DNA of 64,000 nt from Streptomyces sp. MST-110588 (GTDB taxonomy: Bacteria; Actinomycetota; Actinomycetes; Streptomycetales; Streptomycetaceae), in the NCBI RefSeq assembly GCF_022695595.1, contig NZ_CP074380.1:1178001-1242000 (forward strand), read 5' to 3'. Shown piece after piece: positions 1 through 64,000 of this stretch (position 1 is its first letter; the number at the start of each line of letters is the position of its first letter). The notes beneath the pieces were generated by a model. The model did no database searches. It was not told where the DNA came from and saw nothing but the letters and a program-made list of their open reading frames with translations. The translations under genes were made by a program, and so were the position numbers.

Positions 1-727
1 CGTGCAGCCGGCGGTACTTCTCCGCGTCGGCGTGCGGCTCGTCGCGGGTATTGATGATGGGGCGCTTGAGCGTGGTCTCCAGCCCCACCTCGACCTCGAA
101 GTAGTCCGCGCGCTGGCTGAGCTGGAAGCCGTGCTCGTGCCCGTCCTGGCCCAGCCCCACCCGGCCGGCGCCGGTGACGACCTGGCGGGAGACGAAGAAG
201 GGCGTCAGATGGCGCACGATGTCCGAGAAGGGCGTCTCCCGCTTCATCAGGTAGTTCTCGTGCGTCCCGTAGGAGGCGCCCTTGTTGTCGGTGTTGTTCT
301 TGTAGAGGTGGATCGGCTGGGCGCCGGGGACCTGGGCCGCGCGCTCGGCGGCCTCGGCCATGATGCGCTCGCCGGCCTTGTCCCACAGCACCGCGTCCCG
401 TGGGTTGGTGACCTCCGGAGCGCTGTACTCCGGGTGGGCGTGGTCGACGTAGAGCCGTGCCCCGTTGGTGAGGATCACGTTGGCCAGACCGATGTCCTCA
501 TCGGTGAGCTGACTGGCGTCGGCGGATTCGCGGGCGAGGTCGAAGCCTCGGGCGTCCCGCAGCGGGTTCTCCTCCTCGAAGTCCCAGCGGGCGCGTCGCG
601 CCCGGTGCATCGCCGCAGCGTAGGCGTTGACGACCTGGGACGAGGTGAGCATGGCATTGGCGTTCGGGTGGCCGGGGACGGAGATCCCGTACTCCGTCTC
701 GATTCCCATTACTCGCCGTACGGTCAT
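1..727 (-). CDS. dop: Pup deamidase/depupylase Dop (partial, C-terminus off the left edge)
   Basis: Reverse-strand reading from an ATG at 727 gives [16 protein letters not shown], then an acidic region with [18 protein letters not shown] and [14 protein letters not shown], all typical of the Dop/PafA carboxylate-amine ligase fold. The family deamidates Pup-Gln and removes Pup from proteasome substrates; the N-terminal IETEY segment carries catalytic and metal-binding acidic residues. A GGAGGG ribosome site lies just upstream of the ATG. It sits downstream of arc on the same strand, as in other actinobacterial Pup-proteasome loci, but a terminator-like hairpin separates them. Only about 242 residues are inside the window. 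Dop is preferred over PafA because of the position next to arc. Confidence 0.93.
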
Positions 728-955
728 GCGGCCCTCCTTGCCCGGCGGCGCCCCCGGATGGGGTCGGCGCTCAAGTACCGCTGCGCTTCCGGTCCGTATG
801 CGGTCCCCGCTCCCGCAGTGCGTGACGCGGCGGTACCGAAGAGCCTAGAACGCCTTTGCGGCGCTGGGGAGATCATTACAGTCATTGCTCCAGTCCGGTT
901 TTCCCCGCTTCATCGCCGGCTTCCCGGGGACCGCCCCTCAGGGCCCCGAAAAGCG

Positions 956-995
956 TCCGGCTGCGGACGCCCCGTGCAGGACATCCGCAGCCGGA
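956..995 (-). terminator. Hairpin after arc
   Basis: A perfect 12-bp inverted repeat, TCCGGCTGCGGA and its complement, encloses a 16-nt loop a few bases beyond the arc stop codon. There is no T-run, as is common for Streptomyces terminators. It implies that dop has its own promoter between about 728 and 955, a 228-bp stretch in which I see no gene. Confidence 0.6.
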
Positions 996-1003
996 GAGCG
1001 CTG

Positions 1004-2770
1004 TTACAGGTATTGGCCGGTATTCGCCACCGTGTCGATGGAGCGACCGGTGTCCGCGCCCTGCTTGCCGGTGACCAGCGTACGGATGTAGACGATCCGC
1101 TCGCCCTTCTTGCCGGAGATACGGGCCCAGTCGTCCGGGTTGGTGGTGTTCGGCAGGTCCTCGTTCTCCTTGAACTCATCCACGCACGCCTGGAGCAGGT
1201 GGGAGACCCGCAGGCCCTTCTGGTTGTGCTCCAGGAAGGCTTTGATCGCCATTTTCTTCGCACGCCCGACGATGTTTTCGATCATCGCGCCGGAGTTGAA
1301 GTCCTTGAAGTACAGAACTTCTTTGTCGCCGTTGGCGTAGGTGACCTCCAGGAAGCGGTTCTCCTCCGATTCCGCGTACATCTGCTCGACGACCGACTGG
1401 ATCATTCCGCTGACCGCGGCCTTGCGCGAGTCGCCGTGCTCACTGAGGTCGTCCGCGTGCAGCGGCAGCCGCTCGGTGAGGTACTTGGAGAAGATGTCCT
1501 TGGCGGCCTCGGCGTCCGGACGCTCGATCTTGATCTTCACGTCGAGGCGGCCGGGGCGCAGGATCGCCGGGTCGATCATGTCCTCCCGGTTGGAGGCACC
1601 GATCACGATGACGTTCTCCAGACCCTCCACGCCGTCGATCTCGGAGAGGAGCTGCGGGACGATGGTGTTCTCCACGTCCGAGCTCACCCCCGAGCCGCGG
1701 GTGCGGAAGAGGGAGTCCATCTCGTCGAAGAAGACGATGACGGGTGTGCCCTCGCTCGCCTTCTCCCGGGCCCGCTGGAAGACCAGCCGGATGTGCCGCT
1801 CGGTCTCACCGACGTACTTGTTGAGGAGCTCGGGGCCCTTGATGTTGAGGAAGAAGCTCTTCCCCGCGGGCTGCCCGGTCACCTCGGCGACCTTCTTGGC
1901 CAGCGAGTTGGCGACCGCCTTGGCGATGAGCGTCTTGCCGCAGCCCGGCGGGCCGTACAGCAACACACCCTTGGGCGGGCGCAGTTCGTGCTCCTTGAAC
2001 AGGTCGGGATAGAGGTACGGGAGCTCGACCGCGTCACGGATCATCTCGATCTGGCTGCCGAGACCGCCGATCTTCGTGTAGTCGATGTCCGGGACCTCTT
2101 CGAGGACCAGTTCCTCGACCTCGCTCTTGGGGATGACCTCGTACACGTAGCCGGAGCGGGGTTCGAGAAGCAGGGCGTCGCCGGGGCGGATGGTGATGTC
2201 CAGCAGGGGCTCGGCGAGCCGCACCACCCGCTCCTCGTCGGTGTGCCCGATCACCAGGGCGCGCTCGCCGTCCTCAAGGATCTCCTTGAGGGTGACGATG
2301 TCCCCGGCGTTCTCGAACTCCATGGCCTCGACCACGTTGAGTGCTTCGTTGAGCATGACCTCCTGGCCACGCCTGAGCTCATCGAGCTCGACACTGGGGC
2401 TGACGTTCACCCGGAGCTTACGGCCTCCGGTGAAGATGTCGGCCGTGCCGTCCTCGTTCGCCTGCAGGAAGACACCGAAGCCGGCCGGCGGCTGCGCGAG
2501 CCGGTCGACCTCCTCCTTGAGGGCGACGATCTGGTCGCGCGCCTCACGGAGCGTGTTGGCGAGTCGCTCGTTCTGCGCCGAAACGCCGGCCAGGTTGGTC
2601 TGCAGCTCGACGATCCGCTCTTCGAGAATCCTCGTGTGACGCGGAGAGTCGGCGAGCTTGCGTCGCAGGACGGCGATCTCCTGCTCAAGATAGGCGACCT
2701 GGCCGGCAGGGTCTTCAGACCCCCGCCCCGGCCGGATGCCGCGGTTGATGTCGTCGTCGTGGGCTGCCAC
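1004..2770 (-). CDS. arc: Proteasome-associated AAA ATPase (ARC/Mpa)
   Basis: A hexameric ATPase that recognises pupylated proteins and feeds them to the 20S proteasome. The GTG at 2770 is preferred (588 aa) because AGGAGGT lies 7 nt before it; a TTG six codons upstream has no such site. In order: N-terminal coiled coil (about 24-90) that binds Pup, OB-fold interdomain (about 95-225), AAA core with Walker A GPPGCGKT (273-280) and Walker B VIVFFDEM (344-351). The protein ends GQYL, the C-terminal tail that docks in the proteasome ring and opens its gate. It is divergent from the ferredoxin gene and followed by dop. The product is complete and highly conserved. Confidence 0.97.
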
Positions 2771-3011
2771 GGTCCTCACCTCCTCCAAGGGGAGCTGGAC
2801 GCTTCCTGACCCTACCTGGGCCGGTGCAGGTTGAAACCCCTAGATCGAAAAGACTGTCGGGGTGTGTCCGATCTTCACCCTTGCGCACGTCCTCACAGCA
2901 GGGGAATACCCACCCAGCAACATCAGAAAGCGACCGGTTGTATCGTCGAGTCGGTCAACACCCGTCAGGGCTGGCCCCATTTGATTCACGTACGCAGGAA
3001 CGGCAGGCGAC

Positions 3012-3299
3012 ATGACCGCGCAGGACGAAGCTCTAGAGGTGTGGATCGACCAGGATCTGTGCACCGGTGACGGCATCTGTGCGCAATACGCCCCAGAAGT
3101 CTTCGAACTCGACATCGACGGGCTGGCCTACGTCAAGAGCCCCGAGGACGAACTGCTGCAGGACAAGGGCGCCACAACACCCGTACCGCTGCCGCTGCTC
3201 AATGACGTACGGGACTCCGCCAAGGACTGTCCCGGCGACTGCATCCATGTACGTCGTATTTCGGACGGGGTCGAGGTGTACGGCCCCGACGCCGAGTAG
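3012..3299 (+). CDS. Ferredoxin, 3Fe-4S type
   Basis: A 95-aa acidic protein with Cys17-x5-Cys23 and a distal Cys73-Pro, the spacing of actinobacterial 3Fe-4S ferredoxins in which Asp20 replaces the fourth cluster cysteine. An extra Cys77 follows in CPGDC. Such ferredoxins pass electrons to cytochromes P450 or other oxidoreductases, but no P450 lies nearby and the partner is unknown. The gene is divergent from arc, an arrangement I recall from other streptomycetes. It converges with the next gene only 15 bp beyond its stop. Confidence 0.9.
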   Translation: MTAQDEALEVWIDQDLCTGDGICAQYAPEVFELDIDGLAYVKSPEDELLQDKGATTPVPLPLLNDVRDSAKDCPGDCIHVRRISDGVEVYGPDAE

Positions 3300-3314
3300 A
3301 CGGCCCGTAGTCGA

Positions 3315-3944
3315 TCACGCACGCTGCGTAGCCACCCCCGGGGTGACCGCGCTGCGCACGAACTCGCCCTCACGCCACCGCCACTTGACGCTGTCGCGCA
3401 CATCCGGACAGCACTGAGGGACATCGGCCGAGGAGTAGCCCACGAGCGTCGCCCGGATCGCGGCGGCGCCGTCGGCGGGCCGGCCGTCGCCCTCGGGCCT
3501 TTCGAGGCCGAACCCCTCGACGCCGCGCTTGTCCGAGGGCGCGAGCAAGGTGGCCACGATGCGGACCGCGGAGCCGCGGGCCGCCGCCCGGGCCAGGACG
3601 TAGATGCCGCTGGGCGGCGTCCCGGCCTCCGTGTGGCAGCGTACGACGGCGACCGTCTCGGGACGCCCGTCACCGTCGAGATCACCGGAGGCCCGCCGCA
3701 CCACGTCGGGCCGGTTCGGGCCGCAGTCGATCGGGTACGTCACCGCCTGCGGACCAGGAGCCGGAGCCGCCTCGCCGGGCGCGGAGCCCCGGGACGTGGC
3801 CGTGGCGTCGGCAGGACGGAGGAAGGACGAGCCCGCCACGACCGCCGCGAGGGCCGCGGCGGTGACGAGCCAGTGCACCGCGCGGGTACGGGTGTGCGGG
3901 AGGTCCTGGCCGTACGGAAGGTCCTGGCCTGCCGAGAACTGCAC
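3315..3944 (-). CDS. Secreted or membrane-anchored protein with a DLDGDGRPE repeat motif
   Basis: The GTG at 3944 is chosen because AGGAG lies 9 nt upstream; this gives 209 aa. A hydrophobic segment, VHWLVTAAALAAVVAGSSFL (about residues 22-41), looks like an uncleaved signal anchor or signal peptide. The exported part contains the Ca-binding-loop-like SGDLDGDGRPETV of FG-GAP/VCBS-type repeats, four cysteines and CCPDVRD near the end. It is conserved in streptomycetes as a hypothetical secreted protein. I cannot assign a function beyond an extracellular location. Confidence 0.8.
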   Translation of the reverse strand: MQFSAGQDLPYGQDLPHTRTRAVHWLVTAAALAAVVAGSSFLRPADATATSRGSAPGEAAPAPGPQAVTYPIDCGPNRPDVVRRASGDLDGDGRPETVAVVRCHTEAGTPPSGIYVLARAAARGSAVRIVATLLAPSDKRGVEGFGLERPEGDGRPADGAAAIRATLVGYSSADVPQCCPDVRDSVKWRWREGEFVRSAVTPGVATQRA

Positions 3945-4185
3945 GCGCGATAACTCCTGTGAAGAGCTGTGGCGATGGGGGTGCCCAGCATCGTTCCACA
4001 GGGCGGGGCCCGGGGGGAACAACCCGGGCCGGGTTTTGCCCGACGAACAGAAAAGCAGGCGAACGGGGCCGGGCGGCGCATATGAGCGGACACGAGGGGC
4101 GGGGCGGTAAAGGGGCCGACGATGCGGGCGTGCCACACATCACGACCGCCCCGCTGCCCCGCCGCCCCACCGCCGGAACGGCGAA

Positions 4186-4227
4186 GCGCCGCCGTGGGCC
4201 CCCGTTCGGGGAACTCCACGGCGGCGC
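4186..4227 (-). terminator. Hairpin after trmI
   Basis: Twelve-base arms GCGCCGCCGTGG and its exact complement enclose a loop that can itself pair (CCCCCG with CGGGG). It lies 90 bp past the trmI stop codon on the minus strand. The rest of the 373-bp space 3945-4317 shows no gene. Confidence 0.65.
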
Positions 4228-4317
4228 CCAGTCCTTCAAGTCCGTACATACGGACAATGGGCCACTGCCGACCGCCGGCGGTCGGCTGCGAGCTGTGGCC
4301 CCTCGGCCACCGGCAGG

Positions 4318-5226
4318 TCAGCCGCGCTCGGCGGAGCCGCTGGTGCTGCCCGGACCCGTGTAGTCCTCGCCGTACGCGCCCTTGGCGGGCCGGCGCCGGC
4401 GCAGCGGCGGCTCGACGCCGTCCGCGAGCCGGCGGGCGGTCAGCAGGAAGCCCGTGTGGCCGATCATGCGGTGGTCGGGGCGGACGGCCAGACCCTCTAC
4501 GTGCCAGGTACGGACCATGGTCTCCCAGGCCGACGGCTCGTTGAAGGTGCCGTGCTCACGGATGGCCTCGACGGTACGGGCCATCTGCGTGGTCGTCGCC
4601 ACGTACGCACACAGGATGCCGCCCGGGACGAGCGCCTTGGAGACGGCCTCCAGGCACTCCCAGGGGGCGAGCATGTCCAGAATGACCCGGTCGACGTCGG
4701 TGTCGGAGAGATTGTCCTGGAGGTCACCGACGGTGAGGGTCCACGCGGGGTGCGGGCCGCCGAAGTAGCGCTCCACGTTCTGCGTGGCGATCTCGGCGAA
4801 GTCGGCCCGTCGCTCGTACGAGTGGAGCATGCCCTGATCGCCGATGGCACGCAGCAGGAAACTGCTGAGCGAGCCGGACCCCACCCCCGCCTCGACGACG
4901 CGGGCGCCGGGGAAGATGTCGGCCATCGCCAGGATCTGCCCCGCGTCCTTGGGGTAGACCACGGCGGCACCGCGGGGCATGGACAGGACGTAGTCGGGGA
5001 GCAGCGGGCGCAGCGCGAGGTAGGCGACGTTCCCGGTGGTACGGACAACACTGCCCTCGGGAGCACCGATCAGCTCGTCGTGGGGGAAGGCTCCCTTATG
5101 GGTGTGGAAGCTCTTGCCCTCTTCGAGCGTGAAGGTGTAGTGGCGTCCCTTGGGGTCGGTGAGCTGGACCTGGTCCCCGACCTTGAAGGGCCCGCGACGG
5201 CGGGCGGCACCGGTCGGTTCGGACAT
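4318..5226 (-). CDS. trmI: tRNA (adenine-58-N1)-methyltransferase
   Basis: A 302-aa class I SAM methyltransferase of the TrmI/Trm61 family, which makes m1A58 in the tRNA T-loop. The N-terminal small beta-domain (about 14-75) is followed by the Rossmann core with motif I VVEAGVGSGSLS (110-121), VGDLQDN and VILDMLAPWECLE; the C-terminus is an Arg-rich tail. Actinobacterial homologues are homotetramers and, from memory, lie near the proteasome genes, as here. The ATG at 5226 begins MSEPTGAARRRGPF, typical of streptomycete homologues. Confidence 0.95.
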   Translation of the reverse strand: MSEPTGAARRRGPFKVGDQVQLTDPKGRHYTFTLEEGKSFHTHKGAFPHDELIGAPEGSVVRTTGNVAYLALRPLLPDYVLSMPRGAAVVYPKDAGQILAMADIFPGARVVEAGVGSGSLSSFLLRAIGDQGMLHSYERRADFAEIATQNVERYFGGPHPAWTLTVGDLQDNLSDTDVDRVILDMLAPWECLEAVSKALVPGGILCAYVATTTQMARTVEAIREHGTFNEPSAWETMVRTWHVEGLAVRPDHRMIGHTGFLLTARRLADGVEPPLRRRRPAKGAYGEDYTGPGSTSGSAERG

Positions 5227-5356
5227 GTGACCAGCCTACCGGGCGCACGGACCGCTCCGTACCAGGGCGGGAGGCCGGGGCTGTGGGCCGTGCGGGTGGG
5301 TGGCCGCGGGGCGGGTGGCCGAGCGGTGGGCAGTCGGGCGGGTTGGTGTGAGGAGG

Positions 5357-5393
5357 CCGGGCTGTCCGCATACGGAGGCCGACGGTACGCGGC
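5357..5393. repeat. 37-bp direct repeat, copy 1
   Basis: Begins CCGGGCTGTCCGCATACGGA and recurs at 5589-5625 with a single base change. It is part of a larger imperfect duplication that fills the 609-bp non-coding space between the M50 protease gene and trmI. Confidence 0.8.
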
Positions 5394-5429
5394 GGGGGGT
5401 ACGCGGCGGGCGGGCGATCGCCGGGCTGT

Positions 5430-5501
5430 GCGCCTAGAGGGCAAATCGAACGCGCCTTGTCCCCCGACCGGGGTTACCCGCAGGGGCCGGCCGGGAACCG
5501 T
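5430..5501. repeat. 72-bp direct repeat, copy 1
   Basis: Begins GCGCCTAGAGGGCAAATCGA and ends CCGGCCGGGAACCGT. It matches 5699-5771 with two substitutions and one inserted G. No coding function is seen; the unit contains short self-complementary stretches (CCCCCGACCGGGG). Confidence 0.85.
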
Positions 5502-5588
5502 CCGATGCGGGGCGCGGCCAAGGCTGAGCGGGCGACCGCCGGGCTGTCGGCAACGGGGCCGGGCGGTCGGGGACTGGACCGGCAGGCA

Positions 5589-5625
5589 CCGGGCTGTCCG
5601 CATACGGAGACCGACGGTACGCGGC
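5589..5625. repeat. 37-bp direct repeat, copy 2
   Basis: Partner of 5357-5393. The 232-bp offset between the 37-bp copies and the 269-bp offset between the 72-bp copies differ, so the duplicated segment has since gained or lost about 37 bp. Confidence 0.8.
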
Positions 5626-5698
5626 TGGGCGGGCGACCGCCGGGCTGGACGCGTACGGACGCCGGCGGCGAGGGCTGGGCGGGCTACTGCCCGGCTGA

Positions 5699-5771
5699 GC
5701 GCCTACAGGGCAAATCGAACGCGACTTGTCCCCCGACCGGGGGTTACCCGCAGGGGCCGGCCGGGAACCGT
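5699..5771. repeat. 72-bp direct repeat, copy 2
   Basis: Partner of 5430-5501, ending about 65 bp past the stop codon of the M50 protease gene, so it may lie in that gene's 3' transcript end. Confidence 0.85.
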
Positions 5772-5835
5772 GCGGCGCGGGACGCGACGGGTGCGGCGGG
5801 GGCGGGGGCTCAAGGTGGGTGGGGTGGGGCAGGGC

Positions 5836-7155
5836 TCAGGAGGGGCGGGCCATGGCGGCTACGAAGGCTCGTTCCACGTCCGCCGTGGACAGGACGCCGT
5901 AGATCTCGCCGGTCTCCTCCACCACCAGGTATTCCGTCGCGGGGGTCGCGCGCAGGTAGTTCAGGAGGTCCTCACCGGCCAGTTCGGCCGAGACCCGCAT
6001 GCCCTCCTTGAGGTCCTGGGCGAGGCCGCTCACCGTCACCCACGGCCGGCGGTGCTCGGGGACGCCGACGATCGCCGCCTCACGGACGACGGCGGTCGGG
6101 CCGCCCTGGCGGTCCACCACGACGAGCGCGCGGGCGCCGTCCTCCTGGGCCCGGCGCAGTGCCTCGGACAGCGGCGTGTCGGCCTCGACGGGGACGGCGC
6201 GCCGGGTGAGCGTACGGGCGCGCAGGTCGGGCAGCCGCTCCCGGAGCCGGGCCATGCGCAGGCTGTTGCCCGCGCCGGTCCAGATGATGGCCGCCAGGAT
6301 CGCCGCGAGCAGGGCGTCGGTGAGGGAGTCGGCGCCGCCGATCTCGGGGCGGGCGTTGCCCAGCGCCCCGGTGTGGGTGAGCAGCGGCAGGCCGATCAGT
6401 ACGGTGATGGCCAGCGCACGGCCGACCCACGCCGCCGCGACGGTGCCGGCCATCGGCTTGCCGGTGATCTTCCAGACGACGGCGCGCAGCATCCGGCCGC
6501 CGTCCAGCGGCAGGCCGGGCAGCAGGTTGAAGATCGCGACGATGAGGTTGGAGATCATCAGGCCGGCGAGCAGCACGCCGGGGACCGTAGCGGGTTCGAC
6601 CAGCTTCATCCCGCCATAGAAGGCGCCCGCCAGGACCAGCGAGAGCAGCGGGCCGACGAAGGCCAGCACGAATTCGCGGCCGGGGCTCTCGGACTCCTTC
6701 TCGATCTCCGACACCCCGCCGAAGAACTGGAGCTGGATCCGGCGTACGGGGAGCTTGAAGCGCAGCGCGGCGACGGTGTGCGCGAGCTCGTGGACCAGTA
6801 CGGAGGCGTAGAAGGCGACGGCGAAGAAGAGCGAGACGAGGTAGCGGGCGCCGCCCAGTTCCGGCAGGACGCGTTCGAGCTGGCCGCCGAAGACCCAGGT
6901 GATCAGGGCCGCGACCACGAACCAGCTCGGGGCGACGTAGACGGGCACGCCGAAGGGGCGGCCCATGAGGATGCCGCCGCCGGGCTTCTTCCCCTGGCCC
7001 GGGTCCTTCGGCGCGCCGGAGGACCCGGAAGGTCCGGTTGCCCCGGAAGCCTCGGGCGGGCCGGGCGGCTGGGGCCGCGCCGACCCCTGGGGCTGCGCGG
7101 GCCTTTGAGGCTGCGCGGGCTCCTGGGTCTCCTGCGGCTTCCCGCTGTCGTCCAC
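5836..7155 (-). CDS. M50 (site-2 type) metalloprotease with C-terminal CBS domains
   Basis: A 439-aa intramembrane zinc protease. A Pro/Gln/Gly-rich cytosolic N-tail (1-60) precedes the membrane core. Zinc motif HELAH (122-126) is in one membrane segment, and the third ligand is in NLLPGLPLDGGR (210-221, Asp218). Two CBS domains (about 310-439) follow and may sense nucleotides. The family clips membrane-bound substrates such as anti-sigma factors; the substrate here is unknown. Translation starts at GTG 7155 behind GAGGGGAC. The gene is divergent from the RecB-like nuclease gene. Confidence 0.92.
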   Translation of the reverse strand: MDDSGKPQETQEPAQPQRPAQPQGSARPQPPGPPEASGATGPSGSSGAPKDPGQGKKPGGGILMGRPFGVPVYVAPSWFVVAALITWVFGGQLERVLPELGGARYLVSLFFAVAFYASVLVHELAHTVAALRFKLPVRRIQLQFFGGVSEIEKESESPGREFVLAFVGPLLSLVLAGAFYGGMKLVEPATVPGVLLAGLMISNLIVAIFNLLPGLPLDGGRMLRAVVWKITGKPMAGTVAAAWVGRALAITVLIGLPLLTHTGALGNARPEIGGADSLTDALLAAILAAIIWTGAGNSLRMARLRERLPDLRARTLTRRAVPVEADTPLSEALRRAQEDGARALVVVDRQGGPTAVVREAAIVGVPEHRRPWVTVSGLAQDLKEGMRVSAELAGEDLLNYLRATPATEYLVVEETGEIYGVLSTADVERAFVAAMARPS

Positions 7156-7265
7156 GGTGTCCCCTCGTCGAATGCGTCTTCACACCTGTCTGGCGCGGTC
7201 CCACGATCATGCAGGGCAAAAGGGTCTGGCGTCGATGGTATGCGGAGCGCTTCGCGGTGATCCGC

Positions 7266-7295
7266 GTCTCGGTTCGTCTCGGTTCGTCTCGGTTC
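7266..7295. repeat. Three 10-bp tandem repeats
   Basis: Three perfect copies of GTCTCGGTTC lie in the 250-bp space between the divergent M50 protease and nuclease genes. The 10-bp period places them on one face of the helix, so a regulator site is possible, but simple slippage is equally likely. Confidence 0.55.
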
Positions 7296-7405
7296 CATGG
7301 TGACGCTTCCCGGCCTTGGGGGACGCGGGTGGTGGCCTTGCCGGACGTCGTCCCGTCCTCCGCGGATGCGGGGACTGTCAGTGCGGGGCCGTAGGGTCGT
7401 ATGCC

Positions 7406-8566
7406 ATGGGAACGAGCACCGAGAAGGCCGGGCAGGCCGACGTGGACGCCGAGGAGGCCGGACCGGCCGGCGGGGAGGGTCCGGACGGCAGGACCGGCAC
7501 GGGCGGCACGGGCGGCGCGGGCGGCACAGGCAGCGTGGGCGGCCCGGCCGGCGGGAACGGGCCGGGCGGCGGCGCGGCGGCGGGCGGGCCGCGTGACGCG
7601 TCGTACGCCGGAAACGAAGGCCCCGCGGCCGGTCCGTCCCTCACGCAGGCCGAAGCCCGGGCCGCCACACCGGAGGGCGTCGCGCCGGAGGGTGTCGCGC
7701 CGGAGGGCGTCCGGGCGAGCGCGCCGGTGGCGCTCTCCCCGTCCCGCGCGAGTGACTTCATGCAGTGCCCGTTGCTGTACCGCTTCCGCGTGATCGACAA
7801 GCTGCCGGAGAAGCCCAGCGCCGCCGCCACCCGCGGCACGGTCGTGCACGCGGTGCTGGAGCGCCTCTTCGACGTCCCGGCGGCACGGCGTACGGCTCCC
7901 GGCGCGCGCGCCATGGTGCCCGGTGAGTGGGAGAAGCTGCTGGCCAAGCGGCCGGAGCTGGCCGAGCTGTTCGAGGACGACCCGGACGGCGAGCGGCTGG
8001 CGCGGTGGCTGGCGGAGGCCGAGGCGCTGGTCGAGCGGTGGTTCACGCTGGAGGACCCGACCCGGCTGGAGCCCGCGGACCGCGAGCTGTACGTGGAGAC
8101 GGTGCTGGAGTCCGGCCTTCAGTTGCGCGGTTTCATCGACCGGGTCGACGTGGCGCCGACCGGCGAGGTGCGCCTGGTCGACTACAAGACGGGCAAGGCC
8201 CCCCGTCCGGAGTACGCCGAGGGCGCGCTCTTCCAGATGAAGTTCTACGCCCTGGTCGTGTGGCGGCTGCGCGGCCAGGTGCCCCGCCGGCTCCAGCTCG
8301 TGTACCTGGGCAGCGGTGACGTCCTGACGTACGACCCGAGTGAGGCCGACCTGCGGCGGGTGGAGCGCAAACTGCTGGCGCTGTGGGAGGCGATCCGGCG
8401 GGCGACGGCCAGCGGCGACTGGCGGCCCCGGCCGACCAAGTTGTGCGGTTGGTGCGACCACCAGGCCCGCTGTCCCGAATTCGGCGGCACTCCCCCGGTG
8501 TACCCGCTGCCGGTCCGCCCGGCGGTCGCCGATGGTGATCAGCAGGGCAGAATGGAGCCGGTCTAA
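7406..8566 (+). CDS. RecB-family PD-(D/E)XK nuclease with Fe-S cysteines
   Basis: About 386 aa if started at ATG 7406; the first 105 residues are Gly/Ala-rich and poorly conserved, so the true start could be further in. The nuclease domain shows RGTVVHAVLERLF, GFIDRVD and VRLVDYKTGK, which carry the metal-binding Asp and catalytic Lys of the PD-(D/E)XK fold. A Cys in FMQCPLLYRFR together with CGWCDHQARC near the end matches the four-Cys 4Fe-4S arrangement of AddB/RecB-type nucleases. It probably processes DNA ends in repair. It ends 13 bp before the response regulator gene, suggesting one transcript. Confidence 0.9.
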   Translation: MGTSTEKAGQADVDAEEAGPAGGEGPDGRTGTGGTGGAGGTGSVGGPAGGNGPGGGAAAGGPRDASYAGNEGPAAGPSLTQAEARAATPEGVAPEGVAPEGVRASAPVALSPSRASDFMQCPLLYRFRVIDKLPEKPSAAATRGTVVHAVLERLFDVPAARRTAPGARAMVPGEWEKLLAKRPELAELFEDDPDGERLARWLAEAEALVERWFTLEDPTRLEPADRELYVETVLESGLQLRGFIDRVDVAPTGEVRLVDYKTGKAPRPEYAEGALFQMKFYALVVWRLRGQVPRRLQLVYLGSGDVLTYDPSEADLRRVERKLLALWEAIRRATASGDWRPRPTKLCGWCDHQARCPEFGGTPPVYPLPVRPAVADGDQQGRMEPV

Positions 8567-8579
8567 CTAAGGAGAACCT

Positions 8580-9254
8580 GTGGCTATCCGCGTCCTGCTG
8601 GTCGACGACCAGCCGTTGCTGCGTACCGGTTTCCGGATGATCCTGGAGGCCGAGCAGGACCTCGCGGTCGTCGGTGAGGCGGGCGACGGCCTGCAGGCCC
8701 TGGACCAGGTGCGGGCGCTGCAGCCCGACGTGGTGCTGATGGACATCCGGATGCCGCGGATGGACGGGGTCGAGGCCACCCGTCAGATCACCGGGCCGGC
8801 GAAGGACGGTCCCGCCAAGGTGCTGGTGCTGACGACCTTCGGCCTGGACGAGTACGTGGTCGAGGCGCTGCGCGCGGGGGCCAGCGGTTTTCTCCTGAAG
8901 GACGCGCCGGCCAACGAGCTGGTCCAGGCGATCCGGGTGGTGGCGGCCGGCGAGGCGATGCTCGCGCCGAGCATCACGCGCCGGCTGCTGGACAAGTACG
9001 CCGGGCACCTGCCCTCCGGTGAGGAGCCGATGCCCGACACCCTGCATACCCTGACCGAGCGGGAGGTCGAGGTGCTCAAGCTGGTCGCGCGCGGGCTGTC
9101 GAACGCGGAGATCGCCGCGGACCTCTTCGTCAGCGAGACGACGGTCAAGACCCATGTCGGGCATGTGCTCACCAAGCTGGGGCTGCGCGACCGGGTGCAG
9201 GCGGCGGTGTACGCGTACGAGAGCGGACTGGTGCGCCCCGGGGGCGGGCAGTAG
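8580..9254 (+). CDS. NarL/FixJ-family response regulator
   Basis: A 224-aa two-domain regulator. The receiver domain has Asp9/Asp10, phospho-acceptor Asp55 in VVLMDIRMP and the switch Lys in FLLKDA. The LuxR-type helix-turn-helix (about 155-215) contains LTEREVEVLKLVARGLSNAE. The GTG at 8580 follows AAGGAG by 5 nt. No histidine kinase is adjacent, so the cognate kinase must be elsewhere or the regulator is an orphan. Confidence 0.93.
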   Translation: MAIRVLLVDDQPLLRTGFRMILEAEQDLAVVGEAGDGLQALDQVRALQPDVVLMDIRMPRMDGVEATRQITGPAKDGPAKVLVLTTFGLDEYVVEALRAGASGFLLKDAPANELVQAIRVVAAGEAMLAPSITRRLLDKYAGHLPSGEEPMPDTLHTLTEREVEVLKLVARGLSNAEIAADLFVSETTVKTHVGHVLTKLGLRDRVQAAVYAYESGLVRPGGGQ

Positions 9255-9346
9255 GCGCGGCGGACGCAGGACGCAGCGGGCGGCCGGGCGCCGGAGCAGC
9301 AGATGCTGTGGATCTTCGGCCTGGAGCACCGCAGCACCGGAGCACC

Positions 9347-9385
9347 GATGAGGGCTCACCGGCAGCATGCCGGTGAGCCCTCATC
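9347..9385. terminator. Strong bidirectional terminator hairpin
   Basis: A perfect 18-bp stem starting GATGAGGGCTCACCGGCA with a 3-nt loop lies between the stop codons of the convergent response-regulator and binding-protein genes, so it can serve both. Confidence 0.85.
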
Positions 9386-9413
9386 TCATATGCGCTGCGT
9401 GCGCTGTGGGAGG

Positions 9414-11023
9414 TCAGTCCTCGCCCACTCCGCGGCCCAGCTCCCAGATCTGCAGGACCGAGGAGGAGTTGACGGCCCAGGAGATGCCGGTGATGTCGTC
9501 ACGGGCGGCGACGTACTGCTTGCCCTGCCACAGCGGCAGGATCGGCACGTCGTCGGCGACGATGTCCTGCGCCTGCTTGAAGGCGTCGGAGGCGGCGTTG
9601 CGGTCCGCCTGCTGACGGGTGGCCGGGATCAACTGCGATTCGATCTTGTTGTTCCGGTAGGGCGAGTTGAGGAAGTTCGTCTTGCCGAAGAACGGCGCGA
9701 TGTAGTTGTCCGCGTCGGGGAGGTCGGCGAACCAACCCATGCCGTAGACCGCGTACTTGCCCTCGGACTGCTCCTTGCGGAACTGCTGCCAGTTGTCGAT
9801 GCCCTTGATTTCGGCGGCGAACAGCCCGCTCTTGTTGAGCTGGTTCTGGAGGGTCTTGAACTCCTTGGCGGTGCTGTCACCGTAGTGGTTCTTGGTGTAG
9901 GTGAGGGTCAGCTTCACCGGGGTGTTGATGTGCGCCTGCTGGAGGATCTTGCGGGCGGCGGGGACGTTGGGGTTCCCGTACTTGTTGAAGAAGGAGTTGA
10001 CGTGGCTGGTGAGGCCGGTCGGCACCAGCGAGTAGAGCGGGTCACCGGTGTAGGAGTAGACGTCGCGCACCAGCTCGGAGCGGTTGACGATCTGCGCCAT
10101 CGCCTGCCGTACGGCCTTGTCGGAGACCGTGGGGTTCTCGGTGTTGAAGGCGAGGTACCGGATTTCCTGGCCGGGCATCTCCTGGAGGTTGATGCCCTTG
10201 TCACGGGCGTCCTGGAGGCCCTTGATCTGGTCGGGCGACACGGTGCGGTTCAGCAGGTCGATGTCGCCCTTGCGCAGCGCCTTCTCCATGGCGGCGGGGT
10301 CGGTGAAGAAGCGCATCTCCACCTTGTCGTTCTTCAGCTGCATCCCGCCCTTGTAGGTGGGGTTCTTGGTGAAGACGGCCTTGGAGATGCGCTCGCCGCT
10401 GCGCTCGACCTTGAGCGTGTACGGGCCGGAGCCGGCGACCTCGAAGCCCTTGTAGAGGGCCTTCTTGGGGTAGACCTCGCTGTCGACGATCGCGGCGGCC
10501 GGCGTCGCCAGCTTCTGCGGGAACGTGGCGTCCGGCTTCTTGAGGTGGAAGACCACCTCGGACTCGCTCGGCGTCTCGACCTTGTCGATGCCGTCCAGCA
10601 GGGTCACCGGACCGTTGCTGTACTTGATGTCGAGCATCCGCTGGATGGAGAACTTCACGTCCTTGGACGTCAGCGCGTGCCCGTTGGAGAACTTCAGGCC
10701 GCTGCGCAGGGTGCAGCGGTACTGCTCGTTCTGGGTGTCGCGGAATCCACAGGACTCGGCGGCCTCGGGCACCGGCGCGGTGCCGGTGCGCGGCAGCCGC
10801 ATCAGGGTCTGGAAGGTGCCGCGCAGCACGTTCCACGCGTCGACGTCGTACGCCTGTGCGGGGTCCAGAGGTGCCGGCGCGTCCTTGGTGGCTTCGATCT
10901 GGGCGGTGGCTCCGACGACGATCGCGTCGCCCCCTCACCCGCGCCGTCCGAGCTGCCACAGGCAGCGAGTGCGGGGGCGAGCAGACCGGCCAGGGCCGGC
11001 AGCACCAAGGTCTTGCGATTCAT
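9414..11023 (-). pseudogene. Frameshifted ABC transporter substrate-binding lipoprotein (family 5)
   Basis: Start ATG 11023, behind AAGGA. The first frame encodes MNRKTLVLPALAG and lipobox ALAAC, then GSSDGAGEG. Coding then continues in another frame as DAIVVGATAQIEATKD and a complete peptide/oligopeptide-binding domain (FSNGHALTSKDVKFSIQRML, GPYTL, QAMAQIVNRSELV, PILPLWQGKQY). One extra G in the five-G run at 10930-10934 would restore a 536-aa protein. Both halves look under selection, so a sequencing error or a very recent mutation is likely. No permease or ATPase gene is adjacent, so it would work with a transporter encoded elsewhere. Confidence 0.85.
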
Positions 11024-11399
11024 CGTCGGCAGGTTCCTTATCAGCGCAGAGGTGTTGCTCGCGCTGACATTAGTAGGAACAGCCAGGGGCTCCGGAACAC
11101 AACGGAGTTGAATCAATATCACGCCCGGATAACGGCCGAGGGATGACCGATATCCGGACGGCGGAACGATTCATACCGTGATCCACCAAACCCGGACACT
11201 CAGCCCCGCACAACCCCCCGAAAAGCCCCCACGGAACACCCGATGACCTTGTTGTCGACCGGCCGAGGCGTGATAAACGTCACTCCTTCCCGTACTCCCG
11301 GGAGCACCGGAATTCGGCCTTCTTATTCGTAACGGAAAATGAGCGGGCCACTCCCCACAGTTCCCCGGTGCTTTCACCGGTGCACGGTCCGTGTACGGC
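11024..11399. other. 376-bp intergenic region upstream of the binding protein
   Basis: Less GC-rich than its surroundings (for example GAATCAATATCACG near 11112) and without a convincing gene. It should hold the promoter of the lipoprotein gene; a possible -10 (TACTAA on the minus strand near 11070) lacks a clear -35. CACCGGTGC sequences near 11370 can pair weakly and may end the HAD gene transcript. Confidence 0.4.
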
Positions 11400-12101
11400 T
11401 CACTGCCTTTCGGTGATGAGCGATCGGAGAAATGGGAGATCTACTTCTTCCAGCGATCCCACGACCGTACGGCCGGCCGCGGCCGGTATCGGCATCACCG
11501 ACGGCACGGCGACGACCCGGCACCCGGCCGCCTCCCCCGCCGTCACCCCGGTCACCGTGTCCTCCACGACCGCGCAGCGCGCCGGGTCCACGCCCAGCCG
11601 CGCCGCCGCCGTCAGATAGGGGTCCGGGTGCGGCTTGGTCCGGGACAGTTCGTCCCCGGCCAGGGTGAGGTGGAAGTTCTCCGGGCCGAGCGAGCGCAGC
11701 ATCCGGTCGATGACCGTGCGGTGCGAGGCGGAGACCAGCGCGGTCGGCACGCCGTGCGCGGACAGCTCCGTCAGCAGCCTGCGGGCGCCGGGCATCAGCG
11801 GCACCCCGCGGGCGATCCGGGCGGCGAACCGCGCGTTGAGCAGCACGGTCAGCTCGGCGAGTGTGATCCGGGCGCCGGTGACCTCGATCAGGTACGAGGC
11901 GCTGCGCGACATGGGCCCGCCGACGACGACCTCCCGGTGCGCCTCGTCCAGGACGTGGCCCAGCTCCGCGAAGACCTCGGCCTCCGCCTCCCACCAGAAG
12001 CCCTCGGTGTCGACGAGGGTGCCGTCCAGGTCGAGGAAGACCGCCTGGAGCGTGGCGCCGTCGGCCGTACGGGTGTCCGCCGCGGGGATGCTGCTCGTCA
12101 T
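11400..12101 (-). CDS. HAD-family phosphatase (beta-phosphoglucomutase/sugar-phosphatase type)
   Basis: Started at ATG 12101 (CGGAGGTG upstream), 233 aa. Motif I FLDLDGTLVDTE gives the Asp nucleophile, motif II is LVSASH, motif III the Lys in SRTKPHPDPYL and motif IV VVEDTVTGVTAG. The alpha-helical cap lies between motifs I and II, as in subfamily IA enzymes acting on sugar phosphates or similar small substrates. It lies directly downstream of metH on the same strand, but a terminator-like hairpin separates them. The substrate is unknown. Confidence 0.9.
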   Translation of the reverse strand: MTSSIPAADTRTADGATLQAVFLDLDGTLVDTEGFWWEAEAEVFAELGHVLDEAHREVVVGGPMSRSASYLIEVTGARITLAELTVLLNARFAARIARGVPLMPGARRLLTELSAHGVPTALVSASHRTVIDRMLRSLGPENFHLTLAGDELSRTKPHPDPYLTAAARLGVDPARCAVVEDTVTGVTAGEAAGCRVVAVPSVMPIPAAAGRTVVGSLEEVDLPFLRSLITERQ

Positions 12102-12140
12102 CCGTGCACCTCCGTTGATGTGTCCCCGAAGGGACAAAAG

Positions 12141-12177
12141 GGCCGGTCGCCTCCCCGTACTGGGGAAACGACCGGCC
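12141..12177 (-). terminator. Hairpin after metH
   Basis: GGCCGGTCG (12141-12149) pairs perfectly with CGACCGGCC (12169-12177), and CCCC/GGGG inside extends the structure. A second small stem, TGTCCC/GGGACA, lies at 12121-12136, just upstream of the HAD start site. Confidence 0.7.
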
Positions 12178-12261
12178 GCTACCGGACCGACCAGTGTACG
12201 ACGACGCCCGCCGGCGCGCGTGGTCAACTCCCGGCAGACCACTCCACCGCGCTACCGCGCG

Positions 12262-15771
<3,510 letters not shown>

Positions 15772-15850
15772 GGAGGTGCTCCCCTGGTTGCGACGGCTGT
15801 CGGCTTTGCGTCTTCCGGCGGAAGGCGCACCGGGCCAGGGTAACCGGCGT
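15772..15850 (-). promoter_or_regulatory. Possible structured leader of metH
   Basis: On the minus strand the metH leader contains the perfect hairpin CTTCCGCCGGAAG (15812-15824) followed directly by GACGCAAAGCC. The latter resembles a core stretch of GEMM-I (cyclic-di-GMP) riboswitches, but the other conserved parts of that class are not evident. The B12-box and SAM riboswitch signatures are also absent. Treat it as a candidate structured 5' UTR only. Confidence 0.25.
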
Positions 15851-15952
15851 CACTCGAGGACCGGTCGACGTTCCGGCGTGTGGACAGGCCGGGGCGGCGG
15901 GGACCGGCACGGGGCGCGGGTGGTGCGGCGGGAACGCGGGCGCGGGCACGTA

Positions 15953-16022
15953 CGGGTACGAGCACAGGCACGCGCCCGGGTACGAGCACGGGCACGCGCC
16001 CGGGTACGAGCACGGGCACGCG
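15953..16022. repeat. 24-bp tandem repeat, nearly three copies
   Basis: The unit starts CGGGTACGAGCACGGGCACG. Copies lie at 15953-15976 (one mismatch), 15977-16000 and 16001-16022 (partial). They sit in the non-coding space between the divergent metH and gylR genes (15772-16117), about 100 bp before gylR. Confidence 0.8.
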
Positions 16023-16084
16023 TACAAGATCATTGACAGGCCCGGCCCACTCCCCCAGGGTCGGCATCGACCGATATCGTTCAG

Positions 16085-16095
16085 CATTGTCGAAC
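16085..16095 (+). promoter_or_regulatory. Candidate GylR operator upstream of gylR
   Basis: CATTGTCGAAC, 22 bp before the gylR start, is repeated exactly upstream of glpF (16974-16984). GylR is known to control its own gene and the glycerol operon in S. coelicolor, so a shared 11-bp word in just these two leaders is a good operator candidate. An adjoining CGATATCG palindrome lies at 16072-16079. Confidence 0.5.
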
Positions 16096-16117
16096 CGCTC
16101 ATTACGGAGGTTGCCCG

Positions 16118-16882
16118 ATGGCACGGAACATCCAGTCGCTGGAGCGTGCCGCCGCGATGCTGCGGCTGCTCGCCGGCGGGGAGCGGCGGCTGGGGCTCTC
16201 CGACATCGCCTCCTCCCTGGGCCTGGCCAAGGGCACCGCGCACGGCATCCTGCGCACCCTCCAGCAGGAGGGCTTCGTGGAGCAGGACCCGGCGTCCGGC
16301 CGCTACCAGCTCGGCGCCGAGCTGCTGCGGCTGGGCAACAGCTATCTGGACGTGCACGAACTGCGGGCCCGCGCGCTGGTGTGGACGGACGACCTGGCCC
16401 GCTCCAGCGGGGAGAGCGTCTACCTCGGGGTCCTGCACCAGCAGGGCGTACTGATCGTCCACCACGTCTTCCGGCCCGACGACAGCCGCCAGGTGCTGGA
16501 GGTGGGCGCCATGCACCCGCTGCACAGCACGGCGCTGGGCAAGGTGCTGTGCGCGTACGACCCGGTGGCGCACAGCGAGGCGGCCGAGGCCGAGCGCACC
16601 GCGTTCACGCCGCGCACGCTGACCGGCATGGAGGACTTCGAGGGCGTGCTGGACCTGACGCGGGCCCGGGGCTGGGCGGCGGACGTGGAGGAGACCTGGG
16701 AGGGCGTGGCGTCGGTGGCCGCACCCATCCATGACCGGCGGCGGATGCCGGTGGGCGCGGTGGGCGTGACGGGCGCCGTGGAGCGGGTGTGCCAGGAGGG
16801 CGGGCTGCGGCCCGAAATCGTCGCCGCGGTACGGGATTGCGCCCGGGCCGTGTCCCGGGATCTCGGCGCCGGGCGATTCTGA
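16118..16882 (+). CDS. gylR: Glycerol operon regulator GylR (IclR family)
   Basis: 254 aa. The N-terminal winged helix-turn-helix (about 5-65) contains LSDIASSLGLAKGTAHGILRT. The C-terminal IclR effector domain (about 80-250) includes MHPLHSTALGKVL and VAAPIHDRRRMPVGAVGV. In S. coelicolor GylR represses the glycerol catabolic operon until glycerol or glycerol-3-phosphate is present, and glucose represses the operon further. Position and orientation directly upstream of glpF-glpK-glpD support the assignment. A GGAGG lies 7 nt before the ATG. Confidence 0.95.
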   Translation: MARNIQSLERAAAMLRLLAGGERRLGLSDIASSLGLAKGTAHGILRTLQQEGFVEQDPASGRYQLGAELLRLGNSYLDVHELRARALVWTDDLARSSGESVYLGVLHQQGVLIVHHVFRPDDSRQVLEVGAMHPLHSTALGKVLCAYDPVAHSEAAEAERTAFTPRTLTGMEDFEGVLDLTRARGWAADVEETWEGVASVAAPIHDRRRMPVGAVGVTGAVERVCQEGGLRPEIVAAVRDCARAVSRDLGAGRF

Positions 16883-16973
16883 CCCCATTTGCACCATATG
16901 TTCACTTAGGTTTTCAGTCACAGAACCCTTGACGAGGTCTCGCGTGTAAAGAAAACTGCCGTTCGTCGGTCGG

Positions 16974-16997
16974 CATTGTCGAACACCAAACGACAAT
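16974..16997 (+). promoter_or_regulatory. Candidate GylR operator and promoter of the glycerol operon
   Basis: The repeated word CATTGTCGAAC (16974-16984) forms the left part of an inverted repeat, ATTGTCG (16975-16981) and CGACAAT (16991-16997), with a 9-bp spacer. TTGTCG could also be the -35 of a promoter whose -10 lies in TATTCGCTATGG just downstream. A repressor bound here would block glpF transcription. Confidence 0.55.
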
Positions 16998-17109
16998 ATT
17001 CGCTATGGTGGACACTGCCGCGGGCCGACCAACGCCCTCTCGGAGGGCGCGGACCACCGGAGGGACCCGGGGTTCGCCTTCCCCTGGACGAAGGACAAAG
17101 GAGTCGCGG

Positions 17110-17898
17110 GTGTCCAGCTCCGACATCTTCATCAGCGAGACCATCGGTACCGCTGTTCTGATCCTGCTGGGCGGCGGTGTCTGCGCCGCCGTCACACTCA
17201 AGCGCTCCAAGGCGCAGAACGCGGGATGGCTCGCCATCACCTTCGGGTGGGGCTTCGCGGTACTGACCGGCGCGTACATCGCCGCCAAGTCCGGCGCCCA
17301 CCTGAATCCGGCGGTCACCGTCGGCATCGCCATCAAGGGCGGCATCCCCTGGAGCGACGTACCGGTCTACTTCGCCGGTGAGCTGCTGGGCGCGATGATC
17401 GGCGCGGTGCTCGTGTGGATCACGTACTACGGCCACTTCCGGGCCCATCTGACCGACCCGGAGATCGTCGGACAGCAGAGCGGCCAGGAAGGCATGGTCG
17501 ACCAGTCCTCTGCGCCGAAGGCCGGCCCGGTCCTCGGCATCTTCTCCACCGGCCCGGAGATCCGCAACGTCGTACAGAACCTGGCCACCGAGATCATCGC
17601 CACCATCGTGCTCGTGCTGGCGATCCTCACCCTGGGCCTGAGCGACAACGGCAAGGGCGTCGGCCCCATAGGCACGCTGCTGGTCGCCCTGGTCGTCGTC
17701 GGCATCGGTCTGTCCCTGGGCGGCCCGACCGGATACGCCATCAACCCCGTCCGCGACCTGGGGCCCCGCATCGTCCACGCGCTGCTGCCGCTGCCCAACA
17801 AGGGCGGATCGGACTGGGGTTACGCCTGGATCCCGGTGGTCGGCCCGCTGATCGGCGGCGCCCTCGCCGGCGGTCTCTACCAGATCGCGTTCGCCTGA
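17110..17898 (+). CDS. glpF: Glycerol uptake facilitator (aquaglyceroporin)
   Basis: 262 aa starting at GTG 17110 (AAGGAG 7 nt upstream). Six membrane segments of the MIP family. The first pore motif is HLNPAVTVG (NPA at 66-68). The second is [10 protein letters not shown] (212-220), where Val replaces the usual Ala of NPA while the filter Arg and the glycerol-type Asp are kept. It carries glycerol into the cell for the kinase encoded next. First gene of the operon, followed 50 bp later by glpK. Confidence 0.94.
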
Positions 17899-17948
17899 CC
17901 CCGGTCATGTTCCCGTCCTCGCCCTCACAGACTTCCCAGGAGCACACC

Positions 17949-19511
17949 ATGAGCGACACCCACAACACCTCCTCCCACGGACACGGTGCTTCCTCCCACG
18001 GGCACGGCCCGTTCATTGCCGCCATCGACCAGGGCACCACCTCCAGCCGCTGCATCGTCTTCGACAAGGACGGCCGGATCGTCTCGGTCGACCAGAAGGA
18101 GCACGAGCAGATCTTCCCCAAGCCCGGCTGGGTCGAGCACGACGCGGCCGAGATCTGGGAGAACGTCCAGCAGGTGGTGGCCGGCGCCGTCGAGAAGGCC
18201 GGCATCACCGCCAAGGACGTCAAGGCCATCGGCATCACCAACCAGCGCGAGACCACGCTCCTGTGGGACAAGAACACCGGTGAGCCCGTCCACAACGCCA
18301 TCGTCTGGCAGGACACCCGTACCGACGCGCTCTGCCGGGAACTGGGCCGCAACGTCGGCCAGGACCGCTTCCGCCGCGAGACCGGCCTGCCGCTGGCCTC
18401 GTACTTCGCCGGTCCCAAGATCCGCTGGCTGCTGGACAACGTCGAGGGCCTGCGCGAGCGTGCCGAGGCCGGCGAGATCCTCTTCGGCACCATGGACTCC
18501 TGGGTCATCTGGAACCTCACCGGCGGTGTGAACGGCGGTGTGCACGTCACCGACGTCACCAACGCCTCCCGCACGATGCTGATGAACCTGCGCACGCTCC
18601 AGTGGGACGAGAAGATCCTGTCCTCCATGGGCGTGCCGGCCGCCGTCCTCCCGGAGATCCGCTCCTCCGCCGAGGTGTACGGCGACGCCAAGGGCGGCGC
18701 GCTGGACGGCGTGCCCGTCGCCTCCGCGCTCGGTGACCAGCAGGCGGCCCTGTTCGGCCAGACCTGCTTCTCCCAGGGCGAGGCGAAGTCCACGTACGGC
18801 ACCGGAACGTTCATGCTGATGAACACCGGCGACGAGCCCGTCAACTCCTACAACGGCCTGCTGACCACGGTCGGCTACCGCATCGGCGACCAGAAGCCGG
18901 TCTACGCCCTGGAAGGCTCCATCGCCGTCACCGGCTCGCTGGTGCAGTGGATGCGCGACCAGATGGGCCTGATCAAGTCGGCGGCCGAGATCGAGACGCT
19001 GGCCAGCTCGGTGGAGGACAACGGCGGCGCGTACTTCGTCCCGGCCTTCTCCGGCCTGTTCGCCCCCTACTGGCGCTCGGACGCGCGCGGTGTGATCGCC
19101 GGCCTGACCCGGTACGTCACCAAGGCGCACATCGCCCGCGCCGTCCTTGAGGCCACCGCCTGGCAGACCCGCGAGATCACCGACGCCATGACCAAGGACT
19201 CCGGCGTCGACCTGACCGCTTTGAAGGTCGACGGCGGAATGACCTCCAACAACCTGCTGATGCAGACCATCTCGGACTTCCTGGACGCGCCGGTGGTGCG
19301 CCCCATGGTGGCCGAGACGACCTGCCTCGGCGCCGCCTACGCCGCCGGTCTCGCCGTCGGCTTCTGGCCGGACACCGACGCGCTGCGCGCCAACTGGCGC
19401 CGGGCCGCCGAGTGGACCCCCCGCATGGACGCGGACACCCGCGACCGCGAGTACAAGAACTGGCTCAAGGCCGTCGAGCGGACCATGGGCTGGATCGAAG
19501 ACGAGAGCTGA
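17949..19511 (+). CDS. glpK: Glycerol kinase
   Basis: 520 aa from ATG 17949 (CAGGAG upstream). FGGY-family kinase that makes glycerol-3-phosphate from glycerol and ATP and traps it in the cell. Visible motifs: [63 protein letters not shown] and [13 protein letters not shown]. The first 20 residues are unusual: a His/Ser/Gly tract, [13 protein letters not shown], precedes the conserved core, which could bind metal or be a neutral extension. Confidence 0.96.
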
Positions 19512-19525
19512 CGAGGAGCAAGACC

Positions 19526-21154
19526 ATGAGCACCCTGCAGAGCGTCCCGGCCTCCGGGACGCACCCGGCCGACGGTTCCCGCACTTCGTACGGAGTGGCG
19601 AGCCGCGCCGAGACCCGGGAGCGGCTTTCCAAGGCGACGTACGACCTCCTGGTGATCGGCGGCGGCATCCTGGGCATCTCCACCGCCTGGCACGCCGCGC
19701 AGTCCGGGCTGCGGGTGGCCCTGGTGGACGCCGGCGACTTCGCCGGCGCCACCTCCTCCGCCTCCTCCAAGCTGCTCCACGGCGGTCTGCGCTACCTGCA
19801 GACCGGCGCGGTCAAGCTGGTGGCGGAGAACCACTTCGAGCGGCGCGCGGTCTCCCGCCAGGTGGCCCCCCACCTGTCCAACCCGCTCACCTTTTACCTG
19901 CCGGTCTACAAGGGCGGCCCGCACGGCGCCGCCAAACTCGGCGCGGGCGTCTTCGCCTACTCCGCGCTGTCCGCCTTCGGTGACGGCGTGGGCCACGTCA
20001 TCAGCCCCGCCAAGGCGCAGCGGGACGTCCCCGAGCTGCGTACGGACAACCTCAAGGCCGTGGCCGTGTACGGCGACGACCAGATGAACGACTCCCGCAT
20101 GGCGCTGATGACGGTCCGCGCGGCGGTCGCCGCGGGCGCCACCGTCCTGAACCACGCCGAGGTCACCGGCCTGCGCTTCACCCAGGGCCGGGTCACCGGC
20201 GCGGACCTCAGGGACCGCATGGACGGTACGGAGTTCGGCGTCGACGCCCGGCTGGTGCTCAACGCCACCGGCCCGTGGGTGGACCACCTGCGCAAGATGG
20301 AGGACCCGAACGCGGCGCCGTCCATCCGCCTGTCCAAGGGCGCCCACCTGGTCCTCAAGCGCACCTCCCCCTGGAAGGCCGCGCTGGCCACGCCGATCGA
20401 CAAGTACCGCATCACCTTCGCCCTCCCCTGGGAGGACATGCTGCTGCTGGGCACCACGGACGAGGAGTACGAGGGCGACCCGGCCGACGTCGCCGTCAAC
20501 GACAAGGACATCACGCAGATCCTGGACGAGGCCGCGTTCTCCATCCGCGACCAGCAGCTCTCCCGCGACCTGATCACGTACTCCTTCGCGGGCCTGCGGG
20601 TGCTGCCGGGCGGTCCCGGTGACACCTCCAAGGCCAAGCGTGAGACGGTCGTCACCGAGGGCAGCGGCGGCATGCTGTCGGTCGCCGGCGGCAAGTGGAC
20701 GACGTTCCGGCACATCGGCCGTACGGTCATGAACAAGCTGGCGGCCCTCCCCGGCCACCCGCTGGGCCAGGACATGGAACCGATCTCCCAGTTGCCCAAG
20801 AAGCTCCCGCTGCCGGGCATCGCCAACCCCAACGCGGTCACCCACCGCCTGCTGAGCGACGGCGCCGCGCCGGGCGTGCCGATGGCGCCGGAGACCGCCC
20901 GTCACCTCGCCACCCACTACGGCTCGCTGTCCTTCGACATCGCCCGCCTGGCGGGCGAGGACGCGGCGCTGGCCGAGCGCATCCACCCGGACGCGCCGGA
21001 GATCTGGGCGCAGGTCGCCTACGCCCGTGACCACGAGTGGGCCCAGACGGTGGACGACGTGCTGCGCCGCCGTACGACGCTGACGATCCGCGGCCTGGAC
21101 ACCGAGGATGTCCGCGCCAAGGTGAAGGACATGCTGGAGAACCGGGGCCGGTAA
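19526..21154 (+). CDS. glpD: Glycerol-3-phosphate dehydrogenase, FAD-dependent
   Basis: 542 aa from ATG 19526 (GAGGAGCAAGACC before it), 14 bp after glpK. FAD-binding motif LLVIGGGILGIS (about 42-53), SSASSKLLHGGLRYLQ, the substrate-domain segment GLRVLPGGPGDTS and the C-terminal helical domain. It oxidises glycerol-3-phosphate to dihydroxyacetone phosphate and passes electrons to the respiratory quinone pool at the membrane. It completes the glycerol pathway; a strong hairpin follows. Confidence 0.96.
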   Translation: MSTLQSVPASGTHPADGSRTSYGVASRAETRERLSKATYDLLVIGGGILGISTAWHAAQSGLRVALVDAGDFAGATSSASSKLLHGGLRYLQTGAVKLVAENHFERRAVSRQVAPHLSNPLTFYLPVYKGGPHGAAKLGAGVFAYSALSAFGDGVGHVISPAKAQRDVPELRTDNLKAVAVYGDDQMNDSRMALMTVRAAVAAGATVLNHAEVTGLRFTQGRVTGADLRDRMDGTEFGVDARLVLNATGPWVDHLRKMEDPNAAPSIRLSKGAHLVLKRTSPWKAALATPIDKYRITFALPWEDMLLLGTTDEEYEGDPADVAVNDKDITQILDEAAFSIRDQQLSRDLITYSFAGLRVLPGGPGDTSKAKRETVVTEGSGGMLSVAGGKWTTFRHIGRTVMNKLAALPGHPLGQDMEPISQLPKKLPLPGIANPNAVTHRLLSDGAAPGVPMAPETARHLATHYGSLSFDIARLAGEDAALAERIHPDAPEIWAQVAYARDHEWAQTVDDVLRRRTTLTIRGLDTEDVRAKVKDMLENRGR

Positions 21155-21181
21155 CCACTCCCCGTACCGCGGCCCGGCCCG

Positions 21182-21249
21182 CGCGCCCCGAGGGGGCGGC
21201 ACCTGTACGAGCCACCCGAGCCGTACGTGGATGCCGCCCCCTCGGCGCG
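21182..21249 (+). terminator. Terminator of the glycerol operon
   Basis: GAGGGGGCGGCA pairs with TGCCGCCCCCTC and the outer CGCGCC with GGCGCG, giving an 18-bp stem with a 2-nt bulge and a 30-nt loop. It starts 28 bp after the glpD stop. Confidence 0.75.
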
Positions 21250-21325
21250 TGGACGGCGATGTCATGATGCCGGCTTCGGCCAGGACCGACGGGGGCCGAC
21301 GGGAACGCACACGGTCTCGGCGGCC

Positions 21326-21694
21326 GTGACGGGCCACCGCAAGTGGATATCCCAGGAGTACTTCGGTCGGACAGCCCGCCGCGTCGACCAGATCGCGCTG
21401 ATGTCCTACGACACGGCGCTGCCGACGGAGAGCCTGTACGGCGGCTGTCTCGCCCGGCAGACCCGACTGGCCCTGGAGGCGACCGGTCCGGAGACGGACC
21501 TGCTGATGGGGCTGCCCTTCTACCACACCGACGACATCGGGCACCATGCCGCGGCCGGGACGGTACGGGCCGCGGTACGCGGCATCCGGCTGGGGCTCTC
21601 CCGCGAGGACCGGCGGCGGCAGCGGTTCGGGACGGCCCTGTACATGGACTTCGCGGCCACGGAGGAGGACCGGGCCGCGTACCGGAGCCACTGG
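21326..21694 (+). pseudogene. Remnant of a glycoside-hydrolase-18-like protein
   Basis: This stretch reads TGHRKWISQEYFGR, RVDQIALMSYDTALPTESLYGG, LLMGLPFYHTDDIGHH, RLGLSRE, GTALYMDFAATEEDRAAYRSHW. The order (a strand with MSYD, then LLMGLP) fits the C-terminal half of a GH18-fold protein, but the N-terminal half with the DxxDxDxE catalytic motif is absent. The homology ends abruptly before the parJ leader, and the frame then runs open into parJ without a stop. I read it as a 5'-truncated relic; a short expressed protein from GTG 21326 cannot be excluded. Confidence 0.6.
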
Positions 21695-21985
21695 TGCGCG
21701 CCGGACGCGGAGATTCCGGCCGGGCGGGCGCCTCCACGAAAGGTCATGGAGGAGCATCGGACCTTTGGCGGTCATCCCGTGCACGGCGCCGCGCACGGGC
21801 CAACGTACAGGGCGCGTAGGGAAGTTGGACGGACAGGCGTCCCGGACAGATCGGATGAATGGGTACTCGTTCGTGCACAGGGGCTGCGGACGGGTGCCAC
21901 GGACGCCGTAGGCTTGGCTCGCACGCAACGGAACTGCTGCCGGGGCGGCCCAAGCGGGGCCGTTCCGGTCGGAAGGAGGCGCTGG

Positions 21986-23224
21986 GTGATCGAGCTCGAG
22001 GGGGTTCCCGAGCTGGTCGACCCGGTCATGGTGGCCGCGTTCGAAGGCTGGAACGACGCCGGTGACGCCGCCTCCGCCGCGGTCGCGCACCTGGACCGGG
22101 AGTGGAAGGGCGAGGTCTTCGCCGCGCTGGACGCCGAGGACTACTACGACTTCCAGGTGAACCGGCCGACCGTCTGGCTGGACGGCGGGGTACGGAAGAT
22201 CACCTGGCCCACGACCCGGCTCTCCGTCGTCCGCGTGGGCGGCGAGTCACCCCGTGACCTGGTCCTGGTGCGGGGAATCGAGCCCAGCATGCGCTGGCGG
22301 TCGTTCTGCAACGAGATCCTGGGTTTCGCCCACGAGCTGGGCGTGGAGATGCTGGTGATCCTGGGCTCGCTGCTCGGTGACACCCCGCACACCCGGCCGG
22401 TGCCGGTCAGCGGCGTCACCTCCGACCCGGACCTCGCCCGCACGATGGACCTGGAGGAGACCCGGTACGAAGGCCCCACCGGCATCGTCGGCATCCTCCA
22501 GGAGGCGTGTACCCACGCGGGGGTGCCGGCGGTGAGCCTGTGGGCGGCGGTGCCGCACTACGTCTCCCAGCCGCCCAACCCCAAGGCCACCCTCGCCCTC
22601 CTCAACCGCCTGGAGGACCTGCTCAACCTGCGGATTCCGCTGGGTGAGCTGAGCGAGGACGCCCGCGCCTGGCAGTTGGGCGTGGACCAGCTCGCGGCCG
22701 AGGACAGCGAGGTCGCCGAGTACGTGCAGTCCCTGGAGGAGGCGCGGGACACCGCGGAGCTTCCGGAGGCGTCCGGCGAGGCGATCGCCCGCGAGTTCGA
22801 GCGCTATCTGCGGCGCCGGGACCCGCAGGCCGGGCCGGGCGGCGCGGCCGAGGGGCAGATCGCCGACGGCCGCGACGGCTCGTACCTCCGTGACACCTCC
22901 AGCGGCCGTACGCGGCCTTCCAAGGCGACCTCCAAGGACGCGAAGGACGGCAAGGACGGCAAGGACGGCGGCAGGGACGGCAAGGGGCCGCACGACTCCC
23001 GGGAGTCCCGCGATGCGCGGGACGTCCCGGAAGCGTCCGCCGACGCCGCTGACGGCGGGCCGGAGGGCACGGCGGAACCACAGGAGCAGGCGGCGGAGCC
23101 GAAGGGCACCCGCAAGCCCCGGGGTGCCGCCAGGGAACCGAGGAAGAGCGGCGGCCACCCCCGGGGCAAGGACTCCGGCGGCACCGACGGCTCCGACGGC
23201 CCCCGGGACGCCGCCGAGGAGTGA
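21986..23224 (+). CDS. parJ: PAC2-family ParA-interacting protein ParJ
   Basis: 412 aa from GTG 21986, with AAGGAGG 7 nt upstream. The PAC2 domain (about 1-270) has VMVAAFEGWNDAGDAASAAV, MLVILGSLLGDTPHTRPVP and SLWAAVPHYVSQPPNPKATL. In S. coelicolor the homologous actinobacterial signature protein ParJ (SCO1662) controls ParA polymerisation during sporulation septation. The position after the glycerol operon matches. The C-terminal ~125 residues are a low-complexity, charged tail rich in KDGKDGKDGG and RESRDARD, probably disordered, which seems long for the family. Confidence 0.85.
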   Translation: MIELEGVPELVDPVMVAAFEGWNDAGDAASAAVAHLDREWKGEVFAALDAEDYYDFQVNRPTVWLDGGVRKITWPTTRLSVVRVGGESPRDLVLVRGIEPSMRWRSFCNEILGFAHELGVEMLVILGSLLGDTPHTRPVPVSGVTSDPDLARTMDLEETRYEGPTGIVGILQEACTHAGVPAVSLWAAVPHYVSQPPNPKATLALLNRLEDLLNLRIPLGELSEDARAWQLGVDQLAAEDSEVAEYVQSLEEARDTAELPEASGEAIAREFERYLRRRDPQAGPGGAAEGQIADGRDGSYLRDTSSGRTRPSKATSKDAKDGKDGKDGGRDGKGPHDSRESRDARDVPEASADAADGGPEGTAEPQEQAAEPKGTRKPRGAAREPRKSGGHPRGKDSGGTDGSDGPRDAAEE

Positions 23225-23349
23225 CCCGGCCGAATGGTCTGTCTGCCCCGGGAGGCGTGATCCGGGGCCTCGGCGGGGAGCCCGCGGGCCGGCGCCGTCC
23301 TGCTACTCGCCGCCCCGCCACTCGCCGCCCCGTCGCCCCGTCTACCCGC

Positions 23350-24390
23350 CTACGCGTCGCAGTACTGGGGCACCGACACCGCCGTGTACGTCGTCGTGGG
23401 CAGCGGCGGGTCCACGTCGAAGCGGGCGTTGGGCAGGTAGAGCCGGTCACCGAAGGCCGCCGCCGTGGTGGGTATCTGAAAGCGTGGGTCGGTGATCCTC
23501 GCGACGGCCCGGCCCCGCGTCCCCTGCCGGTCCAGCCGCAGCACGTCCACGGCGTTCTGCCACTGCTGCACCACGTACATCGTCCGGTCCAGCAGGAGCA
23601 GCCCGTCGCCGTTGACCAGCGCGGGGCCGGTGTGTGGCACCTTGCGGGCGTGCCCCGTCCGCGGATCGACCCGGAAGAGCGCCCCGGCCACCGTGTTGAC
23701 CACCAGCAGGGCGCGGCCGTCCGGGGTGCGCTCGATGCCGTTGGCGGTGAAGTCGGGGCCCTGTACCCACTCCCCCGTCAGCGGGAGGGTGACGATCTCC
23801 CCGGGGCCGGGCAGGGCGCCGTCCGGGCCGAGCGGCAGCACGTACAGCCGCGGCGCGTAGGAGTCGGTGAAGTACGCCGCGGTGGGCGTCAGGATCACGT
23901 CGTTGACCATGGTCCGCGCGTCACCGACCGGGTACGTGGCCAGGATCCGGCCGTGGCGCGTACCGACGACCCGCAGTTCGCGGCTGTCGCCGCCGGCGAT
24001 GAACAGCCGCCCGTGCCCGTCCGTCTTGAGCCCCACGGACGCCCGGCCGGTGCCCTCGCTGATGATCTCGCCCCGGCCGCTGACCAGGTTCGCGCGGTAG
24101 ACCGCGCCGTTGGCGAGCGACCCGAAGTAGGCGACCGGGTAGGACGGCTCGATGGTGATGCCCTCGGGCCGGAACCCGTCAGGGAGGTGGATGGTGGTGG
24201 GCCAGGAGCGGGCGGTGGAGCGTGAACGGCCCCCGGCGCCGGAACGGGCCGTGGCCCCGGTCCGGGTGGCGGCGCCGGCCGTTTCGGCGCCGAGCGGTCC
24301 CAGCGCCGCGCCCGCGCCCAGCGCGGCTCCGGCGGCGAGCAGTCTTCGGCGGTTGACGGTACGGGACGGGGCGCAGCGGTCCGTGTCCAT
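23350..24390 (-). CDS. Tat-exported SMP-30/gluconolactonase-like beta-propeller
   Basis: 346 aa. A twin-arginine signal, NRRRLLAAGAALGAGAALG (residues 13-31), indicates export of the folded protein, with cleavage probably near AGAAT. The rest reads as a six-bladed propeller: VAYFGSLANGAVYRANL, LFIAGGDSRELRV, MVNDVILTPTAAYFTDSY, ANGIERTPDGRALLVVN, LVNGDGLLLLDRTMYVVQQ. These repeats fit SMP-30/lactonase and superoxide-dismutase-like propellers. Enzyme activity cannot be judged because the metal ligands are not clear by eye. It converges with parJ and lies beyond the mshC terminator. Confidence 0.82.
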   Translation of the reverse strand: MDTDRCAPSRTVNRRRLLAAGAALGAGAALGPLGAETAGAATRTGATARSGAGGRSRSTARSWPTTIHLPDGFRPEGITIEPSYPVAYFGSLANGAVYRANLVSGRGEIISEGTGRASVGLKTDGHGRLFIAGGDSRELRVVGTRHGRILATYPVGDARTMVNDVILTPTAAYFTDSYAPRLYVLPLGPDGALPGPGEIVTLPLTGEWVQGPDFTANGIERTPDGRALLVVNTVAGALFRVDPRTGHARKVPHTGPALVNGDGLLLLDRTMYVVQQWQNAVDVLRLDRQGTRGRAVARITDPRFQIPTTAAAFGDRLYLPNARFDVDPPLPTTTYTAVSVPQYCDA

Positions 24391-24488
24391 TGCAGGCGTC
24401 CTTCCGACGAGCGGTCAGCCGATCCCTTTACCCCAGCACGCCTGCGCCTCTCGCACACCGCACAACGACACGTCTTCACAAGCGAAAC

Positions 24489-24520
24489 GGGGCGCTCCCA
24501 CACCGTGGAGGGAGCGCCCC
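24489..24520 (-). terminator. Terminator after mshC
   Basis: A perfect 11-bp stem GGGGCGCTCCC with a 10-nt loop lies in the 293-bp space between mshC and the propeller gene. Confidence 0.8.
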
Positions 24521-24583
24521 GCAGGACGGATGCGCAGCCGCAGGCCGCAGCGGCCGACGTCGCCCGGCCACCGTCACCCGGCT

Positions 24584-24647
24584 GCGGTCACCTGGCCGAA
24601 GCCGTACGTCCACGACCGCGGTCGCCCGGCCGAAGCCGTACGCCTAC
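24584..24647. repeat. Two 30-bp direct repeats after mshC
   Basis: 24584-24613 and 24618-24647 share GGCCGAAGCCGTACG and most flanking bases (about 25 of 30). Further degenerate CGGCCGACGTCGCCCGGCC units lie just upstream. They follow the mshC stop codon closely and are non-coding. Confidence 0.6.
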
Positions 24648-24683
24648 GGTCACGGTTGGCCGCCGCAGCCGTACGGCCGAAGC

Positions 24684-25913
24684 TCACAGCGCCACGCCGA
24701 GCAGCGCGTCCACCGCCCGGGAGACCAGGCCCGGCGCCCCCTCGTCCGTACCGCCGCCGGCCTGCTGCGCCGCGGCCCAGCGGTCGACCGCGGCGAGCGC
24801 GGAGGGCGAGTCCAGGTCGTCGGCCAGCGCCGCGCGGATCTCCTCCAGGAGGGCGTCGGCGGACGGGCCGTCGGGCCGGGAGACCGCGGCCCGCCAGCGG
24901 GCGAGCCGCTCGACCGCCTCCTCCAGCACCGCGTCGGTCCACTCCCAGTCGGCGCGGTAGTGGTGGGCGAGCAGGGCCAGGCGGATGGCGGCCGGGTCGG
25001 TGCCGTCGTGGCGCACCTTGGAGACGAAGACGAGGTTGCCCTTGGACTTGGACATCTTCTCGCCGTTCAGGGCGACCATCCCGGCGTGCACGTACGCCTT
25101 GGCGAAGGGGTGTTCGCCGGTGAGGGCCTGGGCGTGCGAGGCACCCATCTCGTGGTGCGGGAAGGCCAGGTCGGAGCCGCCGCCCTGCACGTCGAAGCCC
25201 ATGCCCAGGTGTTCCAGGGCGATGGCGACGCACTCGATGTGCCAGCCGGGCCGGCCCCGGCCCAGCGTGCCGCCGTCCCAGCTCGGCTCGCCGTCGCGGG
25301 CGGCCATCCACAGCATCGGGTCGAGGGGGTTCTTCTTGCCCGGCCGCTCCGGGTCGCCGCCGCGCTCGGCGGACAGCAGCCGCATCGCCTCCGCGTCCAG
25401 GTGCGAGACCTCGCCGAAGTGGGGGTCGGACTCGACGGAGAAGTAGACGTCGCCGTCAAGTTCGTACGCCGCGCCCGCGTCCCGCAGCCGCTCCACCAGC
25501 GGCACGATCCCGGGTATGGCTTCGACGGCGCCGACGTACTGGCGCGGCGGGAGCATCCGCAGGGCGGTCATGTCCTCGCGGAAGAGGGCGGTTTCGCGTT
25601 CGGCGAGTGCCGTCCAGTCGTCCCCCGTGTCGTTGGCCCGCTTCAGGAGGGGGTCGTCGACGTCGGTGACGTTCTGCACGTAGTGCACCTGGCGCTTCGT
25701 GTCGAGCCACACGCGCTGAACCAGGTCGAACGCGTTGTAGGTCGCCGCGTGCCCCATATGGGTCGCGTCGTACGGCGTGATGCCGCAGACGTAGATGCGG
25801 GCGACGGGACCGGGGGCGAGGGTCACCCGTCCGCCGGTCGCGGTGTCGTGGATCCTCAGATCGCGGCCCTGGCCAGGCAGGGCGGGGACCTCAGAAGCGG
25901 GCCATGCATGCAT
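24684..25913 (-). CDS. mshC: Cysteine:glucosaminyl-inositol ligase of mycothiol synthesis
   Basis: 409 aa. MshC joins cysteine to glucosaminyl-inositol using ATP, the third step to mycothiol, the main thiol of actinobacteria. It resembles cysteinyl-tRNA synthetase but lacks the tRNA-binding end. Motifs: [14 protein letters not shown] with zinc ligand Cys43 and the HIGH-like HMGH (52-55), [14 protein letters not shown] (Cys228), [12 protein letters not shown] and KMSKS (286-290). The start [19 protein letters not shown] is typical; no clear ribosome site precedes it (several overlapping ATGs in GCATGCATGCATGG). Confidence 0.96.
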
Positions 25914-26047
25914 GCCATGAGCCTAACCGGATGCATGTTCCGTATACGAACCGGATCGGGGATCTTGGCCGAAGAGACGGTCTTGCGCTGCTCGTAGGAG
26001 AGGTGTAAACGGCCGTTCCGATGCGGTCAGCCGTCACGGACGGTGGA

Positions 26048-26959
26048 TCACACAGGGGGCCAGGGGATCGGCGGCCAGTCGCCGCCGGGCACCGGGTGGG
26101 TGCCGGTCCGTATCAGGCCGGCGACCCGCTCCCGCAGCGCGTCCAGCTCGGCCGCGGTGATCAGCTCGGCCAATCGGGCGGCGAGCGGCGCCCCGGCCGC
26201 CAGCTCCCGCGCCAGATGCCCCAGCACCTCCACGGCCTCCGAGGTCAGCGGCTCGCCCGCCCACCCCCACAGGAGCGTCCGCAGCTTGTCCTCGGCGTTG
26301 AAGGTGACGCCGTGGTCGATGGCGAAGAGCCGGCCGTCGGCGGTGGGCAGCAGGTGGCCGCCCTTGCGGTCACCGTTGTTGATCACCGCGTCGAGGACCG
26401 CCAGCCGCCGCAGCCGGGCGTCGTCGGCGTGCACGAGCAGCGCCGTACGGCCCTGGCCGACCTCGGCGAAACCGACCGCCTTCCAGCCGGGGGCGGGCTC
26501 CTCCTCGTCGGTCAGCGCCAGCAGCTCGGCGCCCTCGCCCGGGGGCGCGGCCTCGATCCACTCCTGGACCATGCCCTGCCCGTACGGGCCGTCCCGCAGC
26601 ACCGTCGTGGGGATCAGCCCCCAGCCGGTGGCCCGGGAGACCTCGTACGCGGCGACCTCCCGCTGGGCCAGGGTGCCGTCGGGGAAGTCCCACAGGGGGC
26701 GCTCGCCGGCGACCGGCTTGTAGACGCAAGGGCCCGAGGCGCCCTCATGGGCGACCGTGCAGTACAGCACGGCGTTGGACGCCTCGCGCACCTGGCCGCG
26801 CACCGTCAGCTCGCCGTGCGCCAGCAGCTCGGCGGACAGCCCGCCGGCACCGTCGGAAAGGCTGCCGGCCGGCTGCTGCGCGGCCCGCTCCGTGGTCTGA
26901 TCCGCTGTTTGGCCGGTGGCCTGGTCGGTGGCCTGGTCGGTGGCCTGGTCGGTGGACAT
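26048..26959 (-). CDS. SCO1664-family protein (PI3/PI4-kinase-like fold)
   Basis: 303 aa if started at ATG 26959, whose A is also the last base of the upstream TGA (TGATG), so translation is probably coupled; an alternative ATG at 26995 would overlap more. Conserved features: VYKPVAGERPLWDFPDGTLAQREVAAYEVS, VLDAVINNGDRKGGHLL and LFAIDHGVTFN. These resemble the lipid/protein-kinase catalytic loop (NxDxxxxN-like) and metal loop (xDHG) of the PI3/4-kinase fold. The family is named after an S. coelicolor protein and commonly lies beside mshC and DUF3090. No substrate is known to me. Confidence 0.85.
   Translation of the reverse strand: MSTDQATDQATDQATGQTADQTTERAAQQPAGSLSDGAGGLSAELLAHGELTVRGQVREASNAVLYCTVAHEGASGPCVYKPVAGERPLWDFPDGTLAQREVAAYEVSRATGWGLIPTTVLRDGPYGQGMVQEWIEAAPPGEGAELLALTDEEEPAPGWKAVGFAEVGQGRTALLVHADDARLRRLAVLDAVINNGDRKGGHLLPTADGRLFAIDHGVTFNAEDKLRTLLWGWAGEPLTSEAVEVLGHLARELAAGAPLAARLAELITAAELDALRERVAGLIRTGTHPVPGGDWPPIPWPPV
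26915..26950. repeat. Three 12-bp tandem repeats in coding sequence
   Basis: Perfect copies of GGTGGCCTGGTC encode repeated Thr-Asp-Gln-Ala at residues 4-15 of the SCO1664-family protein. Because the unit is a multiple of three, copy-number changes would only lengthen or shorten the tail. Confidence 0.85.
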
Positions 26960-27549
26960 CACGCGTCCCGGCGGTATCCGTTCTGGCGCGGACATACGTG
27001 TCCCTCCGGGTCGAGCGGCAGGCTGCACAGCGGGCACGGCGGGCGGCCGGCGTTGACGACTTCCAGGGCCCGCTTGGCGAACGCCCTGGCCATGGTGCCG
27101 GTGAGGCGGACCCGCAGCATCGGCGGGCCGTTCTCGTCGTCCTGGAGGAGCCGTTCCTCGGCCTCGGCGAGGTCCTCGTCCGTATCGGCGTCCAGTTCGA
27201 CCAGCGCCTGGGCCTCGACGATCATGCGCTGCTCCTCGCCGTCCCAGGCGAGTGCCATCGTGCCGACCCGGAACTCCTCCTCGACCGGGGACTCCAGCGG
27301 CGCGGTGTCGGACAGTTCGGTGGGGGCGACGGCCGGGACGGGCGCGTTGCCGCCGCTGCGGCGCACCACCTCGTCCAGCAGCTCGTCGATGCGCTCGGCG
27401 AGCGCCGCGACCTGGGTCTTCTCCAGCGCGACGCTCGTCGTGCGACCGGAGGCGGTGGCCTGAAGGAAGAAGCTGCGACGGCCAGGCAACCCGACCGTAC
27501 CGGCCACGAAGCGGTCCGGCGCGTCGTAAAAGAACACCTGACGGGACAA
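26959..27549 (-). CDS. DUF3090 family protein
   Basis: 196 aa from a TTG at 27549 with GGAG upstream, chosen because the family begins (M)SRQVFxYDxPxRFVAGTVG. Other features are RRSFFLQATASGRTTSVALEK, acidic segments in the middle and a C-terminal zinc-ribbon-like CPLCSLPLDPEGHVC with Cys pairs. Function is unknown; the gene is nearly always next to the SCO1664-family gene and a histidine phosphatase in actinobacteria, and here overlaps the former by one base. A 173-bp CTGC-rich spacer separates it from the phosphatase gene. Confidence 0.88.
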   Translation of the reverse strand: MSRQVFFYDAPDRFVAGTVGLPGRRSFFLQATASGRTTSVALEKTQVAALAERIDELLDEVVRRSGGNAPVPAVAPTELSDTAPLESPVEEEFRVGTMALAWDGEEQRMIVEAQALVELDADTDEDLAEAEERLLQDDENGPPMLRVRLTGTMARAFAKRALEVVNAGRPPCPLCSLPLDPEGHVCPRQNGYRRDA

Positions 27550-27722
27550 CGTCCTGCTCCGTTTGCTCGACTGCGGGGTCACTGCGGGGATTGCTGTTGC
27601 AAAGACTGCTACTGCCTGCTACTGCGGGAACTGCTGCGGTCGCTGCGGCTCCTGCGAATGGTGCGCGGACCGCAGGGGGCGTGACGGGCAGCGCCGTCGC
27701 ACCACCCTACTGCGCCCGCTGA

Positions 27723-28421
27723 TCACGGTGCTCCCGCGCCACCGCCGACGGCCGCGTCGCGTGCGTCGGCCGCCGAGCTCCCGTCCTCGCGGGGCGCCAG
27801 GCCGGCGAAGTCGCCGGTGTCCCCGAGCCGCAGGAGATAGGGCCGCAGTCTGGTGTAACGGATCGCGGTGAGCGAGCAGGGCTCGACCGAGATCCGCTGG
27901 AAGTGGTCCAGGTGCAGCCCCAGGGCGTCGGCGACCAGCGACTTGATGACATCGCCGTGCGAGCAGATCACGTACACCGCCTCGGCGCCGTGCTCCTCCT
28001 CGATCCGGGCGTTCCAGTCGCGTACCGCGTCCACGGCCCGGGCCTGCATGCCCCGCATCGACTCGCCCCCGGGGAAGGCCGCCGCGGACGGATGCTGCTG
28101 GACGACCTCCATCAGCGGCTCGTCGTTCAGTTCGGTGAGCTTGCGGCCCGACCACAGACCGTAGTCGCACTCGTTGACGCGTTCCTCGATGTGCAGCGGC
28201 AGGCCCGGCCGGGAGTCCAGGAGCGGGCGGACCGTCTCCCGGCAGCGCTCCAGCGGGCTGCTGACCACGGCGGCCAGCGGCAGTTCCGCCAGCCGGCCGG
28301 GCAGCGCCCCGGCCTGGGTCAGGCCCCGCTCGTCGAGCGCCACATTGGGCATCCGGCCCGCCAGCAGGCCGGAGGTGTTCGCGGTGGAGCGGCCGTGCCG
28401 CACCAGGATCAGCGTGGGCAT
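27723..28421 (-). CDS. Histidine phosphatase (phosphoglycerate-mutase-like)
   Basis: 232 aa from ATG 28421. Motif LILVRHGRSTAN places the phospho-accepting His at residue 9; further active-site parts are SSPLERCRET, NECDYGLWSGRKLTEL and the second catalytic His in YVICSHGDVIKSL. The family removes phosphate from small metabolites or proteins; the substrate is unknown. It belongs to the conserved block with DUF3090, the SCO1664 family and mshC, which hints at a shared process around mycothiol. It is divergent from corA. Confidence 0.92.
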   Translation of the reverse strand: MPTLILVRHGRSTANTSGLLAGRMPNVALDERGLTQAGALPGRLAELPLAAVVSSPLERCRETVRPLLDSRPGLPLHIEERVNECDYGLWSGRKLTELNDEPLMEVVQQHPSAAAFPGGESMRGMQARAVDAVRDWNARIEEEHGAEAVYVICSHGDVIKSLVADALGLHLDHFQRISVEPCSLTAIRYTRLRPYLLRLGDTGDFAGLAPREDGSSAADARDAAVGGGAGAP

Positions 28422-28518
28422 GGCTGCCACCCTACGTGTCCGGTACGCGTTCCCGGCGCCCGGATCCCCCGGCCCCGGCCGCACGCATTCCTGGCACGAG
28501 CCGGGGCAGCGGGTGAGA

Positions 28519-29531
28519 ATGCGCAATGTGATCGTGGACTGTGCCATCTACCGCGACGGCCGCCGCACGGAGGGGCCGCACAACTTCTCGGCAGCGCTCC
28601 GCGAGGCGCGCGCGGAGGGCCACTCCTTCCTGTGGCTCGGTATGCACGAGCCGACGCGGGAGGAGTTCGACCGGGTCAGCAGCGAGTTCGGGCTGCACCC
28701 ACTGGCGGTGGAGGACGCCCTGAAGGCCCACCAGCGGCCGAAGCTGGAGGTGTACGACGACTCGCTGTTCATGGTGCTCAAGCCCATCAGTTACGACGAC
28801 GCGGCGGAGACCGTCACCGCCACCGAGCTGATGCTCTTCCTCGGCGACTCCTTCGTCGTCACGGTCCGGCACGGCGACGCCAGCCCGCTCACCGCCGTAC
28901 GACAGCGCCTGGAGCACGAGCCGGAGGTGCTGCGGCACGGCCCGACGGCGGTGCTGTACGCGGTCAGCGACGCGGTCGTGGACCACTACATCGAGGTGGC
29001 CGCCGAACTCCAGGTGGACCTGGAGGAGTTGGAGACGGACGTGTTCGCCCCGGACCGCACGGACAGCAGGAACACCGCCGCCGAGATCTACGCCTTCAAG
29101 CGCGAGGTGCTGGCGTTCAGGCGGGCCACCGGGCCGCTGGTCGAGCCGATGGCGCGGCTGCAGAGCGCGGGGTGCCGTTCGTGCACGACCAGGCCCGGCC
29201 GTTCTTCCGGGACGTGGGTGATCACCTGGCGCGGGCGAACGACTCGGTGGAGGGGCTGGACCGGCTGCTCTCGGACATTCTCTCCGCCCACCTGGCGCAG
29301 ATGGGGGTGCGCCAGAACGACGACATGCGCAAGATCTCCGCGTGGGCGGCGCTGGCGGCCGTACCGACGCTGATCGCCGGGGTCTACGGCATGAACTTCG
29401 AGAACATGCCGGAGCTGAAATGGCACTACGGCTATTTCGCGGTGCTGCTGGCGATGGTGGCCATCGAACTGGGGCTGTACCGGCTCTTCAAACGGCGGGG
29501 TGGCTGTGAAGGTGCGGCTGTGAAGCCGTAG
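28519..29531 (+). pseudogene. corA: CorA-family Mg/Co transporter, apparent frameshift
   Basis: From ATG 28519 the frame encodes MRNVIVDCAIYRDG, FGLHPLAVEDAL, QRPKLEVYDDSLFMVLKP and the cytoplasmic funnel to about residue 218 (VEPMARLQSA). The next frame continues GVPFVHDQARPFFRDVGDHL, then two membrane helices with the gating motif GVYGMNFENMPE. Adding one G to the run at 29169-29172 would join them into about 337 aa. All domains are intact on both sides, so error or very recent loss is likely. The family forms pentameric Mg2+ channels. Confidence 0.87.
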
Positions 29532-29651
29532 CTGTGAAGGCTGGCCCGCTCGGGGTACGTGGCGGTTGAGGGCGGGCCATGGGGTACGCGTACGGCCTTC
29601 GATGCGCGCCCGACGCCGGCCGGCCTTACCCGCGCACTCCCCCTGCGGCCG

Positions 29652-30440
29652 TTACGCGAACTCCGCCGCCGATGTGGCCGGTCCGCCCAGCGCGTCCCGC
29701 CGTTGGGGCATCCGCAGTGTGACCAGCCGCCGCCAGCCGCCCAGCCGTTCGTAGACGTACATCGCGCGGATGCCGGCGGCGAGCACGGCGGACTTGGCGC
29801 GCGACCAGCCCAGGATCCGGCCCATCCGTTCCATCACGGCCAGACTCACGTCCCGGTAGACCTCGATCTCCACGAGCGCGCTCTCGCGCAGCGCGCCGCG
29901 TATCAGCGGACCGTGCCCCTGCGCGGACAGCCGCAGCAGTTCCTCGTGGCAGTAGGCGAGGTGGTTCTCCTCGTCCTGGGCGATCATCCGGATCGCCCTT
30001 CCCAGCTCGGGGTGGTCGCCGAAGTGGGCCTTGAGCATCCCCATCTGGGCGGCGGCCCGCTGCTCGGTGACCCGGCTGTGGGCGAGGTAGAGGACGATGT
30101 CCCGCTCGGTGAGCGGTTCGTCGCGGCGGAGTTTGTCGTGTGCCAGGCCGATGCCCCGGCGCTCCAGGAGCAGGGTGTAGTCGGTCGCTTCGGGGACCTC
30201 TGTCTCCTCCAGGCCGCGCTTGCGCAGCAGCGCGCGGAATATGCGGCCGTGCTTGTCCTCGTCGGCGCCGTGCCGTGCCACTTTGGGGGCCAGCGCGCGC
30301 TGGGACTCCGGCACCAGCGCGGCGATCCGGCCGTTCTCCCATCCGCCCTGTGCCTCGCCGCTGGCGGCGATGGAGCAGAAGAGCCGGTAGGACTCGTCAT
30401 GTCCGACGATCTCCTGGAAGAGACCTCTGGCTGAGAGCAT
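29652..30440 (-). CDS. Ferritin-like diiron/rubrerythrin-fold protein
   Basis: 262 aa from ATG 30440 behind GAGGTG. Two carboxylate-His motifs typical of ferritin-like four-helix bundles are visible: ADEDKHGRIF and AQDEENHLAYCHEE, with further Glu in ALVEIEVYRDVSL. The family includes iron-oxidising and oxygen-activating proteins; the reaction here is unknown. It is a single gene facing corA; the 280-bp region upstream (30441-30720) includes an A-rich stretch near 30515-30535 that may hold the promoter. Confidence 0.82.
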   Translation of the reverse strand: MLSARGLFQEIVGHDESYRLFCSIAASGEAQGGWENGRIAALVPESQRALAPKVARHGADEDKHGRIFRALLRKRGLEETEVPEATDYTLLLERRGIGLAHDKLRRDEPLTERDIVLYLAHSRVTEQRAAAQMGMLKAHFGDHPELGRAIRMIAQDEENHLAYCHEELLRLSAQGHGPLIRGALRESALVEIEVYRDVSLAVMERMGRILGWSRAKSAVLAAGIRAMYVYERLGGWRRLVTLRMPQRRDALGGPATSAAEFA

Positions 30441-30720
30441 CCGCGCCACCTCACTTCCACACCCACACAGCCGCACCGATACAGCCATACGGAGACGGCC
30501 GCACCGAACAGCCGCAAAGAAAAAGTAAAGTGCGAGGGGGCGCCGAGGGCAACCGCTGGGTCGGCCAACTCCCTCGAACGGATGACGTACGGGCGTGCGT
30601 GGTACGTAACCCCATGGGCGGCCGGGGCGTTGTGCTGGACGACGGCCGTGGCGGGGAGACCCCCGAGCCCCCACCACGGCCGGAGACTTCGCCCGCCCGC
30701 GGCCCGTACGGCAGCCTGTA

Positions 30721-31770
30721 TCACGCCAGACCGGCGCGCTCCAGGGCCTCGGTGCCGGCGCGCAGCGAGGCGAGCCGGTCCTCCAGCGTGAGCCCCGCGG
30801 GGGCCAGCGTCAGCGTGTTGACGCCGGCCGCCGCGTACGCCTGCATCCGCTCCGCGATCCGCTCGACCGGGCCCAGCAGGGTGGTGGAGTCGATCAGCTC
30901 GTGCGGGATCGCGGCAGCCGCGCCCTGCTTGTCGCCGGACAGGTACTTGTCCTGGATCTCGGCGGCTTCCTTCTCGTACCCCATGCGCCGCGCGAGCTGG
31001 TTGTAGAAGTTCTGCTTGCGGCTGCCCATACCGCCGACGTACAGGGCCGTGTACGGACGGAACATGTCGGCCAGCGCGCGCACGTCCTCCCCGACGGCCA
31101 GCGGCAGCGTCGGACAGACGTCGAAGCCGTCCATGGTCTTCCCGGCCTTCTCCCGGCCCGCCCGGATGTGGCGGACCGCCGTCTCCTCCAGGTGGTCGGC
31201 GGAGGGGAAGATCAGCAGCGCGCCGTCCGCGATCTCACCGGTCTGCTCCAGGTTCTTGGGGCCGATCGCGGCAATGTAGAGCGGGATGTGTTCGCGCTGG
31301 GGGTGAACAGTGAGCTTCAGCGGCTTGCCGGGACCGTCGGGCAGCGGCAGCGTCCAGTGCTGCCCCTGGTAGGACAGCCGCTCGCGGGTCATCGCCCGGC
31401 GGACGATCTCCACGTACTCACGGGTCCTGGCCAGCGGCTTGTCGAACTTCACGCCGTACCAGCCCTCGGACACCTGCGGCCCCGAGACGCCCAGGCCCAG
31501 CCGGAAGCGCCCGCCGGAGAGCGAGTCCAGGGTGGCCGCGGTCATCGCGGTCATCGCCGGCGTACGGGCCGGGATCTGGAAGATCGCCGAGCCGACGTCG
31601 ATCCGCTCGGTGTGCGCGGCGACCCACGAAAGCACGGTCGCGGCGTCGGAGCCGTACGCCTCCGCGGCCCAGCAGACCGCGTAGCCGAGCCGGTCCGCCT
31701 CCTTCGCCACCGCGAGGTTGTCCGCGTCCATGCCGGCACCCCAGTAGCCGAGATTGATCCCGAGCCTCAT
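30721..31770 (-). CDS. LLM-class F420-dependent oxidoreductase
   Basis: 349 aa luciferase-like TIM barrel: MRLGINLGYWGAGMD, ADRLGYAVCWAAEAYGSD, IFQIPARTPAMTAMTAATLD, GGRFRLGLGVSGPQVSEGWYG, PLYIAAIGPKNLEQTGEIADG. This pattern is that of actinobacterial F420 reductases that act on varied small substrates by hydride transfer. The ATG at 31770 is 127 bp from the divergent aldo/keto reductase start, so the two may share control. The substrate cannot be predicted. Confidence 0.9.
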   Translation of the reverse strand: MRLGINLGYWGAGMDADNLAVAKEADRLGYAVCWAAEAYGSDAATVLSWVAAHTERIDVGSAIFQIPARTPAMTAMTAATLDSLSGGRFRLGLGVSGPQVSEGWYGVKFDKPLARTREYVEIVRRAMTRERLSYQGQHWTLPLPDGPGKPLKLTVHPQREHIPLYIAAIGPKNLEQTGEIADGALLIFPSADHLEETAVRHIRAGREKAGKTMDGFDVCPTLPLAVGEDVRALADMFRPYTALYVGGMGSRKQNFYNQLARRMGYEKEAAEIQDKYLSGDKQGAAAAIPHELIDSTTLLGPVERIAERMQAYAAAGVNTLTLAPAGLTLEDRLASLRAGTEALERAGLA

Positions 31771-31897
31771 GCCGCTCCCCTTACCGATCAGTAACGTCGC
31801 TGTCGCGGGGACTCTAGCGCGCGAGGTCGCGGGGCGTCACCGTCAAGTTGTCCACAGGCACCCTTCGCCCGGTGGCCCGGCCACTAATCTCGGGCGC

Positions 31898-32881
31898 ATG
31901 GAGCAAAGGCACCTCGGCCGCACCGGCCTGCGCGTGTCCCGCATCGGCCTGGGCACGCTCACCTGGGCCCGGGACACCGACGAGCGTGACGCCGCCGACC
32001 AGCTCAAGACGTTCTGGGAGGCCGGCGGCACCCTCGTGGACACCGCGGACGTGTACGCCGACGGGGGCGCCGAATACCTCCTGGGCCGGCTGACCGAGGG
32101 GCTGGTCCCACGTCGCGACCTGGTCATCGCCACCAAGGCCGGCAGCGTCCTGGACGCCCGCCGGCGCTGCGACGGCTCCCGCCGCCATCTGCTCTCGGCC
32201 CTGGACGCCTCACTGGAGCGGCTGGGCACGGACTACGTCGACCTGTGGCAGCTCCACACCTTCGATCCGTACACACCGCTGGAAGAGACGCTGCAGGCCG
32301 TGGACACCGCCGTCGCCAGCGGGCGGGCCCGCTACGCGGGCGTGGCGGACTTCTCCGGGTGGCAGCTCGCCAAGGCCGCCACGTGGCAGCTCGCCGCTCC
32401 CGACATACGGACCCGGCTGGCCGGCACCCAGATGGAGTACTCCCTGCTCCAGCGCGGCATCGAGCGCGAGGTGCTGCCCGCCGCCCTCGACCTGGGCATC
32501 GGGGTGCTCCCCTGCTCGCCGCTGGGCCGCGGCGTCCTCACCGGCAAGTACCGCCACGCCACCCCCGCCGACTCCCGGGGCGCCTCCGAGGACCTCGCGC
32601 CATTCGTCGCCCCGTACCTGGACGAGGCGGCGAGGCGCATCGTGGACGCGGTGGCCATCGCCGCCGACGGCCTCGCCGTCACCCCGCTCCACGTCGCCCT
32701 CGCCTGGGTCCGCGACCGGCCGGGAGTCACCGCCCCGATCGTCGGCGCGCGCACGGCGCAGCAGCTCAGAGCCTCGTTGTCAGTGGAGACCCTTAGTCTT
32801 CCTGACGAGATCCGCCGGGCGCTGGACGATGTGTCGGCCCCGGTGCACCACTATCCCGATCACGACTGGAGCACGCTGTGA
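31898..32881 (+). CDS. Aldo/keto reductase
   Basis: 327 aa from ATG 31898. NADPH-dependent TIM-barrel reductase with catalytic Asp/Tyr in VDTADVYADGGAE, Lys in VIATKAGS and His in LWQLHTFD; the coenzyme-binding end is APIVGARTAQQL. There is no ribosome site; a TAATCT 7 nt before the ATG fits a -10 box, so the mRNA may be leaderless. The stop overlaps the GTG of the next gene (GTGA), so the two are translationally coupled although their products seem unrelated. Confidence 0.92.
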   Translation: MEQRHLGRTGLRVSRIGLGTLTWARDTDERDAADQLKTFWEAGGTLVDTADVYADGGAEYLLGRLTEGLVPRRDLVIATKAGSVLDARRRCDGSRRHLLSALDASLERLGTDYVDLWQLHTFDPYTPLEETLQAVDTAVASGRARYAGVADFSGWQLAKAATWQLAAPDIRTRLAGTQMEYSLLQRGIEREVLPAALDLGIGVLPCSPLGRGVLTGKYRHATPADSRGASEDLAPFVAPYLDEAARRIVDAVAIAADGLAVTPLHVALAWVRDRPGVTAPIVGARTAQQLRASLSVETLSLPDEIRRALDDVSAPVHHYPDHDWSTL

Positions 32882-35697
32882 GTACCGACCGCCTCGCCGG
32901 CGAAGCCGCGCCCGACCATGAGGCCGGGGCCGGCGTTCCGCAGGACCGGTCCGCGGGCGAGCCGTCCGGCGCTCCGAACGGCACGGCGTCCGGCGCCGCG
33001 TCCGGCAGTCCGTCGTCGGCCGACGCCTCGGAGGTCAGCGGGCAGGGCGCGGCGCCGGACGCTTCGCAGGGAGCGGAAGCGGTTTCGCGGGAGACGGCTT
33101 CGGCGGGGACGGATTCGGCGGAGACAGATTCGGCGGGGACGGCTCCGGACGGGGAGACGGCTGACGCGACGGGTTCGGGGGAGGCAGCTTCGGACGTGGC
33201 GGCTTCGGGAGAGGGACCTTCGGACGTGGCGGCTTCGGGGGAAGCGCCTGACGCGCAGGCTTCCGAGGGGGCGGCTTCGGACGAGGCGGTTCCGGGCCAA
33301 GGTGCTCCGGAGCGGGCGGACGGCCAGAAGCCCGGGGCCGGGGCCGGTGCCGCGGCGACGGCGGCGCTGGTCGCCGCGGTACGGGCCGTGGAGCGCGGCG
33401 AGCGGTCGGCGGACTCCTTCTTCAACGACCGTGCACGGCCCGCCGCCCGGCGCCCGCGGGACCCCCAGGCCGCGCACGCCGCGCAGGCTCCGCACGCCGC
33501 GCAGACCCCGTACCCCCGACAGGCTGCGGACGCCCCGCAGGCTCCGGGCGGCGCCCCGGCGGGCCCCGCGCCGCACACCGTACGGCCGCGCGCGGAGGGC
33601 GGCGCTCCGGAGCAGGACCGCCCCGCGCCTCCCGCAGCCACCGGCGCCGGTGCCGCGGGCGCCACCGCCGCGTACGCGACCGGCCCCATGGGACAGGCCC
33701 CCGCGCACCCGGACGGGGCGGGGCCGCTGGCACCGGGCATCGACGGCGTACGGCAGGTCCTCGCGGCGGGCGGCGCGCCGGAGTCGCTGGCCGGGAAGAC
33801 CGCCGAGGTGCTCGGTGAGCGGGCGGCGCAGGCGCTGCGCGAGGACCCCTGGCAGTTGCTGGCCGTGCCCGGCGTGCGTCCTGAACAGGCCGACGGGTTC
33901 GCCCGGGCGCTGCTCGGCCCCGCGTGCGGGCCCGCCGACGAGCGGCGCGCGCAGGCGCTGGTCGGCTGGCTGCTGGAGCAGGCCGCGGTGGCGGGCCACT
34001 CCGCCCTGGAGGCCCCCGCGTTGCGTGCCGCGCTCGCCCAGCGCTCCGTACCGGACCCGGACCAGGCCCTTCAGCTCGCCATCGCCGACGGCGCCGTACT
34101 GGTCTTCCAGGACGCCATCGAGACGCCCTCGGGAGCCCGGCCGGCGGCGCCGGAGGACACCGACGAGGCGGACGAGCCGCCGGTACGGGTCCTGCTCGGG
34201 CTGGACCGGTTCGCGATGGCCGAGGAGAGCGTCGCCGACGGCCTCGCACGGCTGCTGAACACCTTCGACGAGGCGGACGCCGGAGCGGCCCCGGCCACCG
34301 GGGCCAAGAGCGACGACGGGAGTGACGGTGGCGGAGCCGGGGACACGGCGGCTGACGGCGTCGATGCCGCGCCCGGCACCGCCTCCGGGCCCGCTCGTCC
34401 CGGCGCGGAGGACTGGGAAGCGGCGGCTGCCGCCGCTCCCTCCCCGTCCGCGGCCGAGCTGATCCGTGCGGCGGCCCGCGCCGGTCTCGTGACACACACC
34501 GGTGCGCAGGCGGCGCGCGCCGAGCCCGCGGCGCTGGTCGCCGCGGCGCGTGCGATGGGCCTGCGGGCCTACGGTGCCACGCACAGCGCGGACGGCCGCC
34601 GCCGGCTCGGCCGCCTGATCGCCGAGGCGGCGGGCCCCGAGGGCACCGGCCACACCGACACCGCCACCGACACCGACACCGACACCACCACTGATACCGA
34701 CACCGATGCCGACGGGGCGGCCGTCACCCTCGCCGGGCTGCTGGCCGGACGCGAAGGGCCGGGACGGGATGCGGACGGGGCGCTCGCGCTCGACCTGCTG
34801 GTCGTGCTGGACGCGCCCCAGTTGGACCTGGAGACCGCGGCGGCCCTGGTGGAGTCGCTCGCGGACGGCACCCGGCTCGTACTCAGCGGCGACCCCGGTG
34901 TGCTGTGGTCGGCCGGGCCCGGCAAGCTGTTCGCGGATCTCCTGGCCGCGCGCTTCTGCCCGCACGTCGCCTCCCGTACGCCCGACTTCGGCCCGATCGG
35001 CGAGCTGGTGTCCGGCGTGGGGATCGGTGAGCTGAACCAGGTCGAGGCGCCCGGCAAGGAGGTGGTGATCGTCCCGGTGCGCGACGCGGGCGAGGCGGTG
35101 CACCGTACCGTCCAGCTCGTCGCCGACTCCGTGCCGCGCGCGATCGGCGTACCGCCGGAGCACACACGGGTCATCACGGTCGGGCACGGCGGCTCGGCGG
35201 GCACCCGGGCGCTCAACGCCGCCCTCAAGGAGCGGCTCAACCCCGGACCGGGCCGCTTCGGCGGCTTCGACCCGGGTGACCGGGTCGCGTACTCCCCCGC
35301 GCCCGGCCGCACCGTGGAGGCCACGGTCACCGGCGCGGACGCCGCCGGTCTGCACCTGGACTGCGGTGGCTCCGCGCTCGTCGTACCGCGCGAGCGGGTC
35401 ACCGGCGGCGCGGTACGGCACGGCTGGGCGCTCACCGCCCACCAGGCGGCCGGGATGCGCTGGCCCGCCGTCGTGGCGGTGCTGCCCGGCGACGCCGCCA
35501 AGGGCCTGACCCGCGCCTGGGTCTACACCGCCTTCAGCCGTGCCGAGCGCCATCTGTCCGTCGTCCAGGGCGTGGACCAGGCACTGGCGCGCGCGGTCGC
35601 CGAGATTCCCGTCAAGGACCGTACGACCCGGCTGCGGACGCTCCTGAGCCTGCACGGCGACCAGCCCGCCGGGAGCCCCATGTCGGCCACCGGCTGA
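32878..35697 (+). CDS. RecD/UvrD-like helicase-related protein with a degenerate ATP site
   Basis: 939 aa. Residues 1-about 175 are low-complexity (Ala/Ser/Asp/Glu repeats such as SDVAASGE). A helix-hairpin-helix region (about 294-345, LLAVPGVRPEQADGFARALL) matches the N-terminal part of RecD2 helicases. The following ATPase core lacks a GxxGxGK(T/S) P-loop (expected near 520-560), and its Walker B reads LLVVLDAPQLD. A Thr-Asp tract (TDTATDTDTDTTTDTDTD, about 594-611) interrupts it. The C-terminal UvrD_C_2-like end, TAHQAAGMRWPAVVAVL and AWVYTAFSRAERHLSVV, is well kept. It probably binds DNA, but unwinding is doubtful. Confidence 0.8.
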   Translation: MSTDRLAGEAAPDHEAGAGVPQDRSAGEPSGAPNGTASGAASGSPSSADASEVSGQGAAPDASQGAEAVSRETASAGTDSAETDSAGTAPDGETADATGSGEAASDVAASGEGPSDVAASGEAPDAQASEGAASDEAVPGQGAPERADGQKPGAGAGAAATAALVAAVRAVERGERSADSFFNDRARPAARRPRDPQAAHAAQAPHAAQTPYPRQAADAPQAPGGAPAGPAPHTVRPRAEGGAPEQDRPAPPAATGAGAAGATAAYATGPMGQAPAHPDGAGPLAPGIDGVRQVLAAGGAPESLAGKTAEVLGERAAQALREDPWQLLAVPGVRPEQADGFARALLGPACGPADERRAQALVGWLLEQAAVAGHSALEAPALRAALAQRSVPDPDQALQLAIADGAVLVFQDAIETPSGARPAAPEDTDEADEPPVRVLLGLDRFAMAEESVADGLARLLNTFDEADAGAAPATGAKSDDGSDGGGAGDTAADGVDAAPGTASGPARPGAEDWEAAAAAAPSPSAAELIRAAARAGLVTHTGAQAARAEPAALVAAARAMGLRAYGATHSADGRRRLGRLIAEAAGPEGTGHTDTATDTDTDTTTDTDTDADGAAVTLAGLLAGREGPGRDADGALALDLLVVLDAPQLDLETAAALVESLADGTRLVLSGDPGVLWSAGPGKLFADLLAARFCPHVASRTPDFGPIGELVSGVGIGELNQVEAPGKEVVIVPVRDAGEAVHRTVQLVADSVPRAIGVPPEHTRVITVGHGGSAGTRALNAALKERLNPGPGRFGGFDPGDRVAYSPAPGRTVEATVTGADAAGLHLDCGGSALVVPRERVTGGAVRHGWALTAHQAAGMRWPAVVAVLPGDAAKGLTRAWVYTAFSRAERHLSVVQGVDQALARAVAEIPVKDRTTRLRTLLSLHGDQPAGSPMSATG

Positions 35698-35704
35698 ACC
35701 GTAC

Positions 35705-35735
35705 GGAGCCGGGCCGCCCCGCGCGGCCCGGCTCC
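35705..35735. terminator. Bidirectional terminator
   Basis: A perfect 12-bp stem GGAGCCGGGCCG with a 7-nt loop begins 8 bp after the RecD-like stop codon, between convergent genes. Confidence 0.85.
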
Positions 35736-35884
35736 GCCCTTCACCACACCCACGGACACGCGGTCAGGCGGTCACGCGGTTCCCGCGGGCAGGACCACGT
35801 GACCACACCGGCGCCACGGCACCGACGCACCACCTGCCTGCTTCCGCGGTCCCGCCCGCGCCCTGCCGCCGGAACCCGGCGCTC

Positions 35885-36619
35885 TCAGCGCTCCCTGTCG
35901 AGGACCTCCAGCGCGTCCTCGTCCTCGACATCCTCCTCCTCGACATCGTCGTCCTCGTCGTCATCGTCCACGCCCAGCTCCTCGTCGAAGACGGAGCTGA
36001 CGTCGAAGCGGCACACCACGCGCTGCGGATCGGCCTGGTCGAAGGGGGCGGACAGCCACTCCCCCGGCTCCGGGGGCTCGTCGGCCGCCGTCACCCAGAG
36101 CGTGGAATCACCCTCCTCCAGCCCGAATTCCTTGTGCCGGGAGGCGATCTCGTCGGGTTCGTACTCCCCGAAGAGCACACCCAGCGCGGCGTGCACGCTG
36201 CCACCCACCACTCCCGCCGCGGCCCCGTTGCCGACGCCGGTGTCCGGCGGGGCGCCGACGGCCGAGTCCGGGTCGAGGTCGGCGATGCGCTGCGCCTGCG
36301 TCAGCAGCCGCTGCGGTTCGACCACGGCGTAGTCGCGCCGGATCAGCACGCTCAGCGCACTCGGTTCCTCCGGCCCCGCGTACGCGGGCAGCGTGTCGTT
36401 CCCCGGGATCTCGAAGGGGGTGACCTCGTCATAGGTGTCGTACAGCAGCTCGTCGTACGCCTCTGCCGCCGCGGCGAGTTCGTCGAACGCGGCATAGACC
36501 GCCGGATCGTCCTGCCCTGAACGGCGTTCGACCGCATCGAGGTGACGGTCCAGCGCGGCTTTGACCGCCTCGGCGGCGGCACGTACCTCGGCAGCGGAGG
36601 GCTGCGCAGCATCAGACAT
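35885..36619 (-). CDS. Hypothetical acidic protein
   Basis: 244 aa from ATG 36619. The N-terminal half is helical and Ala-rich (AAAEAVKAALDRHLDAVERR); the middle has IRRDYAVVEPQRLLTQAQRI and LFGEYEPDEIASRHKEFGLEEG. The last 35 residues are extremely acidic (VDDDDEDDDVEEEDVEDED). Homologues are conserved in streptomycetes without known function. No ribosome site is visible and a -10-like TAGCGT lies about 8-13 bp upstream, suggesting a leaderless mRNA. It is divergent from the DUF5703 gene, 47 bp between starts. Confidence 0.85.
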   Translation of the reverse strand: MSDAAQPSAAEVRAAAEAVKAALDRHLDAVERRSGQDDPAVYAAFDELAAAAEAYDELLYDTYDEVTPFEIPGNDTLPAYAGPEEPSALSVLIRRDYAVVEPQRLLTQAQRIADLDPDSAVGAPPDTGVGNGAAAGVVGGSVHAALGVLFGEYEPDEIASRHKEFGLEEGDSTLWVTAADEPPEPGEWLSAPFDQADPQRVVCRFDVSSVFDEELGVDDDDEDDDVEEEDVEDEDALEVLDRER

Positions 36620-36666
36620 AGTGCAGACGCTATCCGTACCGGGGCGTGTCCCGCACAATAGATGCG
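36620..36666. promoter_or_regulatory. Compact divergent promoter for two probably leaderless genes
   Basis: Only 47 bp separate the two start codons and neither has a Shine-Dalgarno sequence. ACAATAG lies 6 nt before the plus-strand ATG, and GATAGCGT lies 8 nt before the minus-strand ATG. Both are placed as -10 elements of leaderless transcripts, so the promoters overlap and could compete. Confidence 0.5.
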
Positions 36667-36855
36667 ATGCCGGAATACGAATTCTGCGATGTGTACGTGC
36701 CTCGGGGGGTCTCCCGCAAGGCCGCCACACGCCTGCTGACCGACCATGCCGAGTACGGACACTGGGAGTTGGACCGACTTCGACTCAATCCCGACGGCAG
36801 CCGCAAGGTGCGGCTGCGCCGCCGGATCATCCGACAGATCCGCGCCACATGGTGA
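36667..36855 (+). CDS. DUF5703 family small protein
   Basis: A 62-aa protein, MPEYEFCDVYVPRGVSRK followed by RLLTDHAEYGHWELDRLRL and an Arg-rich end RKVRLRRRIIRQIRATW. It is highly conserved in streptomycetes and assigned to DUF5703. The basic tail could bind RNA or phospholipid, but no function is known. The ATG at 36667 is preferred to an upstream in-frame GTG because the family begins MPEYEF. Confidence 0.88.
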   Translation: MPEYEFCDVYVPRGVSRKAATRLLTDHAEYGHWELDRLRLNPDGSRKVRLRRRIIRQIRATW

Positions 36856-36917
36856 CGGTGCACCGGCGCGCTCAAATGATCATGCCTGGAATCGGTCAGG
36901 GACCGATCAGGGCCGGA

Positions 36918-36950
36918 CGGAGCGGGCCCGCGGTCGCGGGACCCGCTCCG
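36918..36950. terminator. Hairpin between the DUF5703 gene and chpC
   Basis: CGGAGCGGG-CCCGCG pairs with CGCGGG-ACCCGCTCCG with one unpaired base, in the space between these convergent genes. Confidence 0.65.
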
Positions 36951-37069
36951 CCTGTACCGAACCGGTCATGACGGCACCGGCTGCCGGATGACGGCACCGG
37001 GCGCCGACCCCTTCGACATCTTCAGGGATACGTCCGGTTCCTCAGGAATGCATCCTCGTACGCGCCGTC

Positions 37070-37968
37070 TCAGACGCCGGGCGTGCGGGCCGTACGAGAC
37101 GTACGGGCGCGCCGGTAGAGCACCGCGCCGCCGAGCAGCAGGCCCGTGCCCGTCGACAGGGCGAGGCCGAGCTGTCCCGCGCCCGTCTGCGCGAGCTGTC
37201 CGATGCCGGTGAGCGGGGTCAGGCCGGAGCTGCCTGCCGCCTCGACATCATCGGCCGACGCATGCCGCCCCGGCCCGCTCCGCGCATCCGGCGAGCCCGG
37301 TGCGGCGCGATGCCGCCCCACACCTGCGTCATCGGTTGTGCCCGTGTGGCTCTTTTTGCCCGAGTCCTGAGCGTCCCCGGGCCCGCCCGGATGATCCGAG
37401 GCCGGCGGATGATGCGGCCCTGGCCCCTGCGGATGACTCGGACCGTCCGAGTGCCCCGGGCTGCCCGGCCCGTGCGGATGCTGTGGGCCGGACGGCGGTG
37501 TCGCCGAGCCGTTGGAGCAGTGGTTGCCGCTCGTGGAGTTGCCGGCCCCGATGACCGTGACGGTGTTCCCGCAGGCGTTGACCGGCGCGTCGACCGTCGC
37601 CTGGATGCTGTTGCCCGACAGGATGCCGGGCGAGTTCTGCGTCTGTCCCCCGGCCCGGGTGGAGCCGTGCCCGCCCCTGTCGGTGAACCGCCGCTGCCGC
37701 CCCCACTGCCGCCGTGCGACGCGCCGGACCCGTTGCCACACGAATTGCCCGTGGCGGGGTTGAACAGCCCGACGACGTCGACGGTGTTCCCGCAGGCGTT
37801 GACCGGTGCCTCGACGGGAATTTGTACCGTGTTTCCGGACAGCACTCCTGGTGAGTGCGCCGTGGCGCTCTGCGCGCCGGATTCTGCGTGCGCGTAGCCG
37901 CCTGCTATGGCAAACATACCGCTCGCGGCTGCCACTGTGAGCAGCCCTTTCTTCGCAACCTGTCGCAT
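37070..37968 (-). pseudogene. chpC: Long chaplin ChpC with sorting signal, apparent frameshift
   Basis: Starts at ATG 37968 (GGGGAGC upstream) with a Sec signal peptide (VAKKGLLTVAAASGMFAIAG...AHAE). Chaplin domain 1 has SPGVLSGNTVQIPVEAPVNA and two Cys. After a Gly/Ser linker the frame changes at the five-G run 37647-37651, and domain 2 (NSPGILSGNSIQATVDAP, two Cys) follows. Next come a Pro/His/Gly-rich wall-spanning stretch, sorting signal LAQTG, a hydrophobic segment and RRAR. One extra G gives 299 aa. Long chaplins are attached to the cell wall by sortase and anchor short chaplins on aerial hyphae. All parts are intact, so a sequencing error is likely. Confidence 0.9.
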
Positions 37969-38045
37969 AGATCGCTCCCCTGCCTTCTACCTTCAGGAAT
38001 GCGCGCGGGAAATTCTTTGGTCCCCCGCCCGCCAAAATACCCAGC

Positions 38046-38080
38046 GGCCCCGGAGCGAAAAGAAAAAACGCTCCGGAGCC
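38046..38080 (-). terminator. Terminator after chpH
   Basis: GGCTCCGGAGCG pairs with CGCTCCGGGGCC (one G-G mismatch) around a T-rich loop (TTTTTTCTTTT in the transcript direction), between chpH and chpC, so the two chaplin genes are probably separate transcripts. Confidence 0.7.
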
Positions 38081-38116
38081 GACCGGGGTTACACCCTCAC
38101 GGGTTGAGACGCAACG

Positions 38117-38350
38117 TCAGTCGTTGACGCAGGTGTTGCCGAAGGCGGGGTTCAGCAGCCCGATGATGTCGATGGTGTTGCCGCACAGGTTGATCGGCAC
38201 GTGAATCGGCACCTGGAGCATGTTGGCGGTGAGAACACCCGGGGAGTTGACGGCGGCAGCCTGGCCACCGGCGTCGGCCACAGCCAGTCCCGCACCGGCG
38301 AGCACAAGGCCCCCCGTGACTGCCGCAGCAGCGACGACCTTCTTGATCAT
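38117..38350 (-). CDS. chpH: Short chaplin ChpH
   Basis: 77 aa. Signal peptide MIKKVVAAAAVTGGLVLAGA to about ADA (residue 26), leaving a mature chaplin of about 50 residues: AAVNSPGVLTANMLQVPIHV, NLCGNTIDIIGLLNPAFGNT, CVND. It has the two conserved cysteines that form an intramolecular bond. Short chaplins self-assemble into amyloid-like films that make aerial hyphae and spores water-repellent. The pairing with chpC matches the S. coelicolor arrangement. AGGAGGAACA precedes the ATG. Confidence 0.96.
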   Translation of the reverse strand: MIKKVVAAAAVTGGLVLAGAGLAVADAGGQAAAVNSPGVLTANMLQVPIHVPINLCGNTIDIIGLLNPAFGNTCVND

Positions 38351-38503
38351 TGTTCCTCCTCGTTGACAATGCGATCCCAGCCGCGAACCGCACTCCCTGC
38401 AACGAGAAGGGAGCGTTGAAGCTACGAGAGTATCGCTCCGTTCACTCCATTCAGTTAAATACGCACGCCCGAACGATTATCTCCCGGCATGTCGCTCGAC
38501 ACG

Positions 38504-39838
38504 TCAGCTCTGGTCGATGAAACGGTCCAACACCCGTGCGCCGAACTTCAGCCCTTCCACCGGAACCCGCTCGTCCACACCGTGGAACATGCCGGCGAAG
38601 TCCAGCTCCGGCGGCAGCTTGAGCGGCGCGAATCCGAAGCAGCGGATTCCCAGGTCGTCGAAGGACTTGGCGTCCGTACCACCGGAGAGCATGTACGGCA
38701 CGGCCCGCGCGATCGGGTCCTCCGCCTGGAGCGCCGACTGCATCGCGTCCACCAGTGCCCCGTCGAAGCTGGTCTCCAGTGCCTTGTCGGCGTGGATGTC
38801 CTCCCGCTTGACGCGCGGCCCCAGAACGCGGTCCAGGTCGGCCAGGAACTCCTCCTCGTACCCCGGCAGGAAGCGCCCGTCCACGTGCGCGGTCGCCTGC
38901 CCCGGGATGACATTGACCTTGTAGCCCGCGCCCAGTTGCGTCGGCGCGGCGGTGTTCTGCAGCGTAGCCCCGATGATCTTCGCGATGCCGCCCAGCTTGG
39001 CGAGCGTCTCCTCCATGTTCTCGGGGTCCAGCTCGGTGCCCAGCGCATCGGACAGCTCGTCCAGGAAGGACCGTACGGTCTTGGTCACCCGCACCGGGAA
39101 CTTGTGCCGCCCCAGCCGCCCGACCGCCTCGCACAGCTCCGTGATCGCGTTGTCGTCGTTCGTCATCGAGCCGTGGCCGGCGGTGCCGTCGACCGTCAGC
39201 CTCATCCAGTGCATGCCCTTCTGGGCCGTCTCCACCAGATAGAGCCGCAGTTTCTCGTTGACGGTGAAGGAGAACCCGCCGACCTCACCGATGGCCTCCG
39301 TCACCCCCTCGAAGAGACCGGGATGCTTGTCGACGAGGTGACGGGCGCCATACGTACCCCCCGCCTCCTCGTCGGCCAGGAAGGCCAGCACGATGTCGCG
39401 CGGGGGTTTGCGCCCGGAGCGCATGCGGTCACGTACGACCGCCAGCGTCATGGCGTCCATGTCCTTCATGTCGACCGCCCCGCGCCCCCACACGCACCCG
39501 TCGGCGATCTCCCCGGAGAACGGGTGGTGCGTCCAGTCCTCGGCGTTCGCCGGTACGACATCGGTGTGCCCGTGGATGAGCAGCGCGGGCCGCGAGGGAT
39601 CGGCGCCCTCGATACGGGCCACCGTCGACGCCCGTCCTTTGTGGGACTCGAAGATCTGCGGCTCCAGCCCCACCTCGGCGAGCTTCTCCGCCACGTATTC
39701 GGCGGCGGCCCGCTCCCCCGGGCCCGAGTGGTCGCCGTAATTGCTGGTGTCGATCCGGATCAGGTCGCGGCACAGATCCACGACCTCGTCCTCGCCACCG
39801 ACCGTACGGCCCGGCTGGCCCGGCTGTGACTCGCTCAC
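38504..39838 (-). CDS. M20-family metallopeptidase
   Basis: 444 aa. Dinuclear zinc hydrolase of the M20/ArgE/DapE type: first metal site LLIHGHTDVVP, bridging Asp in GRGAVDMKDMDAM, catalytic Glu and ligand in FLADEEAGGTYGA, and final His in AGMFHGVDERVPVEGL. The lid/dimer domain lies about 200-310. It cleaves an amide or peptide bond in a small substrate; which one is unknown. Cytoplasmic, no signal peptide. The gene lies between chpH and tRNA-Leu and is probably transcribed alone. Confidence 0.93.
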   Translation of the reverse strand: MSESQPGQPGRTVGGEDEVVDLCRDLIRIDTSNYGDHSGPGERAAAEYVAEKLAEVGLEPQIFESHKGRASTVARIEGADPSRPALLIHGHTDVVPANAEDWTHHPFSGEIADGCVWGRGAVDMKDMDAMTLAVVRDRMRSGRKPPRDIVLAFLADEEAGGTYGARHLVDKHPGLFEGVTEAIGEVGGFSFTVNEKLRLYLVETAQKGMHWMRLTVDGTAGHGSMTNDDNAITELCEAVGRLGRHKFPVRVTKTVRSFLDELSDALGTELDPENMEETLAKLGGIAKIIGATLQNTAAPTQLGAGYKVNVIPGQATAHVDGRFLPGYEEEFLADLDRVLGPRVKREDIHADKALETSFDGALVDAMQSALQAEDPIARAVPYMLSGGTDAKSFDDLGIRCFGFAPLKLPPELDFAGMFHGVDERVPVEGLKFGARVLDRFIDQS

Positions 39839-40074
39839 ACTGCCTCCTCATGGTTCACGGCCGCGCCGCACCCCCGAAAGGGCACGGTCCACGGCGGGGT
39901 CCACCGCCATCCTCCACCCCGCCGCCGCCGCACCCAAGGCCGTAATCCCCCCGACACACGCAGGCCACAGCCCCGCACCCCCTCCCCCGCCGCACCCCGC
40001 CGTGATCGACCACCCCCGAACGTTTGCTATTGTTTTCCTCGTCGGAACGGCCCAGGCCGCGAAGACAACACCTG

Positions 40075-40162
40075 GTCCGGGTGGCGGAATGGCAGACGCG
40101 CTAGCTTGAGGTGCTAGTGCCCTTTATCGGGCGTGGGGGTTCAAGTCCCCCCTCGGACACCA
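40075..40162 (+). tRNA. tRNA-Leu (anticodon GAG)
   Basis: The acceptor stem GTCCGGG pairs with CTCGGAC; D-arm GTGGCGGAATGGCAGAC; anticodon stem CTAGC/GCTAG with loop TTGAGGT, giving anticodon GAG; long variable arm typical of class II tRNAs (GCCCTTTATCGGGC); T-arm with GGTTCAAGTCC. The CCA end is encoded (40160-40162). It reads CUC/CUU leucine codons. Confidence 0.96.
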
Positions 40163-40169
40163 GCAGAGA

Positions 40170-40191
40170 CCCCACTTCGTGTGGGGTTTTT
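40170..40191 (+). terminator. Rho-independent terminator of tRNA-Leu
   Basis: CCCCAC-TTCGT-GTGGGG is followed by five T, 8 bp after the tRNA. Confidence 0.93.
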
Positions 40192-40192
40192 C

Positions 40193-40549
40193 TTTGTCCC
40201 GGTCTGTGGCGTGACCGGCCACGTGACCAACAGCCGAGCGATTCTCCTGGTCAGACCAGTAATGCGTGCCGTCGCCGGCGGGCGGAGACCTTCTCCAGGT
40301 CCTGGGGGCCGCCTGCCTCGCCCGTACCCGCCCGAACAGCACGAAGCCAGTTCGCGGAGGAGCCACCCGTTCGGAACCGACACGAATGGGCCCGCAGAGG
40401 GAGAGCCTGTCCGCAAGAAAGAGGGCTGCCCGCCCGCAAGGACCTCGCACTGCCCGCTCTCAGACAGTGCTGCCGACGTCGATTCCTGAGCAATCGTTCA
40501 GCGGCGATCAATTTCGTTGTTTGCGGTGACGAGCGCTATGTGGCGAAGT
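40193..40549. other. 357-bp region without a clear gene after tRNA-Leu
   Basis: Open frames here lack Streptomyces-like third-position GC bias. The part around 40480-40530 is comparatively AT-rich (CAATTTCGTTGTTTGCGG). No integrase, direct repeat of the tRNA 3' end or other mobile signature is visible. Confidence 0.4.
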
Positions 40550-40751
40550 CGTGCCGCCAGGGGCATTGCTTACCGGAGCACCCGCCGCTTCCTCCAAGAC
40601 ATCCGATGCCTCCCGGGCTTCAGCAGCTTCAGCAACTTCCGATGTGTCAATGCCGTGGCTGGTTTGGGGCGCGGCCACCGCTGGCGCCATCGGTGTCGGC
40701 GTGGTGACGGGGTACGGCGTGTTCCGCCGTCGCCGCGACACCGCACGCTGA
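40550..40751 (+). CDS. Small Ser/Ala-rich protein with one C-terminal membrane segment
   Basis: Up to 66 aa from GTG 40550. A Ser/Ala/Thr-rich N-terminal half precedes one hydrophobic segment, WLVWGAATAGAIGVGVV (about 36-52), and a basic end FRRRRDTAR. This resembles the anchor end of a surface protein but has no LPXTG. The frame ends 50 bp before a strong T-tailed terminator on the same strand, which supports a real transcript. No good ribosome site is seen, so the start is uncertain and it could be the tail of a decayed gene. Confidence 0.4.
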
Positions 40752-40801
40752 CCGATACCCCCAAGACCTCCGCAGACATCCCTCTCGGGCACCGGTTGGA
40801 G

Positions 40802-40836
40802 CCCTACGGTCTTTCGCGGACCGTAGGGATCTTTTT
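40802..40836 (+). terminator. Rho-independent terminator
   Basis: CCCTACGGTC pairs with GACCGTAGGG around a 7-nt loop, followed by ATCTTTTT on the plus strand. Confidence 0.9.
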
Positions 40837-41007
40837 GGCATGCGGTGATTGCGGCGATGGTGGTGGTCCCGGTGTTCCGTGGCGTGTGCGGGCCGCGTGG
40901 TGGAGGCGTTCAGGTGTGGGCGTACAGGCTGTTGCGTACTTCGGATATCAGGGTTCGGCGGTAGAGGCGTTGCCAGGGGGACCAGTGGGGGTGGTCTCCG
41001 TGTGAGG

Positions 41008-41655
41008 TCAGGAAATGGGGTTCTTCGGTTCTGCGTGCGGTGTGGCCGGGGGTGCACAGGGGGTTTCGGCGGGTGGAGGCCGGGAGGATCGGGGTTGGTG
41101 GGTGGGGTCGTGGGGGTGGGGAGGGGCAGGGGGTGTGGGGTGGGGGGCTGGGAGGTTCAGGTTGGTGGCGGTCGATCGTTCGTCGTGGTCGATGCGGAGG
41201 ATCAGATCGTCCGGTCGGAGGGCCGTGGCCGGCTGTTGCCGCGTTGTCAGTTCGGCGAGAGCGAGCGCGCGGGTCTTGATGTGGAGGGCGGAGCCGTTCT
41301 CGCGTCCGGCGAGGGCGGCACACAGGAAACCGCGGACGGACAGCACCTCGCAGCCGAGCATGCTCAGCACGTTGTCCCTGCCCTCGCCCGGCGGCTGCTC
41401 ATCCCCGTGGAGCAGGGAGGCGAAGCGTCCGGGTACGGCGGGGGCGTACGCGCGCAGCGTCTCCTGATCCGCGCCGCAGTCCCGGCAGGGCACGGCCTTG
41501 AGAAAGAGGTGCGGGTGGCGGGGGCCGACGGGAGGGGCGGGCAGGAGCTGGGCGGCGGCCTCCCGGCGTGCCAGGCCGCGCAGCGCCGAGTCGACCGGCC
41601 CGGCCGACTGGGTGGGCCGATCCGGCCCGGGCGAGGGCAGTGAGTGGTCAGACAT
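41008..41655 (-). CDS. Hypothetical protein with Pro-rich tail, coupled to the QDD glycosyltransferase-like gene
   Basis: 215 aa from ATG 41655, overlapping the stop of the upstream gene by 8 bp, so translation is probably coupled. The first 155 residues look folded (ALRGLARREAAAQLL, HLFLKAVPCRDCGADQETLR, LGCEVLSVRGFLCAALAGRE); a Cys-Arg-Asp-Cys pair and two more Cys might bind metal. The last 55 residues are a Pro/His/Ala-rich disordered tail. I do not recognise the family. The tight linkage suggests that it works with the QDD protein. Confidence 0.65.
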   Translation of the reverse strand: MSDHSLPSPGPDRPTQSAGPVDSALRGLARREAAAQLLPAPPVGPRHPHLFLKAVPCRDCGADQETLRAYAPAVPGRFASLLHGDEQPPGEGRDNVLSMLGCEVLSVRGFLCAALAGRENGSALHIKTRALALAELTTRQQPATALRPDDLILRIDHDERSTATNLNLPAPHPTPPAPPHPHDPTHQPRSSRPPPAETPCAPPATPHAEPKNPIS

Positions 41656-42901
41656 AGGATTCCTGCCTCGGTTGGGGGCGTTCGGCGTACTCGGCCCGGT
41701 ACGGGGTCCGGTTCCGGGCGTACGAGATGCCTTGGTGTACCGCCGCCACGGCGATGTCGGTCAGGTGCCGGACGCCGTCGGCGCCGGGGGTGCCCGGACC
41801 GCGCGGCGGCAGGCCGGATCTGACCCAGGTGTCCAGACAGGCCCGGAGCATGGCCGGGGCGGCGGGGTGCGGCGGTACCTCGCCGTACGGCGGGTCGAAG
41901 AGGTGGGCCGCATCCGCTCCGAGGAGAAAACCGGCCGCCCAGGTCTCGAAGGCGAATTCGCGGTATGTGGCGTATGCGGCGTGGTTGGTGTGTTGGGCCT
42001 GTTCTCCCTGTTCTGTGCGCTTGGTGTGCGGCGGGAGCGTGGCATGCTGCCACGCTTCGGTGATCTCGGACGGGGCGATGCCGAGCAGTTCCAGCCAGTC
42101 CTGCCAGTACCAGCCGAACAAGTGGTCAATGGCCTCACCGGTCTCCGGCCGCTCGAACCGGATCAGACAGCCGGCCGGGGCGAGTTCGACCGAGAAATCC
42201 ACAGGAAATCGCCGGTGCGGGGGCGGGGCATGCCGGTTCGCGGGTATGTCGGTCCGCCACTGTCCGGGCACCGGTTCGCATGTTCCGGCGAACAGGACGG
42301 AATTCCTGGCGCCGTGGCTGTCGTTGCCGGCCAGGCTCTGGTCGCCGCCGTGTTCCAGCAGGGTGGGGAGCGGAGCCCATACCTCGATTCCCCGTTCGCG
42401 GCAGAAACGCGTCACCAGTTCGTCGTCATCGACGAAGGAGTCCGGGAAGCCGGCGAGGAACGCGGCCAGTTCTTCGGCGTGCCGGGCGGGGAGCACCAGT
42501 CCGAGCGTCGGGGTGTACTCCCTGGACGAGAGCCGCACCCAGGAACCGCCCGCCACGATCGCGCGGCGGGCCAGGTAGGAATTGCGCGGACTGTTCCAGT
42601 TCACGTACAGGGCGATGGCGCAGTCGGGGCGGCTCGTCACGGCCTCGTGAAGGAGTGCGGCGAATTGCGGGCAGGGCAGTACGTCGTCCTGGAGGACCAC
42701 GTGGTGGGTGGATCGCGCGTCCACGGCCGCCCAGGCCCTTTTCGCCGTACGCAAGGGGCTGGGCGGCCCGGTCGGGCGGGGGTCGCACACGACGTCGACA
42801 GCCAGCGGAGCACATCTCTCCACCAGGCCGGGAATCCGTTCTTTTCTTGACGGGTGGTGCATGACAGCCAGACCGATGCGCAGGGAACTGTCGCGTCCCA
42901 T
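41648..42901 (-). CDS. Glycosyltransferase-like protein with a QDD motif
   Basis: 417 aa from ATG 42901 (AAGGGGGA upstream). The N-terminal ~100 residues contain LRIGLAVMHHPSRKERIP, VVCDPRPTGPPSPLRTAKRA and THHVVLQDDVLP (QDD at 71-73). The order of a short GT-A-like core and an acidic DD motif suggests a nucleotide-sugar-dependent transferase, but the family is unclear. A second half (about 200-417) with HLFGWYWQDWLELLGI and AAHLFDPPYGEVPPHP is unique. The truncated gene at 63668 encodes a paralogue of the first part, so the window holds two members, probably of one cluster. Confidence 0.65.
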   Translation of the reverse strand: MGRDSSLRIGLAVMHHPSRKERIPGLVERCAPLAVDVVCDPRPTGPPSPLRTAKRAWAAVDARSTHHVVLQDDVLPCPQFAALLHEAVTSRPDCAIALYVNWNSPRNSYLARRAIVAGGSWVRLSSREYTPTLGLVLPARHAEELAAFLAGFPDSFVDDDELVTRFCRERGIEVWAPLPTLLEHGGDQSLAGNDSHGARNSVLFAGTCEPVPGQWRTDIPANRHAPPPHRRFPVDFSVELAPAGCLIRFERPETGEAIDHLFGWYWQDWLELLGIAPSEITEAWQHATLPPHTKRTEQGEQAQHTNHAAYATYREFAFETWAAGFLLGADAAHLFDPPYGEVPPHPAAPAMLRACLDTWVRSGLPPRGPGTPGADGVRHLTDIAVAAVHQGISYARNRTPYRAEYAERPQPRQESYV

Positions 42902-42965
42902 GAGCGTCCCCCTTCAATGGATGGTTTCGGGTGCTTCTGCTGATATGGGTGGTCGGCCGAATCAG

Positions 42966-43670
42966 TCATTCGGCGAACGAGAGGTGAAGAGGGGACCGGT
43001 ATCTGGAAACGTTACCGATGTGAGCGCCGGGGACGGCGACCGGGCCGGTGTCCATTTCCGTACGGACGGGGCGGACGCCCAGGAAACTCGGGATGCGTGT
43101 GACGCCGTAGCCGGCCGGTTCCGCCATGCCCACCATGACGGCTTCCATGCCGGCCTTCACGGCGGCTCGCACGCCGGAGTCGGCGTCCTCGAACACCAGG
43201 CACCCTGACGGCGCGACCCCCAGCATGTCCGCCGCCAGGAGAAAGCCTTCCGGGTCGGGTTTGCCCTGGTCGACGTCTTCCGCCGCCACCAGGACCGCGG
43301 GGACCGGAAAGCCGGCGGCGGCCAGTCGCCGCTCGACCACGTCGCGTTCCCCGGAGGTGACCAGGCCCCATCTGCCGGGCGGGAGTTCCCTCACCAGTTC
43401 CAGGCTGCCGGGGGTGGCCGCGATGCCTTCGACGTCGGTCAGCGAGCGCTCCCGCATCCACGCCAATTCACCCTCGACCGCATCGCGGGACACCCACTCG
43501 GCGATGATGTCACTGTCCCGGCGGCCGTGCCAGGAATCCAGCACTTCGTCTTCCGGCAGGCCGTTGCGGACCGCCCATAACCGGGTGTGCCGCTCGATGA
43601 CTCCCATCGAGTCGACCAGCGTTCCGTCGATGTCGAAGAGAATCGCATCGCCCCGCCAGGACCAACTCAC
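42966..43670 (-). CDS. HAD-family sugar-phosphatase-like protein
   Basis: 234 aa from GTG 43670 (GAAGGTG upstream); ATG 43688 is an alternative without a ribosome site. Subfamily IA HAD: AILFDIDGTLVDS with nucleophile Asp, cap domain, LVTSGERDVVERRL, GKPDPEGFLLAAD and VFEDADSGVRAAVKAGM. Close in pattern to phosphatases of hexose or deoxysugar phosphates (OtnP/Gph-like). It is divergent from the ROK regulator, so it may be under its control. Confidence 0.88.
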   Translation of the reverse strand: MSWSWRGDAILFDIDGTLVDSMGVIERHTRLWAVRNGLPEDEVLDSWHGRRDSDIIAEWVSRDAVEGELAWMRERSLTDVEGIAATPGSLELVRELPPGRWGLVTSGERDVVERRLAAAGFPVPAVLVAAEDVDQGKPDPEGFLLAADMLGVAPSGCLVFEDADSGVRAAVKAGMEAVMVGMAEPAGYGVTRIPSFLGVRPVRTEMDTGPVAVPGAHIGNVSRYRSPLHLSFAE

Positions 43671-43812
43671 AACAAACACCTTCTTCATGAGGGAATACCA
43701 GGAAACACGAAAGAACGGGGAAAATATTGCGACGGTGGGCACGGGCCCGTCCCACGTACCCGGCACCTGTAAAATGTCGTGACGTCACAGATGTCGTCGG
43801 GGAGGGTCCGCA
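43671..43812. promoter_or_regulatory. Divergent promoter region with TGACGTCA palindrome
   Basis: Between the HAD and ROK-regulator start codons. On the plus strand TAAAAT (43770-43775) is a good -10, followed by the perfect palindrome TGACGTCA (43780-43787), where a bound regulator would cover the transcription start. On the minus strand AATATTTTCC near 43726-43735 could be the HAD -10. Confidence 0.5.
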
Positions 43813-45020
43813 GTGCTTGAAGTCGCACCGGATACACCAGATAAGGCGTCACCCGTCACCGGAACACCGCAATTGGCGCGTTCCGTCAATGACCGGGCCG
43901 TTTTGAAGCTCTTTCTCGCGCACGGCTCCCTCAACGGGGCCCAGCTCGCGAAGCTGACCGGCCTTTCCAAGCCGACCGTCTACCAGTCGATCGCCCGGCT
44001 GTCGGCGGCCGGACTGGTCGAGCAGACCGGTGTCAGGAAGGACCTTCCGGGTCCCAATTCCAAGACGTACTGCATCGTCCCGAACCTCTCGCACGTGGCC
44101 GGTTTCCATCTGACGCCGCAGCTCGCGCGGGTGCGGATCGCGGACATCACCGGCACCGTGGTGGCGGACCGTTCGGTTCCGCTGCCCGACCGGTCGGCTG
44201 TGGCCCTGCGTACGGCGGCGGGCGACGCGTTCGACGAGGCCCTGCGGGGGCCGGTCTGCACGCCTCGCACATCGACCGCTCGGTCGCCGGGGTTCCCAGC
44301 GTGGTCGACCCGCACACCGGCGGGCTCTCGCGCACCCCCGGCCTGCCCGGCTGGGAGGAGCCCGGTGTGCGCACGGCCCTGGCCGAGCGCCTGGGCACGG
44401 ACATCTGCTTCCTCAACGACGCCAACCTCGCCGCCCACGCGGAGCTGCACCACGGAGCGGCCGTGGGCGTCGACAATTTCGTCCTCCTGTGGGTGGACGA
44501 GGGCGTGGGCGCCGCGATCGTCACCCAGGGCGTGGTGCACACGGGAGCCAGTGGCCAGGCGGGTGAGGTGTACGGGATCGCCATGCCCGGATCGCGTGGC
44601 GGGAAGCCGCTGCACTTCCATGAAACCGTGGACGCGGAAGCCCTGCTGGCGCTGGCCGCGGCCCATGGCATCACCGCGGATGACGCGGTGGCGGCGATGG
44701 GCGTCGCCCGCTCCGGCGCTGCCGGTGCCCCCGGTGTGCGGCTCCTGTCCGAGTACGCCGAGCGCCTGGCCGCCGGGCTGGCCGTCCTCGTCTCCGTACT
44801 GGACCCCGAACTGGTCGTGCTGTCCGGTGAGCTGCTCGCCGCCGGCGGCGAGCGGCTGCGGGCGCTGACCGGGGAAGCGCTGCCGCACCTGGTCCCGCGC
44901 CGACCGCGGCTGGCACTGTCCCACGTCCCCGATGACCCGGTGGTCGCGGGCGCGCTCTCCGTCGCCCTCCAGGACGTACGGTCCGCGGTCCTCCGGCTGG
45001 GGCATCCGGAGCACTGGTGA
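43813..45020 (+). pseudogene. ROK-family transcriptional regulator, apparent frameshift
   Basis: GTG 43813 has GGAGGG upstream. The first frame encodes an N-terminal MarR-like helix-turn-helix (AVLKLFLAHGSLNGAQLAKL, LSKPTVYQSIARLSAAGLVE) and the start of the ROK ATPase-fold domain. The frame changes at the five-G run 44246-44250; the second continues ASHIDRSVAGVPSVVDPHTG, DICFLNDANLAAHAE, NFVLLWVDEGVGAAIVTQG, and LVVLSGELLAAGGERLRAL to HW. One added G gives 402 aa. Regulators of this type (NagC/XylR) sense sugars or sugar phosphates, fitting the phosphatase, GH3 and glycosyltransferase genes around it. Both halves look intact. Confidence 0.85.
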
Positions 45021-45095
45021 CGTCCTGGATCCGGCGAGTCCGTCCAAGGCGCGGCGGGCGGCCGGATTCCGCACGGCCTTGGACCGTATGACCCG

Positions 45096-45190
45096 GTGTC
45101 GTACGGCTTGGATCCGTACGGCTTGAATCCGTACGAACGGCGTGCGCGCGGCCCGTGCCCGTACGGCTGGTGTCCGTACGGCCCGTGCCG
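45096..45190. repeat. Degenerate GTACGGCTTGGATCC-type repeats
   Basis: Five or six imperfect 15-18 bp units built on CCGTACGGCTTG or CCGTACGGCTGG fill much of the 206-bp space between the convergent ROK and GH3-like genes. CGTACG palindromes inside could form small hairpins. Confidence 0.55.
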
Positions 45191-45226
45191 CCACCGTCGC
45201 CCCCGTCGTCGTACGTACGGCGGCCG

Positions 45227-46720
45227 TCACCGGTCCTGTCCCCCGTGCCCCGCGAGCAGTTCAGCCGCCGCCCTGGTGTTCACCGCGCCGGCACCGTAGG
45301 CGCGGATGGCCGCGCCGGCGGTGAGCGGTACGTCGTCCGGCATGCCGACCGCCACCACGATCGCGTCGGGCCGGGCCGCGAGCGCCTCGGCCAGCCACTC
45401 CCGCTGCCACGGGGTGCGGCAGGCGTCCCGTACGGCCAGGACAAGGGGGCGGCCCGCGGCCTCGGCGAGGATCTGTACCGGTCTGCGCCCGGCGTCCTGA
45501 ACCCGGACGGCCCGGGCGAGGAGGCCGAGTGCGGCCAGCGGCTCGGTCAGGCTCCAGTGGGCCGCGCCGGCCATCACGCCGGCCGGGGCACGGAGCTCGA
45601 CGACGGTGGCCGGCGCGGTGAGCCGGACGGGCCCGGTGGCGCGTACCGCGCGGCGCGCCGCCTCCATGCCGACCGCGCGACTCCCTTCCACGGTGGTGGG
45701 GCGGGCGGCCCAGGTGCGCAGGGCGTGGACGCGCTCCGCGGCGGCTTCCAGCCCGGCGGTGTCCAGGTCGCCGACGCGGATCGCCTCGGCGACGGCGGCC
45801 CGGACCGCCGCGCACCGCGCAGCGCCGTCACCCGGCCCCAGGAGCAGCAGGTCGGCGCCCGCCCGCAGGGTGGCGACCGCGGTGCGTGCCAGGTGACCGG
45901 GCCCCGAGCCGGCTTCCATCGCCACCGCCGTACTGATCAGCACGCCGTCGTAGCCGAGTTCGGTGCGCAGCAGGTCGTGCAGCAGACGGCGGCTGAGCGT
46001 CGCCGGGCGCCGGGGATCGAGCGCGGGGAACATCACGTGTGCGGCCATGATGCTGCGGGCTCCGGCCTCGATGGCGGCCAGGAACGGAGCCAGTTCGCGG
46101 GCGCGGAACGTGGCCTCGTCGCAGTCGACGACCGGCAGCGCATGGTGGGAATCGGTGACCGTGGCCCCGTGCCCGGGGAAATGCTTGGCGGACGCGGCCA
46201 CGCCGGCGCTCTGTAGCCCCCGGACGAAGGCCGCGCCGTGCCGGCTCACCTTCTCGGGGGTGGCGCCGAAGGACCGTACACCGATGACGGGATTCTCAGG
46301 GACGCTGTTGACGTCGACCGAAGGCGCCAGGTTGAGGTTGACGCCGGCGGCGGCCAGCTCGGCGCCGATCGAGCCGGCGAGCGTGGCGGTGAGATCCGGA
46401 TCATCGATCTCCCCGAGCGCGAGGTTGCCCGGGTAGGCGCTGCCGGTCGCGAGGTCCAGCCGGGTGATGTCGCCGCCTTCCTCGTCCAGCGCCACGAGGG
46501 CGTCGGGGCGGGCCGACCGTACGGAGCGGGCGATCTCCGCGATCTTCCCGGCCCCGGACCTGGACCCGGCCCCGGACCCGGCCCCGGACATGAGGTTGTC
46601 CGGGAAGATCACCACGCCCGCGAGGTCCTGCTCCAGGGCGTCGAGCACCCATGGAGGTGTCTGTCCACCGGTGAATCCGGGGAGCAGGCACGCGTTCACC
46701 AGCCGGTCGAGTTCAGTCAT
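45227..46720 (-). CDS. GH3-family (NagZ-like) protein lacking the usual nucleophile
   Basis: 497 aa from ATG 46720 behind GAGGAGG, overlapping the upstream Cof-type HAD gene by 8 bp. The TIM-barrel shows LAPSVDVN, AKHFPGHGATVTDSHHALP (178-196, including the DSH dyad of beta-N-acetylglucosaminidases) and IMAAHVMFPALD. Where GH3 enzymes have S-D-x-x-x-M with the Asp nucleophile, this protein has LISTAVAMEA, with Thr264 in place of Asp. Normal retaining hydrolysis is therefore doubtful; it might bind sugars or act by another mechanism. The C-terminal domain (about 360-497) is an alpha/beta sandwich-like part. Confidence 0.82.
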   Translation of the reverse strand: MTELDRLVNACLLPGFTGGQTPPWVLDALEQDLAGVVIFPDNLMSGAGSGAGSRSGAGKIAEIARSVRSARPDALVALDEEGGDITRLDLATGSAYPGNLALGEIDDPDLTATLAGSIGAELAAAGVNLNLAPSVDVNSVPENPVIGVRSFGATPEKVSRHGAAFVRGLQSAGVAASAKHFPGHGATVTDSHHALPVVDCDEATFRARELAPFLAAIEAGARSIMAAHVMFPALDPRRPATLSRRLLHDLLRTELGYDGVLISTAVAMEAGSGPGHLARTAVATLRAGADLLLLGPGDGAARCAAVRAAVAEAIRVGDLDTAGLEAAAERVHALRTWAARPTTVEGSRAVGMEAARRAVRATGPVRLTAPATVVELRAPAGVMAGAAHWSLTEPLAALGLLARAVRVQDAGRRPVQILAEAAGRPLVLAVRDACRTPWQREWLAEALAARPDAIVVAVGMPDDVPLTAGAAIRAYGAGAVNTRAAAELLAGHGGQDR

Positions 46721-47582
46721 GGTCCGCTGCCTCCTCGGAGAGGGACTCGGGAAGGATGTCGGGAAAGATCTCGGGAAAGATCTCCGGGAACAGCCGCTCG
46801 ACGGTCTGCGCGACGCCGTCCTCGTCGTTGGCGGGGACGATGTGGTCGACGGCGTCCAGCACCGCCGGGTGGGCGTTGGCGACTCCGTAGGACGTGCCGG
46901 CCCAGGCCAGCATCGGCAGGTCGTTGGGCATGTCGCCGAAGGCCGCCACATCGGACTGCCGTACGTCCAGGCGCGCCGCGAGGTCCGCGAGGGCGGAGGC
47001 CTTGCTCACTCCGCTCGCGATGGCCTCGACCAGCCGTTCGCCGTTGGAGTGGTAGACGGTGACGAGTCCGTCCATGGCGGGTGCGGCCAGGCGGACGAGT
47101 TCGTCGGCCGACAGCCGGGGGTGGCGGCCGATGAGTTTGGGTGCCGGGCGCGACCACAGGCGGTCCTCCGGCAGGCGTTGTACGGTCACGTCCACATCCC
47201 AGGCGCCCGGCTCGTACAGTTCGTCCCCGGCCAGGGTGTCGGCGTACTCGATCGCGAGTCCGATGCCGGGGGCCGCTGCACGCAGCCGCCGGGCCGCCTC
47301 CGCCAGGGCGGCGGGCTCGATGGCCCGTTCCGCGCCGACGGTCCGGGAGTGCATGTCGAACAGCAGCGCTCCGTTGGAGCAGATCGCGATTCCCTGGCTG
47401 CCGAAGGCCGCGGTGATGTCCGCCATCAGCCGTGGCGGTCTGCCGGTGACGAAGACGACGTGCGTCCCGGCCTTTTCGACGCGGGTCAGGGCCGTGACCG
47501 TACGGGCGGAGACCGTCTTGTCAGCGCGGACGATCGTGCCGTCCAGGTCGGTGGCGATCAGGGCCGGGGGAAGGACTCTCAT
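46713..47582 (-). CDS. Cof-type HAD phosphatase
   Basis: 289 aa. Subfamily IIB HAD: LIATDLDGTIV, VVFVTGRPPR, a large C2 cap, Lys in GVSKASALADL, and GDMPNDLPMLAWAG. These enzymes remove phosphate from sugar phosphates or related compounds. The C-terminus carries a short repeat FPEIFPEIFPDILPE. It overlaps the GH3-like gene by 8 bp, so translation is coupled. The upstream spacer (47583-47709) holds a 20-bp GTGGGAACGG-type direct repeat. Confidence 0.88.
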   Translation of the reverse strand: MRVLPPALIATDLDGTIVRADKTVSARTVTALTRVEKAGTHVVFVTGRPPRLMADITAAFGSQGIAICSNGALLFDMHSRTVGAERAIEPAALAEAARRLRAAAPGIGLAIEYADTLAGDELYEPGAWDVDVTVQRLPEDRLWSRPAPKLIGRHPRLSADELVRLAAPAMDGLVTVYHSNGERLVEAIASGVSKASALADLAARLDVRQSDVAAFGDMPNDLPMLAWAGTSYGVANAHPAVLDAVDHIVPANDEDGVAQTVERLFPEIFPEIFPDILPESLSEEAADHD

Positions 47583-47709
47583 ACGGGGGTTCTTTCGTGG
47601 GCCGGGGTGGGGGGCAGGGCCGGGGGCCGGGCACCGCGGGGCGTGGGAACGGGGCCGGGAGGTGTGGGAACGGAGCCGGGAGGTGTGGGCGCGGCGGCGC
47701 CTGGTGTTG

Positions 47710-48852
47710 TCACCGTGCCGTGGCGTGGGGGCCGTCCTGGATCGCCTCCGAGAGTTCGCGCAGGTGGCGCGCGGTCGCGGAGAGCGGGTGGCGCCTGGCG
47801 TTGGCGAGGCCGGCCGTACGCAGGTCCTCCAGCGCCGCGGGATCCTTGCGCAGCGTCAGCACACTGTCCACGAGGGTGTCCGGGAGGCCGTCCGCACCGA
47901 TCCGTGCCGCGGATCCGCCCAGGACCTCGACCAGGCCCGACACCGGCTGGTAGAGCACGGGCAGGCCGCGGGCCTGTGCTTCCACGGCGACCAGTCCGAA
48001 GGCCTCGACCCGGTTGGAGGGGACGACGAGGAGATCGTGGTTGCCGAACTCCTCCCAGAGTTCCGGACGGCTCAGCCAGCCCAGGTAGCGCGGGTCCGCG
48101 CCGGGCATCCGCCGGGTCAGCGCGGCGAATTCGGCGGGCGGTGCCGCCACCGTGAGCCGTACGCCCTCCGCGCCGGCCAGGGACCGGATCAGTTCGTCCG
48201 CGCCCTTCTCCGCGGTGAGCCGGCCCGCGTACAGGACGCGGAACTCCCCGTCGTCGGGGCGGCGTTCCTTGAGCGGGGCGGTCAGCAGCTCGTCGGGGAC
48301 GCCCCAGGGCAGGCGGATCACCCGGCGCGGGTCGGCGGGGGCCAGCCGGGTCAGCAGGTCGGCCATGGCGCTGGTGGGGACGACGATGGCCTGCGCCGCT
48401 CGGACGGCTTGGTGCAGCACGTCGGCCTGGGTGGGGTGGTCGGCGGCGAACAGCAGGTCGGTGCCGTGGACCAGGGCCAGCCGCGGGTGGTCGGGGAAGG
48501 CGCGCAGCAGGGCCGGGGTGGCACCGAAGGCGAGGTGCTGGAGGTGGAGGACTGCGTGGTCCGCCGCGCGGAACCGCCGTCGGATCGCGGCGGCCAGGTC
48601 GGTGACATAGGACCAGAAGCCGGGGCCGTCGAGCTGTTTTCCCGGTACGGAGAGCAGGGCGGGGCCGTAGGGGGTGGCGGGAGCGCCGGGGGTGGCAGGG
48701 CTGTGCGGGCCGGCATCCGGGCCGTCCGGTGGTGCCAGCATGAAGACGCCGCCGGGAAGGTGCGGAGCCGGCCCGAGGTAGAGGTCGTGGAGGAGTTCGA
48801 CGCTGCCGCCCGGGCTGCCCACCGGCAGGTCGACTCCGGTCAGGGTGTTCAC
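47710..48852 (-). CDS. Glycosyltransferase family 4
   Basis: 380 aa from GTG 48852, overlapping the stop of the preceding Dcd-like gene by 4 bp (GTGA). GT-B fold: N-terminal acceptor domain (1-about 190, LHLQHLAFGATPALLRAF, LVHGTDLLFA), then FRVLYAGRLTAEKGADELIR for the donor domain and the E-x7-E motif in NRVEAFGLVAVEAQARGLPV. It transfers a sugar from a nucleotide donor with retention; donor and acceptor are unknown. Last gene of a tightly overlapping set: N-oxygenase, two Dcd-like proteins, GT4. Confidence 0.9.
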   Translation of the reverse strand: MNTLTGVDLPVGSPGGSVELLHDLYLGPAPHLPGGVFMLAPPDGPDAGPHSPATPGAPATPYGPALLSVPGKQLDGPGFWSYVTDLAAAIRRRFRAADHAVLHLQHLAFGATPALLRAFPDHPRLALVHGTDLLFAADHPTQADVLHQAVRAAQAIVVPTSAMADLLTRLAPADPRRVIRLPWGVPDELLTAPLKERRPDDGEFRVLYAGRLTAEKGADELIRSLAGAEGVRLTVAAPPAEFAALTRRMPGADPRYLGWLSRPELWEEFGNHDLLVVPSNRVEAFGLVAVEAQARGLPVLYQPVSGLVEVLGGSAARIGADGLPDTLVDSVLTLRKDPAALEDLRTAGLANARRHPLSATARHLRELSEAIQDGPHATAR

Positions 48853-49373
48853 ACCAGCTCCTCGTAAAGACGTGAGATGTCGATACCGCCGGTGCTTGTG
48901 TATTTCTGGCCCAGGTGCTGGTAGCTGGACTGCGATCCGAAGACGTCGAGGAATACGATCTTTCCGAACGTCATGTACGGGTAGATCCGGACGGTTCGCG
49001 CCACCCGGATCTCCAAGGTCCAGCGAATGGCGTGCCCTACATGCCCCAGAGGGGCGGAGACATGCACCCATATTCCGAGTCCGCCCACGGTGTGGTCACC
49101 GTTGATCATCTGCGCGTACCGCTCGGAATGTGTACGCTCGTGCGTCACACCCAAATACAGCACACCGGGCCGCAGAACCATCCCTTCGGCCGGGATCACC
49201 TTTTCCGTGAAAGGCGTCGGCGCCGCCGCGTCGAGATCGGTGTCGCACACCCGGATGCGGTCGCCGAGCCGCCAGTCGTAGGCGTTGGGCGAGATCCTGC
49301 CGGATTCGAAGGGCTCGATGACGATGTCGCCGTCGGCCACCGCCGAGGCGATCTTCTCCCCGGTGAGAATCAT
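48849..49373 (-). CDS. dCTP deaminase/dUTPase-fold protein, first paralogue (Ser/Arg motif lost)
   Basis: 174 aa from ATG 49373, overlapping the previous gene by 4 bp (ATGA). The fold is clear: MILTGEKIASAVADGDIVIE, RISPNAYDWRLGD, LYLGVTHE, GLGIWVHVSAPLG, WTLEIRVARTVRIYPYMTFG. The catalytic Glu of dCTP deaminase (E. coli Glu138) is present as Glu121 in WTLE. The (R)SSxxR motif that binds the triphosphate and base (E. coli Ser111, Arg115) has become HTVGG (94-98). Alone it should not work as a normal dCTP deaminase; it may form a mixed trimer with its partner or bind another nucleotide. Confidence 0.85.
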   Translation of the reverse strand: MILTGEKIASAVADGDIVIEPFESGRISPNAYDWRLGDRIRVCDTDLDAAAPTPFTEKVIPAEGMVLRPGVLYLGVTHERTHSERYAQMINGDHTVGGLGIWVHVSAPLGHVGHAIRWTLEIRVARTVRIYPYMTFGKIVFLDVFGSQSSYQHLGQKYTSTGGIDISRLYEELV

Positions 49374-49897
49374 ACGGCCGCCATCCGGTCCTGCCAGTAA
49401 CGGGACTGCTGCGGGCCCACCGCCGCCTGGTATTTGCCGCGGTACAGGTCGACTTCGCCGCACGAGACGAAGAACATGATCTGGCCGATCTTCATGCCGG
49501 GATAAACGCGCAGGGGCCGCACCGGTGAGAGCATCAGCGTCCACTGGCCGTGAAAGCCTATGTCGCCGATGGGGGCGGTGATTTCGACGAAGAGGCCGAG
49601 CCGTCCGACCGACGACCGTCCGAAGAGCAGGGGCACGTAGGTGTCCGAGCCGACGCTCTCCTCGGTATGTCCGAGATAGAGCTCGTTCGGCTGGAGCACA
49701 TATCCCTCCTCACCGATGACGATCTTCTCGGTCGGATTGGGCTCGTACGCGTCGATGACGTCGCCGGAGTAGACCAGGAGCGTGTCCCCCAGCCGTACGT
49801 TGTAGCTGTTGGGGTTGACCTGCCGGGTGTCGAAGTCGGAAATGACGATCCGCCCGTCCTCGACCGACCGGCTGATCTCCGGTCCGGTCAGGATCAC
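49370..49897 (-). CDS. dCTP deaminase/dUTPase-fold protein, second paralogue (catalytic Glu lost)
   Basis: 175 aa, from ATG 49897, overlapping the N-oxygenase gene and the next paralogue by 4 bp each. Closer to housekeeping Dcd: VNPNSYNVRLGDTLLVY, ELYLGHTEE, FGRSSVGRLGLFVEITAP, VYPGMKIGQIMFF and KYQAAVGPQQSRY. The substrate motif RSSVGR (94-99) is intact, but the catalytic Glu position reads WTLML (Met122). The losses are complementary to those of the other paralogue, which keeps Glu but not RSSxxR. Active sites of the family lie at subunit contacts, so a heteromer is an attractive idea. Confidence 0.88.
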   Translation of the reverse strand: MILTGPEISRSVEDGRIVISDFDTRQVNPNSYNVRLGDTLLVYSGDVIDAYEPNPTEKIVIGEEGYVLQPNELYLGHTEESVGSDTYVPLLFGRSSVGRLGLFVEITAPIGDIGFHGQWTLMLSPVRPLRVYPGMKIGQIMFFVSCGEVDLYRGKYQAAVGPQQSRYWQDRMAAV

Positions 49898-50898
49898 CGG
49901 GACCCACCCGCCCGCAGCACCCGGAAGTCGAAGTCCACCCGGTCCTCGATCTCCAGTTCCTGCACCAGACGGTGCACGGTGCGGAAGTCGGTCAGCATCA
50001 GGTCACCGCCCGGTTGTCTCCGGGTGTCCTCGATGATCTCCGTCACCCGGGGGATGCCGGCGAAACGCAGGATCTGCGGCCAGAGTTCATAGTCCTCGGC
50101 TCCGAAAGTGGTCACCGCCGTGGGCAGGTGCTGTATGAAGAACTCCTGCTGCCGCTTGTTCAGACGGGGATAGATCTCTTTCATCAGTTCCGCCAGGATC
50201 GGCCCGTGGGCCGCCTCGTCGCGCGCGTGCAGCCTGGCGATGAGAGTGTGCAGGGGCTGGATGGTCCGGTCGTCGCCCAGCAGGTCGAGGAACGCGTTGA
50301 TGCTGATTTCTCCGACGGCGGTCCACAGCAGGTACAGCAGGTCCTTTTCCCACTGTTCGCTCGCCTGCCCCGCCAGTTCGTAAAGGGCCCGGTTGGTCAC
50401 CGGCTGTACATAGTCCGGCTCGCTCCCGATGGCGCGTGCCTCGCGGGTGCGCTGCATCGCGATCATGTGCATGTAGGTGTGCCACACCTCGTCCACGTGG
50501 GACTGCTGGACCGCTTCCTTGACCTCGTACCGGTCGACGCCGGGGAACACGCCGTGCGCGAGTTTCTCGAAGGTGGGGTTCGCGACGTATTCCTCGGCCG
50601 CGATCACCCGTTCGTTGTACGCGATCCACGCCAGGGTGTTCACCTGGCGGCGCTTCTCCTCGCTCGCGGCAAGGAAAGCGGGGTGTTCGGCGAACGGCAG
50701 TAAGTGCACCGGATAGTCCAGCAGTTCCGGATCGTACGCCTCGGGAGAGGAGACGCGGTTCATGTCCGTACGGATCGTGGCGCGCCGGGGCCAGGAGGCC
50801 GCCAGGCGCTTGAGCACGCCGGGGCCCACGCTCGGCTCCGCCGGCCCGGTCTCTTCCGTGGGACGTTCATCGGCGGCCTTCACCGGTGAGACGGTCAT
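49894..50898 (-). CDS. AurF-family diiron N-oxygenase
   Basis: 334 aa from ATG 50898 (GGAGGAAG upstream). All seven diiron ligands of AurF (from memory Glu101, Glu136, His139, Glu196, His223, Glu227, His230) are found one residue later: Glu102, Glu137 and His140 in HVDEVWH, Glu197 in VGEIS, His224, Glu228 and His231 in HARDEAAH. AurF and CmlI turn aryl amines into nitro groups in natural products; relatives N-oxygenate other amines. It leads a four-gene overlapping operon with the two Dcd-like proteins and a GT4, so the substrate may be an amino sugar or amino-base conjugate. Cytoplasmic. Confidence 0.87.
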   Translation of the reverse strand: MTVSPVKAADERPTEETGPAEPSVGPGVLKRLAASWPRRATIRTDMNRVSSPEAYDPELLDYPVHLLPFAEHPAFLAASEEKRRQVNTLAWIAYNERVIAAEEYVANPTFEKLAHGVFPGVDRYEVKEAVQQSHVDEVWHTYMHMIAMQRTREARAIGSEPDYVQPVTNRALYELAGQASEQWEKDLLYLLWTAVGEISINAFLDLLGDDRTIQPLHTLIARLHARDEAAHGPILAELMKEIYPRLNKRQQEFFIQHLPTAVTTFGAEDYELWPQILRFAGIPRVTEIIEDTRRQPGGDLMLTDFRTVHRLVQELEIEDRVDFDFRVLRAGGSR

Positions 50899-51013
50899 GT
50901 GTCTTCCTCCCGAGTCCTTGATGTCTGCTGGGATCTGCCGGAGTTCTCGCCCGTACGGTTCCGGCGCGTCATGGCGGCCCCTGCACGGCACGACGCGCTT
51001 GTCGCGACGGCTC

Positions 51014-52072
51014 TTATGCGGAATGCGGCAACCGGTGGCGGGCCGCGGTCAGTGCGTCGATCCGGACGAACCGGAATTCCCGCTCCAGCAGCCCTTCGAT
51101 GATCGCGGGCAGTGCGGCGACGGTCTGGGAACGGTCCCCGCCACCGTCGTGCAGCAGGATCACGGAGCCGGGCCGGGCCTGTTCCAAGGTGATGCGCGCG
51201 ATGGTGTCCGCACCGGGAAGCGCCCAGTCGAACGGCTCGACGTCCCACAGGACGACGGTGGACTGCCGCCGGCTCAGCCAGTCCATCACTTCGGGGGTCC
51301 GCGATCCGTACGGCGGTCTGAAGAGGCCGGGAGCCGGCAGACCGGTCGTCGCCGCGATGATCTCGTCGGTGCGTTCGAGCTGTTCCTCCAGCCTGCCCCG
51401 GGACAGATCCGGGAGATAGGCGTGGGACCAGGTGTGGTTGCCCAGTTGATGGCCCGCTTCGGCCATCCGCGCGAGGTCCTCCCGGTGGGCCCCGACGTGC
51501 AGGCCGACGCAGAAGAACGTCGCGGGGATCCCGTACCGGTCCAGGGTGTCCAGGACCTGGCCCGTGTACGGCGGATTCGGCCCGTCGTCGAAGGTCAGCG
51601 CGATCACGCGCTCGGCCGTGTCGACCCGGCCGATACAGCGCCCCGCCCGGCTCAGCTCCTGGACCGCCCGCTCACTGCTGCGGATCCCGGCGTCCAGTTC
51701 CTCCAGGCGTCCGGTCAGGGTGCCGGTCCGCACCTCCAGACGGGCCAGGCGTGCGGTGTCACGCCGGGCGCTGTGCGCCAGTTCCACCGCCGGTACGGAG
51801 CCGAACCCGGGTGGCGGCGGCAGCACCCAGGGGTCGGCGCGGTACATGTCCAGGCCGGCCACCATCATGCCGCCGTCGAGCATGCCGTTGGTGCTGTCGA
51901 CGACGGTGACCAGCGGCGCGTCGGGGGAACGGGTCAGACCGGTCAGGTATGCGGTCATGGCGCCCACCTGGCCCGGCCCGAAGGTGACCGGCGCGGATAT
52001 CAGGCCGCCACCCTCGTCGACCACGGCCACTTCGTAGCCGGCAGCCGTCCAGCCTATTCCCGAGTACAGCAT
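51014..52072 (-). CDS. Polysaccharide deacetylase (CE4) fused to an IS110-like N-terminal domain
   Basis: 352 aa from ATG 52072. Residues about 155-345 are a complete NodB domain: LTFDDGPNP (159-167), HTWSH (213-217) for metal, FRPPYGS (251-257), VLWDVEPFDW and ILLHDGG (305-311). It removes acetyl groups from N-acetyl sugars. Residues about 2-130 (YSGIGWTAAGYEVAVVDEGG, VTVVDSTNGMLDGGMMVAGL, MYRADPWVLPPP) resemble the RNase-H-like N-terminal domain of IS110 transposases, but the first acidic residue is Gly (GIGW). No signal peptide, so it acts in the cytoplasm, perhaps on a soluble amino-sugar intermediate. It lies 115 bp upstream of the N-oxygenase gene. Confidence 0.82.
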   Translation of the reverse strand: MLYSGIGWTAAGYEVAVVDEGGGLISAPVTFGPGQVGAMTAYLTGLTRSPDAPLVTVVDSTNGMLDGGMMVAGLDMYRADPWVLPPPPGFGSVPAVELAHSARRDTARLARLEVRTGTLTGRLEELDAGIRSSERAVQELSRAGRCIGRVDTAERVIALTFDDGPNPPYTGQVLDTLDRYGIPATFFCVGLHVGAHREDLARMAEAGHQLGNHTWSHAYLPDLSRGRLEEQLERTDEIIAATTGLPAPGLFRPPYGSRTPEVMDWLSRRQSTVVLWDVEPFDWALPGADTIARITLEQARPGSVILLHDGGGDRSQTVAALPAIIEGLLEREFRFVRIDALTAARHRLPHSA

Positions 52073-52539
52073 GAGCGTCTTCCCCTCGTGTGCGGCGCGC
52101 TATCGGTTCGTCCTGCGGCACGGTGCGTGGCATGGCAATGGGGGTGGTGAAACGGTGGAGCCGTGAAAACGCGGTCGGTATGCGGGTCGTGCGGCCCGGC
52201 CGTTTCCCGGACGGTACGCGCGCACGTACGCCGGGGCCGTCAGGCGGGTCGGGTGGGTGATTCCGTACCGGCGGTGGAAAGAGATACCGACGGATACCGG
52301 CGAACTCATCGGAATTGCCGGGCCGCTCGTCCGGCCGGGCACCGGCCATGAAAAAACAGTCGGGAAACCGGAGGGTTCAGCAGAAGTGTCTGCCGACGCG
52401 GCGCCGTGGGCCGCGCACCCTCACCATTTTTCTTCCGTACGAACCGTATGGACAACAGCGAAGCTCTGTGGGGCCGCCGGGTGATCTCCGCCGGGCGACG
52501 CAAACGATTCCGGACGACATCCTCCGGCGTCAAGGGGTT
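52073..52539. other. 467-bp region without a clear gene
   Basis: Probable promoter region of the minus-strand CE4 operon. No frame shows convincing coding bias. CCGTACG/CGTACGG words and a T-rich stretch (CATTTTTCTTCC near 52425) are visible; the TTGCCA/GGCAA element found before the MurC-like and NRPS genes is not present. Confidence 0.4.
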
Positions 52540-53043
52540 TCAAGTGGAGCGCCATGTTCCGTACGGGCCCGTGGGCGTGTGCGCCGGGCCCGTCACCGCG
52601 AGCCGCTCGCGCATCTCCCGGAGCGATTCCAGGTCCACGGGGGATGCCGTCCACGGACGCGTCAAGTGGTCCCCGTCGCGTCGGGGAACGAGATGAACGT
52701 GCAGGTGGAACTGGTCCTGCCAGCCGGCTTCCCGGTTCGCCTGGAAGAGCGTCAGGCCGTCCGGCGCGAGCACGTCACGGATGCGCGCCGCCATCCGGTG
52801 TACGGTGCGCATCACCGCGGCGGCGTCCTCCTGCGGGATCTCCCAGAGGTCGGCCGCGTGCCGTTTCGGTATGACTAGAGTGTGTCCTCCCATCACCGCT
52901 GTGATGTCGAGAAAAGCGACCGTCGAGTCGTCTTCGTAGAGAACCGCCGCGGCAAGGCGCCCGGCGACTATCTTGCAGAAGTCGCATGCTTTTGATGCGC
53001 CGTTCAAATCCCCGTTGTCAACACCGCGTAAACCCGTGGGCAT
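52540..53043 (-). CDS. HIT-family nucleotide hydrolase/transferase
   Basis: About 167 aa from ATG 53043. Contains CDFCKIVAG near the start, GHTLVIPKRHAADLWEI and the histidine triad FHLHVHLVPR. The family cleaves nucleotide phosphoramidates and aminoacyl-adenylates or moves nucleotides. Start uncertain: ATG 53043 has no ribosome site, and an in-frame GTG 12 bp upstream with TAGCGT before it might begin a leaderless message. Divergent from an MFS gene. In the cluster it could clear aminoacyl-AMP or act on a nucleotide intermediate, but it may be a housekeeping gene. Confidence 0.82.
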   Translation of the reverse strand: MPTGLRGVDNGDLNGASKACDFCKIVAGRLAAAVLYEDDSTVAFLDITAVMGGHTLVIPKRHAADLWEIPQEDAAAVMRTVHRMAARIRDVLAPDGLTLFQANREAGWQDQFHLHVHLVPRRDGDHLTRPWTASPVDLESLREMRERLAVTGPAHTPTGPYGTWRST

Positions 53044-53165
53044 CGTCTCGTTCACGTGCCCGACGCTAGTCCTCCGGGCGCCACCGGGCAACGCCTTCCG
53101 GGCGCCGGATGCCCGCCGGACCGTTGCGCACATTCCGTATCCGACCGCCGAAAGCCGGGGTTCGC

Positions 53166-54521
53166 ATGGCCTTTTCTCCAACAGCTTCGACGGGTCCGAC
53201 GGTTCCGGCCGATACGGCCGGTTCTGCCGGTTGTACAGGTTTTACGGCGCCGTCGGTCCCACCGGCCGATCGGCGCCGGTACTTCCGTGCCGCCGTCGCG
53301 TCGTTCTTCTGCAGCGGATTGTTACTTTCTTCGTGGATGGCCAGGATTCCGGCCGTAAAAGAGAACACCGGCATACCGGCGGGCCTCTTCGGCACCGTAC
53401 TCACCGTGTGCGTCGTGGGCACCCTGCTCTCGATGCAGGTCGCGGGGCCGCTCATCGCACGGCTGGGCAGCCGGACCGTCATCCGCTGGGGCGTCCCCCT
53501 GATGGCCGCCGGGCTGTGGGGCGTCTCATCGGCCAAGGGCGCGGTCCAACTCGGGGCGACACTGCTCCTCTTCGGGCTCGCCGACGGCCTGGTCACCGTG
53601 GGAATCAATGTGCAGGGCGTCACCGTGGAGAAGCTGACCGGGCGCCCGTGCCTGAATTCCTGTCATGCGTCCTGGAGCGTGGGGGCGCTGGTCGGCGCGC
53701 TGCTCGGCGGGGGTGCCACCTGGGCCGGCTGGGGAACGGGCGCACACTTCCTGGCGGTCGGCGCGCTGACCACGCTCGCCTCGTACCCGGTTCTGCGCGG
53801 CCTGGCGGCGCCCGGCGCCCCGGCCGCCGCTTCCATGCCGGCCTCCGGGCCCGTCTCCGCCCGTCGGGGCGGGTGGAGCGGGCGCGTCCTGGCGCTGGGC
53901 GGACTGGGACTGTGCTGCCTGGTCGCCCAAGGAGCGCTACAGGACTGGGGCGCGCTGTTCCTGCGGGAGGAGCGGGGCGCGTCCCCGTTCGCCGCGACAC
54001 TGGGGTACCTCGCCTTCTGTACGACGCTCACCCTCGGCCGGATGGCCGGTGACCGGCTGCGGGCACGGTTCCGGCCCGCCACCGTGGTCCGCCTGTTCGC
54101 CCTCACTGCCGTACTCGGCCTCGCCGTCTCCCTCACCGCTTCGTCGCAGGCGTCCACGATCGGGGGCTTCGCGGTCTTCGGGTGGGGGCTGTCCATTCTC
54201 GACCCGGTCATCAACAGTGCCGCCGGTCACGGCGCGGGGGACGGCGGACGGGAGGAGACGACCAGCACGGCCATCGCACATGTGGCCACCCTCGGCCACG
54301 TCGGTCTGCTGCTCGGCCCGCCCTTGATCGGCTGGCTGACGGAGCTGGTGGGCATCGGGTGGGCGCTCGTCCTGCCGGGTGTGGCGGTGTGCGCCGTCGG
54401 CCTGGCCGCCGCCTACATCGCCCGGGCCTTCGCCCCGTCTGCGGTGGAAGGTTCCGCCTCCCTGGAGGATTCTGCTCGCGCGGATGGCACTCCTCCCGTG
54501 GGCGACTCTCCTTCCGTTTGA
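53166..54521 (+). CDS. MFS transporter
   Basis: About 451 aa from ATG 53166; ATG 53109 is also possible and neither has a clear ribosome site. Twelve hydrophobic segments, the MFS motif in VAGPLIARLGSRTVIRWG after helix 2, and TSTAIAHVATLGHVGLLLGP late in the protein, similar to sugar/drug MFS of the FucP/YbjJ kind. Residues 1-30 and the last 35 are polar tails. It probably exports the product or imports a precursor; the substrate is unknown. Confidence 0.87.
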   Translation: MAFSPTASTGPTVPADTAGSAGCTGFTAPSVPPADRRRYFRAAVASFFCSGLLLSSWMARIPAVKENTGIPAGLFGTVLTVCVVGTLLSMQVAGPLIARLGSRTVIRWGVPLMAAGLWGVSSAKGAVQLGATLLLFGLADGLVTVGINVQGVTVEKLTGRPCLNSCHASWSVGALVGALLGGGATWAGWGTGAHFLAVGALTTLASYPVLRGLAAPGAPAAASMPASGPVSARRGGWSGRVLALGGLGLCCLVAQGALQDWGALFLREERGASPFAATLGYLAFCTTLTLGRMAGDRLRARFRPATVVRLFALTAVLGLAVSLTASSQASTIGGFAVFGWGLSILDPVINSAAGHGAGDGGREETTSTAIAHVATLGHVGLLLGPPLIGWLTELVGIGWALVLPGVAVCAVGLAAAYIARAFAPSAVEGSASLEDSARADGTPPVGDSPSV

Positions 54522-54607
54522 CTCCGCGTGCCGCCCGTAACGGCCCGGGACGCCCGGAACGGTCCGAGCCGATCGCCCCGGACCGGCCGTTTGCCGGAAC
54601 CGGTCGT

Positions 54608-54672
54608 TTGCCAGGATCGGCAGAACCGGAACAACACCGTTGCCACGTTCGGCAAACAGAGGCAAGATGCAT
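54608..54672 (+). promoter_or_regulatory. Candidate cluster operator upstream of the MurC-like gene
   Basis: Two dyads: TTGCCA-GGATC-GGCAG at 54608-54623 and TTGCCA-CGTTC-GGCAA at 54640-54655, the latter followed by AGGCAA (54660-54665) and ATGCAT (54667-54672). The same order and spacing occur before the NRPS gene at 57825-57858. The two GGCAA words are 10 bp apart, one helix turn, on the same strand. A shared cluster-specific regulator is the simplest reading; the regulator is not in this window unless it is the ROK protein. Confidence 0.6.
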
Positions 54673-54852
54673 TCACCGGCGACCGACGGCCCGCTCATGC
54701 GGGGCTCGGCGCAAGGGACGTGCCGGTTCACCGGCCACACACGCGCGGTTCCGGTACGTCGGCACCGGTACGTCAGCCGGCACACACGGTACTGCCCGGG
54801 ACGGTCCGCGCCTTTGGGCCGGACGGCCAACGACAGACGCAGGGAGCGGATC

Positions 54853-56274
54853 ATGAAGGAGTCCGTACCGACCACAGCCGGTGACGCCCCGCTCGACCGG
54901 GTGCACTTCATCGGTGCCGGCGGGATCGGCATGAGCGGCATCGCGCGCATCCTGCTCGCCCGTGGTGCCACAGTCTCCGGGAGCGACGCCAAGGAGAACG
55001 CCAACATCACCGCGTTACGCGCGCTCGGCGCCCGGGTGCACATCGGCCATGCCGCGGCGAACCTCGGCCAGGCGCGTACGGTCGTGGTTTCCAACGCCAT
55101 TCCGGAGCACAATCCCGAGCTGCGCGAGGCCCGGCGGCGCGGGCTGGCGGTGGTTCACCGCGCCACGGCGCTGGCGTCCGTCATGGCGGGCCGGCGCGGT
55201 GTCGCGGTGGCCGGCACGGTCGGCAAGACCTCGACCACCTCGATGCTGACCGTCCTCGCGCGCGGCTGCGGTACGGATCCCTCGTACGTGATCGGCGGCA
55301 ACCTCAACGAGTCGGAACCGTCCAACGCCCGCCAGGGCGGCGGGGAGCTGTTCATCGTCGAGGCGGACGAGAGCGACAGCTCGTTCCTGCGGCTCTCCCC
55401 GGACGCCGCGGTGGTCACCAACATCGGCGCCGAGGACCATCTCGACCTGCACGGCTCCGCCGAGAACTACGCCCGGGCGTTCGAGCGCTTCGCCGACCGG
55501 ATCGCGGCCACGGGATTCCTGGTGGCCGGCGCCGACGATGCCGGTGCGAACCGGCTGGTCCGCTACGCCCGCGACAAGGTGCGGGTGCGGACCTTCGGCG
55601 AGTCCCCCACCGCCGACCTGCGGCTGTCCGATGTCGCCGTCACTCCCGACGGCACCACGTACAAGGCGTTCCTGGACGGTGTGCCGCTGCCGCCGGTACG
55701 GATCGGCGTACCGGGCCGGCACATGGCGCTGAACTCCGCCGCCGCGCTGCTGACCGCCCTCGAACTGGGGCTGCCCGCCGACCGTGCCGTCGAGGGCCTG
55801 GCGTCCTACCGCGGAGTGCACCGGCGCTTCGAGTACAAGGGGGAGGCCGGCGGTGTACGGGTCTACGACGACTACGCCAACTTCCCCACCAAGGTGCGCG
55901 AACAGCTCCGGGCCGCGCGCGTCGTGGCCGGCCCGGGACGGCTGATCGTGGCGTTCCAGCCCTCCTTGTTCAGCAGCACGCAGCGGTTCGCCGCCGAGTT
56001 CGGCGCCGCGCTGGGAGCCGCCGACGAGGTGCTGGTCCTGGACGTCTCCAGGGCCCGGGAGAAGCCGGTCCCCGGGGTGAGCGGTGCGCTGGTGGCCGAT
56101 GCGGTACCGCTGCCCGCCGGACGGGTGCGCTACGTGCCCGCCACATCCGAAGTGGCGCCCGCGCTCGCGGAACTGGCCTTGCCCGACGACCTCGTACTGA
56201 CGATGGGCAGCGGCGATGTCACCCTGGTGGGGCCCGAACTGCTCGCCCTGCTCGGCGGGCGCGGGCGCCCATGA
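54853..56274 (+). CDS. MurC-like ATP-dependent amino-acid ligase
   Basis: 473 aa from ATG 54853 (GGGAGC upstream). Three Mur-ligase domains are visible: VHFIGAGGIGMSGIARIL (18-35), the P-loop GTVGKTST (121-128), VEADESDSSFL (169-179), VTNIGAEDHLD, VPGRHMALNSAAAL and GVHRRFEYKG. In MurC the P-loop is GTHGKTTT and the late motif DDYGHHPTE; here these are GTVGKTST and DDYANFPTKV (339-348). It is therefore a divergent paralogue, not the cell-wall enzyme, and probably joins an amino acid or peptide to a carboxylate, perhaps on a nucleotide-linked sugar. Confidence 0.88.
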   Translation: MKESVPTTAGDAPLDRVHFIGAGGIGMSGIARILLARGATVSGSDAKENANITALRALGARVHIGHAAANLGQARTVVVSNAIPEHNPELREARRRGLAVVHRATALASVMAGRRGVAVAGTVGKTSTTSMLTVLARGCGTDPSYVIGGNLNESEPSNARQGGGELFIVEADESDSSFLRLSPDAAVVTNIGAEDHLDLHGSAENYARAFERFADRIAATGFLVAGADDAGANRLVRYARDKVRVRTFGESPTADLRLSDVAVTPDGTTYKAFLDGVPLPPVRIGVPGRHMALNSAAALLTALELGLPADRAVEGLASYRGVHRRFEYKGEAGGVRVYDDYANFPTKVREQLRAARVVAGPGRLIVAFQPSLFSSTQRFAAEFGAALGAADEVLVLDVSRAREKPVPGVSGALVADAVPLPAGRVRYVPATSEVAPALAELALPDDLVLTMGSGDVTLVGPELLALLGGRGRP

Positions 56275-56305
56275 GACCGGCCGGGCCGCGAGCGGCGGGC
56301 ATGCG

Positions 56306-57568
56306 GTGACGAGCGGGACCAGCCGCGGTGGTACGCGGCCCGCCGACACCGCCGTGCCGGATCCCGGGGCCCCGTTGTGGGAGCGCGAGTTCGCACTCTT
56401 CTTCATCGCCCGGAGCGTGGCCAAGTTCGGTGACGGCATGGTGCCTGTCGCCCTGTCGGCCGGGCTGGTGCTGGCGGGGCGCGGGGCCACCTCCGTATCG
56501 TTCGCGCTGGGCGCCTGGACCGCCTGCTTCGGCGGCTTCGTGCTCTTCGGCGGGGTGCTGGCCGACCGCTTCTCGCCCCGCCGGATGATGGTCTTCGCCG
56601 ATCTGATGAGGCTTGCCGCCATCGCGGTGCTCGCGGTGGCGTTCGCCGCCGGCGACCCGGCACTGTGGCTGGTGTACGCGCTGAGCGCGCTCAGCGGCGT
56701 CGGTGCCGCGCTGTTCCAGCCCGGTATAGCCAGCACGATCCCGGCGATCGTCGCCGATGTGCAGCGTGCCAATGCCGTCATAAGGGTCTCGGAGTCGCTG
56801 ATGACCATGGCGGGGCCGGCCGCCGCCGGAGCACTCGTCGGCGTGATCGGTCCGGCCGGCCTGTACGGGGTCAACGCGGCCACCTTCGGGGTGAGCGGGC
56901 TGTGCCTGGCGCTGATGCGCCGGGGGCCCGCCGCCCTGGGCAGCCGCACGCAGTCGATGCTGGGCGACCTCGTCGAGGGCTGGCGGGAGTTCCGGTCCCG
57001 CGGCTGGCTGTGGGGCGTCATCGCGGTCTGGACGGGGTATTCGCTCCTGGTGCTGGGGCCGATGGTCCCGCTGCAGACCGTACTGATCACCGAGGAGCAC
57101 GGCGCCACGGCGCTGGGCGTGATGATGGCGGTGTTCGGCGCGGGCAACGCGGCCGGCGCGCTGCTGGCGATGCGGATACGCCCCCGCCGCCCGCTGGCCT
57201 CCGGCGCCGTGGCGCTGTCCGGTGTGTCCGTCCATGTCTTCGCGCTGGCGGTGGGCGCGCCGCCGCCGCTGCTCGGCGCGGCGTTCTTCGCCGGGGGTGC
57301 GGCGGTGGCGTACTGGGTCGTGATGTGGTCCACCGCGGTCCAGACGCATCTGCCGCCGCGGGTGCTCAACCGGCTGCACGCCTATGACGTCGCCGGGTCC
57401 GTGCTCACCCTCGCCGCGGGCCGGACGCTGGCGGGCCCGGCGGCCGATTGGCTGTCCCCGCGCGCCCTCCTGCTGGGCGGTGCGGTGGTCAACGTCCTGG
57501 TCATCGCGGTGCTGCTGCTCGCGCCCGCGATCCGCCGGCTGCCGCGCGCGCAGGCGTCCGGAAGGTGA
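56306..57568 (+). CDS. MFS transporter, enterobactin-exporter (EntS)-like
   Basis: About 420 aa from GTG 56306, 31 bp past the MurC-like stop, so one operon. Twelve membrane helices: ALFFIARSVAKFGDGMVPVA, GGVLADRFSPRRMM (MFS motif A), ALFQPGIASTIPAIV, LLVLGPMVPLQTVLI, VGAPPPLLGAAFFAGGAAVA. This pattern belongs to EntS/MFS_3 exporters often found in natural-product clusters. It probably exports the product and gives self-protection. The start is uncertain because the ribosome site is weak. Confidence 0.86.
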   Translation: MTSGTSRGGTRPADTAVPDPGAPLWEREFALFFIARSVAKFGDGMVPVALSAGLVLAGRGATSVSFALGAWTACFGGFVLFGGVLADRFSPRRMMVFADLMRLAAIAVLAVAFAAGDPALWLVYALSALSGVGAALFQPGIASTIPAIVADVQRANAVIRVSESLMTMAGPAAAGALVGVIGPAGLYGVNAATFGVSGLCLALMRRGPAALGSRTQSMLGDLVEGWREFRSRGWLWGVIAVWTGYSLLVLGPMVPLQTVLITEEHGATALGVMMAVFGAGNAAGALLAMRIRPRRPLASGAVALSGVSVHVFALAVGAPPPLLGAAFFAGGAAVAYWVVMWSTAVQTHLPPRVLNRLHAYDVAGSVLTLAAGRTLAGPAADWLSPRALLLGGAVVNVLVIAVLLLAPAIRRLPRAQASGR

Positions 57569-57824
57569 GGACGGCGCACAGAGAGCAGGGCGGGATACAA
57601 GGGGAGGGCTCGGCAGACACCGGCGGCAGCCGGCGTGCGGCGGGTGAAGGCGGCGTACGGCCACGCGCCTGAGAACGGCGTCCCGTGGCAGGGCACGGCG
57701 AACGAGGTGCTGCCCGAGCGCATCAGCTTGCCGGTCAGAGGGGTCACGGCGGGTCCGCCGCCGTCCGGTCGGTGCACTCGTCCGTCAAGGTTGCCTCTTG
57801 TACTCCGGAATATGGGTAACGACA

Positions 57825-57858
57825 TTGCCAGCTCTGGCAACTTCAGGCAACAATGCAT
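57825..57858 (+). promoter_or_regulatory. Candidate cluster operator upstream of the NRPS gene
   Basis: The perfect 16-bp palindrome TTGCCAGCTCTGGCAA (57825-57840) is followed by AGGCAA (57845-57850) and ATGCAT (57853-57858), the same arrangement as at 54640-54672. It lies 230 bp before the NRPS start in a 520-bp gene-free region (57569-58088); another TTGCC half-site is at 57791. I see no other gene in that region. Confidence 0.65.
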
Positions 57859-58088
57859 GCGAGAAATGGCCGTGCTGGTGCGTCCGTTGCCGCCGCCGAG
57901 TCGCCGTCCCTCACCGGAAACCGTTTCGCGGCAGGCCGGCGCGCCATTGCCTGCCCTTGCCACGCGCCTCACGGACCGGGCCGGCGCACCGGGTGATCCC
58001 GCGCGGTGCGGCCGGGTCGGCGGCTCGCCGGGGCGGCCCGGCCCCACGCCCGGCCCTCCCGGGCCGCCCAACAACCTACGGAGTCCTG

Positions 58089-60116
58089 ATGTCCCTGATG
58101 TCATCGTCGACAGACGCCGGTACGCCGCCCGGCCGGCCGGCCATCGGTGACGGCGGCCCTGACGCGCTGCCGGCGTACGGGCGCGGCACGCCGCTGCCCC
58201 GTCCAGAGCCCGCGCCGGTGCACGAACTGGTGGCCCGCTTCGCCCGTACGACACCGGCCCGCACCGCCGTACGCGCCGGGAGCAGCGCGATCACCTACCG
58301 GGAACTGGACCTGTGGGCCGGGCGGATCGCGGCCCGGCTCACCGCGGCGGGGGTGTGCCGCGGCGACCGGGTCGGCATCCTGGTCAGGCCCTCGACCACC
58401 ATGGTCGCCGCGGTGCTGGGCACGTTGCGGGCCCAGGCGGCATACGTACCGGTGGACCTCGCGCACCCGGACCGGCGGATCGCCGACGTCCTCGCCGACG
58501 CGCGAGTCACCGTGGCCCTGGCCGACGAGACGGCCCGCCCCCGGCTGCGCGGTGCCGCGGTGCCTCTCGTACGGGCCGAGGAGACCGCGGAAGAGGACGA
58601 CGACCCCGGCCACCGGGCCGCCGCCGCGCCCGCGGACGGCGCGTCCCCGGCCCCCGTCGGCGCCGCCGACCCCGCCTACCTCATCTACACCTCGGGCAGC
58701 ACCGGCGAGCCGAAGGGCGTCCTGGTCGAGCACGGGCAACTGACCGCCTCGACCCACGCCCGGCGTCTGGTGTACCCGGGAGTGCCGGTGTTCCTGCTGG
58801 TCTCACCGCTCGCCTTCGACTCCTCCGTGGCCGGCCTGTGGGGGACGCTCACCGCCGGGGGCCGGCTGATCGTGGCCTCGCCCGAGGAAGTACGCGACCC
58901 GGAGCGGCTGGTGGGGCTCGTGGAGCGGCACCGGGTGACGCGGCTGCTGTGCGTGCCCCCGCTCTACGGCGTGCTGCTCGACGCCGCCGAGCGGCTCGGC
59001 ATGGAACGGCTGCGCACCCTGGAGTCCGTGACCGTGGCCGGGGAACCGCTGCCGCGGACCCTGATGGAGCGCCATTTCGCGCTGCATCCCCGGCAGGTCG
59101 CCCTGGTCAACGAGTACGGGCCCACCGAGGCCACCGTATGGGCCAGTTACCGCCGCTACGACACTCCGGGCCCGGTGTCCATCGGCGGACCCGTCCCCGG
59201 CACCCGGCTCCACGTGCTGGACGAGAACCTCCGGCCGGTGCCGCCCGGCACGGAGGGCGAGCTGTTCATCGGCGGTTCCGGGGTCGCACGCGGCTACTTC
59301 GGCCGCCCGGAAGCCACGGCCCAAGCCTTCCTGGACGATCCGTACGCGGACGAGGACGGCGCCCGCATGTACCGTACGGGCGACCGCGTGCGCTGGAACG
59401 CCGAAGGCACGCTGGACTACCTGGGCCGCCTCGATCACCAGGTCAAGATCCGCGGACACCGGGTGGAACTCGGCGCCGTGGAGGAAGAGCTGCGGGCCCT
59501 GGAGGGCGTCCGCGACGCCGTCGTCCTGCCCGACGGCTCCGGGGCCCGGCTGACCGGCTTCGTCCTCGCCCCGGTCGGCACCGACACCGAGTCCCTGCGC
59601 CGGCGCCTCGGCGAGAGGCTGCCGGCGGCCATGGTCCCCAGCCGGATCGATGTGCTCGACGGTTTCCCGGTCACCGTCAACGGCAAGGTGGACCGCGCCG
59701 GGCTGCGCCGTCGCGCGGACCTTGCGGCGACGGCCCCGGCCGTCCGTACGGACGGCGGCCCCGCCCCGGCGAACGGCGCCCCCGCCACCGACCGGGGGAA
59801 CATCACCGCGCGGGTGGCCGCCGCCTGGGCGGAAGTCCTGACCACCCGCGACATCCCCCAGGACGTCAACTTCTTCGACCTCGGCGGCCACTCGCTCACC
59901 ATGTTCCAGCTCCAGGACGCCCTGGAGCGCCACACCGGGTCACGGCCGTCGGTCGTCTCGCTCTTCCGGCACACCACCGTGCTGGCCCAGGCCGCCCTGA
60001 TCAGCGGCGAGGGCGGTACGCAGGGAGCGCCGCGCGACCGGCGGCAGGCCGCCGCCCGGCAAGCCCAGGCGGTACGCGCCAGGCGCCGCCGTGAGACCCA
60101 GGAGCCCGCACAGTGA
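58089..60116 (+). CDS. Stand-alone NRPS adenylation-PCP didomain protein
   Basis: 675 aa from ATG 58089 (CGGAG upstream). Adenylation core motifs: YLIYTSGSTGEPKGVLVEH (A3), NEYGPTEATVW (A5), GELFIGGSGVARGY (A6), YRTGDRVRWN (A7), DHQVKIRGHRVELGAVEEEL (A8), NGKVDRAGL (A10, Lys). The PCP carries FFDLGGHSLTMFQLQ with the pantetheine Ser. There is no condensation domain. By eye the ten-residue code reads D-S-A-C-T-A-E-V-W-K, which I cannot match to a known amino acid. It probably loads one amino acid as a thioester for later transfer. Confidence 0.92.
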   Translation: MSLMSSSTDAGTPPGRPAIGDGGPDALPAYGRGTPLPRPEPAPVHELVARFARTTPARTAVRAGSSAITYRELDLWAGRIAARLTAAGVCRGDRVGILVRPSTTMVAAVLGTLRAQAAYVPVDLAHPDRRIADVLADARVTVALADETARPRLRGAAVPLVRAEETAEEDDDPGHRAAAAPADGASPAPVGAADPAYLIYTSGSTGEPKGVLVEHGQLTASTHARRLVYPGVPVFLLVSPLAFDSSVAGLWGTLTAGGRLIVASPEEVRDPERLVGLVERHRVTRLLCVPPLYGVLLDAAERLGMERLRTLESVTVAGEPLPRTLMERHFALHPRQVALVNEYGPTEATVWASYRRYDTPGPVSIGGPVPGTRLHVLDENLRPVPPGTEGELFIGGSGVARGYFGRPEATAQAFLDDPYADEDGARMYRTGDRVRWNAEGTLDYLGRLDHQVKIRGHRVELGAVEEELRALEGVRDAVVLPDGSGARLTGFVLAPVGTDTESLRRRLGERLPAAMVPSRIDVLDGFPVTVNGKVDRAGLRRRADLAATAPAVRTDGGPAPANGAPATDRGNITARVAAAWAEVLTTRDIPQDVNFFDLGGHSLTMFQLQDALERHTGSRPSVVSLFRHTTVLAQAALISGEGGTQGAPRDRRQAAARQAQAVRARRRRETQEPAQ

Positions 60117-60946
60117 CATCACACCGAACTCCCTCCGGCCAAGCGGCACCGCGGGAAGCGGCTGCGCACGAGATGACACCGCATGACGTCATGCCGCACG
60201 ATGTCATGCCGCGCCCCGATCCCACGGTCTGGTTCCAGCGCCTCACCGCGCGGCCCGGCGGCCGGCAGCGGCTCATCTGCTTCCCGCACGCCGGCGGATC
60301 GGCCCCCTTCTTCCGTGACTGGGGGGAGCGGCTGCCCGGTACCGAGGTGCACAGCGTCCGCTACCCGGGGCGCGGCGAGCGGCTCGCCGAGCCTTCCCCC
60401 ACCGACCTGGGCGAGCTGGGGCGGGAGATCGCCGAGGCGCTCACCCCTCTGGCGGACCTGCCGCTCGCCCTGTTCGGGCACAGCATGGGCGCGGTGGTGG
60501 CCCTGGAAACGGCCCGGGCCCTGGAGGAGCGCGGCATCCGCCCCGCCCACCTGTTCGCCTCCGGTTCGCGCAACGCGCCGCTGCCGGCCCCCGAGGAGCT
60601 GGACACGGAGGACGACGCCGACGCCGTGTGCGAACGGCTGGTCGCCCTGGGGGGCACCGACGCCGAAATGGCGGCGGACCCCGCCTTCCGGGAGCTGGTC
60701 CTCCCCTACATCCTCAGTGACAGCCGCATGTTCACCTCGTACGCCCATCGGCCCGGACCGGTCCTGCGGTGTCCGGTGACGACGATCGTCGGGGACCGGG
60801 ACGAGGACGCCGACCGCCGGCCCTGGCCGGAGCTGACCGACGGCGGCTTCTGCGAGCACATCGTCCGGGGCGATCACTTCTACCTGATCCAGGAACCGCC
60901 CTTCGCGCTGCTGCGCACGGCCCTGGACGCCACGCCGATCCCGTAG
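60113..60946 (+). CDS. Type II thioesterase
   Basis: 277 aa from GTG 60113, overlapping the NRPS stop by 4 bp (GTGA). Alpha/beta hydrolase with ICFPHAGGSAPFF, SVRYPGRGERLAE, GHSMG (122-126, Ser124), GDRDEDA and catalytic His in GDHFYLI. Such enzymes free PCPs from wrong or stalled acyl groups, or release the product. The first 38 residues are an odd tail with a repeated TPHDVMPHDVMP segment (15-bp DNA repeat). Confidence 0.92.
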   Translation: MTSHRTPSGQAAPREAAAHEMTPHDVMPHDVMPRPDPTVWFQRLTARPGGRQRLICFPHAGGSAPFFRDWGERLPGTEVHSVRYPGRGERLAEPSPTDLGELGREIAEALTPLADLPLALFGHSMGAVVALETARALEERGIRPAHLFASGSRNAPLPAPEELDTEDDADAVCERLVALGGTDAEMAADPAFRELVLPYILSDSRMFTSYAHRPGPVLRCPVTTIVGDRDEDADRRPWPELTDGGFCEHIVRGDHFYLIQEPPFALLRTALDATPIP

Positions 60947-61004
60947 CCCTCACCGGACGACGACACACAGGAGCCCTCACCGGGCGACGACGCACAGGAG
61001 AGTC

Positions 61005-62111
61005 ATGACCAGCAGGCCCACCACCGATACGTCCCCTACCGATACGCCCGTCACCGGGAGACCCATGACCGGCGCATACGTGACCGGCGCCGGACGAAGC
61101 GACGGGGACGGCGAGAGGAGTGAGGGGGGTGAGGCCGTCCCGGCCGGCCCGCCGCCGCCCTTGGACCGCGAGCTGGCGGAGCCGCTGCGCGCCATCCTCG
61201 CCGGCCTGCCGGGACCGCTGACGTTGGAACTCGTGGCAGACCGCCGGGCCCGTACGGCCGCCGGCTCCCTGTCGGACGACGCGATCCGCCGCGGCGGGGC
61301 CTTCGAGCTGGAGGAGCGAGTGGTACCGGGGGCCGCCGGCTCCCCCGGGCTCCCGCTGCTCATCTGCCGGCCGACAGCCACGCCCGGCCCGCACCCGGTC
61401 ATCTACAACACCCACGGCGGCGGCATGGTGGCGGGCGGCCCCCGCACCGCGGAGCTGTCGGGCGAGCTGGACCGGGCGCAGGAGCTGCAACTGGCCGTGG
61501 TGGCCGTGGACTACCGGCTCGCCCCCGAACACCCCGACCCGGCACCGGTGGAGGACTGCTACGCCGGTCTGCGCTGGGTGGCGGCGCACGCCGCCGGGCT
61601 GGGCCTGGACGGGGAACGGATCGTCATCAGCGGCAACAGCGCGGGCGGCTGCCTGGCCGCCGGCGTCTCGCTGCTCGCCCGGGACCGGGGCGGCCCCCGG
61701 CTACTGGGCCAGATGCTCCAGTGCCCCATGCTCGACGACCGGTGCGAGACGCCCTCGATGGCCCAGATGGCGCGGGTCGGGATGTGGGACGGGCTCTCCA
61801 ACCGGGCGGGCTGGACCGCCCTGCTGGGTGACCGGCGGGGCACCGGCGAGGTGTCCTGCTACACGGCCCCTGGCCGGGCCACCGACCTGGCGGGCCTGCC
61901 GCCCGCGTTCATCGACGTCGGTTCCGTCGAGGCCCTGCGGGACGAGGCCATCGCCTTCGCGACCCGTATCTGGCAGGCCGGCGGCGAGGCCGAACTGCAC
62001 GTCTGGTCAGGCGCCTTCCACAGCTTCGACGAATGGGTGCCGCAGGCCGTGGTCTCGCGCGGCGCGCAGCGCGCGCGGGCCGACTGGCTGCGCCGGCTGC
62101 TGCACCGCTGA
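61005..62111 (+). CDS. HSL-family alpha/beta hydrolase
   Basis: 368 aa from ATG 61005 (AGGAGAGTC upstream). Hormone-sensitive-lipase family: oxyanion motif THGGGMVAGG (136-145), AVDYRLAPEHPDPAP, nucleophile ISGNSAGG (208-215, Ser212), acid in FIDVGSVEALRDE and His in SGAFHSFDEW. It hydrolyses or transfers an ester. Residues 1-50 are a low-complexity Thr/Pro/Gly tail. In the cluster it could release or trim an acyl group, but the substrate is unknown. Confidence 0.9.
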   Translation: MTSRPTTDTSPTDTPVTGRPMTGAYVTGAGRSDGDGERSEGGEAVPAGPPPPLDRELAEPLRAILAGLPGPLTLELVADRRARTAAGSLSDDAIRRGGAFELEERVVPGAAGSPGLPLLICRPTATPGPHPVIYNTHGGGMVAGGPRTAELSGELDRAQELQLAVVAVDYRLAPEHPDPAPVEDCYAGLRWVAAHAAGLGLDGERIVISGNSAGGCLAAGVSLLARDRGGPRLLGQMLQCPMLDDRCETPSMAQMARVGMWDGLSNRAGWTALLGDRRGTGEVSCYTAPGRATDLAGLPPAFIDVGSVEALRDEAIAFATRIWQAGGEAELHVWSGAFHSFDEWVPQAVVSRGAQRARADWLRRLLHR

Positions 62112-62129
62112 GCCCGGGCCCCGGGCCCC

Positions 62130-62271
62130 GTACTTCACGGAGGTCGGCCACGTCCTGCCTGCCGGTCTGCCCGAGGACACCCGCCGTGCGATCGAGGAGC
62201 GGGTCACCGCGGCGCAGGCCCGTGAACCCGCCCTGGAGCGTGCCGCGTCGGTCGGCTTCGTCATCGAGTGA
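62130..62271 (+). pseudogene. Coding-like fragment without a start codon
   Basis: The frame reads YFTEVGHVLPAGLPEDTRR, AIEERVTAAQAREPALERA, ASVGFVIE and stops at 62271. Third codon positions are almost all G or C, as in real genes here, yet no ATG, GTG or TTG lies between the hydrolase stop and the fragment. A GGAGG at 62139-62143 is followed 8 nt later by GTC. Either a short decayed gene or a real small gene with a changed start codon. Confidence 0.3.
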
Positions 62272-62280
62272 TCCGTCTCC

Positions 62281-62322
62281 GATCCCGTACGAGACGTCAG
62301 TGATCCCGTACGTGACGTCAGT
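62281..62322. repeat. Two 21-bp tandem repeats upstream of the GT2 gene
   Basis: GATCCCGTACGWGACGTCAGT occurs twice in tandem, differing at one base, with degenerate GTGATCC units continuing to about 62335. Each copy contains GACGTC, and the second the palindrome TGACGTCA that also occurs before the ROK gene (43780-43787). This may be a binding site. Confidence 0.6.
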
Positions 62323-62384
62323 GATCCGAGTGATTCCAGTGGCTTGAGTGGTCCAAGTGATCAGAGTGACCTCAAGGAGCAGCA

Positions 62385-63569
62385 GTGAGCGACGACCTGA
62401 AGCTGAGCATCGTGATCCCGTACAAGCAGCGTCTGGACAACATCCGGGCCGTCTTCACCTCGCTGGTGGACCAGACGATGGACCGCGCACGGTTCGAAGT
62501 CGTGGTCGGCGTGATGGAGTACGCCCCGGAATACGTCGCGCTGTGCCGGGAGTTCACCGACCGGCTGAGCATCGTCTCGGTGCTCACCACCGGGGAGTGG
62601 AACACCAGCCGGGCCCGGAACCTGGGCATCCGGCACGCGTCCGGCCAGATCGTCATGGTGCTCGACGCGGATGTCGTGCTCGCCCCCGTGGCGCTGGAGA
62701 ACCTCTACGAACGGCACTTCCGGCACGGGCAGAACGTCTGCGTCCTCGGGCAGGTCTTCGGGTACGACGAGGTCGTCGGCTCCGACGTGGAGACGGTCCA
62801 GGTCCAGCCGTACGACCACTACCGCAAGCTCCTGGCGGACCTGGAGACGGCGGACCGCGCGCGACTGGACCCCCGCTGGTCGGCGGAGTACGCCCCGGCG
62901 CTGGCCCGCTTCCCGTGGGCCTTCGCCCGCACCGGACTGATGGCCCTGCCGACGGCGACGGTCCGCGCGCACGGCCTGCTGCTGGACGAGGACTTCCCCG
63001 GGTGGGGGCCCGAGGACCAGGAATGGGGCCTGCGGATCTCCCGGACCGGCACGCCGCTGGTGCTGGGTCAGGACGTGTACGGGCTGCACCTGCCGCACCG
63101 GCGGGACTTCGCGGCCCAGGACCGGTCGGCGACCCTGAGCAACCGCTACTACCTGGCCAAGTGGCCGCGTCTGGACCTGGAACTGGCCCTGGCCTTCGGC
63201 GGCTGGCTGGAGGCGGACCGGCTCTGCCCGGACGCCGAACGCGAACTGGCCCGGGCGTCCGGGGGCCGCTCGCTGGGAGTGGTACGGGCCACCGTCGGCG
63301 AGCGGTCCGTCCTGTTCGTCGGGGCGGTTCTCGACGCGTCGGGCGAGGCCGCCGACCCCGAGGTCAGGGCGCTGCTCGGCGGCGGGGCCCGCGCCGAGGT
63401 GCTGCCGCTGGCCGGCTTCGCCCTGCCCTTCGCGGACCGCAGCGTGGACGAGTGCCGCGTCCTGGCGCCGGTCGCACGGCTGAGCGAGCGGTACCGGGAC
63501 GCCGTCCACCGTGAGGCCGAGCGCGTCGCGTGCCGGCTCCTGGTGCCGGCCGGCGCCGCTGACCGCTGA
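62385..63569 (+). CDS. Glycosyltransferase family 2
   Basis: 394 aa from GTG 62385 (AAGGAGCAGCA upstream). GT-A fold: LKLSIVIPYKQRLDNIRAVF, WNTSRARNLGIRHASGQIVM, metal-binding VLDADV (DxD at 94-96) and GWGPEDQEWGLR (206-217), the acceptor-site ED motif seen in galactosaminyl- and galactosyltransferase-like GT2 and GT27 enzymes. The C-terminal ~110 residues are a separate part without recognised motifs. It transfers a sugar to an unknown acceptor. It is followed by the QDD-motif paralogue. Confidence 0.9.
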   Translation: MSDDLKLSIVIPYKQRLDNIRAVFTSLVDQTMDRARFEVVVGVMEYAPEYVALCREFTDRLSIVSVLTTGEWNTSRARNLGIRHASGQIVMVLDADVVLAPVALENLYERHFRHGQNVCVLGQVFGYDEVVGSDVETVQVQPYDHYRKLLADLETADRARLDPRWSAEYAPALARFPWAFARTGLMALPTATVRAHGLLLDEDFPGWGPEDQEWGLRISRTGTPLVLGQDVYGLHLPHRRDFAAQDRSATLSNRYYLAKWPRLDLELALAFGGWLEADRLCPDAERELARASGGRSLGVVRATVGERSVLFVGAVLDASGEAADPEVRALLGGGARAEVLPLAGFALPFADRSVDECRVLAPVARLSERYRDAVHREAERVACRLLVPAGAADR

Positions 63570-63667
63570 CCGCTGACCGGGGTCGGTGCCCGCCCCGACC
63601 GGGCCCCGTACTCCCCTGCCCGGGATTCCGCACGCCGTTCCCTCATCACCCGCCTCCGGAGCTGACT

Positions 63668-64000
63668 GTGACCTCATCTACCTCGATTGCCTCTGCGACC
63701 TCCCTTCCCTCTCCGATCTCGACAACCTCGCCGACCTCGCCGACTTCACCTTCCTTCCGGCTCTCCGCCGCTGTGATGTCCCACCCCAGACGGGCCGAGG
63801 CGGCCCACGCACTGGCCGGCCGCTTCCCGGAGCTCGACATGCGGGTCGTGCTCGACCCGGAGCCCGACGGCCCGCCGTCCGCACTGCGCAGCGCACGTCT
63901 GGCCTGGTCCGCGGTGGCCCCCGGCGCCACCCACCACCTGGTGATCCAGGACGACGCGCTGCCGGTCGAGGACTTCCCCGGCCGGCTCGACGCGCTGGTG
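63668..64000 (+). CDS. QDD-motif glycosyltransferase-like protein (partial, runs off the right edge)
   Basis: 111 codons from GTG 63668 (GGAG 6 nt upstream) are in the window. After a Ser/Thr/Pro-rich N-tail (1-30) the sequence LSAAVMSHPRRAEAAHALAG, VVLDPEPDGPPSALRSARLA, THHLVIQDDALPVEDF (QDD at 94-96) aligns clearly with residues 10-80 of the protein at 41648-42901. Both probably belong to one little-studied GT-A-like family. The two copies sit at opposite ends of the cluster. Confidence 0.75.
   Translation, partial: MTSSTSIASATSLPSPISTTSPTSPTSPSFRLSAAVMSHPRRAEAAHALAGRFPELDMRVVLDPEPDGPPSALRSARLAWSAVAPGATHHLVIQDDALPVEDFPGRLDALV

Follow-up and report, generated by a model that had tools for sequence, protein, structure and literature searches.

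A 64,000-nucleotide stretch of the genome of Streptomyces sp. MST-110588 (hereafter the window) holds the left part of a conserved actinobacterial biosynthetic gene cluster, which begins near 41.6 kb, reaches to about 84 kb on the same scale and thus continues for some 20 kb beyond the right edge. The widespread core of this cluster is a pair of dCTP deaminase-like genes with a GT4 glycosyltransferase gene, and the residues of the deaminase catalytic site are distributed over the two members of the pair. The order Dcd2-Dcd1-GT4 marks widespread, apparently undescribed biosynthetic clusters in Streptomyces and relatives.

Gene content and extent of the cluster

A preliminary description of this DNA had listed a series of gene types, proposed that they form one biosynthetic cluster and suspected that this cluster runs past the right edge. 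Every listed gene type is indeed present (Table 1), as seen in Pfam and NCBIfam scans and, for the HIT and 'QDD' open reading frames (ORFs), by locating them separately. Gene calls were made with our own scorer, which missed the HIT gene in the window and made one spurious call (g046). The GH3 glycosidase gene and a ROK gene that reads in two frames were absent from the earlier list. That list starts at 41,008, where a 215-aa ORF (41008-41655) without a Pfam family ends. This ORF was considered as a conserved member and rejected: it has zero tblastn matches at E 1e-10 in Nonomuraea and in both Actinomadura stretches described below, and BLASTP against L013_08, which lies beside AurF in Actinomadura, gave 18.9 bits (E 0.066).

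Table 1. Genes of the cluster within the window, with the family matches and counterparts that characterise them.
Feature	Position	Strand	Evidence
'QDD' protein 1	41648..42901	-	44% to N. endophytica copy, 42-44% to Actinomadura copies
HAD phosphatase	42966..43766	-	PF00702 72.5 bits
GH3 glycosidase, NagZ/beta-N-acetylglucosaminidase-like	45227..46720	-	PF00933 228 bits; NF003740 182 bits (under cutoff 207)
Cof-type HAD, sugar-phosphatase-like	46713..47582	-	TIGR00099 138.8 bits (cutoff 137)
GT4 glycosyltransferase	47710..48852	-	PF00534
Dcd1 (g035), dCTP-deaminase-like	48849..49373	-	PF22769; TIGR02274 62.1 bits (cutoff 92.8)
Dcd2 (g036), dCTP-deaminase-like	49370..49897	-	TIGR02274 99.7 bits (cutoff 92.8)
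AurF-type diiron N-oxygenase	49894..50898	-	PF11583 129.1 bits
CE4 polysaccharide deacetylase	51014..52072	-	PF01522 124.7 bits; 58-60% in Actinomadura and Nonomuraea versions
HIT-family nucleotide-binding protein	52540..53055	-	PF01230 77.7 bits
MFS transporter a	53337..54521	+	PF07690; start uncertain, ORF from 53109
MurC-like ligase	54853..56274	+	TIGR01082 419.3 bits (cutoff 335.1)
MFS transporter b	56306..57568	+	PF07690
Stand-alone NRPS A-PCP didomain	58089..60116	+	PF00501, PF00550; 62% copy in N. endophytica cluster
Type II thioesterase (TEII)	60173..60946	+	PF00975 146.8 bits; 63% copy in N. endophytica cluster
HSL-family esterase	61065..62111	+	PF07859; 77% copy in N. endophytica cluster
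GT2 glycosyltransferase	62385..63569	+	PF00535; 51-53% in Actinomadura and Nonomuraea versions
'QDD' protein 2	63668..64000	+	Open frame to ~65089, leaves window; 34% copy in N. endophytica

The same genes stand together in another genus. In Nonomuraea endophytica, tblastn places counterparts of 17 genes, taken from 41 kb to about 84 kb of the window coordinates (1,219,000-1,262,000 of the contig), within one 31-kb stretch (440,853-471,858), at identities of 34-78%. These 17 include the NRPS, PKS, P450 and TauD genes that lie to the right of the window edge, confirming the suspected extension. The match of the NRPS (g051) there is full length at 67% identity; the other 17 matches of g051 in the N. 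endophytica genome range from 32% to 41%. Two Actinomadura genomes carry a smaller gene set, which in each of them falls within a single stretch of some 58 kb: 8 of the 33 queried gene calls match there at no less than 51%, g057 and 'QDD' protein 1 match at 41-43%, and the best matches of the A-PCP protein and the PKS reach 36-37% and 30%, respectively. For the TEII, HSL, P450 and TauD genes, no match was found in the Actinomadura stretches (tblastn, E 1e-10). At the same threshold, the MurC-like, GH3, Cof, HAD and ROK genes and both MFS genes found no match in the N. endophytica stretch and so may be accessories or neighbours. Co-occurrence is partial in Amycolatopsis and other Streptomyces. 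Judged by this cross-genus comparison rather than by a shuffle, the co-occurrence is not due to chance, and the independent scattering of homologues that the preliminary description had named as evidence against a cluster is not what most of these genes display.

Two dCTP deaminase-like proteins with complementary residues

Dcd1 reads HTGG/E, i.e. it keeps the Glu of motif III and has lost the Ser and Arg of motif II, whereas Dcd2 reads SSGR/M, with Ser and Arg kept and Met in place of Glu. Neither chain thus combines all three residues, and of the two only Dcd2 scores above the TIGR02274 cutoff (Table 1). The housekeeping Dcd of the same genome is a separate copy with the pattern SSGR/E.

This division recurs far beyond the window. 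Dcd1 found matches in 64 of 392 genomes of the genus, and 61 of these 64 contain two or more. In all 67 adjacent pairs that were typed, the catalytic Glu is found in exactly one partner and the upstream member keeps both Ser and Arg. The Ser/Arg motif is confined to the partner without Glu in 59 pairs; in the other 8, as in both extra pairs of that type, one partner has Ser, Arg and Glu, so not every pair divides the site. The residue pattern is likewise present in all seven loci with a PPDK-fused form and extends to four further pairs, three adjacent and one spaced, which had initially gone uncalled. Five loci had Dcd genes for which our gene scorer called no neighbour (L057, L075, L080, L117 and L121); a partner that fits the pattern is present in L075 and L080, and L121_05 resembles the housekeeping Dcd. 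Pairs are also present in L056 and L101, where none had been called, the two genes being 3.5 kb apart in L101, and fragments occur in L119 and L120.

In trimeric dUTPases, the Ser/Arg and Glu motifs of a given site are contributed by neighbouring subunits (PMC12524310), and a second source describes a trimeric core common to dUTPase and DCD with sites at intersubunit clefts (PMC4827122). Taken together with the complementary motifs of the pair, this analogy suggests that Dcd1 and Dcd2 are probably one heteromeric enzyme. That two degenerate deaminase homologues form one working site is a defined biochemical claim that can be tested. dCTP deaminase and the bifunctional dCTP deaminase-dUTPase (PDB 2qxx, 4a6a) belong to the same superfamily as Dcd1 and Dcd2, but these known enzymes are built from one chain, whereas the cluster encodes two unequal chains between which the catalytic set is split. 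A structural model of Dcd1 as a single chain was poor (pLDDT 52.4) and was set aside. A role of the pair in anti-phage defence was also considered and dropped, as neither Dcd matches PADLOC at E 0.001. The sole PADLOC match at the cluster is the HIT protein (ThsC model, 55 bits).

The core cassette in other genomes

The heart of the cluster has the gene order AurF-Dcd2-Dcd1-GT4. An AurF-Dcd-Dcd-GT4 arrangement is found at 11 of 25 AurF loci, and GT4 follows the Dcd pair immediately in 56 of the 67 adjacent pairs. Dcd pairs occur in several cassette types. Type II loci include HIT in 15 of 16 cases (one locus counted twice), GH3 in 7 of 16 and the Cof-type HAD in 6 of 16. In type IV and V loci, the Dcd proteins are present but GT4 is not. 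The partners encoded in other cassettes—MurA-like, UshA-like and PIG-L proteins—are enzymes of nucleotide or UDP-sugar type, and a cytidine deaminase match in these cassettes is weak (E 0.004, under its cutoff). Two further window genes have relatives at AurF loci: copies of MFS transporter b (46-47% identity) adjoin AurF in L017, L019 and L020, and the HAD phosphatase at 42966-43766 shares 33-35% identity with the HAD genes of other AurF-type loci, with which it clusters.

The AurF homologue scores 282.8 bits against AurF in the PDB (3chh). Seven positions (E102, E137, H140, E197, H224, E228 and H231), which we take to be the diiron ligands by reference to AurF, are invariant in an alignment of 27 family sequences. 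NF045603, the family of 4-aminobenzoate N-oxygenases proper, has a cutoff of 620 bits; the window protein scores 324.6 bits and so is not AurF itself. It shares the diiron family and the presumed ligand positions with AurF of aureothin biosynthesis but differs in its neighbours, namely Dcd, GT4 and HIT.

The sequence of the MurC-like ligase marks it as a second, divergent copy. It exceeds the TIGR01082 cutoff, as expected of a UDP-N-acetylmuramate-L-alanine ligase, and scores 406.9 bits against PDB 7bva; unlike MurC, however, it has changed conserved motifs, with GTHGK altered to GTVGK (P-loop His to Val), HHPTE to NFPTK and HLYSR to SLFSS, whereas no fewer than 77 of 120 hits retain each of the original motifs. 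Another MurC, 50% identical to the cluster copy, is encoded at 1.65 Mb, ruling out the cluster gene as the sole MurC of the genome. For the ligase, tblastn found no counterpart in the Nonomuraea or Actinomadura stretches and, at E 1e-140, there was no match in any other of the 392 genus genomes. The combination of MurC-like and Dcd genes, put forward earlier as the hallmark of the cluster, must therefore give way to the Dcd pair with GT4.

As for the sugar-related genes, an AlphaFold2 model of 'QDD' protein 1 (pLDDT 64.9) has N-acetylglucosaminyltransferase I as its top Foldseek match in the PDB (E 1.2e-5), making this protein a probable GT-A-fold glycosyltransferase. The top PDB match of the glycosidase at 45227-46720 is a GH3 beta-N-acetylglucosaminidase, and GH3 together with CE4 points to N-acetylhexosamine chemistry. 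For the TauD enzyme (g053), a LipL-like role as UMP dioxygenase was considered but found no support, its best relatives in the PDB, in a comparison that did not include a LipL sequence, being of the TauD and alkylsulfatase AtsK types. The substrate of the A domain looked vaguely Tyr-like when its positions were judged by eye, a reading that was set aside.

A proposed pathway and its alternatives

From the observed gene content, conservation and residue pattern, we infer a heteromer, its substrate and those of all other enzymes, and an order of steps. The diagnostic core would make or use a nucleotide-derived unit: at an interface between the two chains, the Ser/Arg motif of Dcd2 would bind phosphate and the Glu of Dcd1 would serve in catalysis, the substrate being a pyrimidine nucleotide or a nucleotide sugar. 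In the next step, GT4 would transfer a sugar, probably an N-acetylhexosamine, which a phosphatase and the CE4 deacetylase may unmask; AurF would oxidise an amine. An acyl or peptide part would come from A-PCP/TEII, NRPS and PKS, and further sugars could be added by GT2 and the 'QDD' proteins. The chemistry suggested in the preliminary description, in which an amino sugar or nucleotide is deacetylated, N-oxygenated, ligated and glycosylated, is compatible with the gene content. We regard the scheme as a whole—an undescribed, multiply glycosylated product of NRPS/PKS type with a Dcd heteromer and a nucleotide-derived unit—as having an even chance of being correct. Somewhat more tentative is the generalisation that an obligate heteromeric 'half-site' dCTP deaminase-like enzyme and a dedicated glycosyltransferase supply a novel class of nucleotide-derived sugar units to a family of natural-product pathways in about one-sixth of the sampled genus genomes. 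Individual clusters would graft N-oxidation, NRPS/PKS-type or RiPP-type parts onto these units, and some of the clusters would have a duplicated essential enzyme next to them.

The Dcd pair might instead have no enzymatic part in the pathway and act as a sensor of nucleotides, as a decoy without activity, or as a scaffold with a protective or regulatory role. The lack of a full catalytic set in either chain of 59 of the 67 pairs would fit such a role, and phage dUTPases are described as signalling molecules (PMC5593958). Yet, the losses are complementary and constant, with an upstream Ser/Arg and a single Glu in every one of the 67 pairs, and plain decay would hardly keep this pattern across 66 distinct loci and the PPDK-fused form. 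We consider this reading unlikely. A somewhat better, if still doubtful, case can be made for the MurC-like protein as a self-resistance copy of the target of a product that inhibits peptidoglycan synthesis, with other duplicated essential enzymes serving likewise in other cassettes. Besides the second MurC of this genome, there is a second GlfT2 in both Amycolatopsis genomes that have GlfT2 in the cassette, and all six type III genomes have a second copy of the ProRS-like gene, with identities of 66-68% to the query copy and of 34-37% for the other one. However, the altered MurC motifs would fit a changed substrate equally well, and the ligase was not found in the Nonomuraea and Actinomadura versions. 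The duplicated genes that accompany some cassettes (MurC, GlfT2 and ProRS-like) provide hypotheses on the targets of the products.

That two unrelated gene sets merely adjoin here, a sugar or amino-sugar operon at 41-53 kb and, independent of it, an NRPS/PKS cluster at 53-84 kb, is very improbable. The halves do lie on opposite strands, and the left half in Amycolatopsis L010 and L012 has no close A-PCP or TEII within 20.9 kb (L012 has a 37% A-PCP match), but their intermingling within the 31 kb of N. endophytica largely refutes a division, and they are partly intermingled in Actinomadura too; in S. prunicolor, moreover, the homologues of AurF, MurC-like and A-PCP sit on contigs of identical size. 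The cluster may, finally, have been described under other gene names. Term searches of open papers found no title that fits this gene combination among the papers listed; as evidence of absence this is weak, but an earlier description still seems rather unlikely.

Relation to known pathways

The nikkomycin/polyoxin pathway uses a NikO-type enolpyruvyl transferase and a stand-alone A-PCP protein with a thioesterase. A related type I cassette similarly has a MurA-like enolpyruvyl transferase, and the window cluster has A-PCP and TEII. However, the type I enzyme scores 162 bits against MurA and 87 bits against NikO and is thus nearer to MurA, and the gene calls of the window cluster include no enolpyruvyl transferase. 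Mycothiol and bacillithiol follow another logic, in which a GT4 enzyme is succeeded by a deacetylase. To our knowledge, these pathways have no counterpart of the Dcd pair or AurF, and the MshA score of 39.9 falls far below the cutoff of 462.5; the likeness lies in the pairing of GT4 with CE4 in the window or with PIG-L in type III cassettes, and in weak matches to MshA and BshA.

Paired Dcd proteins and their cassettes

Exactly one member carries the glutamate in all 67 adjacent pairs of dCTP deaminase-like (Dcd) genes (66 of them distinct), a count that speaks for conservation and not for repeated origin, because related loci are not independent. Housekeeping Dcd (three copies) combines Ser-Ser-x-Gly-Arg with this Glu; we take the Ser and Arg to belong to motif II and the Glu to motif III. 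In 59 of the 67 pairs, Ser-Ser-Gly-Arg lies in the upstream chain, where Met replaces the Glu; the downstream partner retains the Glu but lacks the first Ser and the Arg. Among the housekeeping residues, those that only Dcd2 keeps in these split pairs include S102, S103, R106, D119, Q148 and Q172; the ones retained solely in Dcd1 are D33, R41, A54, A95, H112 and E129. In trimeric dUTPases, the two motifs are contributed by adjacent subunits (PMC12524310), and according to PMC4827122 DCD has its trimeric core in common with dUTPase, the sites lying in clefts between subunits. Given the complementary residues, the simplest reading of the sequences would therefore be one working interface per Dcd2/Dcd1 contact. 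This argument fails for the remaining eight pairs (type III, L054 and L107) because their upstream chain is complete; the downstream one has Gln.

A search with the Dcd1 alignment (A2) at E 1e-25 matched 64 of 392 genus genomes, 61 of which held at least two matches; across the phylum, the alignment found 6 of 396 genomes, four of them with weak scores (91-107 bits). We assigned types to 83 loci, i.e. 12 + 59 fetched stretches, 11 named loci and the window. Type I (46 of 83) reads MurA-like - UshA-like - Dcd2 - Dcd1 - GT4 - beta-lactamase-like, with GT4 called in 43, and type II, that of the window, reads AurF - Dcd2 - Dcd1 - GT4 (16, with the Streptomyces pinistramenti locus counted twice, as L009 and L065). 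Type III (6) comprises TauD - Dcd - Dcd - PIG-L - WbqC - GT4 - ProRS-like, type IV (7) a Dcd fused to a PPDK domain plus a separate Dcd without GT4, and type V (1) also lacks GT4; three loci are of other kinds and four have no called Dcd. GT4 lies directly downstream of 56 of the 67 adjacent pairs. Types I/II, III and IV are mutually divergent. In each of the seven type IV loci, Ser-Ser-Ala-Arg and Gln are found in the fused Dcd, and the free one carries Glu but lacks the Arg.

The gene caller placed 19 Dcd genes outside adjacent pairs, 14 of type IV and five single (L057, L075, L080, L117, L121). Read directly, the missed places of L075 and L080 hold pairs with split residues, and L056 a pair with one complete chain; L101 is of this latter kind, with its members 3.5 kb apart, and L121_05 is a housekeeping Dcd by its residues.

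The type I cassette is common in Streptomyces (e.g. L046-L050) and is accompanied by an XRE regulator and a flavoprotein gene (each 42/46). In type IV (L051-L053, L099, L100, L113, L114), where a PPDK-type ATP-binding domain is joined to the Dcd domain, the conserved group includes genes for a P-loop kinase-like protein and a phosphodiesterase; six of the seven loci also have DUF6001.

Gene content and conservation of the cluster

The genome carrying the window is a single contig of 7.9 Mb, and its genus is Streptomyces, since the S. pinistramenti locus L009 recurs (as L065) in G750, a genome classed in that genus. Pfam and NCBIfam scans over predicted ORFs, with start codons as predicted by the gene-calling scorer, recovered every gene type listed in the preliminary description, whose suspicion that the cluster continues to the right was also borne out by g047-g057. 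A gene absent from that list encodes a NagZ-like GH3 glycosidase, with a GH3 beta-N-acetylglucosaminidase as its best PDB match. The two proteins described as QDD reached no Pfam gathering score. The predicted structure of QDD1 (pLDDT 64.9; residues 1-180 mostly above 70) resembles GT-A glycosyltransferases in Foldseek, N-acetylglucosaminyltransferase I among them (E 1.2e-5, TM 0.28 relative to query length), and the two are therefore probably glycosyltransferases. The ROK-family gene looks broken here because it is read in two different frames. The short secreted protein encoded left of the cluster, beside an M20 peptidase gene, is presumably chaplin-like.

Features of the source genome (window coordinates unless a contig is named) and identity of N. 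endophytica counterparts (best tblastn piece)
Feature	Position (strand)	Identity
Short secreted protein	38117-38350 (-)	
M20 peptidase gene	38504-39838	
QDD1	41648-42901 (-)	44%
ROK-family gene	43813-45020 (+); frames 43864-44157, 44301-45020	
Dcd1	48849-49373 (-)	73%
Dcd2	49370-49897 (-)	76%
MurC-like	54853-56274 (+)	
QDD2	63668 onward (+)	34%
AurF		68%
CE4		60%
GT2		53%
GT4		60%
HSL		77%
HIT		78%
A-PCP		62%
TEII		63%
g047-g057	64.9-84.0 kb	
PKS g050		63%
NRPS g051		65%
P450 g052		63%
TauD g053		65%
g057		49%
Two further AurF-family genes	G000:C1:2436748-2438955	

AurF-Dcd-Dcd-GT4 occurs in the same order in 11 of 25 AurF loci of named genomes, from Streptomyces, Amycolatopsis, Planotetraspora, Actinomadura and Nonomuraea. 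For the remaining 14, tblastn at E 1e-5 detected no Dcd within the stretch examined. Contig positions 440,853-471,858 of N. endophytica hold counterparts of 17 cluster genes (35 queries, QDD1 queried twice). The ABC genes g047 and g048 match there only partially (34-41%), and at E 1e-10 the stretch returned no HAD, ROK, GH3, Cof, MurC-like or either MFS gene, nor g027, g028, ORF 41008-41655, g049, g054, g055, g056 or the spurious g046. Against the whole N. endophytica genome, g051 matches over its full length at the cluster (67%), the 17 other matches reaching 32-41%. Stretches of about 58 kb from two Actinomadura (33 queries; identities again for the best tblastn piece) contain CE4, GT2, g051, AurF, Dcd2, Dcd1, GT4 and HIT at 51-77%, with g051 at 63-64% across its whole length, g057 and QDD1 at 41-43%, and weaker matches only for A-PCP (36-37%) and PKS (30%). 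A second A. terrae A-PCP (63%) lies on a contig of the same size as that of the cluster stretch (2,162,430).

The MurC-like gene and other duplicated enzymes

The genome has two MurC genes sharing 50% identity. At E 1e-60, MurC was matched in 40 of 41 genomes (own included), with two copies only in this genome and G010; at E 1e-140, the MurC-like search matched this genome alone among 392 genus genomes. Its nearest database relatives are from S. canus and S. prunicolor (both 72%), which also have close homologues of A-PCP (71% and 70%) and AurF (70% and 69%). For each of the three S. prunicolor homologues, the longest contig given measures 98,545 bases; in S. canus, the A-PCP and MurC homologues, but not AurF, have a length of 10,733,048 in common. 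Equal size is strong but indirect evidence for the same contig.

MurC-like departs at three motifs from most of the 120 listed matches, among which the P-loop His occurs in at least 78, HHPTE in at least 77 and HLYSR in at least 78 (first 16 rows read one by one, the rest counted from the commonest strings). S-L-F-[ST]-S is found in four listed matches including MurC-like itself (P0121-P0123, P0126), and P-L-F-[ST]-[ST] in three more (P0125, P0127, P0135). MurC-like is thus a specialised member, serving either biosynthesis or resistance.

Duplicated essential enzymes comprise MurC in the window, GlfT2 in both Amycolatopsis and ProRS-like proteins in six of six genomes, which suggests self-resistance or recruitment. 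The second galactofuranosyltransferase GlfT2 gene sits inside the cassette (L010, L012), and the second ProRS-like copy lies beside the Dcd pair, PIG-L, WbqC, TauD and GT4 (L055, L102-L106). An EF-G-like protein of Actinomadura L013 is Otr(A)-like at 735 bits, below the cutoff of 900; it shares 94% identity with its counterpart in L015.

Proposed product and other AurF neighbourhoods

In 12 of 16 type II loci, a phosphatase-type gene (Cof or HAD) accompanies GT4 and the Dcd pair, and a looser grouping adds L013 and L015; none was seen in type II loci L011 and L018. The UshA-like phosphatase-type gene is present throughout types I (46/46) and III (6/6), and a deacetylase is found as CE4 in 8/16 type II and PIG-L in 6/6 type III loci. 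Further partners from nucleotide or UDP-sugar chemistry are MurA-like, HIT, the kinase-like protein and a weak cytidine-deaminase match. From these partners, our best guess for the product is a nucleotide-derived, glycosylated amino compound. The target of AurF may be an exocyclic base amine, an amino sugar or an arylamine.

In L016, L021, L031, L064 and L071, AurF-Dcd-Dcd-GT4 stands behind genes grouping with those that in L016 encode a nitroreductase-family protein, a P450 and an O-methyltransferase (Pfam on L016 only), and a YcaO gene was called in the first three. Nine Dcd-less AurF loci (L022-L029, L032) have a different common gene set, with aminotransferases in 9/9 and a gene with ATP-grasp matches in all except L022; ketopantoate-hydroxymethyltransferase-like and 3-hydroxyisobutyrate-dehydrogenase-like genes also belong to this neighbourhood (Pfam on L023). 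The two further AurF-family genes of the source genome (L001, L003; 322.6 and 56 bits) adjoin each other on opposite strands.
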